DNA of 64,000 nucleotides from Zygnema cylindricum (lineage: Eukaryota > Streptophyta > Zygnematophyceae > Zygnematales > Zygnemataceae), in assembly GCA_037447655.1 (NCBI GenBank), contig JBBHKE010001167.1, forward strand, positions 186,001 to 250,000, written 5' to 3'. Below the pieces are notes generated by a model that had not been told where the DNA came from, ran no database searches, and worked only from the letters and a program-made list of their open reading frames with translations. The position numbers and the translations under genes are program-made. Of the stretch, positions 1-64,000 are shown piece after piece (position 1 is the first letter of the stretch; each line of letters starts with the position of its first letter).

Positions 1-1881
1 GGCTTCTACCCTACTTGGATCGTCTATTGCGGCTATGGATCGTTGACATGTCCCGCAACTCCCTCCTCGTGATCCTCCAAGGTTCGAGGACTTACGTGGT
101 TGCTTTGCGTAGATTTTTAGTTATTTAGGGGTTTTGTTGTTAGGTGTTAGCTCTTTCTTTTGGTGTTTTCTTTGTTGTTTTTGCGTTTTTGGGTGTTTTC
201 CCTCTACTAGCTGTCATTTCGTGTTTTTGTTGCTTATCCTTATATTTTTTTCCCCCAACATGTAGTTTTTCAGTTTTTGCCGTGCTACTTCTCTTTTGTT
301 CCCATGGACTCAGATGGTTTACCATCGCGCTTTTTAAAAAAGTTAGCCACATAAACGAAGAAAACTACTCAGTATATTCCACTAAATGAAAGAACTAGCT
401 CTGACTGATGAAACTTCCACTCAAAATACTAAGTAGAGGAATCAACCACTGTTGAAGATCAACTTCCCTCAACAGTTGGAAGAATATATTTCGCATCTTT
501 ATATTGCTCATTGTGTTTTCTGCCTTGAGAAACATGTCCCTCTTTGGGGTGACAGCTGAAATGTTGAGGAGAGGCGTTTGATCACCAGTTTTCTAACTAT
601 CCAATGTGACATTATCCGATGTGATAGAGGCACCAGTGACCGTTGTCTCCATGTAACTTGCCGAATCGTTAGTTATCATCGCCTTAGTCACTGTCTAGAG
701 ACGTGTTCTCATGGCATCACGGTGGGGTAACTTAAATGACTCCCTTATCTCCCCAGTCTTCGTCACTGATGCCTTGAATTAAGGGTCTTTTACTAGACTA
801 AATGGCAAGCCCTTGACAAAGAATGCCTTGACCCATGCTTCATCTACCTTTTTTCTTATGTTTATCAAAAGCACCCAGATTTTCATATGCACTCATTTCA
901 CCTTGTAGCTTTGGTTAGATCCGACAGGATGGCTAGACCCGACAAGACTTATTGTAAACTGGTCCAAATCGGATATTGTACGCTTTTTGTGAGTCGTGAG
1001 AGGCCTTGTCGGTTTCCACAACACCTAACTTTGGCTTCACGTAATCCGGACATAAATTGCATGGCTTCATTCTTCCATTCTTCACGTTTCCTAGAAGATG
1101 GTTCCTAATCCTAGTGGCTTGTGCATTGTACTGTAACACAGATACATAATTTATTGTTCCTAAGTAGACCACCTGTTGGAGCTACAACATGCTTGCACTC
1201 TGGTCCTCGAATTATAGGTATGGCTGCCTTTAGGAAGGTTCGTGTAGTCTATAGTGAGATTTCAATGGCGGCTCCAAAAAGGCTTCAATGGCGACTACAA
1301 TGGTGGCTTCGTGGCTTGACGGTAAGGAAAAATTGTCTAGAACTCGCCATCCAATTCCAATTTGTGCGCGAAAATGAAGGAACGTCTTTTTTTTGAAATT
1401 TTTCGTACATTCTATCTGTCTGTACAATTTCCGTCCGTACACTCCATCCGTACACGAAAAGTATACGAATTTAACGAAAAGTTCAAAATTAAATAAAAAT
1501 AACGCATATCCTAAAATTTCGAAATTTTTACGAATGAAACCTCTATGCTTCTAATACACCTTCTACGTCAAGGGAGTGTTCCCCCTACCCTATCAAAAAT
1601 GTTGCGTTCGGACCAACGACCGAAACCTCCCCAATGACACCGTGCCTAGAGAAACCAAATTTGAGTGGGAAATAGTTATTAATTACTAAGGGTAAGATTC
1701 CATTAGAGGAAAAGTGGGGTTTTTTACTGGGCCTCGTGTGTTTTTCGTACCAATTTTTTTTTGTGAAACAAAACACATTTACTGGATAAATGTCCTGATG
1801 CTCCAATATTACAAGCCTAAGTATTAACGGTTGGATGTTTCGGTTTTTCATATCCTCTAAAAAATTGTGCAAATCATCCAA

Positions 1882-1919
1882 TGTGAAGAAACTCTCCTCG
1901 CGAGGAGAGTTGCTTCACA
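1882..1919. repeat. 38-bp near-perfect palindrome
   Basis: Two 19-base arms meet without a loop at 1900/1901. The central 22 bases are fully self-complementary, followed on each side by one mismatch (1889/1912) and seven more pairs. The core reads CTCTCCTCGCGAGGAGAG. No coding frame or element end explains it. Confidence 0.9.
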
Positions 1920-2362
1920 CGGGTCATGTATCATTGGTACACGTGAAAAAGCAAAAAACTATCCACCTCGAACATGCGATCATATACTTACACTTCGTAA
2001 AGACCATGAGCTTCTTACCATGCTAGATGTAGGTCTACTGAAATTATCCTCGCACGCTCCATTTGACATCCATCAACCTTCAAAGTTTACCACATCTTTT
2101 GTCAATTTTGTTTCAAAATTTTAATTTTCATTTTCAAAATTAAAATCTGGCTGCAATGTTTTCGCATGAATCAATAACTACCTCCGCTGGTAACAAACAT
2201 TACATTCACATTTTCCGTTTGAAGAATATTTTTAGATTTTCATAATGTAAACACTATTATAGGTGGCACCGATCATAATTAGGAAAGGTTGTTTATAGGC
2301 CCGATAAAATAGAGCAAATTACCAGTCTTGTCTACAAACGTGTCTATAGGTTTATTGGGATT

Positions 2363-2435
2363 GCCTAATGGAATTGAGGCGTAAGGGTAACTGTACGTTC
2401 ACTGGCACCGCCTAGTGGAATTGAGGCCTAAGGGT
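2363..2435. repeat. 26-bp direct repeat, two copies
   Basis: Copies at 2363-2388 and 2410-2435 share the pattern GCCTARTGGAATTGAGGC followed by TAAGGGT and differ at two bases. The function is unknown. Confidence 0.7.
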
Positions 2436-2504
2436 GAAGTTTCGTTTGAAGAGAAGTGAGGTTATTTACAAAAAATCAAACTTATGCGTATTACTCAGTA
2501 CCTT

Positions 2505-2602
2505 TTATTTTGTTCATATCCGCTAACAACATTAAAGAGAGCCTTTGCAATATTTATTTTGTTCCTATCCGTTAACAATATTAAAGAGAACCTTTACAAT
2601 AT
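2505..2602. repeat. 49-bp tandem duplication
   Basis: Two adjacent units, 2505-2553 and 2554-2602, align without gaps and differ at a handful of bases. Both run from TTATTTTGTTC to ACAATAT or GCAATAT. No gene is seen. Confidence 0.85.
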
Positions 2603-3171
2603 TATCCAGAGGTCTGGGAGGTAACAATCACCGTTATTTTTGTGGGAAGCATTTGCTTCAAAAGTTTGGTGATGTACTATTGACAAAAAAACATTAAGTT
2701 GCGACACGTTCGATAATGAGCATACGTGTCAGAATGGCAACCTATGTAAATCAAATAATTTCTCAATAGATATATACATCAGGAATCCAACCAAAAATAG
2801 AACAAAAATCTCATAATGCACTTTTGTTACACTATTTTTGTTTGCGCCTATACCTTACATAGGTTCCGACAAAGCTCATTCGTTTGGCAAAAAATTAGGA
2901 ACCCTAAAAAAATGAGTTGGTATCTGACAAAGCATTTGCAAAGAGTACAAAAGCTGTGTTTTACGATGACCTCGTACGTACGTAAATGGTATGCAAAAGA
3001 AGATTTTTGGTCAGTGTGAAAATCTTTCACAATTTCCTATATCTAATATTAATTTTCATGGTACCACTAATTTATGAACACGTGGATTACAAACACTGCG
3101 CGATAAAAAATCGTGCAAAATGCAGCAACCTGTAATGTTGTAGGTAGTACATCATTCAAAATTCAACTTGT

Positions 3172-3291
3172 TGCAATTGTGTGTCATCCATTGGACAACA
3201 AAATTCATGAAGCCCCTAGGCATTTTTAACTAGCCCACTTTCAACTACAACCACTGTTGCCCAAGCAGACAAATTGTCAACCTGATAATCT
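3172..3291 (-). repeat. Element A 3' LTR remnant
   Basis: About 120 bp matching the start of the 24559-25564 LTR: TGCAATTGTG, then shared blocks such as TTAACTAGCCCACTTT and ATTGTCAACCTGA. It stops abruptly and is followed by RT sequence, marking an internal deletion. Confidence 0.8.
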
Positions 3292-5076
3292 GAGTAAGTC
3301 TGGATAATTCGTTTGCCCCTAGCTCTTTCCATTTGAATTCCCAAAATGTATTTTTCATCCTCTAAATCCTTCATGTCAAATTGCTTCTAAGATCTTTCTT
3401 TAACTTATTGATATTTTCCAAAGACTAACTTAACACTAGCAGATCATCCACATAATTTGCAATAAAAATGACACCATTGTCATCTTCAAACATATAGATA
3501 AAATGGTCTGAGCTGATCCGTATATATCCCAGACACGTGAGAAACTCATCTAGTTTCTTATTCTATTGTCAGGGAGCCTGCTTCAGTTCATATAAGAAAT
3601 TTATGAGCTTGCAGACTTTGCTCTCCTCCCCTTCCTCCAAGAACCCCTCTGGTTGCCATATAAAGATTTCTTCCTCTAACTCACCATTGATGAAGGCGGT
3701 CTAAATATCCATCTATTGTATCTCCATGTTTTTCGCTGCCGCTAGACCGATGAGGATCCTTATTGATGGGAACCGAACAACTGGAGCAAAAGTCTCCTCA
3801 AAGTCAATCCCCTCTTTTTGGGTGAACCCCTTTGCTACCAACCGAGCCTTATATCTTTCAATGGTATTATCAAGGTTTCGTTTCAGTTTAAATACCCATT
3901 TGCAACCAATCGGTTTTATGTTTCGGAGGACAATCCACTTGTTCCCAATTATTTGCTTCCATGATGGAGGCCATCTCATCATTTATGGCTCTAACCCATC
4001 TATCTCTCTCTAGACTGTTCACTGCCTTCGAGTATGAAAGATGCTCATCAGGGTGAAACAGCTTAGTTACTTTATGAGCGGCATGTGTTTCTTCTATCTT
4101 TTCGGTGCCTTTTCTCCCTCCCTCAAAATCCGAAGCTGGAATGGAGGGAAGTCTGAGATTTCTCCTTACTGGCTTATCGGCTCCCCTATCCATGGATACC
4201 GGTTCTGATTCCTCCTCTTTTGTCTCCTCGAAGTGCGTAGGAATATGTGGGGTTTCTGGTAGATCTCCTCTATCTTGGATTTCCCTTGAAACTGCATTTA
4301 CTGTTTCACTCATGTCTTTTTCTAGAAAAACCGAGTTCTCCTCACTTTTGTACTTATAACTTATTCTTATCTTCTTCTAATATTTGAAGGGGTCAAATGA
4401 CTTCCTTTCATCCATGACAACTGGGTGTTTGAATAGAATGATATCTTGCTTTGCTAGATCATAGACTCTAAATCCCTTGACATCCTCATCATATCCTACA
4501 AAGTATCCAGGTTTTCCCTTAGCATCTAGTTTCCAGTTTTTCTTATCCGTATCAAGACTGTAAACTTGACTACGGAATACCTTAAAACAAGAGATTTCTG
4601 GTTTCCTTCCAATCCATCTCTCATAAGGTGTCATTCATTTTATGGCTGAGGTAAAGACTCTATTTTTAATGTAGTTGGCATAGTTCATGGCTTAGCCTAA
4701 AATATTTTTCCTATTTTCTTGTTGGCCAACATACTTCATACACTATTTTCCAGTGTCTGGTTTAACCTCTCAGCTACCATATTTTGTTCTGGAACATACG
4801 GTACAGTTTTCTGATGTTGAACTCCCTCATTCCTAAGTATTCCTCAAAGTGGTTTGAGGTATACTCTCCCCCATTATCACTCCTTATTCTCTACATAGGG
4901 GTTCCGTGCAACTTCTCACTCCAAACTTTATATTATTTGAAGTAGGTTGGTGTTTTAGACTTTGTGTTTAGAAAGTAGACTATAGAGTATCTGGACCAGT
5001 CATTGGTTATTGTCAGCATAAACCCTTTTCCTCCAACCGAAGGTACCTTTGTTGGTCCCCAGATATGTGTGTGCAC
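3292..5076 (-). pseudogene. pol: Element A pol: integrase C-terminus, linker, RT
   Basis: Read on the minus strand, it holds the integrase C-terminal region (TPYERW, then GYDEDVKG and YDLAKQDI, 4377-4634), a linker (3888-4313) and the RT start with GCKWVFKL and [17 protein letters not shown] (3713-3982). The RT active-site YVDD is at 3443-3454. Several stops and frameshifts separate the blocks, and RT is cut by the deletion at 3292. Part of the integrase core lies in 4635-5076, where the second aspartate region and the QNGVAER-like motif are degenerate. Element B sits between this part and the integrase N-terminal part at 11511. Confidence 0.85.
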
Positions 5077-5145
5077 TGTAGAAACTAATGGTTTTATTAG
5101 TATTTTCTAGGTCTGAAAAGAAATATAGAAGTCGAGGCAGTCTAT

Positions 5146-5211
5146 CTCTAACTTCTCTCCCCAACTCTCAAACTTGTCGCAGTCACTGAGAAATTGGAGA
5201 GGAAGCTAGAG
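5146..5211 (+). other. Conserved long stem-loop in LTR
   Basis: CTCTAACTTCTCTCC (5146-5160) pairs with GGAGAGGAAGCTAGAG (5196-5211). The loop contains CTTGTCGCAGTCACTGA (5173-5189), and GCCATGGC follows the stem. The same arrangement recurs in the other LTRs of the family although the arm sequences differ. Confidence 0.7.
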
Positions 5212-5287
5212 CCATGGCTACATTGGCTATCCCGAGGTTTACGGGAAATTTATATTAGGGTTTATTTATTTATGTAAAAGTTATGTG

Positions 5288-5368
5288 CCGGCGGCAGGAT
5301 TTGATCCTTGTACCTACCGGCCGGCAGACAGGAAATAGCCGGTAGCCTTAGCCGTTTAGTCTAGCGGT
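5288..5368 (-). other. Antisense tRNA-like module (B 5' LTR)
   Basis: On the minus strand an A-box-like TAGACTAAACGGCTAAGG (5364 down) is followed by a B-box/T-loop GGATCAAATCC (5307-5297), about 50 bases apart as in tRNA. A TTTT run follows on that strand. Acceptor-stem pairing is not convincing, so it resembles the tRNA-related head of a SINE, not a functional tRNA. Confidence 0.65.
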
Positions 5369-6105
5369 ATTGTTACGTAGCATATAGTTTGATAGTTATT
5401 TAAATAGGTATACGTGCGAAAAACCATTTAACTGCAATGAATTACGGGATACATAGATCCAGTAATATATAATGTACGACTAACGGTACGGACACAAATC
5501 AGTACCGCGCATTTGTTTCGTAAATGAAACAAATACCGCGCATGTATTTATTACGGCTACGATTAAAGCCGAATTTAATCGGACGGCCGGGATTAGCGCC
5601 AAGATCGCGGAGGAAGATTTCGGCGGTTTGTGGCCATCGCCACATCGGATTACGCGTGGCGAAATTCCGTTGGATTGTGGAATCTCCAGAGATTATGGCA
5701 CCGAATCCGGATTTGACATGTGTCGACATTTTGGCAATGTCGTACAATATCCGTACATAAAGTACACTGCCAGCTGTACTTTTGCGTACGGAACTCAATT
5801 CTGATTGGTTCCGTACATTAGTAGATAGAGTCTGTGAGAGAGATAGGACTTAGAAAAATTAGAAGATAGGACCCCCTCTCCCAGAGAGCTTCTGTACAAA
5901 AGGTCAGCTTTGACCCTCCATAACTTACTGCTCAGGGGAGCAAATTCAGAGATTCTTTTTGCTATCGACTCAGGGGAGTCTTGTCTTCACAAGGGTGAAG
6001 TTGGTCAGAGTTTTTGTCTGCCAGGGTGGCAGTTATTTTTGCTTAAACACAAAGGGGTCAAGATTATCCTAGAGGCTTCTTGGAAGCTGTCCACTCTGAG
6101 GACTT

Positions 6106-6861
6106 ATGGAGGTCTCAGAGTTTCAGGTTATGGGCCCACCCTCTAAGGTACCAATCTTTAATAGAACTGGCTTCATATACTGGGAAAGTATGATGATAGG
6201 AGCTCTATGCGAAAAAAGGTTTTGGGGGATAGTGAGTGGACGATTGGGGCGTCCATCAAGTCTTGGAACTCCTCCAGGGTTTAAAGGAAGCAGATTCACC
6301 AAGAAAGAGGATTCACCTTCAACGGAGGAAACAAAGGAAGGAGAGGTGGTGGACAAAGGAAAGGAGAAGGAGGCGACCACACCAATAGCAACTGGTTTAG
6401 CATTCATGTCACCTATTCCGAGGAACGAGGAGAATGATACTGAAACCTGGGACTTCAACAATATGGCGGCAAAGCACTTCATCCTACGCCATCTCACTCA
6501 AGGACTTGCATGTCCTCATTTGCAGGTAGAGAGGGCATCCGATCTTTGGATGGCTCTCATAGAGATGTACCGAAGTGGTACGATTCAGCAACAACAGTTG
6601 GCTGATCAGAAAGTTAAGGAGTATGTATACAAAGGGGGAAATATGTTGGATTTCTGCAATGAGTTTGCTACACTCTTCATGGAGCTAGAGAGTGCGGGTA
6701 AAGTTTTTAGTGAAAAAGAAAATGTTAACTGTTTACTAATGAAGTTACCTGATGAGTTCGAGAACATACTCAACCGTGTGCAGAACTTGCCGGACTCAAG
6801 GTGGATATGGAACTCAGTGGTAGGGATGATTCTCGTTCGAGAAAATACGATTGAGATCTGA
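6106..6861 (+). CDS. gag: Gag (capsid part) of element B
   Basis: 251 codons. The start ATG (6106) lies inside the 5' LTR, 20 bases before its end, and the frame runs through the primer site, giving MEVSEFQVMGPPSKVPIFN. That start is chosen because ATGGAG at this LTR position recurs in other copies and the following residues are conserved. The middle matches the UBN2/Retrotran_gag_2 type, with LWMALIEMYRSGTIQQQQLA, then YKGGNMLDFCNEFATLFMELE and MKLPDEFENI. It would form the virus-like-particle shell. It ends at a TGA (6859-6861) after NTIEI, but the same frame continues into the nucleocapsid. Element K has TGA at the same codon. Confidence 0.85.
   Translation: MEVSEFQVMGPPSKVPIFNRTGFIYWESMMIGALCEKRFWGIVSGRLGRPSSLGTPPGFKGSRFTKKEDSPSTEETKEGEVVDKGKEKEATTPIATGLAFMSPIPRNEENDTETWDFNNMAAKHFILRHLTQGLACPHLQVERASDLWMALIEMYRSGTIQQQQLADQKVKEYVYKGGNMLDFCNEFATLFMELESAGKVFSEKENVNCLLMKLPDEFENILNRVQNLPDSRWIWNSVVGMILVRENTIEI
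6126..6140 (+). other. Primer-binding site (half initiator tRNA-Met)
   Basis: GGTTATGGGCCCACC directly abuts the LTR. It is the reverse complement of the anticodon stem and loop of initiator tRNA-Met (GGTGGGCCCATAACC in the plant form, from memory), not of a tRNA 3' end. That implies priming by a cleaved half-tRNA, as known for Drosophila copia and yeast Ty5. Confidence 0.85.
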
Positions 6862-7924
6862 AGGGGAGGAAAGAGTGGCCAAGCCTTGGCAACAGCGACC
6901 GATTGGAGGAACAAGGATTCCCGGAAACCAGTCGATAACTATGGGGGTAGGGAGCAGAAAAAACAGGTTGGCGAGTTCGAACCAAGGGCTCCCAAAGGTT
7001 TATGTCATTTTTGTAAGAAACCGGGGCACTATATGGCGGAGTGCACCAAGCTAACTGAGCTTCGGTTAAAGGAGGGGCAGACCGGTGGTACCTCGAGAGG
7101 AAAGAAAAAGGCCCTTGTCACACAGGTACTTGAGGCGGAATCCGAGGACGAGGACGATGAGCTCCTTTTAGATGAGGAGTTGGAGGCGAAAACTGAGGTT
7201 GAAATTCCACGAAGGCAGAAATGTGCTTACGGTGGATTGAAAGGTGAAGCAGGCTGGATTATAGATTCAGGTGCCTCAATGCACATGTGTAAGGATAGAC
7301 ACCTGTTCACAAAGATAAGAAAGATTCCCACCGTAGAGATAGAGTACGGGGATGGGAGGATAGTCACCACTACTCTTGTAGGATCGGTAGACCTGAAAGT
7401 GTTAGTAAAAGGAAAGACATCCATATTAACATTCTCCGATGTATTGTTTATTCCGGAGCTGAACAAAAACCTTATCTCTACATCAGTATGAGATGATAAG
7501 GGTTTTTTCACTAGCACTAGGGAAGGAGTCTTTACTGCTAGTTTTGAGGAGGATGTCTATTTCATTGCTGACAAAGGTAGCCATGGGATGTTTAGGCTGA
7601 TCTTAAGTAATGAAACGAAGAAACTTTATTATGCTGGTGTTCATGATATTATGATGTGGCATAAGAGGCTTGGGCATGTGAATCTAGATAAGTTAAGAGA
7701 GATGAAAAAGATGGGAGTGGTGGAAGGGATTCAGTTCAGTGAGAGTGATGATATAAGTGATTGTAGTGGGTGTGCTCAAGGTAAAGCACACAGATTACCC
7801 TTTCCAAAAACAGCCACCTACAAGGGAGAAAAACTTCTAGATCTAGTACACACAGATATTTGGGGACGGGCTAGAGTGCCCTCACCGGGGGGGAAGAGAT
7901 TTATGATGACTATAACTGATGATG
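6862..7924 (+). pseudogene. pol: Element B nucleocapsid, protease, integrase N-terminus
   Basis: Continues the gag frame after the TGA. The zinc knuckle CHFCKKPGHYMAEC (CX2CX4HX4C) is at 7003-7044, followed by an acidic stretch SEDEDDELLLDEELE. The protease motif DSGAS is intact (DSG at 7264-7272). A TGA in place of a Leu codon ends the frame at 7489-7491. The block 7588-7924 holds the integrase HHCC domain (WHKRLGH and CSGC) and the first catalytic aspartate in HTDIWG (GAT 7854-7856). The frame is then broken by an inversion. Confidence 0.9.
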
Positions 7925-7925
7925 A

Positions 7926-8860
7926 GATAGTTTAGTTACCTTGTTATTAACCTGTTTTTCTTGCAGTCTTTTGCTACTTCTCCTCCCCCCCTCAAAATCT
8001 GAGGCCGGAATAGATGGTTCTCGTGGATTCTTTCGAACAAACTCGGCTTCTCCCCTATCCCTTGATTCCGAATCAATTTCCACCACGTCTTCCGCTTCGA
8101 GTAGAGTTGTCACTAGAGTTTCCACAGCCGAGTACTTTTCGGTCTGATTTGTTCCTGCAAGAATGTCATCGTCTCTAAAACTTGGATAGTTAGGAAGCTC
8201 AAAGTCATCAGAATTTTCTGACTCAAATCTGATTTTTAGTGACTTTGTATATTTGAAGGGATCCACAGACTTTCCTTCATCCATAACTACTAGATGCTTT
8301 ACTAAGATTATATCTTCTCTTTTTAGATCATAAACTCTATATCCTTTAACATCCTCATCATATCCTAATAAGTATCCCGGTTTTCCTTTAGGATCTAGCT
8401 TCCAATTAGACCGATCTGTATCTACACTGAATACTTGACTGCCGAAAACCTTTAAATGAGATAAGTCTGGTTTCCGGCCTGTCCATCTCTCATAAGGTGT
8501 TTGATCTTTTATAGCTGAAGTAAGAACTCTATTTTTGAGGTAATTAGCACAGTTCATTGCTTCTGCGCAAAACCTTTTTCCTATCTTCTTATCCGACAAC
8601 ATACTTCTAGCACTATCACTTAGTGTTCTATTTAACCTTTCAGCTACCCCATTCTGTTCCGGATTTTCTGGAACTGTCTTTTGGTGTTGAACCCCATCTT
8701 CCCTCAAAAAATCCTCAAACTGGTTAGAAGTATACTCTCCACCATTGTCACTCCTTACTCTCTTGATTGGAGTTTCATGGAGTTTTTCGCTCCATGCTTT
8801 ATATTGTCTAAAACAGTCCTCAGCTTCTGACTTGTTTTTCAAAAAATATACTCGGGAATA
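7926..8860 (-). pseudogene. pol: Inverted integrase core and C-terminus of element B
   Basis: A 310-codon open frame (8842-7910) on the opposite strand to the rest of B. It encodes the missing middle of integrase: YFLKNKSEA, RSDNGGEYTS (second Asp), NGVAERLNRTL (catalytic Glu) and the C-terminal TPYERWTGRK to GYDEDVKGYRVYD region plus the linker to RT. It ends at the point where RT resumes on the plus strand (8861). It is a segment inverted in place, not a separate gene. The TGATGA word near both breakpoints suggests microhomology. Confidence 0.9.
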
Positions 8861-10448
8861 TGAACCTCAAACTTATCGAGAGGCGATGACTTGTCCAGAA
8901 AGAAACCGGTGGAAGACAGCCATCAATGAGGAGATGGCTTCAATCATGGCAGCCGATACTTGGGAGCTGGTGGACTGTCCACCTAACCGAAAACCAATCG
9001 GTTGTAAGTGGGTTTTCAAACTAAAACTGAACCCAGATAACACAATCGAGCGCTACAAGGCCAGATTAGTGGCAAAGGGATTTACACAAAAGGAAGGAAT
9101 TGACTAAGAGGAAACCTTTGCCCCGGTGGTCAGATTTCCCTCCGTCCGCATACTTCTCAGTTTAGCAGCGGCGGAAGACATGGAAGTGCGCCAGATTGAC
9201 ATCAAAACAGCCTTTTTGCATGGAGAATAGGAAGAGGAGATCTTCATGCGACAACCCGAAGGGTTTGTGGAAGAAGGAGAGGAGAGTAAGGTATGCCGGC
9301 TGATTAAATCTCTTTATGGTTTGAAACAGGCGCCTCGACAGTGGAATAAGAAGCTTGATGAGTTTCTTACCGGTCTAGGATATATTCGGATCAGCTCAGA
9401 TCACTCAATCTATGTTTTCGAAGATGAGGAAGGTTTTATATTTATTGCAATTTATGTTGATGATTTGCTTGTTTTAAGTAAATCAATGGAAAAAATTAAT
9501 AAACTGAAAACCGATCTTAAGGGGAGATTTGAAATGAAGGATATGGAGGAAGCAAAATATATTTTGGGAATTCAAGTAGAGAGAGACCGAAAAAGAAAAA
9601 TTATAAGATTGACTCAAAAGGAAGCAATAGGGAACATGCTTGAAAAATTTCAAATGGATAAAGCTAATAGTTATACAACTCCAATGGAATTGAAGAAGGG
9701 AAGTGAGGGGAGTGAGGAAGAAGGAGTCATAGTCTTAGACAAGGAATTATCTCCTGATGAACAGAAGTTCATGCAGACTATTCCTTACAGGCAAGTAGTG
9801 GGAAGTCTAATATATTTTATGAATTGTACCCGGCCGGATTTAGCTGCAGCTGTAGGAGTGCTGAGTAGAAGTCTAAATGCTCCCACTAAGAAGGATTGGG
9901 AGGCACCTAAGAGAGTCCTTAGATACTTGGTAGGAACTAGAGAACTATGGTTGCATTTGGGTGGGGAGAATACTGAACATCACTACTTGGAGTGATGCCA
10001 GTTATGGTGATGCTCCGATGAGGAGATGTACTTTGGATATGTATTATATGTGGGTGATGGGGCTTGCTGTTGGAGTAGCAAACATCAAAAGGTTATTGCT
10101 CAGTCCACCATGGAGGCTGAGTATATGGCCTCTTGCTCTGCTGTAAAAGAATTGATGTGGGTTAAATCTTTGCTTGGTGAGCTTGGTCACCTTAAGAGTG
10201 GTGTGCAGAAAATATATTGTGATAATCAGGCAGCAATCGCTATTTCTGCCAATCCTAAACACCATTTTAAAGCCAAACACATGGACATCAGACTCAGCTT
10301 TGTTAGAGAGAAAGTAGAAAACAAAATAATCAGTTTAGAGTACAAACCAGATAGTGAGATGGTAGCAGATATGATGACCAAACCTGTGCCTTCCCCTAAG
10401 CTAATTTTTTGCAGGGAGAAGTGTGGTCTGAAATTAAAGATTGACTAG
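8861..10448 (+). pseudogene. pol: Element B reverse transcriptase and RNase H
   Basis: The RT N-terminal block has [19 protein letters not shown] and [17 protein letters not shown]. The active-site YVDD is at 9453-9464. RNase H follows with WSDASYGDAPMRRCT, MEAEYMA, CDNQAAIAI and HHFKAKHMDIRLSFVREK, ending ADMMTKPVPSPK near 10400. Defects are TAA after GID (about 9105), TAG at about 9228, a 1-base insertion near 9974 and a compensating deletion near 10030. It would copy element RNA into DNA in the cytoplasmic particle. Confidence 0.9.
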
Positions 10449-10461
10449 AAAATAAGGGGAG
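10444..10461 (+). other. Polypurine tract of element B
   Basis: ACTAGAAAATAAGGGGAG directly precedes the 3' LTR. The same AAATAAGGGGAG sequence precedes the 3' LTR of K and, on the other strand, related forms flank the LTRs of E and P. It would prime plus-strand DNA. Confidence 0.85.
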
Positions 10462-11510
10462 TGTAGAAACTAATGGTTTTATTAGTATTTTCTAGGTCTA
10501 AAAAGAAATATAGAAGTCGAGGCAGTCTATCTCTAACTTCTCTCTCCAACTCTCAAACTTGTCGCAGTCACTGAGAAATTGGAGAGGAAGCTAGAGCCAT
10601 GGCTACCTTTGCTATCCTGAGGTTTACGGGAAATTTATATTAGGGTTTATTTATTTATAAAAAAGTTATGTGCCGACGGCAGGATTTAATCCTTGTACCT
10701 ACCGGCCGGCAGACAGGAAATAGCCGGTAGCCTTAGCCGTTTAGTCTAGCGGTATTGTTACGTAGCATATAGTTTGATAGTTATTTAAATAGGTATACGT
10801 GCGAAAAACCATTTAACTGCAATGAATTACGGGATACATAGATCCAGTAATATATAATGTACGACTTACGGTACGGACACAAATCAGTACCGCGCATTTG
10901 TTTCGTAAATGAAACAAATACCGCGCATGTATTTATTACGGCTACGATTAAAGTTGAATTTAATCGGACGGCCGGGATTAGCGCCGAGATCGCGGAGGAA
11001 GATTTCGGCGGTTTGTGGCCATCGCCACATCGGATGACGCGTGGCGAAATTCCGTTGGATTGTGGAATCTCCGGAGATTATGGCACCGAATCTGGATTTG
11101 ACATGTGTCGACATTTTGGCAATGTCGTACAATGTCCGTACATAAAGTACACCCGCAGCTGTACTTTTGCGTACGGAACTCAATTCTGGTTGGTTCCGTA
11201 CATCAGTAGATAGAGTCTGTGAGAGAGATAGGACTTAGGAAAATTAGAAGATAGGACCCCCTCTCCCAGAGAGCTTCTGTACAAAAGGTCAACTTTGACC
11301 CTCCATAACTTACTGCTCAGGGGAGCAAATTCAGAGATTCTTTTTGCTATCGACTCAGGGGAGTCTTCTCTTCAGAGGGGTGAAGTTGGTCAGAATTTTT
11401 GTCTGCCAGGGTGGCAGTTATTTTTGCTTAAACACAAAAGGGTCAGGATTATCCTAGAGGCTTCTTGGAAGCTGTCCACTCTGAGGACTTATGGAGGTCT
11501 CAAAGTTTCA
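10462..11510 (+). repeat. Element B 3' LTR
   Basis: 1049 bp, the same length as the 5' copy and colinear with it with scattered substitutions. It keeps the terminal ATGGAG start codon (11491), which here would read out into flanking DNA. Confidence 0.95.
10672..10754 (-). other. Antisense tRNA-like module (B 3' LTR)
   Basis: Second copy of the 5288-5368 module. The A-box TAGACTAAACGGCTAAGG is retained. The T-loop reads GGATTAAATCC, with one change from the 5' copy. Confidence 0.6.
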
Positions 11511-12210
11511 TGCACTAGATCTAGTACTTTCTCACCCCTATATGTGGCGGCTTTGGGAAAGGGAAGTTTGTGAGCCTTACTTTGGGCACATCCACTACAG
11601 TCATCCACCATTTCATTATCCCAAAACTGAATGCCTTCTACTACACCAAGATTTTTCATTTCCCTTAACATATCAAAATGCACATGCCCCTACCGCTTAT
11701 GCCAAATCATCAACTTTAGGACACCAACATAATAAACATAATTATTTTCATTACTCAGGTTAAGCCTAAACATTCATAGGCTACCGTTATCTGCCGTAAA
11801 GTAGACTTTATCCCCAAACTTAGTTGTAAAGACTCCCTTTCTAGTGAAGGTATCAAACTCTTTGTCATCTCATATTGACGTAGAGACAAGATTATCACTC
11901 AGCTGAAGAATATAAAGTACATTTGAGATTGTGAGTATAGAAGTCTTACCCTCCACTATAACATTCAAATCTACCAAACCCACTAGATCTGTAGTAACTA
12001 CCTTTCCATCCCCATACTTTATCTCCACAATAGGGATCTTTCTTAGTTTAGTAAAGAGGTGCCTATCACGACACATATGCATAGATGCACCTGAGTCAAT
12101 GATCCATCTATCCTACGGGGCTTCCCGAATTGCTATGAAACCACACTTCTATTTCTGAGGGATCTCCTTCTCCTCCTAAATTCATGTCAAGAAGAAATTC
12201 CCCATTCTCC
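11511..12210 (-). pseudogene. pol: Element A protease and integrase N-terminus
   Basis: On the minus strand the protease DSGASMHMC motif is retained (DSG at 12089-12097), followed by KLRKIPIVEIKYGDGKVVTTDLVG and VLYI (frame 12082-11870). Downstream are a GAG-pre-integrase segment and the integrase CSGC motif (frame 11683-11489). It continues at 5076 when B is removed. Frameshifts separate the parts. Q interrupts it on the N-terminal side. Confidence 0.85.
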
Positions 12211-12676
12211 TGCAATTCTGTGTCCTCCATTGGACTACAGAATACAGGAAGCCTCTAGATAGTATTTAACTAACCCACTTTAAGCCACGACCACTTCTGC
12301 CCAAGAAGGCAAACTGACAATTTGACTGCACCCCTGTGCAGCCTGGACTCCCCTGAGTCGATAGCAAAAAGAATCAGTGAAAACGGCCAACCAGCCGATA
12401 AGTTATAGGGTGGAAAAGATGCCAATTTATACAAACTCTCAGAGAGAGAGGACTATCTACCTAAATTTTCCTAAGTCCTAGTTTTTCCTAATTCCCTCTC
12501 ACAGCTCCTATCTACTGCATGTACGAACGAATCACAAAACTGTATATTACTAGAAAGTACTACTGCGGATGTACTTTCTGTACGGCCTCTGTACGAGAAG
12601 GCCATTAAGTGGACGCGTGTCCACTTTTCACTCGTCCGTACGTTCCTCGGAATTCCCACGACCGAATGATGTCTTC

Positions 12677-12704
12677 CCACGTGGCGCCGGGTCATGCCAC
12701 GTCA
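12677..12704. promoter_or_regulatory. G-box and TGACG-type motifs in LTR
   Basis: CCACGTGG (12677-12684) and TGCCACGTCA (12695-12704) match bZIP/bHLH sites of the G-box/ABRE class in plants. The same pair is kept in both P LTRs (34249-34276 and 39628-39655), with related ACGTGGC words in A and M. This is a sequence match only; activity is inferred. Confidence 0.5.
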
Positions 12705-12964
12705 CTAAATGCCAAAGTGACCACTCCGGGATTTCGGTGATGATGTGCGCCATTGGATTTTATGCGAAACGCAATCTTGGCTGTTATAAATACTTGCGTG
12801 ACATTTGTTCCGATGTAGAAATAAAATGCGTGGTATCCGTTTTGATTTAGCGTCGTACGACGTACTTTATATAACTGAATCTACTTACGCCGTAAACAGT
12901 TCTAGTTAAATGAATTTTATCCACTTGAACTAAATATATATCTATCACATACCATAGCACTTAG

Positions 12965-13079
12965 CATTGGTCCTAGTCTATTAGGATAAAGTTGACCGCT
13001 GCCGGTCAACTTGACGAACCGCAGGTACCGGGATCAAATCTCGGGTCCGTCAAGTATATTTTTAGTAACCTACTAAAAA
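12965..13079 (+). other. Antisense tRNA-like module plus hairpin (Q)
   Basis: A-box-like TAGTCTATTAGGATAAAG (12974-12991) and a T-arm in which CCGGG and CTCGG close the loop ATCAAAT (13029-13045). A perfect hairpin TTTTTAGTA-ACC-TACTAAAAA follows (13059-13079) and contains a T5 run. The strand is opposite to that of the retroelement. Confidence 0.7.
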
Positions 13080-13257
13080 TAGTTGTCTGTTGAACTAAAG
13101 CAGCCATGGATCAACCTCTCTCTCTTTCCTTCAGTGACTACAACAAGTATGGGGGCTAGAGAGCGGAGGTGGAGGCAGGTTGTCCGTCCTTTTCTTTTCC
13201 TTTTATAAAAACACATTTAAACCTAGAAAATACTCTAGAAATCTATAAATTTCAACA

Positions 13258-13595
13258 TCTCCTTCTCAGAGGACTCGACCTTGGTCTCTTCTTTCACCTT
13301 TTTGACCCCAAGTGCCTTTTTCTTCCTTGCGGAAGAACCCGCTCCTCGCTTCTCTTGGAGCCTCAACTCTGACAGCTAGAGACATTCCTCGATGAAGTGT
13401 CCCGACTTTTTACAAAAATCACAAAGACCTTTAGGGGGCCTCGGTCAACCACACTCATCTCTTTTTCCTTTGTACGGATTTTTTATGTCCTTTCCCCATC
13501 CGTCCGCTCCGGCAGCTAGAGCTTGAATGCTCTTTCCTCCTCTCGTAATCTCAATTATGTTCTCTAGCACAAGTATCATCTGGACCATTGTATTC
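13258..13595 (-). pseudogene. gag: Element A nucleocapsid
   Basis: Minus-strand coding remnant with a zinc knuckle of the CHFCKK type, LSELRLQE and a lysine/glutamate-rich tail, followed by the RRGGKSIQAL-like and IIEIT segment upstream of the knuckle. It is interrupted by C at 13595 and resumes at 23868 with the preceding gag codons. Confidence 0.8.
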
Positions 13596-14437
13596 TGTTG
13601 TTTTATAAAGCTTTAGTTCTCTCTATGCCTCAACTGTGAGGGAGAGAGAGCTATTCAGGACTTAAGCTATTTTTGGTTGAGTTGGGTTCAATGGTTACCA
13701 AAATTAGTGTGACAGTGAAGTTGGGAGTTCACGGTTCATTCACACTTGGGACACGCGTCGTCATTTGAGAGAAATGCGTGAGTATGTCCTCTGTGGACGT
13801 ACGGAAATTCGGCAGGACAACGGAATTTCGTGAAGTCAATTCTACGGTGCCAAATCCTTTAATCGGACGGCTGACAGCCACCGCCAACAAATATTGACGA
13901 GGCGTGACTAGATCACTATCACTTTACGTTGTCTAAACTTTGGTGTAAATATTTGGTAGAATAAAATTTTGTCTATAGTGAATTAGTTGTTTAGTGTTGA
14001 GAATGTGGTTTATGACATACCTTCAGTACACAGGTATACTCACAGTATTTATTGTGTTAGAATGTTATATATACGGCTGGAATGCCTCTGTACAGCTTAG
14101 TGTAGTTTCGGTGTATAGAAGTAGGACTTAGTGAATTTGATTCATTAGGAACAAATGATATGAAAATTGTACACTCAATTTTATGTTAATTTCATTTCTG
14201 CATATCTCACAGATCTTTTAGCGGAATTCATTGAAATTTTGTGTGTGTGTTCCTTTGTATGTTATCTACATTGTGGTTAATTTTCAGGACCATTAGATCA
14301 TTTTTTTTGAAAGTTATAGTCTGTCGAAAGTGTTGTTCAACCATCGATATGTGGTAGCTTCCTCTTTTGATTTGTTCTACGATGACTACTGCTGCATCTT
14401 CTTCATCTTTAATGCCAACAGTTCTGTCAAAACAACA
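13596..14437 (+). repeat. Element C 5' LTR
   Basis: 842 bp, TGTTGTTTTA to AAACAACA. It matches 23022-23867 with small differences. An ATG at 14383 near the end opens the gag frame, but a 1-base deletion relative to the 3' copy shifts it. An in-frame ATG at 14412 still lies inside the LTR. Confidence 0.92.
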
Positions 14438-15915
14438 GGTCACGGGCCCGCCTTCACGAATTCCGATCTTTGATGGATGCGAATATCTGTAATGGGCAGA
14501 TTTGGTTAAGTCTTACTTCAAGCAAGTGAAACTTATTAATGTGTTAAATGGATCACTGGCAGAATCTGATGCTAGCTTTGATCAAAAAAATGACCAGGCT
14601 TTGCATTTAGTAAAGCTTATGATATCAAAAGAATTGCATATGACATATATTAATGTTTACAAAGGCATCAGAATTGTGGGATGCATTGAAATCTTCTTAT
14701 GTTGAAGTTAGTGACCAGCATGAGATTATAACTGCTGGTCAGATCTATGAGTATAAGTACACACGTGGTAGCATGGTGGAATATATTAATCGGTTTCGAA
14801 TGTTACTGTCAAAAAATGCATGTTCTGGGGGGACTTTCTACCCTTATCATCAGGCCATGGTTCTCCTTAAAAAGCTCCCTAATGAATATAAAAGAGCCTC
14901 AGATGAAATGAAAAAATTGTCTAAACCTCTTTGGAATTTGCAAACAGCTATAGAGTTTATCTTGGCAGAAGAGGCTACTCAGATAGTTTTAGGATTTGGA
15001 AAACCAGCTATAGCATTTACGGATCAGTTTCAGAGGGAAAGTAGATATCAAGGGAATAAGTTTAATCCTCATTTTGAGAAATGTGTTTATTGCTATACTG
15101 ATGGTCACTCCTTGAGATCTTGTCCTTTGTATATTAGAGCTCTTGGAACAGGTACCTTTCGGAAAGGATGGAGACACCGCGGACCTCCCATTTCCCAAAA
15201 ACCTCCGAATATAACTGTTGCATTTTCAGCGGACGATACGAAATTGAAGAAGAAAACGACCGAGGAAACGACACCTGATGTGCTCAGTTTTCCTAAAGCT
15301 GATGACAAAGAGTTCTTCGCTCTTGCCAAACTCGACATGATGGAAGGAGAAAAGGACCTCGGATGGATAATGGATTCCGACAACTCTTCACACATGTGCT
15401 GGAACAAGTCTTGGTTTAAGGAGATGTCTTCTATTCCTTTACGTCAGATCTTTTATGTTTGTGGCTATGCCGTTGAATCAAATGCCAAAGGAAACATAGA
15501 TCTGGATTGTGTGATAGATGGAAAGGTTGTTAAGAGAACTTTGTATGATGTCTTGTATGTTCCAAAGTTCAAGAAAAATTTGTTTTCTACGTCTGTAGCT
15601 GAAAGCAAAGGCTTTGAGGTTCTCCAGAAAAATGGCAAGAAAATAGTGAGCAAGAATGGAAGAGTAGCTCTAGTAGGAACTAGAGGCCCAAACTTTTTGT
15701 ACCGCATGGACCTGGCTAATAAAATTGATTTTGCGTACTCCAGTGTCCTATGTGATAATGTTTTGTGGCATAAAAGACTTAGTCATGTGCATCATGAGAG
15801 ACTTACTAAGATGATAAAGCATGACATGATAGAGGGAGTCAAGCTTGGTCAACAAGAGTCTCATGTGTGTGATGGTTGTCCTTTCGAAAAGCTTCAGAAG
15901 CTCCCCATATCATAA
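14412..15915 (+). pseudogene. gag: Element C Gag, protease, GAG-pre-integrase
   Basis: An early stop near 14490 and a frameshift near 14655 separate the first Gag codons from a 420-codon frame (14653-15915). That frame has the UBN2-like Gag (SELWDALKSSYVEV, RGSMVEYINRFRMLL, KLPNEYKRA), the zinc knuckle CVYCYTDGHSLRSC (15082-15123), protease and the HHCC domain (LWHKRLSHVHHERL, CDGC). The protease motif reads DSDNS: the Gly of the catalytic DSG triad is Asp (GAC 15379-15381). The frame closes at TAA (15913-15915), beyond which integrase continues in frame. Confidence 0.9.
14438..14452 (+). other. Primer-binding site of element C
   Basis: GGTCACGGGCCCGCC directly after the LTR is a variant of GGTTATGGGCCCACC with three changes. 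It is likewise read as Gag codons (QVTGPPSRIPIFDG). Confidence 0.65.
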
Positions 15916-17997
15916 GTTTCTGATCACCGAGCCACAGATGTTCTTGGTATTATTCACTCTGACGTTTTTGGCCCTTCTAAAGTTCCCTCTCTGGGTGGCA
16001 GCCGCTTCTTTGTCACCTTTACAAACGATTACTCTCGTTATAGTCGCATATACTTTATGAAGGAGAATAGAGAAGTCTTCACTCACTTTAAACACTGCAA
16101 AATCTGGGCGGAGAAACTTCACGGCAAATCTATTCTTGCTTTGCGGACGGATAATGGTGGAGAGTATGTATCTCATGCCTTTGCTGATTTTATAAAAGAA
16201 AATGGCATCTCCCGTGAATTTATTGCTCCGTACACACCGGAACAAGATGGTGTTGCCGAGAGACTTAATCGCACTTTGACTGAATGTGCTCGATCTATGA
16301 TGGCCGATAAAGGTGTGGATCCAAAGTTTTTGGGGAAAGCTTTTCATTGTGCTTCCTACATCAGAAATAGAGTGGAATCTCGGGCTCTTAGGGGTAAGAC
16401 ACCTTATGAAGTTTGGACAAGCAAAAAGCCAAATGTTAGTCATTTTAGAGTTTTTGGTAGCAAATGTTTTATCTTGGATAATCTTCCTAATTGGAAGCTT
16501 AGTCCAAAATCTGTACCTGGTGTCTTTTCAGGCTATGATGATGAATCTGCATGTTATACAGTGTATAATCCTCAGAGAGGATGCCTTCTAACAGCCAGGA
16601 ATATTCAGATTAAAGAAAAAAGTCAATCTGTTGACGTTTTTAGCATGGATGCAGCTGAAAAGAATGAGAAAATACAAGAGTATATCATTCTTGAGCAGGT
16701 ACCTTTTACTCCATCCTCTTCTACTTCTTTTACCTCTCTCCCAAATGCCTCTGGGCCGTCTAATACTCCTTTTGGAGCTGCTCCTTCTGTCGATGCTCCA
16801 CCCAATACACGCCTTGTGCGGCAATCTAGGGAACCAACTATTCCGTGTCAGATTTTCCGGGGGGAAAAAGGCAAAGCACCCGCCTTTGAGGCGACCGAGT
16901 TGAGAGTGCTTTTTTTGCAAAGCACAAAGGAGCCGCTTACTATTCATAAAACTTTTTCTGTTCCTGAAAATGATCATTGGATCTCCGCTGCAAATGAAGA
17001 GATAAAGTCAATTATGGAAGCCCAAACTTGGGAACTAGTGGAGCTCCAACCGAACCAGAAAGCTATCGGTTGTAAGTGGATCTTCAAATTAAAATTGAAT
17101 CCTGATAATACAATTGAGAGATATAAAGCTAGACTAGTTGCTAAGGGATTTAGCCAAAAGGAGGGAACTGACTATGAAGAGACCTTCTCTCCTGTGGTTC
17201 GCTTTCCTAATGTTAGAGTTTTGCTATCTCGCGCTGCAATAGAGGATATGGAACTGCATCAGATGGATGTTAAGACGGCTTTCTTGCATGGTGATTTAGA
17301 GGAATTTATTTATATAAAGCAGCCACAGATGTATGCAGAAAAAGGGAAAGAAAATCTGGTCTGTAAACTGTTGAAGTTCTTGCATGGTATGAAATAGGCT
17401 TCCAGACAATGGAACCTGAAATTATATGAGTTTTTAACCAATCTTGGCTTTACCAGGATCAGTTCACATCATTCAGTCTATGTAATGCAAGTTGATGATG
17501 GAGTGATTTATGTGACAGTTTATGTAGATGATTTGCTACTGATAAGTAAATCCATCAATGAGATTAATAAAATAAAATCAGCTCTGAATTCCCGGTTTGA
17601 AATGAAAGACTTGGGTGAGGCTAAGTATATTCTAGGAATTCAAGTAGAAAGAGACAGGAAAAATAAAATTATTTATTTAACTCAAAAGGAAGCAATCAAG
17701 AACATGTTAGAAAATTTTGGCATGTCCGAAGCAAAGGGGAGTGCCACTCCTATGGAATTCAAGCAGAAATTGGACGGTACGGAAACGGATGGTGGTGTTT
17801 TGGTTGATGATTTCTTAGATTCAGTGGAGGCAGATTCTATGTCCTCTATTCTTTACAGGCAGATTGTCGGAAGTCTCATTTATTTCATGAACTGTACTCG
17901 TCCCGACATCGCAGCAGCGGTGTACTCGTCCCGACATCGCAGCAGCGGTTGGAGCCTTGAGCCGAAGTCTGCAAAATCCAAGGAAGTCGGACTATGA
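15916..17997 (+). pseudogene. pol: Element C integrase and reverse transcriptase
   Basis: The integrase core begins with HSDVFGP before the 446-codon frame 16057-17397, which carries RTDNGGEYVS, EQDGVAERLNRTL and the GYDDES region, so all three DDE residues are present. A Pro/Ser-rich linker follows, then RT with [32 protein letters not shown] (17395-17397) replaces a Gln codon after LHGMK. RT continues at 17401 with YVDD at 17521-17532. A 28-bp tandem duplication shifts the frame after NCTRPDIAAAV. Confidence 0.9.
17893..17948 (+). repeat. 28-bp tandem duplication in RT
   Basis: Two exact units, 17893-17920 and 17921-17948, beginning TGTACTCGTCCCGACATCGC. The second internal copy of C (near 22405) has a single unit, so the duplication arose in this copy. 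It causes a frameshift. Confidence 0.95.
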
Positions 17998-18535
17998 GGC
18001 AGCAAAGAGAGTTCTTTGTTATCTTGCAGGAACTCGAAATCTTAGACTCTCTCTCGGTGGAGGGGAAGTCAAAATTCATACATGGAGCGATGCGAGCTAC
18101 GGAGATATGCCCAGCCGATGCTCCACCACTGGATAAATTTTGAAGATCGGAAGTGGAACTTGCTGTTGGAGCAGCAAACTTCAAAAGGTAACAGCTTAGT
18201 CTACCATGGAGGCTGAGTACATGGCTGTTAGCTCGGCAGTTAAGGAGTTACTTTGGGTAAAGTCTCTTCTCCAAGAGCTTCTCTTTATGCAATCTGGACC
18301 ACAGATAGTGTGGTGTGACAATCAGGCAGCAATTGCTATTGCATCTAATCCCAGTCATCACTTTAAGAGTAAACACATTGATATCAAGCTACATTTTGTA
18401 AGAGAAAAGGTGATGGGAAAAGTCCTTAAGTTGATTTATTTACCGGATGAGCAAATGGTGGCTGATATGATGACAAAACCCTTACCTGCTCCCAAATTGA
18501 AGTTCTGTAGAGAGGCATGTGGACTGAGTGACTAG
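17998..18535 (+). pseudogene. pol: Element C RNase H
   Basis: RNase H with LSLGGGEVKIHTWSDASYGD, a TAA in place of Tyr after TTG (about 18136), then frame 18206-18535 with MEAEYMAVSSAVKELLWVK, CDNQAAIAIASNPSHHFKSKHIDIKLHFVREK and ADMMTKPLPAPK. A polypurine tract (CTTTAGGGGAG) follows at 18548-18558. Confidence 0.88.
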
Positions 18536-18558
18536 CAGAGTCTAAAGCTTTAGGGGAG

Positions 18559-18603
18559 TGTTGTTTTTAGAAAGCTTTAGTCCTCTCTATGCCTCAGCTG
18601 TGA
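18559..18603 (+). repeat. LTR stub fused to internal copy 2
   Basis: TGTTGTTTTTAG and the next 30 bases match the LTR start, then the sequence switches at GCTGTGAAAGAAAAAAG to the pol linker equivalent to 16612. Only a few bases of microhomology are shared. It looks like a template switch or a deletion joining one LTR to a second internal region. Confidence 0.85.
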
Positions 18604-19189
18604 AAGAAAAAAGTCAATCTGTTGACGTTTTTAGCATGGATGCAGCTGAAAAGAATGAGAAAATACAAGAGTATATCATTCTTGAGCAGGTACCTTTTAC
18701 TCCATCCTCTTCTACTTCTTTTACCTCTCTCCCAAATGCCTCTGGGCCGTCTAATACTCCTTTTGGAGCTGCTCCTTCTGTCGATGCTCCACCCAATACA
18801 CGCCTTGTGCGGCAATCTAGGGAACCAACTATTCCGTGTCAGATTTTCCGGGGGAAAAAGGCAAAGCACCCGCCTTTGAGGCGACCGAGTTGAGAGTGCT
18901 TTTTTTGCAATATAAAGCTTTTTCTGTTATTGAAAAGGATCATTGGATCTCCGCTGCAAATGAAGAGATAAAGTCAATTATGGAAGCCCAAACTTGGGAA
19001 CTGGTGGAGCTCCCACCGAACCGGAAAGCTATCGGTTGTAAGTGGGTCTTCAAATTAAAATTGAATCCTGATAATACAATTGAGAGATATAAAGCTAGAC
19101 TGGTTGCTAAGGGATTTAGCTAAAAGGAGGGAATTGACTATGCAGAGACCTTCTCTCCTGTGGTTCGTTTTTCTACTGTTAGAGTTTTG
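18604..19189 (+). pseudogene. pol: Element C second copy, linker and RT start
   Basis: Nearly identical to 16612-17226. A 1-base loss in the G-run near 18849 and a shortened segment near 18910 break the frame. RT begins with SIMEAQTWELVELPPNRKAIGCKWVF (frame 18836-19123). It is interrupted at 19190 by element E and resumes at 21731. Confidence 0.9.
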
Positions 19190-20383
19190 TGAAACTCTGA
19201 GACCTCCATTGGCCCTCAGAGTATGCAGATCCAAAAGAAGCTAATCTAGATAGTGCCGACTCCAAGTTAATATAAACCCAAATGACTGACCCCTTGACAG
19301 TCACTATCTCAATATAGATTCACCCCTGTGAAATAACACTTTTTGTGTGTTCAGTTCCACCACAGAATGCAAAGTTAGAATATGAGATTTGGACACATTC
19401 ACCCACTTTGACTTTCCTTTATAAATGCAGCCACCTTGGCAAACAAAAACTCTGACCGACTACACCCCTGTGAAGCATGGACTCCCTTGAGTGCGCAGCA
19501 AAAAGAATCACTGAAAATGGTCAAGTAAATTGATAGTTATGGCTGCCCAAAGTTTGCCATTTATATAGGGTGCTCTCTGGGAGAGGCAGCTGCCTACCCA
19601 AAATTTATCTAAGTCCTATTCCCTCTCTAAAACTCTATCTACTGAAGTACGGCACCAATCAAATTACTGTGTCGTACAGAAAAGTATAGGTGCCGGTGTA
19701 CTTTATGTACGGCCATTGTACGACATGACCAAAATGTCGACACGTGTCATATCTGGATTTGTTCCCGTAATCTCCGGAGTTGCCGCAATCCAATATAGTG
19801 TTACCACGTGTCACTCAATGTGGTGGTGATCGTAAACCGCCAAAATTGTACGCCGCGATCTCGGCATCCTTCGCGGCCGTCCGATCAATTTTGGATTTCA
19901 ATCGTGGCCGTCATAAATACGTGCGCGGTATTCTTTCTGGCGTCAAACAAACTGCGCGGTATTTATTTCGTATCCGTACCGTATGTCGTACTTTACACAA
20001 CGGTTTCTATGCACTATGCATATAGTTCTAGTTAAATGAATTAGTCTTATTGTAACTATTTAAATAAATATCATACCCCGTAATATCAAATACAATTTAG
20101 ACTATCTGGATAAGACTACCGGCTATTGCGGTTGTGAGAAATTCCAGGTACCAAGATCAAATCCTGGCTCTGTCAAAACTACCATTTAGAGAAAACCCCT
20201 TATAAAACAACTGTCTGTCTCCCTCTAGACAGCACAGGCAGCCATGGCTAACTCCTCCTCCAGTCTTGAGTGACTGCGACAAGTGTGGGGACTTGAGGAG
20301 GAGTTAGAGGCAAGCTGTCAATATCTACTATTTTGCTTTTTATTTTGCAATCTCTAGACCTAGAAAATACTTAAATTCCAACA
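19190..20383 (-). repeat. Element E 3' LTR (full)
   Basis: 1194 bp, TGAAACTCTG to AATTCCAACA. It contains a TATA-like CCTATATAAATGG (minus, around 19568-19557), the long stem with CTAACTCCTCCTC and GAGGAGGAGTTAG arms around GACTGCGACAAG (20240-20310), and a tRNA-like module. Confidence 0.9.
20090..20175 (+). other. Antisense tRNA-like module (E full LTR)
   Basis: A-box-like TAGACTATCTGGATAAGA (20098 onwards), then a T-arm CCAAG-ATCAAAT-CCTGG (20151-20167) with four of five pairs. The strand is opposite to that of the element. Confidence 0.65.
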
Positions 20384-20913
20384 CTCCCCTTATTTTCTAG
20401 TCTATTTTTTTTTTTTTTTTCAACTTCCACAAACAAGTAAACAAACATCCCCTCCCCTTTTTCCTTTTCTTTTTCCTTTTTCCTTTTCCTTTCATAAAAC
20501 TGAAGTATTTAACACAGTGCATTAAATGTACTGAAATCATAGTTGCATCACACATTTTATTTAACATCCCATTTTTCATAAATTCGAGCAAAGATTTTAT
20601 CCACTTCATCACTCTTTTATCCACACACCAACAGATTTCCCTCTTGCGATCCAAACAGCCAGCCATATCTCCAATCTGCAACATACACCCAGATGCTAAC
20701 CCTTTTACAGGCACATTTTGACAAGTGACATCACTCCAAGTAGTGATGTCAAATCCATCCACCCCCAAATATTCCCAAAAAACACTAGTCCCCACTAAGT
20801 TCCTTATAAGATCTACATCTTTCGTACTCATATTTTTATCCATGATAGTTACCCTATTTTCTGAACTTCCCTCACTTTCTCCCATGGAATTCTTTCCACT
20901 ATTACTTTTATAC
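20384..20913 (-). pseudogene. pol: Element E RNase H remnant
   Basis: Minus-strand frame 20948-20397 keeps DITTWSDVTCQNVPVKG, LQIGDMAGC and VMKWIKSLLEFMKNGM, recognisable but diverged RNase H. The upstream end near 20914 joins directly to LTR sequence, marking the deletion. A long pyrimidine tract (20405-20490) replaces the usual end of pol. Confidence 0.75.
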
Positions 20914-21730
20914 AGGGTGCTCTCTGGGAGATGCAGCTGCCTACCCAAAATTTATCTAAGTCCTATTCCCTCTCTAAAACTCTATCTACTGAAGTACGGC
21001 ACCAATCAAATTACTGTGTCGTACAGAAAAGTATAGGTGCCGGTGTACTTTATGTACGGCCATTGTACGACATGACCAAAATGTCGACACGTGTCATATC
21101 TGGATTTGTTCCCGTAATCTCCGGAGTTGCCGCAATCCAATATAGTGTTACCACGTGTCACTCAATGTGGTGGTGATCGTAAACCGCCAAAATTGTACGC
21201 CGCGATCTCGGCATCCTTCGCGGCCGTCCGATCAATTTTGGATTTCAATCGTGGCCGTCATAAATACCTGCGCAGTATTCTTTCTGGCGTCAAACAAACT
21301 GCGCGGTATTTATTTCGTATCCGTACCGTATGTCGTACTTTACACAACGGTTTCTATGCACTATGCATATAGTTCTAGTTAAATGAATTAGTCTTATTGT
21401 AACTATTTAAATAAATATCATACCCCGTAATATCAAATACAATTTAGACTATCTGGATAAAATTACCGGCTATTGCGGTTGTGAGAAATTCCAGGTACCA
21501 AGATCAAATCCTGGCTCTGTCAAAACTACCATTTAGAGAAAACCCCCTATAAAACAACTGTCTGTCTACCTCTAGACAGCACAGGCAGCCATGGGTAACT
21601 CCTCCTCTAGTCTTCAGTGACTGGGACAAGTGTGGGGACTTGAGGAGGAGTTAGAGGCAGGCTGTCAATATCTACTATTTTGCTTTTTATTTTGCAATCT
21701 CTAGACCTAGAAAATACTTGAATTCCAACA
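20914..21730 (-). repeat. Element E 5' LTR, truncated
   Basis: Nearly identical to 19567-20383. It starts at the GGGTGCTCTCTGGGAGA segment, so the R/U5 side and the primer site are lost. Confidence 0.9.
21437..21522 (+). other. Antisense tRNA-like module (E truncated LTR)
   Basis: Copy of 20090-20175 with the same T-loop ATCAAAT and A-box-like TAGACTATCTGGATAAAA. Confidence 0.6.
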
Positions 21731-23021
21731 TTTTGCTATCTCTTGCTGCAATAGAGGATATGGAATTGCATCAGATGGATGTTAAGAAGGCTTTCTTGCA
21801 TGGTGATTTGGAGGAAGTAATTTATATGAAGCAGCTAGAGATGTATGCAGAAAAAGGGAAAGAAAATCTGGTCTGTAAACTGTTGAAGTCCTTCTATGGT
21901 ATGAAACAGGCTCCGAGACAATAGAACCTGAAATTAGATGAGTTTTTAACCAATCTTGGCTTTACCAGGATCAGTCAGATCATTCAGTCTATGTAATGCA
22001 AGGTGACGATGGAGTGATTTATGTGGCAGTTTAAGTAGATGATTTGCTACTGATTAGTAAATCCATCATTGAGATTAATAAAATAAAATCAGCTCTAAAT
22101 TCCCGGTTTGATTGAAAGACTTGGGTGAGGCTTAGTATATTTTAGGAATTCAAGTAGAAAGAGACAGGAAAAATGAAATTTTTTATTTAACTCAAAAGCA
22201 AGCAATCAAGAACATGTTAGAAAAGTTTGGTATGTCAAAAGCAAAGGGGAGTGCCACTCCTATGGAATTCAGGCAGAAATTGGAGGGGACGCAAACGGAT
22301 GGTGGTGTTTTGGTTGATGATTTCTTAGATTCAGAGGAGGTAGATTCTATGTCCTCCATTCCTTACAGGCAAATTGTGGAAGCCTCATTTATTTCATAAA
22401 CTACACTCGTCCCGACATTGTAGCAGCGGTTGGAGCTTTGAGCCAAAGCTTGCAAAATCCAAGGAAGTCGGACTATGAGGCAACAAAGAGAGTTTTTCGT
22501 TATCTTGCACGAACTCGAAATCTTAGACTCTCTCTCGGTGGAGGGGAAGTCAAAATTCATACATCGAGCGATGTGAGCTACGGAGATATGCCCAGCCGAC
22601 GCTCCACCACCGGATACATTTTGAAGATCGGAAGTGGAACTTGCTGTTGGAGCAGCAAACTTCAGAAGGTAACAGCTCAGTTTACCATGGAGGCTGAGTA
22701 CATGGCTGCCTGCTCGGCAGTTAAGGAGTTACTTTGGGTAAAGTCTCTTCTCCAAGAGCTTCTCTTTATGCAATCTGGACCACAGATAGTGTGGTGTGCT
22801 ATTGCATCTAATCCCAGTCATAACTTTAAGAGTAAACACATTGATATCAAGCTACATTTTGTAAGAGAAAAGGTGATGGGAAAAGTCCTTAAGTTGAGTT
22901 ATTTACGGAATAAGCAAATGGTGGCTGATATGATGATAAAACCCTTACCTGCTCCCAAATTGAAGTTCTGTAGAGAGGCATGTGGATTGAGTGACTAGTA
23001 GAGTTTAAAGCTTTAGGGGAG
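21731..23021 (+). pseudogene. pol: Element C second copy, RT and RNase H
   Basis: Resumes RT after element E ([24 protein letters not shown], frame 21718-21924). The active site is damaged: the Tyr codon of YVDD is TAA (about 22033). RNase H (22438-22998) has SSDVSYGDMPSRRSTTGYILKIGSGTCCWSSKLQ, MEAEYMAACSAVKELLWVK and DMMIKPLPAPK. A 21-base loss removes the CDNQAA segment that is present in the first copy. Confidence 0.9.
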
Positions 23022-23867
23022 TGTTGTTTTTTTAGAAAGCTTTAGTCCTCTGTATGCCTCAGCTGTGAGGAAGAGAGAGCTATTCAGGACTTAAGCTATT
23101 TTTGGTTGAGTTTGGTTCAGTGGTTACCAAAATTAGTGTGACAGTGAAGTTGGGAGTTCACGGTTCATTCACACTTGGGACACGCGTCGTCACTTGAGAG
23201 AAATGCGTGAGTATGTCCTCCGTGGACGTACGGAAATTCGGCAGGACCACGGGACTTCGTGAAGTCAATTCTACGGTGCCAAATCCTCTAATCGGACGGC
23301 TGACAGCTGCCGCCAACAAATACTGACGAGGCATGACTAGATCACTTTCACTTTACGTTGTCTGAACTTTGGTGTAAATATTTGGTATAATAGAATTTTG
23401 TCTGTAGTGAATTAGTTGTTTAGTGTTGAGAATGTGGTTTATGACATACCTTCAGTACACAGGTATACTCACAGTATTTGTTGTGTTAGAATGTTATATG
23501 TAGGGCTGGAATGCCTTTGTACAGCTTAGTGTAGTTTCGGTGTATAGAAGTAGGACTTAGTGAATTTGGTTCATTAGGAACAAATGATATGAAAACTGTA
23601 CACTCAGTTTTATGTAATTTCATTTCTGCATATCTCATAGATGTGTGAGCAGAATTCATTAAAATTTTGTGTGTGTGTTCCTTCATATTTTATCTACACT
23701 GTGGTAAATTTTCAGGACCATTGGATCATTTTTACCGAAAGTTATAGTCTTTCGAAGTTGCTGTTCAGCCATCGATATTTGTGGAAGCTTCCTCTTTTGA
23801 TTTGTTCTACGATGACTACTGCTGCATCTTCTTCATCTTCAGTGCTAGCAGTTCTATCAGAACAACA
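23022..23867 (+). repeat. Element C 3' LTR
   Basis: 846 bp, TGTTGTTTTT to GAACAACA, followed by the TATTC target copy. It keeps an undamaged ATG-led frame (23812) MTTAASSSSS at the LTR end. Confidence 0.95.
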
Positions 23868-24558
23868 TATTCCACTTCCTTGAAGTGTTAGTGAATTCTT
23901 GTACTGGGTACACTATGTTTTCATACTCATCGGGTAACTTCATGATGAGAGTGTTAACTTTCATCTTCATTGTACTTGTCCATCCAACACTCTCCATCTC
24001 TATATATAATCAAGAGAGATCATTACAATAGTCTATCATCTTTCCCCCTTTGTAATATAATTCCTCAACTTTTGCTCAGCCAACTAGAGCTCATGAATCG
24101 TACCAGCTCTATAGAACTCCACCAAACGCACCCACAACTCCTCAGCCTTGTAAACGTGAAGATGGTGGGTTGCCAATGCGTGAATGAGGTGTCTCAGAAT
24201 GAATGTTTTGGTAGCCATGTTGGTGTGTTCCCACATTTGGGTGTTGTTCCGCGTGGTCTTCATGATCGCTGCTCCGGGTGCCGTGGCAATTGGAGCAATA
24301 GGAGTAAGAGGTGTCTCTTTCCCTTTCCCCTTCTCGGACATATTGTTGTCCTTATAGTTTGATCGTTCGTTGGAGGAGATTCTGCTGCAGAAAAAAATAT
24401 ATCACCAAACCCTAGTGGAGTTCCTTGAGGTGGAAGCTTCATTTGTCCACTGACAATACCTTAGTATCGTTTTTGCACAAAGTCGTGTCATCATGGATTC
24501 CCAATAAATGAACCCTGATCTGTTGAATATGGGCACCCTAGAGGGTGGGCTTATAACT
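23868..24558 (-). pseudogene. gag: Element A Gag, 5' part
   Basis: Minus-strand Gag: primer-site codons (24558-24544, AGTTATAAGCCCACC), then MSEKGKGKETPLTPIAPIAT, WEHTNMATKTFILRHL and VYKAEELWVRLVEFYRAGTI (24341-24084), then a degraded capsid region up to element C. It is equivalent to 38421-39170 of P. Stops occur before 24084 and at several later points. Confidence 0.85.
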
Positions 24559-25564
24559 TGCAATTTTGTGTCCTCAATTGGACTACAGAATCTAGAAAGC
24601 CTCTTGTCAATTTTAACTAGCCCACTTTTAACTACAACCATTGTTGCCCAAGATAGAAAATTGTCAACCTGAGTGCACTTGTGTGCAGCCTCGACTTCCT
24701 TGGGTCCACAACAAAAAGAATCACTGAAAAAGCCCAAGCAGGCGATAAGTTATGAGGCGGCAAAGATGCCATTTTTATACAAACTCTCTTAGAGAGAGGT
24801 GACTACTTACTGAAAACACGAAGTATTAAACCCCTCTCACAACCCCTATCTATTGTCGTACAATCTAATCACATGTGTAAACTGTACAAAAAGGAACTAC
24901 GGCCGATGTCCTTTTTGTACGGTTTTTTTTCGGCAAGACAACTGAGTGGACGCTTGTCTCCTTTCGGATTTGTCCGTATGCTCCCAACGCTTCCCCGCTT
25001 CCCAATGTTATCTTGCCACGTGGTGCAAAGTCATGCCACGCCAAAAAACCGCCAAAGCGATCATTTTGGAATCCCGGCGTCGTTATATGCCGTTGAATTA
25101 AAACTAGCTTACAATGTTATCCGCTGAAAATAAATATCTGATTCATTTGTTTCGTGCGTGATCATATTCGCACAAAGTATTAACCAATTTCTATATTTTT
25201 CATCCGTCATTCCGTTAATCAGATTATAGTTCTAAACATAGTTTAAATAAATATCAAACTCCATGTAATCTAACGAACTCCTATGACAGACTAGTTAGAG
25301 TTGACGGCTACGCCTTGCTTTGCCCATCGGAGGTTTGAGTCCTGCTGGACTCAACCTTTTGTTGAGAGTGACTTATGTCACTCCTCATTCCTAGCTATAG
25401 AGCTGAGGCTGCCATGGCTCCACCACTCTCTTTTTCCTTTCACTGACTACAACAAGTATGTGGGCAAGAGGGAGGAGGTGTATGCAGATTGCCTGGGCTT
25501 TTTTTTTCCTTTCACTTAACTATTTAGACCTAGAAAATACCCTATAAATCTAGTAAGTTCAACA
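24559..25564 (-). repeat. Element A 5' LTR
   Basis: 1006 bp, TGCAATTTTG to AAGTTCAACA, the same length as both M LTRs. The gag start codon position reads ATT instead of ATG. It holds a CCACGTGG word near 25017 and the tRNA-like module. Confidence 0.92.
25287..25382 (+). other. Antisense tRNA-like module with two hairpins (A)
   Basis: A-box-like CAGACTAGTTAGAG (25287-25300) and B-box GGTTTGAGTCC (25332-25342), a near-canonical Pol III internal promoter pair. Two perfect hairpins follow: CTCAAC-CTTTT-GTTGAG (25350-25366) and AGTGAC-TTAT-GTCACT (25367-25382). Confidence 0.7.
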
Positions 25565-26233
25565 CCTGTAATGTTAGTCGTACAATTACAAAATTTCCTC
25601 ATGGAACTTCACCCTAAGGGTGAGTGTCCATCACGGGAAAAAAAGGTTGTTTAGTTCTCGTAGTGTATTGAAATAGTTTGCCGATAACTGGTGTACTTTT
25701 TTTTTCATACCAATAATCAATATAATGTATCAATATTTTAGTAAAAATATTATTGCGATGGATTTTCGATATATTGCGATGAATTACAAATAAATATAGG
25801 GCCAATAACTATGGACAATAACTTCTTATTCTCGTACTTAATAGATTATGAGAATTTTCCCAATAGCCCCCCATCACCCCCCCTCTCACCGTCGAGATAA
25901 CTACATACTCATTTTGTACTTTTTTTTCGTACAACAATTTTGAACTAAGGTAAAAACCACCTCTCGTAACCACAAATTAACGACCATACTATTTGTTGCT
26001 CTAGGAGCATTATAGCGAAACCCAACGCCATTCAATAACCGATATCATGAGTCATTATCTCGATAAAAAATCACTTGACACACAACATTGTATATTTGGA
26101 TGGCATATATTTATGTGATGTATAAAAAGACAATTTGTCACAATGGTAAAACCCGATGTTCAGTTCGATTGTCTTATAAATTGGCCTAGGGGTTTACTCC
26201 CTCAACCGTCAAGGTTATGGATGAGGACAAACT
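25565..26233. other. Unassigned sequence between A and D
   Basis: AT-rich DNA without recognisable domains or LTR motifs, with one C-rich run near 25866-25882. It is likely pre-insertion sequence, continuing 1-3171. It ends with AAACT, the target copy of D. Confidence 0.6.
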
Positions 26234-27233
26234 TGTTGAAATAAGAAATCTTAATACTCAGTAAACAAAGCTGTGAGGAGAGACCAAGTAGTTAGAATAT
26301 TTTTGGTCTAGGTAAGTTGTAATACTTACCTCATTTAGTGTGACAGTAGCAGTAGTACTTTTGAGTGTATTGTACTTCTGCACGGACACGCGTCAAAAAA
26401 TGAACATCATACGGGTTTTACAGAAAGGCGCCGACACACTTTACCACTCGTCACACATTGAACGAATACTGTTGAAGAATGGGACAGACGGAGAATCAAC
26501 TGATTGTCTACGTAGATAGTGGTACAACATTCAACGACGACCGTAGATGTGAATCAAGTAAACGGACGAGATTCACGTGGGACAAAAAAATGACTCATCA
26601 CTTTGTACGACCTCAGATGACTTGGAGTACTTGATCAACAGTTGGCTGGATGTTAGCATCCACTGCTGACTAAGCACCTTGAACACTACTCTACGGGAAT
26701 TTAGTTGCATATCTCAAACACATTAGTTTTTGCTTAACGGATTAGAATGTAGTGTTCCATTAAGTATATTTTTGTTTAGTAGTCAAATAGGGTTTGTACG
26801 TACTCATATTACAAATAGCGTACTGATTCAGTACCTTGTCATATTGTAGTACAGTATTGATTATTCTAGGTGTAGACATCTGATTAGCTAGTTTTCAGTT
26901 GATACTCTCTGTGAGTATAAAGTTAGGACTTAGCCAAAATTGTATCTATCCAGCATTGAGATCTAACTCTTTAAGGGACAGTTTTAGGGAAAATTCCAAG
27001 TGTTACATCTTATGGTTTACTAGTTCAATTAGGCTGCAATTTTGGAAATTGACTGACTGTATGTGATATTGTATTAGTGTGTATTTTGGTGTTATTTGAA
27101 CTCCTCAAGTGATTTCTGTGTTATATCTAAGTTGGCTGTTTGATAGGTTTTTCTAGTAGCTTTTGCTGAAGTCTATGTCTACATCTACTACTACTGGTGG
27201 TCCTCCACCTGCAATTGTGGTTGTAGAACAACA
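26234..27233 (+). repeat. Element D 5' LTR
   Basis: 1000 bp. The gag ATG lies inside it at 27175 (MSTSTTTGGPPPA), 59 bases before the LTR end. The sequence after the LTR, AGTTATACGCC, is a poor version of the half-tRNA primer site. No tRNA-like module was found. Confidence 0.92.
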
Positions 27234-28060
27234 AGTTATACGCCTTTCGTCCAGAATTCTTGTCTTCAATGGCCAGAAGTATGCGTACTAGGCAGCTATG
27301 GTTGAATCATCTTTTGAAACTGCTGACTCGTTAGGAGTTTTGGATGGATCTCTTGCTGAAACAGATTTGAGTTGGGCGAAGAAGAACTCCCTCGCTAGGA
27401 ACAACTTGATTCTTTGCATTTTAGAAAGTTTGGTTATGTTTCAGCTCAAGATGACAAAGGCGAGCGAGATTTGGACTTCGCCGAAAACTTCCCATGAAAA
27501 GGCAAACATCCAAGAGGAGCTCTTGGTGGCTTGTCGGATCTGAGACCACAAATACTCGGGGGGATCAATGGCCGAGTATTGCGATAAATTTTGGGAACTC
27601 ATTGATGCACACTCTTCGGCTGATGGAACTTTTCGAGAGTTTGAGCAAGTTGCTTTGCTTATTAGTGGTCTCCCTAGTAATAGGAAGAGAGTGTCTGCAA
27701 CTTTAAAATGGCATAATAAATCTAGCTGGACTTTTCAATTATCTTAAAATCTTATATAAAAACAAGAGTCTACAAGTAAGGTTCTTGATGGTGAAAAGAA
27801 AGTAGAAGCTTTTAATACAAATTTTGAGAGGAGAAATCAGATAAATCAAATCAGAAACTAGTTTAACCAGAATCAAAACCAATTCAACTTGAATCAAAAC
27901 CAGATTAATCATTGTAGTCAAAGGCAAAATAGGAAGTCTTCTAATGCTTGTTTTTATTTTTTTGAAAAAGAACATGGTTACAGGTACTGTCCAAAGCTCA
28001 AAAAGGCGAATAAAATTGGTTTAAACAGGCCTGGATGGCAACAAAGCCTGTTTCATTAAG
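27175..28060 (+). pseudogene. gag: Element D Gag
   Basis: Starts in the LTR and reads through the primer-site position (QQVIRLSSRILVFNG), with a TAG soon after (about 27289). Later frames give SWAKKNSLARNNLILCILESLVMFQLKMTKASEIW and a PSNRKRVSA region. The nucleocapsid at about 27950-27991 reads CFYFFEKEHGYRYC: the second Cys of the CCHC knuckle is Phe. Confidence 0.8.
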
Positions 28061-28795
28061 GCTTCTCTAGCAATCCCTCACGAGGAAATGCATTTTTTTT
28101 CAAGTGTTACAGATGATGCAGATTCATCTCAGAGCTTCTATGATGAAGAGGATGCAGAGTTATTTGCTATGGCGGCAACAATGGAGGGTCCTAAAGATGG
28201 CGGATGGATCATGGTCACCGAGGCATCGGCCGACATGTGTTGGGACAAAACAATTTTTACAAATTTAAAGTAAACTCATCCGAAATATATCTACTATGCT
28301 TGTGGTATGAGTGTCTAGTCCTCAGCACAGGGTGATGTATCTCTAATGGTATATGTGGGGGAAAGGTCTGTAGAAAGGAACCTCCACAATGTTTTACATG
28401 TTCCAGATTTGAAAAAGAATCTATTTTCTACTTCTTTGGTAGAAAGTAAGGGTTTTGAGGTCACCCTTAAAGGGGGGAGACAGGTTGTTAGTAAGCTAGG
28501 AAAAATAGCAGTAACAAGAACTAGAGATGCCAGTAAGATGTACAGGATGGACATGGCTGAATGCAAAGAAAAATATGTTTTGTAGTCCAGTGTGTCATCT
28601 GAGAATGAATTATGGCATAAGAGGTTAGGACATATTAATCATGAAAGTCTGAAAAAGATGGTGAATGCTAGGAAAATTAAAGGTGTTTCTCTCACATCTC
28701 ATTCTATGAAAACATGTGATGGCTGCTCACTAGGCAAGATTCATAAATTGCCAATTCCACAGGAGACCGAAAACAGATCCACAAAAGTCCTATAA
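28061..28795 (+). pseudogene. pol: Element D protease and integrase N-terminus
   Basis: The protease position reads WIMVTEASADMCWDK, so the DSG triad is lost. GAG-pre-integrase and HHCC follow in frames 28346-28585 and 28592-28795, with LWHKRLGHINHESLKKMV and CDGCSLGKIHKLPIP. Confidence 0.85.
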
Positions 28796-29578
28796 CTCAT
28801 TCATTCGGATGTCCTCGGAACATCCCAAGAAGCATCGGCTGGAGGAGTTCAGTATATGGTCACATTCATTGATGATTTCTCCAAGTACACGAAGGTTTAT
28901 TTTATGAATAACAAAAGTGAAGTATTTACTCACTTCAAGCACTACAAGGTCTGGGCGGAGAAACTACACGGAGTTCCGATCTTGGCGTTCAGATCGGATA
29001 ATGGAGGTGAATACAACTCTAACGAATTTAAACAATTTCTACTTGATGAGGGTATAAGTCACAATTTGACAGTTCCATATACTCCTGAGAAAAACGAAGT
29101 TTCGGAAAGACTAAACAGGACAGTCACAGAGATTGCTAGGTTCCTGCTTGTAGACAAGGGTATAGATCTGAAATTATGGGCTGAAGCATTTAACTGTGCA
29201 GTCTATATAAAAAATAGAATTGCGTCCAGATCTGTAAGCTCTACACCTTATGAGCTGTGGACAGGGAAGGTCCCAGATGTTAGTCACTTTAAAGTTTCTG
29301 GAAGTAAGTGCTTTATTTTAGATAACTCACCACATAAGTGGAAAATTGAAGCTAAAGGCTTAGCAGGAATTCTCTTGGGTTATGATGATAATGTAAAGGG
29401 AAATAGAGTGTACGTCTTAGATAAACAAAATATTTTTGTGTCTCGGAATATTCAGATTAAAGATGAACAGGATTCGGTTAACCTTTTCAAAGCAACTGAT
29501 ACGCCAACAGAAAACCACAAACACGAGTATGTCATTTTTCACCACCAACAACAGGTGTATTTTCCGGTGCCATCTCTT
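28796..29578 (+). pseudogene. pol: Element D integrase
   Basis: A TAA at 28795-28797 precedes HSDVLGTSQ. Frame 28856-29590 holds VTFIDDFSKYTKVYF, RSDNGGEYNS, EKNEVSERLNRTV (the usual QNGVAER varied at two positions) and the C-terminal TPYELWTGKVPDVSHF to GYDDNVKGNRVYV region. It runs into solo LTR J3 at 29579. Confidence 0.88.
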
Positions 29579-30676
29579 TGTTGTCCATAGCCTATTTCAG
29601 CCATGGACTACACTCGGAAGCCCCAAAGACTACCCCTTAAACAGCTGTATTTCAGACAACACAGATTACTCTACAGTACACAAAGTCACCTCAAACTGCA
29701 CCAATATGTATTATATCATATATACTGTAAACTCCAAAAGTTACAGCAAAATCCACCAAGGCATCTAGAAGATATAAGATCCAGAGTTTCCCAAAAATAG
29801 CTGACAGCTTCACAAACTAACCACTTAGACTGTTCACAAAATCTTACAGAGATACTGGAATACAATGAAACTTCACACACATATAGATTCTATATCATAG
29901 AATAACTCCACAAAGTTTCACATGAAAGCATCAATCAGAGTGATCACACCAACAGGTCAAAGATGCAGAAAACAGTCTGCCATTACTTTGATTAACTTGA
30001 CTGTGATACTCAAAATATTCTAAGTCCTACAAGTTATACTCAGAGAGTTCACTACTGAATGTACGGCGGCATACCAACCGTACGGTACTACCATCTACCT
30101 AAACATTGTAAGTATACCCGAATAGTTCGAGGTATGTCAGATTGAAGAACTCTACACTAATAACTAATTAGCAAAAAGACAAACCTTTGTTGTACATAAT
30201 ATTTACACCGACATCTCCATAATCTTTGTATATCAAAAACGAAGCTACCACTAAGTAACCACTAAACAAATATCATTACTCAAAATCTATACTAGTTACA
30301 TTATCTGCAGCTGCGTCAGCTGCTTTGTCCGTGCCGATCATATCAAGGTAACCGCAGCTGCGTTGATTCGTCTGCGTCGCAGCTGCTTCGTACCAGCGGC
30401 ACATATTCCTCCAAAATAACCGCAGTTGCGTTGTCCTGTCTGCGTCGCAACTGCGCTGTACCGGCGGTAATATTTCGTTTATTCCACATTGGATTGCTTC
30501 GCGATCCGCCGTCCATTTGTCAATGCTTATACCCGCCACTCAGTGAGTCTTTTACATCACTTTAGTTATATCCGTTCGTTCGCTCCCCCAATCCATGAAT
30601 CCATTCAAACCTCCACATTAAATTCCATAGCGCACGAAATGTCGCGTACGCACGAAACAAACTTTTCAAAACAACA
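29579..30676. mobile_element. Solo LTR J3
   Basis: 1098 bp, TGTTGTCCATA to AAAACAACA, with a perfect target duplication CTCTT (29574-29578 and 30677-30681). It shares with J1, J2 and J5 the conserved hairpin (30491-30507) and the CTCCCCCAATCC block near 30580. It has no internal coding sequence. The orientation is arbitrary. Confidence 0.93.
30350..30480. repeat. GC-rich hairpin repeat with paired changes
   Basis: Two units of about 65 bp. Unit 1 has arms GCAGCTGCG (30354-30362) and CGCAGCTGC (30378-30386). Unit 2 has GCAGTTGCG (30422-30430) and CGCAACTGC (30446-30454). Both arms changed so that the stem is kept. A third partial unit begins near 30306. Confidence 0.8.
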
Positions 30677-32487
30677 CTCTTCCCATAATTACAACTTCTG
30701 CTACTACACCGCTTGTTCCTTCTACGGATGCTTCTCCACTGCATCAAACTTCAAAGTAACAGACTGCTACACTTTTGGATCCTGCTGCAGTTTCAACACC
30801 ATGAAATTGGAGATTGCCGACCATTTCACCCTCAGAATTTCCGAGGGGAAGAAGATCTAGCAGTCATCTGCAAACCGGTTCAAACTTTGCTTTTTCTACA
30901 GCATCACGCGAGCCTATGACCATCAAAAAGGACTTCTCATCACTGGAGAGAAACCACTAGATTGAGGCGGTCAACGACGAGATGATGTCGATTATGGAGG
31001 CACAAACATGGGAGCTGGTGGACCTGCCCTCGGGGAGGAAAGCCATCGGGAGCAAGTGGGTCTTCAAAGTCAAACTGAATCCAGACAACATTATTGAAAG
31101 GTATATGGCCAGACTTGTGGCCAAAGGGTACAACCAGAAAGAAGGTATTAACTTTGAGGAAACCTTCTCCCCAGTCGTCAGTTTTCCTACTGTCAAAATT
31201 TTGTTGAGTTTAGCTGCTATAAAAAAATTGGAAATACATCAAATGGATGTTAAGACAACCTTTTTGCATGGAGAGTTAGAAGAGACGATTTATATGCAGC
31301 TGCGTGAAATGTATGAGGAAAAAGGGTAGGAAAAGTTAGTTTGCAAACTGATAAAATCTCTGTATGGGCTGAAACAAGCCCCTAGACAATGGAATCTGAA
31401 GTTAGATGAATTTCTTACTAGTCTAGGATTCAAAAGAATTAGTTCAAACCCTTCAATCTATGTCTTACAAGGGGAGGATGGGATTCTTTATATCGCTTTA
31501 TATGTGGATGATCTTTTACTAACAAGTAAATCCATAAATGAAATAAACCGTATTAAAACAACTTTGAGGTCTAGGTTTGAAATGAAAGACCTTGGTGAGG
31601 CCAAATATATCTTGGGCATACAAGTTGAAAGGGATATAAATAACAGATTGATTATGCTAACCCAGAAAGAAGCTATAGGGAACATGCTAGAAAAATTTGA
31701 GATGAAGGATGTGAAGGGATGTGTAACTCCAATGGAATTTAGACAAAAGCAGGAGGGGAGTGAATCAAACTGGGGCATGATGGTTAGTGAAAGCTTAGAG
31801 TCAAGGGAGGAAGAGTTTATGGCTACAAAGCCATACAAACGGGTAGTGGGAAGTCTTATTTATTTTATGAACTGTACAATACCTGATATTGTTTCAACCG
31901 TGGGAGTCCTAAGTAGGAGTCTTCAGAATCCTAAAAAAGCAGATTGGGAAGCAGCAAAGAGAGTTTTGAGATACCTGGCAGGTACTCGAAACCTGAAGCT
32001 TATACTCGGAGGAGGAGAGGTAAAATTACAGACTTGGAGAGATGCCAACTATAGAGATATGTCAAGCCGCAAATCAACAACTGGTTTTGTTCTGAAAATT
32101 GGGAATAGAACTTGCTGCTAGAGCAGCAAATTACAGAAGGTCACGGCTCAGTCCACGATGGAGTCAAAATATATGGCAGCTAGTTATGCCATTAAGGAAC
32201 TCCTATGTGTTAAGGCCATTTTGCAAGAACTTGGGTATATGCAAACCGATCCTCGGGTTATTTGGTGTGACAACCAAGCAACAATTGCCATTGCCTCTTA
32301 CCCTAGAAATCATTTTAAAAGCAAACATATGGATGTCAGACTACACTTTGTGAGAGAAAAAGTGCTTGGAAGAGTGATTAAAATGAGATATTTACCGGAT
32401 GAAAAGATGGTGGCTGATATGCTGACTAAAGCTCTTCCAGCTCCTAAGTTGAAGTATTGCAGAAAGTCAATTGGGTTGAGTGAGTAA
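30677..32487 (+). pseudogene. pol: Element D linker, RT and RNase H
   Basis: A degraded linker (30677-30960), then RT with SIMEAQTWELVDLPSGRKAIGSKWVF (30982-31329), stops near 31327, YVDD at 31501-31512, and KYILGIQVERD. RNase H at 32158-32487 has VKELLCVKAILQEL, CDNQATIAIAS, HHFKSKHMDVRLHFVREK-like residues and ADMLTKALPAPK. A TAG at about 32119 replaces Trp. Confidence 0.88.
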
Positions 32488-32510
32488 GTGAGTCTAAAGG
32501 TTTAGGGGAG

Positions 32511-33506
32511 TGTTGAAATAATAATTCTTAATACGCAGTAAACAAAGCTGTGAGGATAGACCAAGTACTTAGAATATTTTTGGTCTAGGTAAGTTGTAAT
32601 ACTTACCTCATTTAGTGTGACAGTAGCAGTAGAATTTTTAAGTGTATTGTACTTCTGCAGGGACACGCGTCAGAAAATGAACATCATACGCGTTTTATGG
32701 AAAGGCGCCGACACACTTTACCACGCGTCAGACATCGAACGAATAGTGTTGAAGAATCGAACGGACGAGACTTAACCGATTGTGCGCGAAGATAGTATTA
32801 CAACATTACACGTCGACCGTAGAATAAAATCGAGTGAACAAATGAGATTCACGTGGGACCACAAAATGACTCCTTACTTTGTACGACCTCAGATGACTTC
32901 GAGCACTTGATCAACAGTCGGCTGACGCTAGCATCCACTGGTGACTAAGCACCTTGAACACTACTGTACGTGAATGTATTTGCATATTTGAAACACAATA
33001 TTTTTGCATAGCGAATTAGAATGTCGTGTTCCACTAAGTATATTTTTGTCTAGTTTTCATAGAGGGTTTGGACGTACTCACATTACAAATAGCGTACTGA
33101 TTCGGTACCTTCTCGTAGTGTAATATAGTCTTAATTGTTCTATGTGTAGACATCTGATTAGCTAGTTTTCAGTTGATACTCTTTGTGAGTATAAAGTTAG
33201 GACTTAGCCAAAATTTTATCTATCTAGTATTGAGATCTAACTCTCTAAGGGACAGTTTTTGGGAAACTTCGAAGTGTTACATCTTATGGTTTATTGTTTC
33301 AATTGGGCTGCAATTTTGGGAATTAACAGACTGTACATGATATTGTATTTTTGTGGATTTTGGTGTTATTTTACCACCTTAAGTGATTTATGTGTTATAT
33401 CAAAGTTGGCTGTTTGATAGGTTTTTTGGTAGCTTTTGTTAAAGTCTATGTCTACATCTATTACTACTCGTGGTCCTCCACCTGCAACTGTGGTTATAGA
33501 ACAACA
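32511..33506 (+). repeat. Element D 3' LTR
   Basis: 996 bp, colinear with 26234-27233 with scattered differences, and ends GAACAACA before AAAAT. Confidence 0.92.
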
Positions 33507-33686
33507 AAAATATGTGGGTCCGACGAAAGGTCATCCTTGTCAATAAACCACGCCGACCGAGAATTATCGATTTCCAATATTAAAGAAATAATGGTGAAAA
33601 AGGACTAGCTTTTCAAATGTATGACAACGGTCCCGTGCTAGGCACACAAATTACAAAAGTAATACTGCCCGAAGGGTGTTGAAGGT
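33507..33686. other. Unassigned sequence between D and H
   Basis: 180 bp without recognised features, lying between the D target copy and the H LTR start (TGTAACAC at 33687). It is probably residual pre-insertion DNA. Confidence 0.5.
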
Positions 33687-33791
33687 TGTAACACTATGGC
33701 CTCCATTAGTGCACAGAGTTTGCAACTTCTTACTAGCATCTAGGATTATATTTTCCCTTTGAACTTTCACACTGAATGAGTTCCACCTTGA
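33687..33791 (-). repeat. Element H 3' LTR, first part
   Basis: TGTAACACTATGGCCTCCAT corresponds to the terminal end of related LTRs, including the reverse complement of the ATGGAG gag start. It continues at 40210 after P. Confidence 0.8.
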
Positions 33792-34830
33792 TGCAATTCT
33801 GTGTCCTCCATTGGACTACAGAATACAGGAAGCCTCTAGATAGTATTTAACTAACCCACTTTAAGCCACGACCACTTCTGCCCAAGAAGGCAAATTGACA
33901 ATTTGACTGCACCTTTCTGCAGCGTGGACTCCCTTGAGTCCGTAGCAAAAAGAATCACTAAAAACGGCCAACCACCCGATAAGTTATGAGGCAGTAAAAA
34001 TGCCAATTTGTACAAACTCTCAAAAGGAGAGGTGACTACATACCAAAATTTTCTAAGTCGTGATTCTCTCTAATAACTCCTATCTACTGAAGTACGGACC
34101 AATCAGATTATTGTATCGTACACAAAAAGTACTACTGCCGATGTACCTTTTGTACAGCCTATGTACGACAAGGCTATTAAGTGGACGCGTGTCCGCTTTT
34201 CACTCGTCCGTACGTTCCTCGGAATTCCTTTGACCGAATGTCATCTCTCCACGTGGCTCTAGGTCATGCCACGTCAGAAAACGCCAAAGTGACCACTCCG
34301 GGATTTCGGCGATGATGTGCGCCGTTGGATTTTATGCGAGACGCAATCTTAGCCGTAATAAATACTTGCGGGACATTTGTTCCGATGTCGAAATAAAATG
34401 CGTGGTATCTGTTTTGAATAAGCGTCGTACGACGTACTTTATAAAACTGAATCTATGTACGCCGTATACAGTTCTAGTTAAATGAATTTTATCCACTCGA
34501 ACTAAATATATATCTATCACATACCATAGCACTTAGCATTGGTCCTAGTCTATTAGGATAAAGCTGACCGTTACCGGTCAACTTGACGAACCGCAGGTAC
34601 CGGGATCAAATCTCTGGTCCGTCAAGTATATTTTTAGTAACCTACTAAAAATAGTTGTCTGTTGAACTAAGGCAGCCATGGATCAACCTCTCTCACTTAC
34701 CTTCAGTGACAACAACAAGTATGGGGGCTAGAGAGCGGAGGTGGAGGCAGGCTGTCCGTCCTTTTTCTTTTCCTTTTATAAAAACATATTTAAACCTAGA
34801 AAATACTCTAGAAATCTATAAATTTCAACA
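33792..34830 (-). repeat. Element P 3' LTR
   Basis: TGCAATTCTG to TTTCAACA. It keeps the gag start ATG (33811-33809, minus). G-box and TGCCACGTCA motifs are at 34249-34276. The stem-loop containing CAACAACAAG is near 34690-34745. Confidence 0.95.
34545..34652 (+). other. Antisense tRNA-like module (P 3' LTR)
   Basis: A-box-like TAGTCTATTAGGATAAAG, T-loop ATCAAAT in GGGATCAAATCTC, then the TTTTTAGTA/TACTAAAAA hairpin. Nearly the same as in Q. Confidence 0.68.
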
Positions 34831-34843
34831 CTCCCGTAATTTT

Positions 34844-36232
34844 CTAGTCTAATTTTAATTTTTCTTTCAACCCGCATTTACCCCGACAATATTTTAGTTT
34901 AGGAGAGGGCACAAGTTTGGTCATCATGTCAGCCACCATTTCTTCATCAGGTCTATACACAAGATTTAAAATTTTATTTTCAACTTTTTCTCTTACGAAG
35001 CTTAATCTTATGTCCATATGTTTTGCTTTGAAATGGTGTTTTGGATTGGCTGCAATTGCAATTGCAGCTTGGTTATCGCAAAAAATTTCATGCACTCCCT
35101 CTTTCATAAATCCCAGTTCTAGTAACAATGATTTCACCCACATTAGTTCTTTTACAGCAGAACAAGACGCCATATACTCAGCCTCTATAGTAGACTGAGC
35201 AACCACCTTTTGTTGCTTACTGCTCCAACAGCAAGCACCTTCCCCCACATACAAAACATACCCAGAAGTGCATCTTCTCATAGGTGCATCCCCATAACTA
35301 GCGTCACTCCAAGTGGTGATATCAGTGTGCTCCCCTCCCAAATGCAACGATAATTCTCTGGTTCCAACCACATATCTCATGACTCTCTTGGCTGCCTCCC
35401 AGTCTCTCTTAATAGGATCATTAAGACTCCTATTGAGTACTCCAACTGCTGCCGCTATCTCCAGCCTGGTACAGTTCATAAAATAGATTAAGCTTCCTAC
35501 AACCTGTCTATAAGGAATAGACTTCATGAACTCTCTCTCCTCTAGACTCATCTGATCGTCTAAGATCATCACTCCTCCTTCTACACTCCCATCACTTACT
35601 TTTTTCAAGTCCATGGGAGTGGTACAACTATTAGCATTTTCCATCTGGAATTTCTCAAGCATATAACCTATTGCTTCTTTCTGAGTAAGTCTGATAATCT
35701 TCTTCCCCCTATCTCTCTCCATTTGGATCCCCAAAATATATTTTGCCTCCCCTAAATCCTTCATATCAAATCTGCCCCTAAGATCTTTCTTTAGCTTATT
35801 GATATTCTCCAAAGACTTACTTAACACAAGCAGATCATCCACATAAATTGCAATAAAAATGACACCATTCTCATCTTCAAACATATAGATAGAATAATCA
35901 GAGGTTATCTGGATGTATCCCAGATCGGTGAGAAACTCATCTAGTTTCTTATTCCACTGTCGGGGAGCCTGTTTCAGTCCATATAAGGACTTTATGAGCC
36001 TGCACACTTTGCTCTCTTCTCCGTCTTCCACAAACCCCTCGGGTTGCCTCATAAAAATTTCTTCCTCTAACTCACCATTAAAAAAAGCAGTCTTAATGTC
36101 CATCTGGTGTATTTCCATGTCTTCCGCTGCGGCCAGACTGAGGAGAATCCTTACCGATGGGAACCGTACAACTGGAGCAAAGGTCTCCTCATAATCAATC
36201 CCCTCTTTTTGGGTGAACCCCTTTGCTACCAA
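34844..36232 (-). CDS. pol: Element P reverse transcriptase and RNase H
   Basis: 462-codon uninterrupted frame, starting within RT at the [22 protein letters not shown] segment after an upstream frameshift. It shows QMDIKTAFFNGELEEEI, YGLKQAPRQWN, the active-site YVDD (35845-35834), LTQKEAIGYML, RQVVGSLIYFMNCTR and then RNase H with WSDASYGDAPMRRCTSGYVLYV, IEAEYMASCSAVKELMWVKSLL, CDNQAAIAIAANPKHHFKAKHMD and ADMMTKLVPSPK, ending just before the polypurine tract. All catalytic motifs I can check look intact, so this is the longest intact pol segment in the window. Confidence 0.95.
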   Translation of the reverse strand: MVAKGFTQKEGIDYEETFAPVVRFPSVRILLSLAAAEDMEIHQMDIKTAFFNGELEEEIFMRQPEGFVEDGEESKVCRLIKSLYGLKQAPRQWNKKLDEFLTDLGYIQITSDYSIYMFEDENGVIFIAIYVDDLLVLSKSLENINKLKKDLRGRFDMKDLGEAKYILGIQMERDRGKKIIRLTQKEAIGYMLEKFQMENANSCTTPMDLKKVSDGSVEGGVMILDDQMSLEEREFMKSIPYRQVVGSLIYFMNCTRLEIAAAVGVLNRSLNDPIKRDWEAAKRVMRYVVGTRELSLHLGGEHTDITTWSDASYGDAPMRRCTSGYVLYVGEGACCWSSKQQKVVAQSTIEAEYMASCSAVKELMWVKSLLLELGFMKEGVHEIFCDNQAAIAIAANPKHHFKAKHMDIRLSFVREKVENKILNLVYRPDEEMVADMMTKLVPSPKLKYCRGKCGLKEKLKLD

Positions 36233-36257
36233 TCGAGCCTTATACCTCTCAATTGTA

Positions 36258-36996
36258 TTATCTGGGCAGTTTTAGTTTAAATACCCATTTACATCCAATA
36301 GGTTTTCTGTTTGGAGGGCAATCCGCTAGTTCCCAAGTATTTGCTTCCATGATAGAAGCCATCTCATCATTTATGGCTCTAATCCATCTTTCTTTCTCTG
36401 GACTATTCACTGCCTCTAAGTAAGACTGAGGCTCATCTGGGTGAGATAGCTTAGTTACCTTATGGGCAGCTTGTTTTTCCTGTATCCTTTTGCTGCTCCT
36501 CCTTCCTCCCTCAAACTCCGAAGCTAGAATGGATGGAAGTCTTGGATTTCTTCTCACTGTCTCATCGGCTCCCCTGTCCATGAAAGCCGTATCTTGTCCC
36601 GCTTCTTCTATCTCCTCGAAGTCCATAGGAGTATGTGAGGTTTCTGGTGAGTCTCCTGTATCTTCGATCTCCCCTGAATGTGTAATCACAGTTTCACTCA
36701 TGTCCCTTTCGGGAACGACCAAATTCTCATCACTTTCGGACTCAAATCTGATCCTTATCTTCTTTGTATATTTGAAGGGGTTAAATGACTTACCTTCTTC
36801 CATAACAACTAAGTGTTTGACCAGAATGATATCTTTCTTTGCTAAGTCATACACTCTATATCCCTTAACATCCTCATCATATCCCACAAAGTATCCAGGT
36901 TTTCCCTTAGCATCTAGTTTCCAGTTTTTCCTATCCGTGTCAAGACTGTAAACTTGGCTACCAAATACTTTAAGGTGTGAGGTATCTGATTTCCTT
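36258..36996 (-). pseudogene. pol: Element P integrase C-terminus, linker, RT start
   Basis: Frame 36887-36258 continues integrase after a stop near 37000. It has GYDEDVKGYRVYDLAKKDIILVKH, an acidic linker, SEFEGGRRSSKRIQEKQ and the RT start [25 protein letters not shown] frameshift near 36262 separates it from the RT frame. Confidence 0.9.
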
Positions 36997-37001
36997 CCAA
37001 C

Positions 37002-37952
37002 TCATCTCTCATAAGGTGTCATTCCCTTTACAGGTGAGGTAAGGACTCTATTCTTAATGTAGTTGGCACAGTTCATTGCTTCTGCACAAAATCTCTTTCC
37101 TATTTTCTTGTCTGCCAACATACTGCGTACACTATCTCCTAGTGTTCGATTCAACCTCTCAGCTACCCCATTTTGTTTCCGGTTATATGGTACAATTTTC
37201 TGGTGCTGCACTCCCTCATCTCTCAGATATTCCTCAAACTCGTTAGAGGTATATTCCCCCCCATTATCACTCCTTATCCTCTTAATGGGGGTTTCATGCA
37301 ACTTCTCACTCCAAGCTTTATATTCTTTGAAGTAAGTTGATGCTTCGGACTTTGTTTTCAGAAAGTAAACTCTAGAGTATCTAGACCAGTCATCAGTTAT
37401 TGTCATCATAAACCCCTTTCCTCCAACCGAAGGTACTTTTGCAGGTCCCCAAATATTTGTGTGGACCAAATCTAACACTTTCTCACCTCTATATGTGGCG
37501 GCTTTGGGAAAGGGAAGTTTGTGAGCCTTACCTTGAGCACAACCACTACAATCATCCATCATTTCATTATCCTCAAACTGAATGCCATCTTCTACCCCAA
37601 GCTTTTTCATTTCCCTCAACCTATCAAAATGCACATGCCCCAACCGCTTATGCCAAATCATCACCTTAGGAACACCAACATAATAAGCATTCTTCTTTTC
37701 ATTACTCAGGTTAAGCCTAAATATTCCTTGGCTACCCTTATCTGCTGTGAAGTAAACTTCATTCCCATACTTAGCTGTAAAGACTCTCTTTCTGGTGAAA
37801 GTATCAAACTCTTTGTTATCTAACACAAACGTAGAGACAAGATTTTTACTCACCTGAGGAATGTAAAGTACATCTAAGAATGTAAGCATAGAAGTCTTAC
37901 CCTCCACTAAGACTTTTAGATCTACTGATCCCACTAGATCTGTAGTAACCAC
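37002..37952 (-). CDS. pol: Element P protease end and integrase
   Basis: 316-codon frame with VTTDLVGSVDLKVLVEGKTS, DVLYIPQ, the HHCC region IWHKRLGHVHFDRLREMKKL and CSGCAQGKAHKLPFP, then the DDE core: HTNIWGPAKV (first Asp replaced by Asn), RSDNGGEYTSNEFEEYL and KQNGVAERLNRTL. It ends TPYER at a TGA. The HTD to HTN change would remove the first catalytic residue (Family knowledge: copia integrases need D,D-35-E). Confidence 0.9.
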   Translation of the reverse strand: MVTTDLVGSVDLKVLVEGKTSMLTFLDVLYIPQVSKNLVSTFVLDNKEFDTFTRKRVFTAKYGNEVYFTADKGSQGIFRLNLSNEKKNAYYVGVPKVMIWHKRLGHVHFDRLREMKKLGVEDGIQFEDNEMMDDCSGCAQGKAHKLPFPKAATYRGEKVLDLVHTNIWGPAKVPSVGGKGFMMTITDDWSRYSRVYFLKTKSEASTYFKEYKAWSEKLHETPIKRIRSDNGGEYTSNEFEEYLRDEGVQHQKIVPYNRKQNGVAERLNRTLGDSVRSMLADKKIGKRFCAEAMNCANYIKNRVLTSPVKGMTPYER

Positions 37953-37973
37953 TCTCCCATCCCCATACTCTAT

Positions 37974-38657
37974 CTATACAGTAGGAATCTTTCTTAGCTT
38001 AGTGAAGAGTTCTTTATCACGACACATATGCATGGATGCACCTGAGTCGATGATCCATCCTTCTTGTGGAGCTTCCCGAATTGCTCCAAGGGCACACTTC
38101 TGCCTCCGAGGGATCTCCTTCTCCTCCAGACTCTCGTCAAGAAGAAGCTCCCCATCCTCCTCAGAAGACTCATCCTCGGTTTCTCTTGACACTTTTATAA
38201 CCACAAGTGCTTTTTTCATCCCTCCGGAAGAGCCTCCTCCGTGGTTCTGTTGGAGCCTCAGCTCTGATAGCTTGACACAATCTGCAATAAAGTGTCCCGG
38301 CTTTTTGCAATAATGACAAAGACCCTTTGGGGGCCTCTGTCCCCCAGAATGATCTATTTCCCCTCTATAAGGTTTCTTCGGGTCCTTCCCCCATTGGTCC
38401 CCTCCTGCTGCTAGAGCTTGAATGCTCTTTCCTCCTCTCCTAATCTCCATTGTGTTTTCATGCACAAGTATCATCCTGACTACTGTGTTCCATTTCCATG
38501 AACTATCAAGCATTCGCTGTACTCGGTACACTATGTTTTCGAACTCATCTGGTAATTTCATGATAAGGGTGTTAACTTTCATTTTCATTGTACCTGTCCT
38601 CCCGACACTTTCCATTTCCATATACAAACAAGAAAGATCATTACAGTAATCTAACAT
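37974..38657 (-). CDS. gag: Element P Gag C-terminus, nucleocapsid, protease
   Basis: 227-codon frame with YCNDLSCLYMEMESVGRTGTM, MKLPDEFENIVYRVQ, RRGGKSIQALAA, the zinc knuckle CHYCKKPGHFIADC (38318-38277), an acidic stretch ETEDESSEEDGELLLDE and protease IIDSGASMHMCRDKELF (DSG 38048-38040). A TAG after KIPTV separates it from the next frame. Confidence 0.93.
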   Translation of the reverse strand: MLDYCNDLSCLYMEMESVGRTGTMKMKVNTLIMKLPDEFENIVYRVQRMLDSSWKWNTVVRMILVHENTMEIRRGGKSIQALAAGGDQWGKDPKKPYRGEIDHSGGQRPPKGLCHYCKKPGHFIADCVKLSELRLQQNHGGGSSGGMKKALVVIKVSRETEDESSEEDGELLLDESLEEKEIPRRQKCALGAIREAPQEGWIIDSGASMHMCRDKELFTKLRKIPTV

Positions 38658-38680
38658 CTTTCCTCATTTGTAAGTGTAAC

Positions 38681-39175
38681 TCAATAGCTTTTGCTCAGGC
38701 AACTGGAGCTCCTGAATAGTTCCAGCTCTATAATTTCCACTAAACTCTCCCACAACTCCTCGGCCTTGTAAATGTGAAGATAAGGAGTGGCCAAACCTTG
38801 AGTGAGTTGCCTCAGAATAAAGTTCGTGGCAGCCATGTTTACATCCTCCCACATTTGAGTATCGTTCTCCGCGGTCTTCACGGTGGCCGCTCCCGATACT
38901 GTGGCAATAGGAGTGATGGGTGTCTCCTTCCCTTTTTCCTTTTCAGACACACTGCTGTCCCGATCATCTGCCTCCTCTGCTGAGGCAGCCGTTGTTGCAG
39001 AAAACCTTACTCCCCCAAATCCTGGTGGAGTTCCCGAAGGTGGACGTTTCACTTGTCCACTGACGATACCCCAATATCGTTTTTCACACAAAGCTCCCAT
39101 CATCATGGCTTCCCAATAGATAAACCCAGATCCATTGAAGGTGGGCACCCTAGAGGGTGGGCCCATAACCTGCAA
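38681..39175 (-). CDS. gag: Element P Gag N-terminus
   Basis: 164-codon frame, QVMGPPSRVPTFNGSGFIYWEAMMMGALCEKRYWGIVSG, then KGKETPITPIATVSG and NFILRQLTQGLATPYLHIYKAEELWESLVE. The first Met in frame (39175) is inside the primer site plus LTR edge. The ancestral LTR start codon reads ATA here (39190-39188) but ATG in the 3' LTR. A frameshift near 38735 and a TGA near 38667 precede the next Gag block. Confidence 0.9.
   Translation of the reverse strand: MQVMGPPSRVPTFNGSGFIYWEAMMMGALCEKRYWGIVSGQVKRPPSGTPPGFGGVRFSATTAASAEEADDRDSSVSEKEKGKETPITPIATVSGAATVKTAENDTQMWEDVNMAATNFILRQLTQGLATPYLHIYKAEELWESLVEIIELELFRSSSCLSKSY
39156..39170 (-). other. Primer-binding site of element P
   Basis: Reverse complement GGTTATGGGCCCACC, identical to the site of B, immediately adjacent to the LTR without a spacer. 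Half initiator-tRNA-Met type. Confidence 0.88.
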
Positions 39176-40209
39176 TTCTGTGTCCTCTATTGGACTACAG
39201 AATACAGGAAGCCTCTAGATAGTATTTAACTAACCCACTTTAATCCACGACCACTTCTGCCCAAGAAGGCAAACTGACAATTTGAATGCACCCTTCTGCA
39301 GCCCGGACTCCCCTGAGTCCGTAGCAAAAAGAATCACTGAAAACGGCCAACCAGCCGATAAGTTATGAGGTAGTAAAAATGCTAATTTGAACAAACTCTC
39401 AAAGGGAGAGGTGACTACCTACCAAAATTTTCTAAGTCGTGATTCTCTCTAATAACTCGTATCTACTGAAGTACGGACCAATCAGATTACTGTATCGTAC
39501 ACAAAAAGTACTACTTCCGATGTACCTTTTGTACGGCCTATGTACGACAAGGCTATTAAGTGGATGCGTGTCCGCTTTTCACTCGTCCGTACGTTCCTCG
39601 GAATTCCTATGACCGAATGTCATCTCTCCACGTGGCTCCAGGTCATGCCACGTCACAAAACGCCAAAGTGACCACTCCGGGATTTCGGCGATGATGTGCG
39701 CCGTTGGATTTTATGCGAGACGCAATCTTAGCCGTAATAAATACTTGCGCGACATTTGTTCCGATGTCGAAATAAAGTGCGTGGTATCCGTTTTGAATTA
39801 GTGTCGTACGACGTACTTTATATAACTAAATATATGTACGCCGTAAACAGTTCTAGTTAAATGAATTTTATCCACTTGAACTAAATATATATCTATCACA
39901 TACCATAGCACTTAGCATTGGTCCTAGTCTATTAGGATAAAGCTGACCGTTAGCGGGCAACTTGACGAACCGCAGGTACCGGCATCAAATCTCTGGTCCG
40001 TCAAGTATAATTTTAGTAACCTACTAAAAATAGTTGTCTGTTGAACTAAGGCAGCCATGGATCAACCTCTCTCTCTTACCTTCAGTGACTACAACAAGTA
40101 TGGGGGCTAGAGAGCGGAGGTGGAGGCAAGCTGTCCGTCTTTTTTCTTTTCCTTTTATAAAAACATATTTAAACCTAGAAAATACTTTAGAAATCTATAA
40201 ATTTCAACA
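39171..40209 (-). repeat. Element P 5' LTR
   Basis: 1039 bp, colinear with 33792-34830 without net length change and with a few percent substitutions by eye. G-box pair at 39628-39655. Confidence 0.95.
39924..40031 (+). other. Antisense tRNA-like module (P 5' LTR)
   Basis: Same layout as 34545-34652. The B-box here reads GGCATCAAATC, one base off, and the hairpin reads TTTTAGTA/TACTAAAA. Confidence 0.65.
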
Positions 40210-40712
40210 CTTGACATGCAAATATTATGACTATTCAAACCTCTGGGAGGGCTCTACTCCCATGAGCTGAACGCAAAAAAAATGGCTTAATTTGCTCCCT
40301 GAGCAGTTAATTATCTTTGACCAGAGATGGCCTATTTATACGCGCCTATTTTTCAGTTGGTTAAGCTAAATGAATTCGACGCCTCGTTATTATTTTTAAC
40401 AACTATCACACCCTATGTATGCAACAATTCTTCTACGACTGGGTGGATAAGGTGAACAACTGTTTATCCGGCGTTGACTATATAGTCACCGGCGTTGACT
40501 ATATAGGACCCGGCGTTGACTATATACGACCAGGATGACATCTTGATCAAGTCACATATCTTTTTGTTAGAAGCTAAATTGCTTCTTTCCTTGGTCAATT
40601 TCCTTGGCTGCTTGAAGGTTGCCATGGCTGTCTAAGTCTCTATGATTGCAACAAGTGTTTAGAATTTGAGTGCCGACTAAGACATATAACTAGAAAATAA
40701 TTTCCCACAATC
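40210..40712 (-). repeat. Element H 3' LTR, second part
   Basis: Continues the H LTR after P. It contains the family segment around GCTCCCTGAGCAGTTAATTA, a TATA-like TATTTATACG near 40330, an A-box-like CTGGGTGGATAAGG (40439-40452) and the stem-loop motif GATTGCAACAAGTG near 40650. The B-box region is replaced by a triplicated 21-mer. It ends TTCCCACA, followed by the polypurine tract. Confidence 0.78.
40468..40531. repeat. 21-bp tandem triplication in H LTR
   Basis: Three units of CCGGCGTTGACTATATA plus four variable bases. They occupy the place where a tRNA-like T-arm would be expected. Confidence 0.9.
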
Positions 40713-42100
40713 CCTTTATTTTCGAGTCTATCTTTTCTTTTAACCCACATTTTTCTTTGCAAAATATCAATTTTGGCGAAGGGACGGGTTTTGCTATCAT
40801 ATCGGCTACCATTTCCCTAATTGGTCTATATTCCAATTTTAAAAATTTGTTCTCAACTATTTCTGTTACAAAACTGAATCTTACATCTATATGTTTTGTT
40901 CTAAAGTCATGTTTGGGATTGGTTTCAATAGCAATTGTAACCTTATTATCACAAAATACATATTGTACACCACATTTTATAAATCGAAGCTCTTGAAGTT
41001 TGGATTTTACCCACATTTATTCATTTATAGAGGAGATGAGGCCACGTCTTGTGCCTCTATTGTAGTCTGAGCAATGTCATTTTTTCTATTTGCTGCTCCA
41101 GTAGCATGCCCAGATCCCAGTTGCAATCAAAAACCAGTGATACATCTGCTGGTTGGCACATCCCCATAACTAACATCACTCCAAGTGGTGATGGTAGTAT
41201 TATCCTCACCCAAATGCAGCCATAACTCTCGAGTCCCACAAAATACCTTATAACCCTTTTAGGTGCCTCCCTGTCCTTTCTTTTAAGCTCATTGAGACTT
41301 CTACTTAAGACTCCAACAGCTGCAGCTATGTTAAGTCTGGTATAGTTCATAAAATAAATCAGATTGCCAACAACTTGTCTATAAGGAATATTTTGCATAA
41401 TTTCTCTCTTCTCTAGTCCTATGTGATCATCAATAATTGCAATTCGTTCATCCAGGCTCCTCTCGTTTTATTTATTCAAATCCATTAGAGTAGAGCAACT
41501 ATTGACTTTCTCCATCTGAATTTTTTGTATTATGTTTGCTAAAGCTTCTTTCTTTGTCAGTTTTATTATCATCTTTTCTTTATCTCTCTCCATCTAAATT
41601 CCTAAAATATACTTAGTCATAAATTCTTTCATATCTAACTGACTTCTCAAATCCTTTTTTAGTTTGTTGATTTTATCTAATGATTAACTCAATTCCTGCA
41701 AATCATCAACATTAATAGCAATGAAAATAACTCCATCTTAATTTTCTTACAAGTATATGAAGTGGTCAGAGCTAATTCTGACATACGCGAGATTGGTCAA
41801 AAATTTGTCTAACTTCTTGTTCCATTCCCGCCGAGCCTTTTTTAGTCCGTTAAAGGATTTTATCAATCTGCAAACTTTACTCTCCTCTCTTTCCTCCAAA
41901 AACCCCTCCGGCTGCCTCATGAAAATCTTTTCCTCTAGTTCTCTGTGGAGGAAGGCTTTTTTGATGTCCATTTGATGTATCTCTATATTTTCGCTGCCAC
42001 CAAACTAAAAAGAATTCTGACCGAGGGAAAGCTGACAATTCGAGCAAAGGTCTTCTCATATTCTATCCATTCTTTTTTAGTGTACCCATTAGCCACTAAT
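40713..42100 (-). pseudogene. pol: Element H RT and RNase H
   Basis: RT fragment with MDIKKAFLHRELEEKIFMRQPEGFLEE and LIKSFNGLKKARREWNKKLD (41971-41747), a degraded YVDD region near 41700, IPYRQVVGNLIYFMNYTR (41398 down) and RNase H MWVKSKLQELRFIKCGVQYVFCDNKVTIAIETNPKHDF to DMIAKPVPSPK (41016-40690). There are multiple stops. The upstream end meets an LTR at 42101, after the LVANG segment. Confidence 0.85.
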
Positions 42101-43135
42101 TGCAATTTTGAGACCTCCATAGGTCCTTAGAATGGGTAGCTCACATGAAGCCCGTAGGATAACCTTGACCCGTAGGTGTTTCAACAAGAATAACTGCCAC
42201 CGAGGCAGACAAAAACTTTGACCACGTTCAGCCTGTGAAGAGAAGACTCCCTTGAGTGGATAGCAAAATGGATCTCTAAATTTGCTCCCTTGAGCAGTAA
42301 GTTATGAAAGGTCAAGATTGATCTTTTGTACAGAAGCACTCTAGGAGAGAGGCAGCTACCTGCCAATTTTTCTAAGTCCTAAATCCCTCTCTAAACTTTA
42401 TACTACTCGAGTACGGTACCAATCACAATACAGTATCCTATATAAAGGTACAAGTTCCAGAGTACTTTCTATACAGCCATCGTACGGCATGGCTAAAATT
42501 TTGAGGCCTGACATATCCAAATTTGATCCCATAATATCCAGAGATACCGCAAGCCAATGAGGTTATACCACGTGTCACTTGACATGGCGGTGACCGAAAA
42601 CAACCAAAACGCATATTCTGCCATCTCGACACCTATTGTGGCTGTTCGATCAAAACCAACTTTCAATTCTTCCCGTCAAAAATAAATGCGCGGTATTTGT
42701 TTTGCCGTCCAACAAATGCGCGATTTTTGTTTCGCGAAGTACCATAAGCCGTACTATAGTCTAACTTTATCTATGTGCTAAGAGTCTATTCTTGCCGTAT
42801 TAATGAATTTATCTGCGTGTACATCTTTAAATATTTAACAAACCCTATATACCTTTGCACCGGTCCTAGACTATGGGACAAATCTAACGCTACTGTTGAC
42901 TTTGAGGGACGCTTAGTACTAGGATCAAATCCTAGGTTTGTTAAGTAACTTTTGGTAAAGCTACCAAAAACTAGCATCTGTTTCTATTTCTAGACAACAT
43001 ACGCAACCATGGCTCTAACTTCCTCTCTAACCTTCACTGATTGAGACTACCGTGGGAGTTTGAGAGAGGAGTTAGAAGGCATAATGCCTTTGCTTTTTTT
43101 CTACATTTTTGTTGAAAAAAAGTAATTAATATTCA
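42101..43135 (-). repeat. LTR of truncated element H2
   Basis: 1035 bp, TGCAATTTTG to AATATTCA, inserted in H pol. It includes the reverse complement of ATGGAG at its left end, the stem-loop with CTAACTTCCTCTC and GAGAGGAGTTAG arms (43018-43072) and a tRNA-like module. The next bases (CTTCTTAATTAAG, 43136-43148) resemble a decayed polypurine tract. The rest of H2 is absent, replaced by element I. Confidence 0.82.
42860..42970 (+). other. Antisense tRNA-like module, best T-arm (H2)
   Basis: A-box-like TAGACTATGGGACAAATC (42867-42884). T-arm CTAGG-ATCAAAT-CCTAG with five perfect pairs (42918-42934). The downstream hairpin TTTTGGTA-AAGC-TACCAAAA (42950-42969) matches the Q hairpin in position but has a G-C pair where Q has A-T. 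Confidence 0.72.
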
Positions 43136-43157
43136 CTTCTTAATTAAGACTCTAAAA

Positions 43158-44098
<941 letters not shown>

Positions 44099-44821
44099 GG
44101 TTATGGGCCCACGCTCTAGGGTGCCTATATTCATTGGATAAGAATTTATTTATTGGGAAATGATGATGGAGGGGGAAATTTTTAAGAAACACCTATGTGG
44201 CATAGTGTTCGGGCAAATTCGATGCCGAACTCCACCAGGGTTTGTAGGAACACGTTTTTCTTACACCTGCGTCACAACAGCTACCAAAACATTAGCCACC
44301 ATCACAAACGGTGATGAGGATGGGAAGGAAATAATCATAGAAAGAGAAAAAGGAGGAGTTACTTCTTGAGGGACTCCATTGTGAAGGACCATACCAGCAG
44401 CAGCTACCAAAACATTAGCCACCATCACAAACGGTGATGAGGATGGGAAGGAAATAATCATAAAAAGAGAAATGGGAGGAGTTACTTCTTGAGGGACTCC
44501 ATTGTGAAGGACCATACCAGCAGCAACACCACTAGCAATGGTGACAGGGAGACTAACCGAACGGTCAATTTATGAAAATTAGAACTATATGGACAAGGTT
44601 GCTAAACTCTTAATCCTCAAAAGTGTAGTAGAGGGTATTGCCATTCCCCTTATGCATGTTAGATTTTCCTCTCGCATTTGGGTATCCCTTGTAAACAAAT
44701 GTAAGAGTGGGTCATAGGAGCAACAACAACTCGCCGAAAATAAAATTCCAGCGTATACTTACAAGGGAGGAAGAATAAATGATTATTGCAATGACTTAGG
44801 AGCATTATTTGGAGAACTACA
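44099..44821 (+). pseudogene. gag: Element I Gag, first part
   Basis: Primer site GGTTATGGGCCCACG (44099-44113) read as QVMGPRSRVPIF. Further Gag traces are IVFGQIRCRTPPGFVGTRFS and a YTYKGGRINDYCNDLG-like segment near 44755-44800. A direct repeat of about 120 bp (44276-44396 and 44397-44520 region) is present. There are many stops. Confidence 0.75.
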
Positions 44822-46188
44822 TGTTGTTCTTTGGTCTAAAATAGACCGCAGAAGCCACCCAAACTATCATGCAAAAATCTAAGCGAAGTTAGGCCAATGA
44901 ACAATCATTTGAAATGCATCCTCCATTTAACATACATGCATACACAGATGGAATCATTCATCCGCACACAGGCGGAGTAATCATCCGTACACAGACGGAG
45001 CAAGCATGCATACAAAGATGCACGAATAACATTTAGGGTTACATGAAAATCACAAGAAACCCTAGGACAACAACTAAGGTTTGATGGAATAATCAACATA
45101 AACAAACCTTAGGATAACATCTAAGGTTTGATGGAATAATCAACATAAACAAACCCTGGGACAAATGCATAAACAATGCATATCAAACTTATATAAAATA
45201 ACATGAATAAATAATAACAAACGAATGCATCACACATAAACAAAAGTATAATCAAAGTATAGTCGAATAATCATCACTTAAATGCATGACCTAATCGACA
45301 ACCCTAATAGTCTACATCTTTGGTCCCTACTTTTCATGCTAAGCATTGATAATTTTCCTAATGAAGCTCATTCCTATATATACACTTGTGAGCTGTCAAC
45401 GAATCACCAAGTTTCAAAATAACCAACGTAAATTACATAAGTGTCATAAAGTCCTATTTAACCATAATAAACTGCTACTAAGAATAAGTTAATCGTAAGC
45501 GTACACCTGAGAGTCTAACAATCGTAAGCGTACACTTGTCTACAAGTACAACACTAAATACACAGAAATTAACTTGTCGAAAGCCTAATTGATCACGTAA
45601 ATATAACTATTTGAATTAATACTAAATCATTATTTTGCATAAGACAAAACATTGTTGTTTCAAATATTTACACCGAAGCGTCCACAAATCCGCATCATAA
45701 AAGATAACTTGCTTTGTCACTTGCCGATAAGTCCACTCAGTAAGCCTTCATCACATACGTACAACCCACTTGATAATACATCCAAAAATAGCGCGAACCA
45801 CTTGCCGCAATGAAATTGTACTTTCCAAATATTTTCCGTACCGAAACCGCGACTTTTTCATAAGTGCGCCTCTCACATTATGTTTCGTACGGGCGACTCA
45901 CTTTTACAAAAACATTTCAAATCGATTACATCAGATCGCTTCGCGATCCGCCGTCCATTTCACATTAAGCAAACCGTACTCTCCGTAATTTGATTCGCGT
46001 CACTCAAATTTGATTCTGTACGCTTCAAAACAATTCCTACCATTACTCCCCCAATCCGCAAATCCATTCGAGCTTCCACATTAAATTTAGTTAGTACTCA
46101 CGCATTACAAATCGCGTCGAGTACGCACGAAACCTCACGTACGCATGAAACATCGCGTACGCATGAAACTAAATCTTCAAAAACAACA
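44822..46188. mobile_element. Solo LTR J1
   Basis: 1367 bp, TGTTGTTCTTTGG to AAAACAACA, with a perfect target duplication CTACA (44817-44821 and 46189-46193). It has a TATATATAC box near 45375, two copies of a 47-bp repeat (45074-45165) and the conserved hairpin core at 45934-45948. Compared with J2 it has an extra segment of about 130 bp near 44930-45050. Confidence 0.93.
45074..45165. repeat. 47-bp repeat, two copies (J1)
   Basis: The unit contains AAGGTTTGATGGAATAATCA and ends with CAAACCTT, so each unit can fold into a hairpin. J2 has three units. Confidence 0.88.
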
Positions 46189-46570
46189 CTACAGAGCGCA
46201 GGTAACTCATGGTCTAAGAGACAAATAGTAAATACATTGATAATGAAACTACCTGAAAAGTATGAGAATATCAGAATATCATTAATCGGTTGCACGATCT
46301 TGGTGATAGCAATAGGAAGTGGGTTGATAGAGTTGGGATGATTATAGTAAAAGAGAGTACCATAGAACATAGGAGAGAAATTCCGAGTGTTCAAGAATAA
46401 GCTGCAGGATCTGATTAGCCGAAGGGTGATTAGGAAAAGGGAAAGGATCCCTAACAAAACTTTGGAGGAAGAGGACAACAAGTGGACAAAGAGGTGGTAG
46501 ATTTTATTAACATGGGAGAGGAGCTCCTCGAGGTTGACTATGTCACTCTTGCAAGAAACCTTAACATCAT
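46189..46570 (+). pseudogene. gag: Element I Gag end and zinc knuckle start
   Basis: Fragments MKLPEKYENI, then NRKWVDRVGMIIVKESTIEHRR, and a knuckle start CHSCKKP followed by a stop and H. The matching continuation, HYIGQILSKL, lies at 54329 after K. No clean target duplication is visible at the K ends (ATCAT versus TATAT). Confidence 0.75.
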
Positions 46571-47592
46571 TGTAGAAATTAAAGGATATTATAGTATTTT
46601 CTAGGTTTTGTAAAATACAAAATAGAAGCATAGGCATTCTGCCTCTAACTCCTCTTTCCAGTTCCCATAGTTGGTGCAGTCACTGAAAGGTGGAGAGTGA
46701 GATAGAGCCATGGCCGCCTATGCTATCCAGACAGGGACAGACATTAGATTGGTAGATTTACCAGAATAGTAATTAACGGACCCGAGATTTGAAACTGGTA
46801 CCTGCCGTCTATCAGAGCTGCCGGTAGTTAGTAGCCTTAACCAATTAGTCTAAGATTAAGATTATACACATAGGGATTGATAACTATATAAATAATGTCA
46901 CGTAGGCTATTTCATTTAACGATATATTTGGACATAGATAGAGTTTGTGTTGTACGGCGTACGAAACATCAGAAACAAATACCACGCATTTTGTTTCTAA
47001 AGCGAAACAAATATCCCGCAAGTATTTATGACAACTATGATTGAAATCCTGTTTAATAGGACGGCCACAAAGCATGCCGAGATCTCATAATATTTTTTTG
47101 ACGGTTTGCGGTTAACGTCAAATTGATTGACACGTTGCACAACCATATAAGATTACAACATCTCCGAGGATTATAGGAATGACATGTGTTGACTTGTTGG
47201 CCATGTTGTACAATGGCCGTAAAGAAAGTACACCGGCACTTGTACCTTTCTGTACGACACAGTATTATGATTGGTGCCGTATTTCAGTAGATAGAGTTTT
47301 AGAGAGAGATAGGATTGAGAAAAATTTGAAAGATTGGACCCTCTCTCCTAGAGAGCTTCTGTAGAAAAGGCCAAACTCTGACCCTCTATAACTTACTACT
47401 CAGGAGAGCAAATAGAGAGATTCTTTTTTCTTTAGACTCAAGGCAATCTTGCCTTCAAAGGGGTGAAGGTGGTGAGAGCTTTTGTATTCCAAGGTGGTAG
47501 TTACTCTTGCTGAACACAAAGGGGTCAGGGTTATCCTAGAGGCTTCGTGTGAGCTGCCTACTGTGAGGACCTATAGAGGTCTCAGAGCTGTA
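46571..47592 (+). repeat. Element K 5' LTR
   Basis: 1022 bp ending GAGCTGTA, where the usual terminal CA is changed. The start codon position is ATA. The stem-loop lies at about 46639-46710 with GGTGCAGTCACTGAAA in the loop. Confidence 0.88.
46750..46860 (-). other. Antisense tRNA-like module (K 5' LTR)
   Basis: Best A-box in the window: CTTAGACTAATTGGTTAAGGC (46853-46833, minus), matching a tRNA D-arm. The T-loop is TTCAAAT in AGTTTCAAATCTC (46796-46784), followed by the hairpin TGGTA-AATC-TACCA (46763-46750). Confidence 0.72.
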
Positions 47593-48773
47593 CGTTATGG
47601 GCCCACACTCTAAGGTGCCCATTTTCAATGGAATTGGCCTCATATATTGGGAAAGTATGATGACATGAGCTCTATTTGAAAAACAATTTTGGGGAATAGT
47701 GAGTGGACGGCTGAGGCGTCCATCAAGTGTTGGGATCCCTCTAGGGCTATCACGAAGCAGATTCACTAGAGACCCAGATCCATCTTCAACGGAGAAGACA
47801 AAGGAATGGGAGGTGATGGACAAAGGAAAGGAGAAGGAGACGCTCACACCATTAGCAACTCGTTGGCATTCATGTCACCTATTCCGAGGAACGACGAGAA
47901 TGATATCGATACTTGGGACTACAACAATATGGCGGCTAAACACTTCATCCTCCGCCATCTTACTCAAGGGCTTGCATCTCCTCATTTGTAGGTAGAGAAG
48001 GCATCTAATCTTTAGGTGGCTCTCATAGAGATGTACCAAAGTGGTATGATCCAGCAACAGCAGTTGGCTAATCAGAAAATAAACGCATATGTATACAAAG
48101 GGGGGAAGATATTGGAATTTTGTAATGAGATTGCAACACTTTTCATGGAGCAAGAGAGTGTTGGACAGGTTGAAACTGAAAAGATGAAGGTTAATTGTTT
48201 GCTCATGAAGTTACTAGATGAGTTCGAGAACATAGTGAACTGTGTGCAAGACTTGCCGGACTCAAGGTGGATTTGGAATTTAGTGGTATGGATGATTATC
48301 GTTCGGGAGAATATGATTGAGAACTGAAGGGAGGAAAGAGTGGGCAAGCCTTCGCAGCTGGGAATGATAGGAGGAACAATGATTCCAGGAAACTGGTTGG
48401 AAACTATAGAGGGGAGGGGCAAAAAAATCAAACCAAGGAGTTCGGACCAAGGACTCCTAAGGGTTTGTGCATTTTTTGTAAGAAACCAAGGCACTATATG
48501 GCTAAGTGCACTAAGTTAACCGAGCTGCGATTAAAGGAGGGACAGACAGGTGGACCCCCGAGAGGAAAGAAAAAGGCCTTTTTGATACACATAAATGAGG
48601 CAGAATGCGAGGATGAGGATGATGAACTCCTATTGGATGAGGAGTTGGAAGCGGAAAACGAAGTCAAAATTCCACGAGAGCAGAAATGTGCTTTACGGTG
48701 GATCAAAAGGTGAAGCAAGCTGGATTGTAAACTGAGGTGCCTCCATGCATATGTGTAAGGATAAACAACAGTT
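47593..48773 (+). pseudogene. gag: Element K Gag, nucleocapsid, protease start
   Basis: Primer site CGTTATGGGCCCACA (47593-47607). Gag segments are VMGPHSKVPIFNGIG, NNMAAKHFILRHLTQGLASPHL and ALIEMYQSGMIQQQQLANQKINAYVYKGGKILEFCNE (48016-48327), ending at the same TGA codon as in B. The knuckle CIFCKKPRHYMAKC (48468-48509) and an acidic stretch follow. The protease motif is broken (WIVN, stop, GASMHMC) just before J2. Confidence 0.87.
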
Positions 48774-50118
48774 TGTTGTTCTTTGGTCTAAAATAGACCG
48801 CATAAGCCACCCAAACTATCAAACAAAATGTTAAGCAAAGCTAGGCCAATGAACAATCATTTGAAATGCATCCTCCATTTAACATACTTCAACTAAGGTT
48901 TGATGGAATAATCAACATAAACAAACCTTAGGACGACAACTAAGGTTTGATGGAATAATCAACATAAACAAACCTTAGGATAACATCTGAGGTTTGATGG
49001 AATAATCAACATAAACAAACCCTAGGACAAATGTATAAACAATGCATATCAAACATATATAAAATAACATAAATTAATAACAACAAACAAATGCATCACA
49101 CATAAACAAAAGTATAATCAAAGTATAATCAAATAATCATTATATCATTCAAAGTGCATGACCTAATCGACAACCCTAAAATACTACATCTTTGGTCCCT
49201 ACTTTTCTAACCAGCATTGATGATTCATTCCTAACAAAGCTCATTCCTATATATACACTTGTGAGCTGTCAACGAATCACTACATGTCAAGATAATCAAC
49301 GTAACTTCCACTAAGTAGTATTACACCATAAGAACCTTTTACGACAAATAATCCTAATTGTAAGTGTACACTTGAGAGTCAACCAATCATAACAGTACAC
49401 TTGTCTGCAAGTACGACACTACATACACACAAAATAAAACAGCCGAAACCCTAAATGATCACCTAAATATAAACTGTCATAATCAATACTAGATTATTAA
49501 TACACATAAGACAAGACAATGTTGTTTCAAATATTTACACCGACGCGTCCGCAAAATGCGGTCGCTAAATGACAACTTACTTAGTCACTTGTGGACAAGT
49601 CCACGTAATGAACCAACATCCCATATGTACGGTCCACTTAATAATACGTCATCAAAAATAATGCGATCCCTTGAAAATATCGGCGGACACCGTGCGCCCT
49701 CCACGTGTAGCTCGATCCACTACCAAAATTAAACCGTACTATCCAAATCTTGTCCGTATAAAACCACATACTTCCCCGTAAATCTCACGTGCCAAATTTA
49801 AAGAACACGTGTCAAATACAACGCTCCGTACCGGCGGCGTCCCATTTAATAAATGTTTTTTGTCACATTATGTTTCGTATGGCCGGCGTACTTTTTCAAA
49901 CACTTCGAATATTTCAAATCGGATCGCTTCGCGATCCACCGTCCATTTCACAGCGCATTCCGCTCCACTCAATTTGTTCCTTACGTCGCTTTAATTTCAC
50001 TCTACATTTACTCCCCCAATCCGCAAATCTGTTCAAGCGTCCAAAGTAATTCCAGTAAATACGTGCGCACACAAACACGCGCACGCATGTACGAAATGGA
50101 ATCTTCCTAAAAACAACA
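48774..50118. mobile_element. Solo LTR J2
   Basis: 1345 bp, TGTTGTTCTTTGG to AAAACAACA, with a perfect target duplication CAGTT (48769-48773 and 50119-50123). It has three copies of the 47-bp repeat (48893-49031), a TATATATAC box near 49252 and the hairpin GGATCGCTTCGCGATCC (49921-49937). It interrupts the protease of K between the KDKQQF and KIRKIPT codons. Confidence 0.95.
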
Positions 50119-50123
50119 CAGTT

Positions 50124-51480
50124 CACTACGATAAGAAAGATTCCCACCGTAGAGATAAAGTACCGGGATGGGAGGATAGTCACTACTACTCTAATACGAT
50201 CGGTAGATCTGAAAATGTTAATTGAAGGAAAGACATCAATAGTTACATTCTTCAATGTATTGTTTATGCAGGAGCTGAAAATAAACCTTATGTCTACGTT
50301 TGTATTAGATGATAAGGGTTTTGATAGTAGCACTAGGAAAGGAGTCTTTACTGCTAGATTTGAGGAAGAAGTTCATTTCACTGCTGAAAAAGGTAGCCAA
50401 GGGATGTTTAGGCTGATTTTAAGCAATAAAAAGAAGAAACTTTATTATGCTGGTGTTCATGATATAATATTGTGGCATAAGAGGCTTGGGCATGTGAATC
50501 TAAATAAGTTAAGAGAGATGAAAAAGATGGGAGTAGTGGAAGGGATTTAGTTCGGTGAAAGTGAGAATCTAAGTGATTGTAGTGGATGTGCTTAAGGTAA
50601 AGCACACAGATTACCCTTTCCCAAAAACTGCCACCTATAAGGGAGAGAAGATTCTATATTTAGTACACACATATATTTGGGGGACGGCTAGATTGCCATC
50701 ACCCAAGGGGAAGAGATTTATGATGACTATCACTGATGATTGGTCTCGGTATTCTAGGTTATATTTTTTGAAAAACAAGTCAGAGGCTCAAGAATGTTTT
50801 AGTCAATATAAAGCATGGAGTGAAAAAATCCATGAAACCTCAATCAAGAGAGTAAGGAGTGACAATGGTGGAGAGTATACCTCTAACCAATTTGAGGATT
50901 TTCTAAAAAAAGATGGAGTGCATCACCAAAAGACAGTTCTTGAAATCATCAGCATAATGGTGTAGCTGAAAGATTAAATAGAAAACTGAGTGATAGTGCT
51001 AAGAGTATGCTGTCAGATAAAAAGATAGGCAAGAAGTTTTGGGCCGAAGCAATGAACTGTGCAAATTATTTCAAGAATAGAATTCTTACTATAGAAGTAA
51101 AAGACCCAACACCCTATGAGAGATGGACAGGCCGAAAACCGGATGTTTCACACTTAAAGGTTTTCGGTAGTCAAGTGTTCAGTTTAGACACAGATCGGTC
51201 AAACTGGAAGTTAGACCCAAAAGGAAAACCAAGACATCTACAAGGATATGATGAAAATGTAAAAGGATATACAGTCTATGATCTAAAAAGAGAGGATATT
51301 ATCCTAGTGAAGCATCTATTTGTTATAGATTAAGGAAAATATGTAGATCCCTTTAAGCATACAAAGAGAGTCTTAATCAGATTTAGGTCAAAAAATTCGA
51401 ATGACTTTGAGCTTCCTAACTATCTAAGATTTCAAGAAGATGATAATCTTGCAGGTACAGATCAGTTCAAGAAGGATCCA
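50124..51480 (+). pseudogene. pol: Element K protease end and integrase
   Basis: Resumes with IRKIPTVEI, then LWHKRLGHVNLNKLREMKKM, a CSGC motif, a changed first Asp region (HTYIWGTAR), RSDNGGEYTSNQFEDFL, NGVAERLNRKL and FGSQVFSLDTDRSNWKLDPKGKP. It is split over frames 50215-50550, 50573-50965 and 51007-51333. Confidence 0.88.
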
Positions 51481-53276
51481 ATGTGGAACCGGTAGTATCA
51501 ACTCCAACCGAAACGAAATACGTGGTGGAAATCAACCCAGAAGCAAGGGATAGGGGAGAAGTAAAAACATTTCGAAAGAATCAAAGGGAGTCATCTATTC
51601 CGGCAACCGAGTTTGAGGGAGCAAGAAGAAGTAGCAAAAGAGTGCAAGAAAGACAATTTAACAATAAGGTAACCAAACAATCTAACACCGATGAACCTCA
51701 AACTTCTAATGAGGCATTGATTTTTCATGAGAGAAACCGGTAGAAAACAACCATTAATCAAGAGATTGCCTCTATTATGGCGGCCGATACATGGGAATTG
51801 GTGGATTGTCCACCAGATAAGAAGCCAATTGGGTGTAATTGGGTATTTAAGCTAAAACTCAACCCGGATAACACCATTGAGCGCTACAAGGCTCGGTTAG
51901 TAGCAAAGGGATTTACCTAGAAAGAGGGAATTGACTACAAGGAGACTTTTGCTCCGGTCCTCAGGTTTCCTTCGGTTTGGATACATCAGAGTATGCCGGT
52001 AACAAAAGATATGAAAGTGCATCACATGGATATCAAGACGGCCTTCCTACATAGAGAGTTGGAAGAGGAAATTTTTATGCGACAGCCCGAGGGAGTTGTG
52101 GAGCAAGGGGAGGAAAGCAAGGTATGCCGATTGATCAAATCTTTGTATGGGCTAAAACCGGCGCCCTGGCAATGGAAGAAGAAGCTCGATGAGTTTCTTA
52201 CAGGTTTGGGATATATTTAGATCAGCTTAGATCACTCCATTTATTTGTTTAGAGATGAGGAAGGAATTATTTTTATTGCATTTTATGTTGATGATTTGCT
52301 TGTTTTAAGTAAATCTATGGATAAAATAAATAAGTTGAAAAATGATCTTAAAGGAAGATTTGAGATGAAGGATATGGGATAAGCAAGGGATATTTTGGAA
52401 ATTCAAGTAGAGAGAGACAGAGATAGAAAGATAATATGATTAACTCAAAATGAGGCCATTGGAAACATGTTAGAAAAATTCCAAATGGACAAGGCTAATA
52501 GTTGTACAACTCTTATGGAATTAAAGAAAGGAAGTGAGGGGAGTGTGCAAGAGGGAGTTATAATCTTAGATGATGAGGTAGGCTTGGAAGAGAAAAGATT
52601 TATGCAGACCATCCCTTATAGACAAGTAGTGGGCAGCCTAATATATTTTATGAATTGTACTCGTTCCGACATAGCTGCAGCTTTAGGAGTACTAAGTAGG
52701 AGTCTGAATGCTCCCACTAAGAAAGATTGGGAGGCAGCTAAAAGAGTCCTTAGAAATCTCACAGGGAATAAAGATCTATGGTTGCATTTGGGTGGGAACA
52801 ATATTGACATCACCACTTAGAGTGATGCCAGCTATAGGTATGCTCCTATGAGGAGATGCACGTCTAGATATGTATTGTATGTAGGTGATGGGGCTTGCTG
52901 CCGGAGTAGCAAGCATCAAAAGGTCATTGTTCAGTCCACCATGGAGGCTGAGTACATGGCTTGTTGCTCTACTGTAAAATGATTAATGAGGGTCAAGTCT
53001 TTGCTTGGTGAGCTTGATCATCTTAAGAGTGGTGTCCAAAAAGTGTTTTATGATAATCAAGCAGCCATTGCCATTTTTGCCAATATTAAACATCACCTTA
53101 AAGCAAAACAGATGGACATTAGATTTAGCTTTGTAACGGAGAAAGTAGAAAAAAAGTTAATCAATTTGGAGTATAAACCAGATAGTGAAATGGTAGGAGA
53201 TACGATCACCAAACCTGTGCCTTTCCCTGTACTAATTTTCTGAAGGGAGAAGTGTGGTCTTAAAGTAAAGATTGAC
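51481..53276 (+). pseudogene. pol: Element K RT and RNase H
   Basis: Linker frame 51483-51743, then RT with [42 protein letters not shown] followed by TAG for Gln. [19 protein letters not shown] follows, with YVDD at 52284-52295. RNase H runs from 52805 to about 53245 with several stops; CDNQAA reads YDNQAA. Confidence 0.88.
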
Positions 53277-53292
53277 TAGAAAATAAGGGGAG

Positions 53293-54329
53293 TGTAGAAA
53301 TTAAAGGTAATTTTAGAATTTTATAGGATTTGTAAAATACAGAAAAGAAGTCAAGGTAGTCTTCCTCTAACTCCTCTCTCTAGCTCCCACATTTGTTGTA
53401 GTCACTAAAAGTTGGAGAGGGAGATAGAGCCATGGCCGCCTATGGTATCCAGACGAGGACAGACATTAGATTGGTAGATTTACCAAAATAGTAACTGACG
53501 GTCCCGGGATTAGAACTTGGTACCTGCCGTCTGTCAGAGTCCCCAGTAGCATCTAGCCTTAGCTTATTAGTCTAAGATCAAGGTTATACAATATAAGGTT
53601 TGATAACTATATAAATATTGTCACGTATGTTATTTCATTTAACGAGATATTTGAACATAGATACAGTTTGTGTTGTACAGCGTATGAAACATAAGAAAAA
53701 AATACCATGCACTTTGTTTCGAAGGTGAAACAAATATCGGGCAAGTATTTATGACGGCTACGATTGAAATCCGGTTTAATCGGACGGCAGCAACGCATGC
53801 CAAGATCTCAAAATATGTTTTCGGCGGTTTGCGGTTGACGTCACATTGATTGACGCGTGGCATAAAAATATTGGATTACGCCATCTCCGAGGATTACGCG
53901 AACGAATCAAAAAATGACATGTGTCGACTTGTTGGCCATGTTGTACAATGGCCGTACAAAAAGTACATATGCACCTGTATCTTTCTGTACTACACAGTAT
54001 TATGATTGGTGTTGTACTTCAGTAGATAAAGTTTTAGAGAGAGATAGGACTGAGAAAAATTTGATACATTGGACGCTCTCTCCTAGAGAGCTTCTGTACA
54101 AAAGGTCAAACTTTGACCCTCCATAACTTACTTTTCAGGGGAGCAAATTCATATATTTTTTTTGCTTTAGACTCAAGGCAATCTTGCCTTCAAAAGGGTG
54201 AAGTTGGTGAGAGTTTTTGTATTCCAAGGTGGGTGTTTCTCTTGCTGAAACACAATGGGGTCAGGGTTTTCCTAGAGACTTTGTGAGGGGGTGCCTACTC
54301 TGAGGACCTATGGAGGTCTCATAGTTGCA
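53293..54329 (+). repeat. Element K 3' LTR
   Basis: 1037 bp. It ends ATGGAGGTCTCATAGTTGCA, retaining the gag start codon. Confidence 0.9.
53470..53580 (-). other. Antisense tRNA-like module (K 3' LTR)
   Basis: A-box-like CTTAGACTAATAAGCTAAGGC, T-loop region AAGTTCTAATCCC, and the GGTAAATCTACC hairpin retained. Confidence 0.6.
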
Positions 54330-56394
54330 TATATAGGGCAAATTTTGTCAAAGTTGCATATCGATGATTGAAAGATGGACAAATTTCCTCAAGAGATGGA
54401 GGAAAGAACAAAGCTTTTTTTATTAGGTTCATGACGAAGAAAAAGCTAAAGTAACGGAACCGAAAGAAGAGCTTGAGGAGCTTCTCCTTAATTCGAAAAC
54501 CATTGACAAGCTTGCCAACCTTTCATGTAGACAGAAGTGTGATTTTGGAGGTAAGAGGGATCCACTTGAGGATGGGTGGTTCATAAACTCGGGGGCCTCA
54601 ATACATATGTGCAAGGATAAGAGGTGGTTTACTAAATTGAGGAAAATTCCAACAGTTGAGATAGAGTACAGAGATGGCAGAGTAGAAACCACAAGTCTTG
54701 TTGGATCGGTTGATTTAAATGTTCTATTTGATGGAAAGGCTTCAATTGTTACACTTTCAGATGTTCTTTACATTCCACAACTTAGCAAAATTCCATTTTC
54801 TACAACTATTCTAGATGAAAAAGAGTTTGAAACTTAAATTAAGAAAGGAATCTTCACAGCTAGCTTTGATAATGAGGTAAATTTCACAGCTAAAAAAGGT
54901 AGTCAAGGAATGTTCAGAATTGTATTTTGCAATGAAAAGAGAGTTCTCTACTCGTGTGAAAGTGATATGGTGCTTTGACACAAAAATTTGGGTCATGAGC
55001 ATCTAGATAGATTAAAGAAAATGAAGAAAAAATGAATAGGGAATGGAATTGAGTTTGGAGATGATGAGATCTCAGATGATTGTAATGGATATGCCCAAGG
55101 GAAGATTCATAGACTCTCATTCCCAAAGGCATCCACATTTAGAAGAGAGAAAGTATTAGATCTGGTTCCCACTGATGTTTGGGGACCAACTAGGTATGCT
55201 TCACATGTGGGGAAAAGAGGGAAGCTAACCATTACTGATGATTGCTCTATAAACACTAAAATATACTTTCTTAGTCATTAGTCCTAGGCACTAAAATGTT
55301 TCAAAGAATACAAAGTATGGAGTGAAAAATTACATGAAACCTCAATAAAAGAGATAAAAAGTGATAATAGGAAATAATACACCCCAAGGGAATTTGAAGA
55401 ATTTCAGAAAAAAAGAATCCATCATAAGAAAACTGTTCCTTATAATCCGGAATAGTATGGAGTAGCAGAATGAGTAAATAGAACTTTGGGGGATATGTTC
55501 AGAAGTATGCTAACAAATAAAAGGATAAGATTGTAGTTTTGGGGAGAGTTTATGAACTATGCTATCTTCATCAAAAATAGAGTCCTAACTTCAACAAATA
55601 AGGAGGAAACTCCGTATGAGAGGTGGACGGGAAGAAAACTAGATTTGTCTAGTTTGAGAGTGTTCGGAAGTCAAGTCTCCAGTTTGGATTTCGATAAGAC
55701 TAAATGGAAATTAGAGGGAAGAGTGAAAACATGATATCTTGTATGATATAATCAAAGCACAAAAGGATATCATGTGTATGACTTGAAAAAGAGAGATATC
55801 ATTTTGGTAAAACACATAGTGGTGATGAATGAAGTTAAGTCTATTGATCCATTCAAATACAACAAAGAAGTCAAAATCAGATTTGAATTGGATCAATATT
55901 TTGAATTTGACTTTGGAATTGAAGAGAATGAAGACGGAGAGAGGGAAAAATGTGTAGATGTACCTAAAGAGAAGGACGAAAACACAACATCCGAGGTAAC
56001 ACCACAATACGAAGTGGAAACCGACGACGAACTTGATCAAAGACCGGAATTGGAAGATAGGGGAGACGAATATCTTCCTAAACATAACCCGAGGATGCCT
56101 TCTATACCAGACTCATCTTTTGAAGGAGGAAGAAGAAGAAGTAAACCACTTCAAGAAAGACAAGTAAATATTCAACTCACAAAGATGTCTCACCCAGAAG
56201 AACCTCTCACATACTTAGAGGCCATAAAAATCTTAGAGAGCGACCGCTCGATCATTGCCATCAATGAAAAAATGGCCTCTATCATGGAAGCTAATACACG
56301 AAAGTTGGTAGATTGTCCACCGGACAAAAAACCGATTCGATGTAAGTGGGTTTTTATGCTAAAATTAAACCTTGATAATACCATTGAAAGATAC
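54330..56394 (+). pseudogene. pol: Element I protease, integrase, linker, RT start
   Basis: The protease position reads WFINSGASIHMCKDKRWF, so DSG has become NSG. LRKIPTVEIEYRDGRVETTSLVG follows (54607-54837). The integrase is badly damaged (CNGY for CSGC, PTDVWGPTR, SDNRK, YGVAE). The linker frame 55774-56400 is long and acidic and reaches the RT start SIMEANTRKLVDCPPDKKPIRCKWVF. It is cut by M at 56395 after NTIERY and resumes at 62755. Confidence 0.85.
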
Positions 56395-57400
56395 TCTTGA
56401 AATAGCTTGATTTATAGTGTATTTTCTAGGTCTAATTATTTTAATGAAAAAGGTAAGATAATCGTTGGTAGCCTGCCTCCAACCTTTCTCTCTAGCCCCC
56501 ATACTTATTCTAGTCATTGAAAGAGAGAAAGAATGATGGAGCCATGGTTGCTTCAACTCTATAAGCAAGACTTAAAAGTGACTTATGTCACCCTCAACAA
56601 AAGGTTGAGTCCGGCAAGGCTCGAACCTCCAACGGGCAGAGCGAGGCGTAGCCGTCACCTCTAACCAGTATGTCGTGGAAGTTTGCAAGTATACATAAGG
56701 TGTGATAAATATTTAAACTGTAATATGATTGTTCATTCATTTAATGGAATTATGAATGAGGGAACATAAAACCAATTGAAAATATATTGCGAACATGATC
56801 TCCGCACGAAACAAATGAATCAGACATTTGTTTCGACGGTTCACATTAAATGTCGGTTTTTGATCCAACGGCAAATATCAGCGTCGAAATCCCGGAATGG
56901 TCACTTTGGCGGTTTTTGGACGTGGCATGACTCCACCCCATGCGGAGAGATAACATTTGGTCGCGGAATTCCGGGAAACATAAAGATGAATAAAACGTGG
57001 ACACGCGTCCACTCAATGGCCTTGTCGTACACAAGCTGTACAGAAAGTACATCGGATGTAGTAGGTTTCTGTACCACAGAATGATTTGATTAGATCGTAC
57101 TTTAGTAGATAGGGGTTGTGAGAGGGGTTTAGGACTTAGTAATTTTTCTGTAGACAGTCACCTCTCTCTTTGAGAGTTTGTATAAATTGGCATCTTTGCC
57201 ACCTTATAACTTATCGGCTCGTTGGCCGTTTTCAATGATTCTTTTTGCTACTGTCTCAAGGCAGTCCAAGTTCCACAAGAGTTCAGTCAGGCTGTTTATT
57301 TGTCCTCTTGAGCAGCACTGGTTGTGGCTGAAAGTGGTTTAGTTAAAAGTTATCTAGAGGCTTTCGAATTTTATAGTCTAATGGAGATCACAGAATTGCA
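56395..57400 (+). repeat. Element M 5' LTR
   Basis: 1006 bp. TATAAAT box at 57181-57187. The gag ATG (57381) is 20 bases before the end and gives MEITELQV. An ACGTGGC word is near 56930. Confidence 0.92.
56578..56675 (-). other. Antisense tRNA-like module with two hairpins (M 5' LTR)
   Basis: Minus strand: A-box-like CATACTGGTTAGAGG (56672-56658) and an exact consensus-type B-box GGTTCGAGCC (56627-56618). Hairpins CTCAAC-CTTTT-GTTGAG and GTGAC-ATAA-GTCAC follow, as in A. Confidence 0.75.
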
Positions 57401-58450
57401 GGTTAGGGGCCCACCCTCTAGGTAGCCAACCTTTAATGGATATGGGTTCATCTATTTGGAAGCCATGTTGATGTGGGCTTTGTTTGAAAAACGATAGTGA
57501 GGTATTGTCGATGGACATGTGAAAAGTCCACCTTAGGGAACTCCACCAGGGTTTGGTGGAATAAGGTTTTTATGCAGCAACCTCTGTTGCAGCAGAGGAG
57601 GCAGATGACGGGGACAACAATGTGTCCGAAAAAGGGAAAGAGAAGGAGACGCCTTTTACTCTTATTTCTCCTATTACCACGGTACCCACAACAACGAGCG
57701 TGAAGACAACGCACAACGATACCAAAACGTGGGAAGACATCAACATGGCTTCCAAAAACTTCATTATAAGACACCTCACTCAGGTTTTGGCAACCTCTTA
57801 TCTTCACGTTTACAAAGCCGAGGAGTTGTGGGTGAGTTTGGTATAAATCTATAGAGCAGGTACTATTTAGGAGTTTCTGTTGGCTAGACAAAAGTTAGGG
57901 AATTATACCTACAAAGGGGGAAAGATGTTAGACTATTGTAATGACCTCTCTTGTTTGTTTATGGAGATGGAGAGTGCCGAGTGGACAGGTACAATGAAGA
58001 TGAAAGTTAACACTTTTATCATGAAGTTATCCGACAAGTATGAAAACATAGTGTACCGAGTACAAAAAATGACTGACATTTCATGGAAGTGGAAGACAGT
58101 GGTCCTAATGATACTTGTGTAGGAGAACACAATTGAGATTAGGAGGGGGGGAAAAAGTATCCAAGCTCTAGCTGAAAGAAGAAACCGATGGTTTAAGGAT
58201 CAGAAGAAACCATTCAAAGGAGACAGAGATCAGTCTGGAGGACCAAGGCCCCCAAAGGGTCTTTGTCATTTTTGCAAAAAGTTGGGACACATCATAGCGG
58301 ATTTTGTCAAGCTGTCAGAGCTGAGGCTTCAAGAAAACTATGGTGGGGGTTTTTCCGAGGGGAAGAAGAAGGCACTTATGGTCACAAAAGTGAAAGGAGA
58401 AACCGAGGACGAGTCCTCTAAGGAGGAGGATGGGGAGCTTTTCTTGACAT
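57381..58450 (+). pseudogene. gag: Element M Gag and nucleocapsid
   Basis: Starts in the LTR. Primer site GGTTAGGGGCCCACC (57401-57415). Gag has MSEKGKEKETPFTLISPI, WEDINMASKNFIIRHLTQVLATSYLHVYKAEELWVSLV (57622-57846), YTYKGGKMLDYCNDLSCLFMEMESAEWTGTM and MKLSDKYENIVYRVQ (57880-58122). The knuckle CHFCKKLGHIIADF (58264-58305) has lost its last Cys. Confidence 0.88.
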
Positions 58451-59760
58451 GAGTCTAGAGGAGAAGAAGATCCCCCGGAAACAAAAGTGTGCTCTAGGAG
58501 CAATTCGGGAAGCTCCACAAGAAGGATGGATCATGGACTCAGGTGCATCCATGCATATATGTCGTGATAGGCACCTCTTTAGTAAGCTTAGAGAGATCCC
58601 TACTGTAGAGATAGAGTATGGGGATGGGAGGGTGGTTATCCCAGATCTAGTGGGGTCGGTAGATCTGAAAGCTATAGTGGAGGGTAAGACTTCTATACTC
58701 ACCCTCTCAAATGTTCTCTACATTCCTCAGCTAAGAAAAAATCTTGTCTCTAGGTCTATGTTATATGAGAAAGAGTTTGATACCTTCACTAGAAAATGAG
58801 TCTTTACAGCTTAGTATGGGGATAAAGTCTACTTCACGGCAGATAACGGTAGCCAAGGCATGTTTAGGCTTATCCTGAGTAATGAAAAGAAGAATGCTTA
58901 CGATGTTGGTGTTCCAAAGTTGATGATATGGCATAAGCGGTTGGGGCATGTGCATTTTGATAAGCCGAGGGAAATGAAGAAGCTTGGGGTAGAAGAAGGC
59001 ATTCTGTTTGGGGATAATGAAATGGTGGATGATTGTAGTGGTTGGGCTTAAGGTAAGGCTCCCACACTCCCTTTTCCTAAAACCGACATATATAAGGGTG
59101 AGAAAGTACTAGATTTGGTCCACACAGATATTTGGGGACCTGCAATAGTACCTTCGGCCGGAGGAAAGAGGTTTATGTTGACAATAACCGATGACTGGTC
59201 TATATACTCTAGAGTGTTCTTCCTAAAAACAAATTCTAAACAACAATTTACTTTAAAAAATATAAAGCCTAGAGTGAGAAGTTGCATGGAACCCCCATTA
59301 AGAGAATAAGGAGAGAAAATGGGGGAGAATATACCTCTAACCAGTTTGAGGAATATTTGAGAGATGAGGGAGTTCAACACCAAAAAATGGTACCATATAA
59401 CCCGAAACAAAATGGGGTAGTTGAGAGGTTAAACAAAACATTAAGAGATAGTGCATGTAGTATGTTGGCTGAGAAGAAAATAGGGAAGAGATTTTTGGCA
59501 GAAGCCATTAACTATACCAACTACATTAAGAATAGAGTCCTAACCTCAGCCGTAATAGGAATGACACCTGATGAGAGATGGGTTGGAAGGAAACTAGATG
59601 TCTCTCACCTTAAAGTATTCGGTAGCCAAGTTTACAATCTTGACACGGATAGGAAAAACTGGAAACTAGATGCTAAAGGTCACCTTCATACTTTGTAAGA
59701 TATGATGAGGATGTCAAGGGATATAGAGTTTATGACTTAGCAAAGAAAAAAGTCATTCTC
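58451..59760 (+). pseudogene. pol: Element M protease and integrase
   Basis: Protease MDSGASMHICRDRHLF is intact at the DSG (GAC 58536-58538). In the HHCC domain the second Cys of CSGC is Trp. HTDIWGPAIV has the first Asp, RRENGGEYTS has Glu for the second Asp, and KQNGVVERLNKTL has the Glu. Frames 58449-58799, 58860-59051, 59115-59309 and 59282-59698. Confidence 0.88.
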
Positions 59761-61740
59761 GTCAAACACCTAGTTCTCATGGATGAAGAGAAGTCATTTG
59801 ACCCCTTCATATATACCAAGAAGATAAGAATCAGTTTTGAGTTTGAAAGTGAGGAGAACTCGATCGTTCACGAAAGGGACATGAGTGAAATAATGATTGC
59901 AGATTCAGGGGAGATCCAAGAAAGAGGAGATCTACCGAAAATCCCTACATATTCCTACGCACTGCAAGGAGACAAAAGAAGAGGAATCAAAACCGGCTTC
60001 CATGGATAGGGGAGCCGATAAGACTAAGGAAAAATCCAAGACTTCCCTCCATCCCAGCTTCAGAGTTTGAGGGAGGGAGAAGGAGCAGCAAAAAAATACA
60101 AGAAAAATAGGCCGCTCACAAGGTAACTTAGCTATCTCACCCTGATGAGCCTCAGTCATATTCAGAGGCAGTGAACACTACTGAGAAAGATTGATGGATT
60201 ATAGCCACAAATGATGAGATGGCCTCCATCATGGAAGCAAAAACTTGGGAACTAGCGGAGTGTCATCTCGACAGAAAATTGGTTGTAAATGGGTGTTTAA
60301 ACTAAAATTGAACCGAGATAATAACATTGAGAGATATAAGCCTTGATTGGTAGCAAAGAGGTTCACCTAAAAGGAGGGGATAGACTATGAAGAGACTTTT
60401 GCTTCACTTATTCGGTTCACGTCAGTAAGGATTCTCCTCAGTCTGGCAGCAATTCAAGACATGGAAATACACCACATGGATATTAAGACTGTTTTTCTTA
60501 ATGGTGACTTAGAGGAAGAAATTTTTATGAGGCAACCAGAGGGGTAAGTGGAGGAAGGAGAAGAGAGCAAAGTTTGCAGGCTTATAAATTCTTTATATAG
60601 ACTGAAGCAAGCTCCCCGACAGTGGAATAATTAACTAGATGAGTTTCTCACCAGTAAGGGCTATATCCGGATCAGCTTTGACCATTCTATCTATATGTTT
60701 GAAAATGAGATTAGTTTGATTTTTATTGCAATTTATGTGGATGATTTGCTGATGTTAAGTAAGTCTTTGGAAAAGATTAATAAGTTAAAGGAATATCTTA
60801 AAAGCAGATTTGATATGAAGGATTTAGGGGAGGCAAGATATATTTTGGGAATCTAAATGGAGAGAGATAGGGGGAAAAGGATTATCAAACTTACTCAAAA
60901 AGAAGCAATAGGTAATATACTTGAGAAATTCTAGAAAGAAAAAGGCAAACAGTTGCACCACTCCCATGGGCAAGAAGAAAATAAGTGAAAGGAGTGTAGA
61001 TGGAGGAGTGATAATCTTAGATGATTAGATGAGTCCAAAGGAGAGAGAGTTTATGAAGTCTATTCCATATCGACAGGTTGTAGGAAGTTTGATCTACTTT
61101 ATGAACTTTACAAGGCCGACAATAGCGTCACAAGTTGAAGTCCTCAATAGGAGTCTTAACGATCCTAAGAAGAGAGATTGGGAGGCAGCCAAGAGAGTTA
61201 TCAGATATCTGGAAGGAACTACAGAGTTATGATTGCATTTGGGAGGGGAGCACACTGATATAACTACTTGGAGTGATGCCAGTTATGCAGATGCACATAT
61301 GAGAAGATGCACTTCTGGGTATGTGTTGTATATGGGGGAAGGTGCTTGTTGTTTGAGCAGTAAGCAACAAAAGGTGGTTGCTCGGTCTTTATGGAGGCTG
61401 AGTACATTGCCTCTTGTTCTGCTGTAAAAGAGTTAATGTGGGTCAAGTCATTGTTGCATGAATAGGGATATATGAAGAAGTGAGTGCATGAAGTTTTTTG
61501 TGATAATAAGGCTTCCATTGCAATTGCAGCCAACCCAAAGCACTGTTTCAAAGCTAAGCATATGGACATAAGATTGAGTTTTGTGAGGAAAAAAGTAGAA
61601 AATAAAATTGTGAATCTTGTGTACAAATCTGATGAATAAATGGTGGTTGATATGTTGACCAAACTTGTGCGATCTCCCAAGTTAAAGTATTGTACGGAAA
61701 AGTGTCGACTAACAAACAAGTTGAAATAATAATAGAAAAT
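59761..61740 (+). pseudogene. pol: Element M RT and RNase H
   Basis: Linker, then RT beginning near 60180 with many stops. YVDD is at 60734-60745. IPYRQVVGSLIYFMNFTRP at 61029-61232, then RNase H GGEHTDITTWSDASYADAHMRRCTSGYVLYMGEGACC (61233-61427) and CDNKASIAIAANPKHCFKAKHMDI near 61500-61565. A short purine stretch AAATAAGGAGAG precedes the 3' LTR. Confidence 0.87.
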
Positions 61741-61748
61741 AAGGAGAG

Positions 61749-62754
61749 TGTTGAAATATCTAGATTTCTAGTGTATTTTTTAGGTTTAATTAGTTTAATG
61801 AAAAATGCAAGACAAGCGTAGGTAGCTTGCCTCTAACCCTTCTCTCTAAGCCCCATACTTGTTGTAGTCAATGAAAGAAGGAGAGAGTGATGGAGCCATG
61901 GCTGCCTTAGCTCCATAAGCAGGACTAAAGAGTGTCTTATGTCACTCTCAACAAAAGGTTGAGTCCGGCAAGACTCAAACCTCCGAATGGCAGAGCGAGG
62001 CGTAGCCGTCAGCTCTAACCGTGCTGTCGTGGAAGTTCGCAAGTATACATAAGGTGTGATAAATATATAAACTGTAATATGATTGTTAATTCAATTAACG
62101 CAATTATGAATGAGGGAACATAAAAGCAGTTGAAAATATAGTGCAAACATGATCTCCATACAAAACATATGAATCAGACATTTGTTTCGACTGTTCACAT
62201 TAAATGTCGGTTTTTAATCTAACGACAAATCAGCTACGAGATCTCGGAATGGACACTTTGGCAGTTTTCGGACGTGGCATGATTTGACGCCAGAAGGAGA
62301 GATAACATTTGGTCGCGAAAATTATGGTGAACATAAGTAAGAGTAAAACGTGGACACAAGTCCACTCAATGGCCTTGTCGTACACACGCTGTACAGAAAG
62401 CACATTGGCTGTAGTACCTTTGTGTACTACAAAGTGATTTGATTAGATCGTACTATAGTAGATAGGGGTTGTGAGAGGGGTTTAGGACATAGTAATTTTT
62501 TTGTAGGTAGTCACCTCTCTCTTTGAGAGTATGTATAAATTGGCATCTTTGCCACCTCATAACTTATCGGCTGGTTGGCCATTTTCAGTGATTCTTTTTG
62601 CCACGGACTCAAGAGGGTCCAAGCTGCATAGAGTTCGAGTCAAATTGTCAATTTGTCCTATTGGGTAGCAGTGGTTGTGGCTGAAAGTGGCTTAATTAAA
62701 AGTTATCTAGAGGCTTTCTGAATTTTGAAGTCTAATGGAGGACAAAGAATTGCA
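61749..62754 (+). repeat. Element M 3' LTR
   Basis: 1006 bp, TGTTGAAATATC to GAATTGCA, with the gag ATG kept at 62735. Confidence 0.92.
61930..62030 (-). other. Antisense tRNA-like module (M 3' LTR)
   Basis: Same layout as 56578-56675. The B-box reads GGTTTGAGTC and both hairpins are conserved. Confidence 0.7.
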
Positions 62755-63534
62755 GATACAAAGCTATGTTGGTTGCTAAAAGTTATACTTAGAAAGAAAG
62801 AATAGACTATGAAGAAATCTTTCAAACCGTGGTTAGATTTCTTTCTATCAGAATCCATTAAGTTTGTCGCAGGAGAGGATTTGGAAATACAAAAGATGGA
62901 TATTAAGACCGCCTTCTTAGAGGGAGAGTTGGAAGAAGAAATCTACATAAGGCAACTTGAAGGATTGGTGGAAAGTGGAGAAGAAAGAGATATGCAAACT
63001 GATAAAATCATTTTATGGGCTTAAACAGGCCCCGCGACAATAAAAAAAAAAATTCGACAAATTTTTGATAGGTTTGGGGTATATCAGAATTAATATATTA
63101 GAATTAGATCACTCCATACATCTATTTGATGATAATAATGGAGTGATATTTCTTGCTATTTATGTTTTTGATTTGTTAGTCTTAAGTTAGTGCTTTAGAT
63201 ATGATTAACAAACTAAAACAAATCTGAGAAGTTGGTTTGACATGAAATATGTCAGCAAAGCAAAGTAGATTTTGAGAATTCAAATGGAGAGAGATAGGGG
63301 GAAAAGAATTATAAGACTCACTCAAAAAGAATCTATCGGTAATATGCTAGAAAAGTTGTAGATGGAGAAAGCAAATGGATGTACCACTCCCATGGATTTG
63401 AAAAAAGTGTCGTACGGAAGTGAGGAGGGAGGAATATTGATTTTGAATGATGAGATGGATGAGTAAGACAAGATGTTTATGGAAGGGATTCCTTATCAGG
63501 AGATTGTTGACAGTTTAATTTACTTTATGAACTG
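62755..63534 (+). pseudogene. pol: Element I RT, last part
   Basis: Continues the RT of I after M: YKAMLVAKSYT, stop, KERIDYEE, then QKMDIKTAFLEGELEEEIYIRQLEG (62809-63024). The active-site Asp pair is changed (YVFD near 63165), followed by a LTQKESIGNML-like segment and LIYFMNC. It is cut by the N LTR at 63535. Confidence 0.82.
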
Positions 63535-63617
63535 TGTAACTATGAGACCTCCATAGGTCCTCAGAGTAGGCAGCTCTCAAGAAGCTCATCTAGTTAGTGC
63601 CAGCTCCGAGTTAATAC
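63535..63617 (-). repeat. LTR end of element N
   Basis: TGTAACTATGAGACCTCCAT is the reverse complement of a main-family LTR end and includes the ATGGAG start codon. It resembles the E LTR start. It is interrupted after 83 bp by J5. Confidence 0.78.
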
Positions 63618-64000
63618 TGTTATTTTTGGAAGATTCAGTTTCGCACATGCGTGCGCGTATTTCGTGCGTACATAATTAGATTATTAATGTAGAGGTTCGA
63701 ACGGATTTGCGGATTGGAGGTTTATTGTACGAGTAAAATTAATTGACTAATTCAGTGGCGCAGAATGCGTAAGTGAAATGGACGGCGGATCGCGAAGCGA
63801 TCCGATGTAAAATATTCTGAAAGGTTAAAATAGTACATCGCACGTACGAAACAGAATGCGACAGACGACAGCTATGGAGAAGGTACAGTGAATCTTTTTG
63901 GGACAGGTGTACCTTTATTTCGGCAGGCGGTATTTATGACGAAGTACGTGGGTACGGTACGGTTTGATTTGGATGAGTTGACGTCGTTTCGTCAACTGGA
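63618..64000. mobile_element. J-family LTR J5, truncated by window
   Basis: Begins TGTTATTTTTGG, the reverse complement of the J LTR end. It carries GGATTTGCGGATTGGAG and the hairpin GGATCGCGAAGCGATCC (63787-63803), both in reverse orientation to J1-J3. It runs off the right edge. Confidence 0.85.

Follow-up and report, generated by a model that had tools for sequence, protein, structure and literature searches.

A putative antisense, tRNA-derived Pol III unit in the LTR U3 of a Zygnema cylindricum copia lineage

Analysis of a 64-kb stretch of Zygnema cylindricum DNA (the window), together with related copies beyond it, suggests that the LTR U3 of a copia lineage carries an antisense, tRNA-derived Pol III type-2 promoter-terminator unit of putative function, a reading to which we assign a probability of roughly 0.6. 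A module of ~100 bp was found by profile search in all 13 window LTRs of the family that cover that part; it sits in U3, antisense to the element, its parts recur in the same order, strand and spacing, and its B-box is conserved above its neighbours. The recurrence of an antisense segment in the LTRs of one family, as originally predicted, was confirmed by these 13 LTRs and by profile matches with E ≤ 0.01 in the window and L001-L112, all of which (107/107) are antisense to their LTR.

The window consists of nested, heaped Ty1/copia elements and belongs to a genome of 353 Mb. We assign the elements to Ty1/copia because gag, integrase and RVT_2 of copia type lie between the LTRs or next to them. 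The module-bearing elements encode copia proteins and measure 6 kb, with LTRs of ~1.05 kb and LTR pairs ~5.4 kb apart. The A 5′ LTR is followed by GGTTATGGGCCCA, which resembles a primer site. The module profile had no match in two further large copia LTR families searched in the window (13596-14437/23025-23867 and 26234-27234/32511-33507). Either these two families or a diverged LTR at 43232-44098 would fit the elements "C and D" that the original prediction described as lacking the segment, its element letters being its own.

All 13 window copies matched the profile. Opposite to plus-strand LTRs, the module lies on the minus strand at 5277..5375 in the A 5′ LTR (5077-6125; A-box-like 5347-5363, B-box-like 5297-5307, TTTT 5276-5279), at 10662..10760 in the A 3′ LTR (10462-11510; B-box-like 10682-10692 with C56 changed, T-run 10659-10664), at 46765..46863 in the H 5′ LTR (46571-47590; A-box 46836-46852, B-box 46785-46795 with G53 changed, without TTTT) and at 53487..53586 in the H 3′ LTR (53293-54329; A-box 53558-53574, B-box 53507-53517 with R57 changed, TTTT 53485-53488). 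The type-2 module of element I, also on the minus strand in plus-strand LTRs, is at 56601..56688 in the 5′ LTR (56397-57400; A-box 56659-56677, B-box 56617-56627, TTTT 56599-56602) and at 61955..62042 in the 3′ LTR (61749-62754; A-box 62013-62031, B-box 61971-61981 with C56 changed, TTTT 61953-61956). The B-box of the former contains a perfect GGTTCGAGCC at 56618-56627, minus strand, so that the consensus stretch claimed for one copy does exist.

The remaining copies are on the plus strand in minus-strand LTRs: B at 12962..13061 (LTR 12211-13257; A-box 12974-12991, B-box 13031-13041, T-run 13059-13063), C1 at 20086..20186 (LTR 19342-20383; A-box 20098-20114, B-box 20154-20164, without TTTT), C2 at 21433..21533 (partial LTR 20905-21730; A-box 21445-21462, B-box 21501-21511, without TTTT), the type-2 module of D at 25271..25358 (LTR 24559-25564; A-box 25282-25300, B-box 25332-25342 with C56 changed, TTTT 25357-25360), E at 34534..34633 in the 3′ LTR (33792-34830; A-box 34546-34563, B-box 34603-34613, T-run 34631-34635) and at 39913..40012 in the 5′ LTR (39171-40209; A-box 39925-39942, B-box 39982-39992 with G53 changed, TTTT 40011-40014), and F at 42855..42952 (LTR 42101-43109; A-box 42867-42882, B-box 42922-42932, TTTT 42950-42953). 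A weak, decayed homologue occupies 43232..43488, minus strand, in the diverged LTR (plus strand), with B-box-like AGCTCAAATCC, no TTTT, a profile E of 0.79, LTR profile pieces 126-352 and 501-1048, and a promoter score of 6.7.

On both sides of the module the LTR match extends at least 40 bp further in 99/107 matches; the remaining 8 show this on one side. Diverged LTRs (L042, L050, L067 and the window copy at 43359) have the B-box 168-190 bp from the same LTR-profile point in all four cases. When both strands are scored for A+B sites, the module ranks first in 52/59 LTRs. Since the copies are related, such counts are not independent, and setting aside truncated and identical modules reduced the 107 matches to 101 and then to 95. 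Insertion targeting to the module was considered and rejected: seven insertions of LTRs nested in LTRs, giving eight junction rows of which two are both ends of element E, fall at host positions 147, 271, 342, 710, 919, 919, 954 and 956, with no cluster at 198-297.

In the proposed unit, an A-box-like stretch would be followed by a B-box 50-57 nt from the A-box start and by TTTT 15-19 nt past the B-box. An A-box-like stretch does precede the B-box in the window copies, with a start-to-start spacing of 50-57 nt that is longer than the 43-45 of ten tRNA stretches. Among tRNAs, such a spacing would be compatible only with those whose variable arm is long. The A-box claimed in the original prediction is itself not above chance, as TAGACTANNGGNTAAG, with as many as 3 mismatches allowed, gave 27 window matches against 20.4 expected. 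TTTT follows the box in 10/13 window copies and 12/12 H-like copies, and lies 15-19 nt past the B-box in 9/12 subfamily examples. Within the last 25 nt, TTTT was present in 58/66 type-1 and 28/29 type-2 modules compared with 14.8% of random antisense LTR stretches, and AAAA in 2/95 modules.

Conservation of the B-box was seen in two sets of LTRs. Across 12 subfamily examples the 11-bp B-box had a mean identity of 0.795 versus 0.422/0.482 in the adjoining 12 columns, and positions 53, 55, 56, 58 and 60 were invariant; in this set the motif was known when the H-like and I-type examples were picked, and a promoter score that favours the B-box served to locate L040, L042 and L067, the place of L042, L050, L067 and the window copy being verified against the LTR profile. 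The second set was blind to the module and comprised 20 of 41 matches, the query copy, nine copies that the module search had supplied and eleven matches of lower rank being excluded. Here the non-CpG mismatch of the B-box was 0.033 versus 0.087 for the stretch; the lowest-mismatch window of 516 (CpG columns excluded) begins one base from the B-box, and 30/516 windows were lower than the predefined B-box window. A GGTTCRANNCC-like B-box with its key letters was kept in 53/65 type-1, 25/29 type-2 and 14/20 module-blind type-2 rows, with T54 replaced by A in 59/65 type-1 rows. In several H-like copies the B-box is GGTTCAAATCC, that of a tRNA-Gln of the same genome. The T-loop-like letters of the original prediction likewise recur, as ATCAAAT (A 5′ LTR, B, C, E, F), TTCAAAT (H 5′ LTR) and TTCGAGC (I 5′ LTR).

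The most serious alternative, which we consider unlikely, is a relic: a SINE or tRNA gene inserted backwards into the ancestral LTR U3, copied since and now functionless. The module as a whole is no better kept than the LTR (conservation 0.600 versus 0.616 in 18 LTRs; within-LTR percentiles in 16 chosen LTRs of 50th for the whole module, 69th for the A-box and 45th for the T-run), and key letters have gone from many copies: the six key B-box letters (G53, T55, C56, R57, A58, C61) are intact in 7/13 window copies, at least one being lost in 6/13, and L095 and L085 share the loss of C56. Nor is a tRNA fold recognisable. Several searches with Rfam RF00005 (tRNA) gave no match to the module while the same model finds 63 tRNAs in the genome, and ARAGORN at default called 0 tRNAs in the window, 0/13 in the modules and 0/5 in further sequences; its inconsistent low-threshold calls were disregarded, tRNA identity was rejected, and the module is not a functional tRNA. 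SINE insertion into the LTR has been proposed by Kojima for Helenus, in the available text of PMC10886601. Against a relic, however, the B-box exceeds its neighbours in both the diverged subfamilies and the module-blind sample, the distance to the T-run is nearly fixed, and the matches examined (part of the best ~40 per search) included no free, SINE-like copy outside LTRs, with 30/30, 107/107 and, for H-like copies, 12/12 located in LTRs. A captured SINE is a possible origin of the module.

RNA structure was rejected as a selected feature. RNAalifold found no common structure in 65 of the 66 type-1 modules (L070, which contains an internal duplication of 16 nt, was excluded from the alignment), type-2 folding energies are alike by strand (-15.2 antisense, -15.7 sense), and z-scores near -2 in 18 LTRs are found on either strand and in other parts of the LTR. 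Preservation of the T-stem, as had been claimed, is not general: 5/5 pairs form in B (including one G-U) and, with G-U allowed, in F, yet 3/5 in the H 3′ LTR, where the element letters of the original prediction may differ from ours. Covariation was equivocal. Pairing was seen in 81.1% of cells versus 76.3% in shuffled and 22.8-48.6% in slid alignments, but double-side changes numbered 7 versus 8.5 in shuffles and stem largely from one clade, and no clean helix emerged from APC-corrected covariation. In the enclosing stem 83.5% of cells are paired, and this stem would form on either strand, and GU/AC counts (74/29 for the stem, 49/29 minus the outermost pair, 22/27 for the T-stem) do not settle the strand.

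The similar folding energies, the enclosing stem and the GU/AC counts, with further LTR windows conserved as well as the B-box or better, would suit some other U3 element, such as a Pol II transcription factor site or a sense-RNA stem-loop that resembles a B-box. This explanation is less probable than a relic, as it leaves unexplained both the antisense T-run at +15 to +19 and the match of the invariant positions to a B-box, and the stretch that would pair with the B-box in a hairpin is comparatively poorly conserved in the module-blind sample (mismatch 0.141). Chance resemblance among related sequences is very improbable: window copies score 10.9-19.2 for A+B-box, about random-sequence level, with 57 positions scoring at least 13 versus 53 expected and the A-box count noted above, but copies beyond the window, at the corresponding LTR position, reach 20.6-27.2 (0.011 to 0.00025 per LTR expected), and the B-box stands out in both sets.

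An antisense tRNA counterpart of Cassandra, as originally proposed, fits best as a reading of the anatomy: the B-box kept in diverged subfamilies, the T-run at a near-fixed distance and the preceding A-box-like stretch speak for it, covariation being equivocal. If the antisense Pol III unit is functional, TFIIIC would bind the B-box and Pol III would make an RNA of ~90-100 nt complementary to the part of U3 near the 3′ end of the element's sense RNA. The likeliest benefit would be TFIIIC/Pol III occupancy or antisense transcription itself, because the B-box letters are kept while the pairing stretch decays in the module-blind sample; LTR chromatin might be held open, or the element's sense RNA damped. 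That the lineage keeps an active antisense Pol III gene in its LTRs, yielding many dispersed TFIIIC sites and U3 antisense RNAs for self- or chromatin control, is a more tentative proposal, less likely than not.

LTR-internal Pol III promoters are known in short non-autonomous elements and read as the element's own promoter. A backward promoter in the U3 of a protein-coding copia element would mean two polymerases sharing one LTR in opposite directions, and one could then test directly whether a retrotransposon controls itself by antisense or uses TFIIIC for marking. The setting is a genus in the algal sister group of land plants with a genome that is 29.8% copia, according to the available text of PMC11096116, and this lineage may hold a large share of the streptophyte alga's genome.

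The closest known systems are Helenus and Cassandra, both non-autonomous TRIMs. As described in the available text of Kojima 2024 (PMC10886601), Helenus/TRIMp3 LTRs have boxes A and B within a tRNA-like part that is often no functional tRNA. These TRIMs measure 311-1263 bp and encode no proteins, and their promoter is believed to serve the element's own transcription; in some fungal families priming is from a tRNA anticodon loop, with a probable dependence on Copia. Of the two boxes, the Zygnema module has the B-box and a doubtful A-box-like stretch, and no tRNA was called. Unlike Helenus, the Zygnema elements are 6 kb long and have copia protein domains between or beside their LTRs, which form pairs ~5.4 kb apart. 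Their unit runs antisense within LTRs of ~1.05 kb, a long way upstream of a TATA-like stretch; neither "antisense" nor "opposite" appears in the available Helenus text. Cassandra TRIMs likewise have the Pol III promoter of a small-RNA gene within the LTR, but of 5S rRNA type, in a non-autonomous element (available text of PMC10853983 and PMC7215508). By description, the foamy virus U3 miRNA cassettes are also short, Pol III-directed non-coding units in the LTR U3 of an autonomous retroelement, but encode miRNA hairpins in animal retroviruses (PMC7693620, in its available part). The antisense MIR SINE in Polr3e, in which a Pol III unit runs against a Pol II gene and acts on it through transcriptional interference, offers a model of action, but is a single mammalian locus outside any mobile element's LTR (PMC5358760, in its available part). 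If active, the Zygnema unit would give autonomous elements an antisense counterpart of Cassandra of tRNA type.

Nested copia elements fill the window (Pfam RVT_2, rve and copia gag), and 14 LTRs or LTR pieces were aligned from one family with LTRs of ~1.05 kb. A profile search for the tRNA-like module of these LTRs (A-box-like stretch, B-box and TTTT) yielded 13 strong matches within the window, one per family LTR covering that part and all antisense to the element. With loci L001-L112 of the same genome included, 107 of 107 module matches lay within an LTR on the opposite strand, bearing out the original prediction that the module recurs in this orientation. As the LTR profile itself includes the module, LTR matches were checked for extension past it: 99 of the 107 continued for at least 40 bp in both directions, and the remaining 8 did so in one direction. 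Two further families of large copia LTRs in the window had no match to the module profile. The genome searched comprised 352.8 Mb in 2689 contigs (window at 186001-250000 of contig C874); copia elements are reported at 29.8% of the Z. cf. cylindricum SAG 698-1a_XF genome (359.8 Mb, 3,587 contigs; PMC11096116). A plastid-type rpoB frame of this assembly, compared over 781 aa, shares 86% identity with that of Zygnema circumcarinatum at 100% query coverage; its best match (90%) is an unnamed metagenome protein. A plastid-type rpoB frame was seen on a 555-kb contig, C187 (L133, L134), and may reflect either plastid DNA copied into the nucleus or a join made during assembly.

There are two main module forms, type-1 of ~110 nt (elements A, B, C, E, F and H) and type-2 of ~98 nt (D and I). 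TTTT is present in all 12 copies of a third, H-like group (L135-L146), several of which share GGTTCAAATCC with a tRNA-Gln of the same genome. In I, a TATA-like tataaat lies at LTR position ~785; the module, at ~200-300, should therefore sit in U3. Directly after the 5′ LTR of A is GGTTATGGGCCCA (window 6126-6138), as would be expected if the element were primed by the 5′ half of initiator tRNA. One copy (L070:2356-2481) has a 16-nt internal tandem duplication, and a diverged LTR piece (window 40344-40692) has ~3 tandem copies of a ~26-nt unit with CCGGCGTTGACTATATA near the module's place. Insertions of family LTRs into LTRs of this family (L059, L033, L063, L042, L073; window 19342, 33792, 40209) are scattered, without clustering at the module.

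The window copies by themselves are unconvincing, and the case rests on their relatives. The A-box-like pattern on which the original prediction drew occurs at chance level in the window (27 matches vs 20.4 expected), and with a promoter (A+B) score derived from eight of the genome's own tRNA stretches, 57 window positions reached at least 13, vs 53 in random sequence. The module is strictly the best A+B site across both strands in 52 of 59 LTRs, and copies outside the window reach scores of 20.6-27.2 (0.011 to 0.00025 expected per LTR). Owing to the relatedness among copies, these counts are not independent. In an LTR pair of one of the two copia families lacking a module match (13596-14437 and 23025-23867), a sense-strand A+B site scoring 15.0 and 18.7 could be a Pol III-like site of its own or chance.

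A module-blind sample was drawn by searching for I-type LTRs with a stretch excluding the module; the module was present in all 20 LTRs taken from 41 matches. Mismatch, defined as departure from the column majority with CpG columns left out, was 0.087 for the stretch, 0.073 for the module, 0.062 for the A-box, 0.060 for the T-run and 0.033 for the B-box. The predefined B-box window was undercut by 30 of 516 windows, the lowest of which (0.011) begins one base on from the B-box. Since the hairpin partner of the B-box showed a mismatch of 0.141, it is the letters of the box, not the hairpin, that look constrained. All six key B-box letters were kept in 14 of the 20, and four of the six losses were C56 to T at CpG.

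The covariation signal, proposed as a check on the module, was equivocal. In a type-1 stem enclosing a T-arm-like hairpin, paired cells (81.1% vs 76.3% shuffled and 22.8-48.6% slid) and cells changed on both sides (41 vs 21) exceeded shuffles, whereas pairs with both-side changes (7 vs 8.5) and further pair types (20 vs 23) did not; 25 of the 41 cells were CG for AU at two pairs, mainly in the A-type clade. Fold z-scores near -2 were also obtained for both strands and other LTR parts and are not module-specific, and no cloverleaf was recognised in the module.

In an alignment of 16 type-1 LTRs over their whole length, the conservation percentiles were 95 for the B-box, 69 for the A-box, 45 for the T-run and 50 for the entire module; with module conservation of 0.600 vs 0.616 for the LTR over 18 mixed LTRs, it is the B-box and not the module as such that is specially conserved. 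Read on the antisense strand, 58/66 type-1 and 28/29 type-2 modules have TTTT within their final 25 nt, vs 14.8% of LTR stretches, and AAAA is present in 2/95. Diverged LTRs (L042, L050, L067 and the decayed copy at window 43359) have a B-box-like stretch at the matching place, with promoter scores of 18.8, 11.2, 17.1 and 6.7, respectively. In 12 subfamily examples, selected partly by the motif, B-box identity (11 columns) was 0.795 vs 0.422/0.482 in the adjoining 12 columns and 0.316/0.348 further out; positions 53, 55, 56, 58 and 60 were invariant, C61 was lost in one, and 9 had a TTTT starting 15-19 nt beyond the B-box. The L042 subfamily (L042:934-1155; L147-L156), in which most fetched copies carry AATGGTTAAGGC and GGTTCAAATC, is probably young, as its at least 40 module matches are 93-100% identical and several are paired ~5.3 kb apart.

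The analysis shows where the module lies, its strand, the order and spacing of its parts, and the conservation of its B-box. TFIIIC would bind the B-box, and Pol III would transcribe an RNA of ~90-100 nt complementary to U3, a region that the element's sense RNA would carry close to its 3′ end. Our preferred reading is that the module may act through occupancy or antisense interference, for which a SINE that affects a Pol II gene from the antisense strand (PMC5358760) is a precedent. Among the open-access titles and abstract openings searched, none described a tRNA-type unit lying antisense in the LTRs of autonomous elements, and the words "antisense" and "opposite" are absent from the Helenus text (PMC10886601). 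The closest known systems are Helenus and Cassandra, both of which are non-autonomous.
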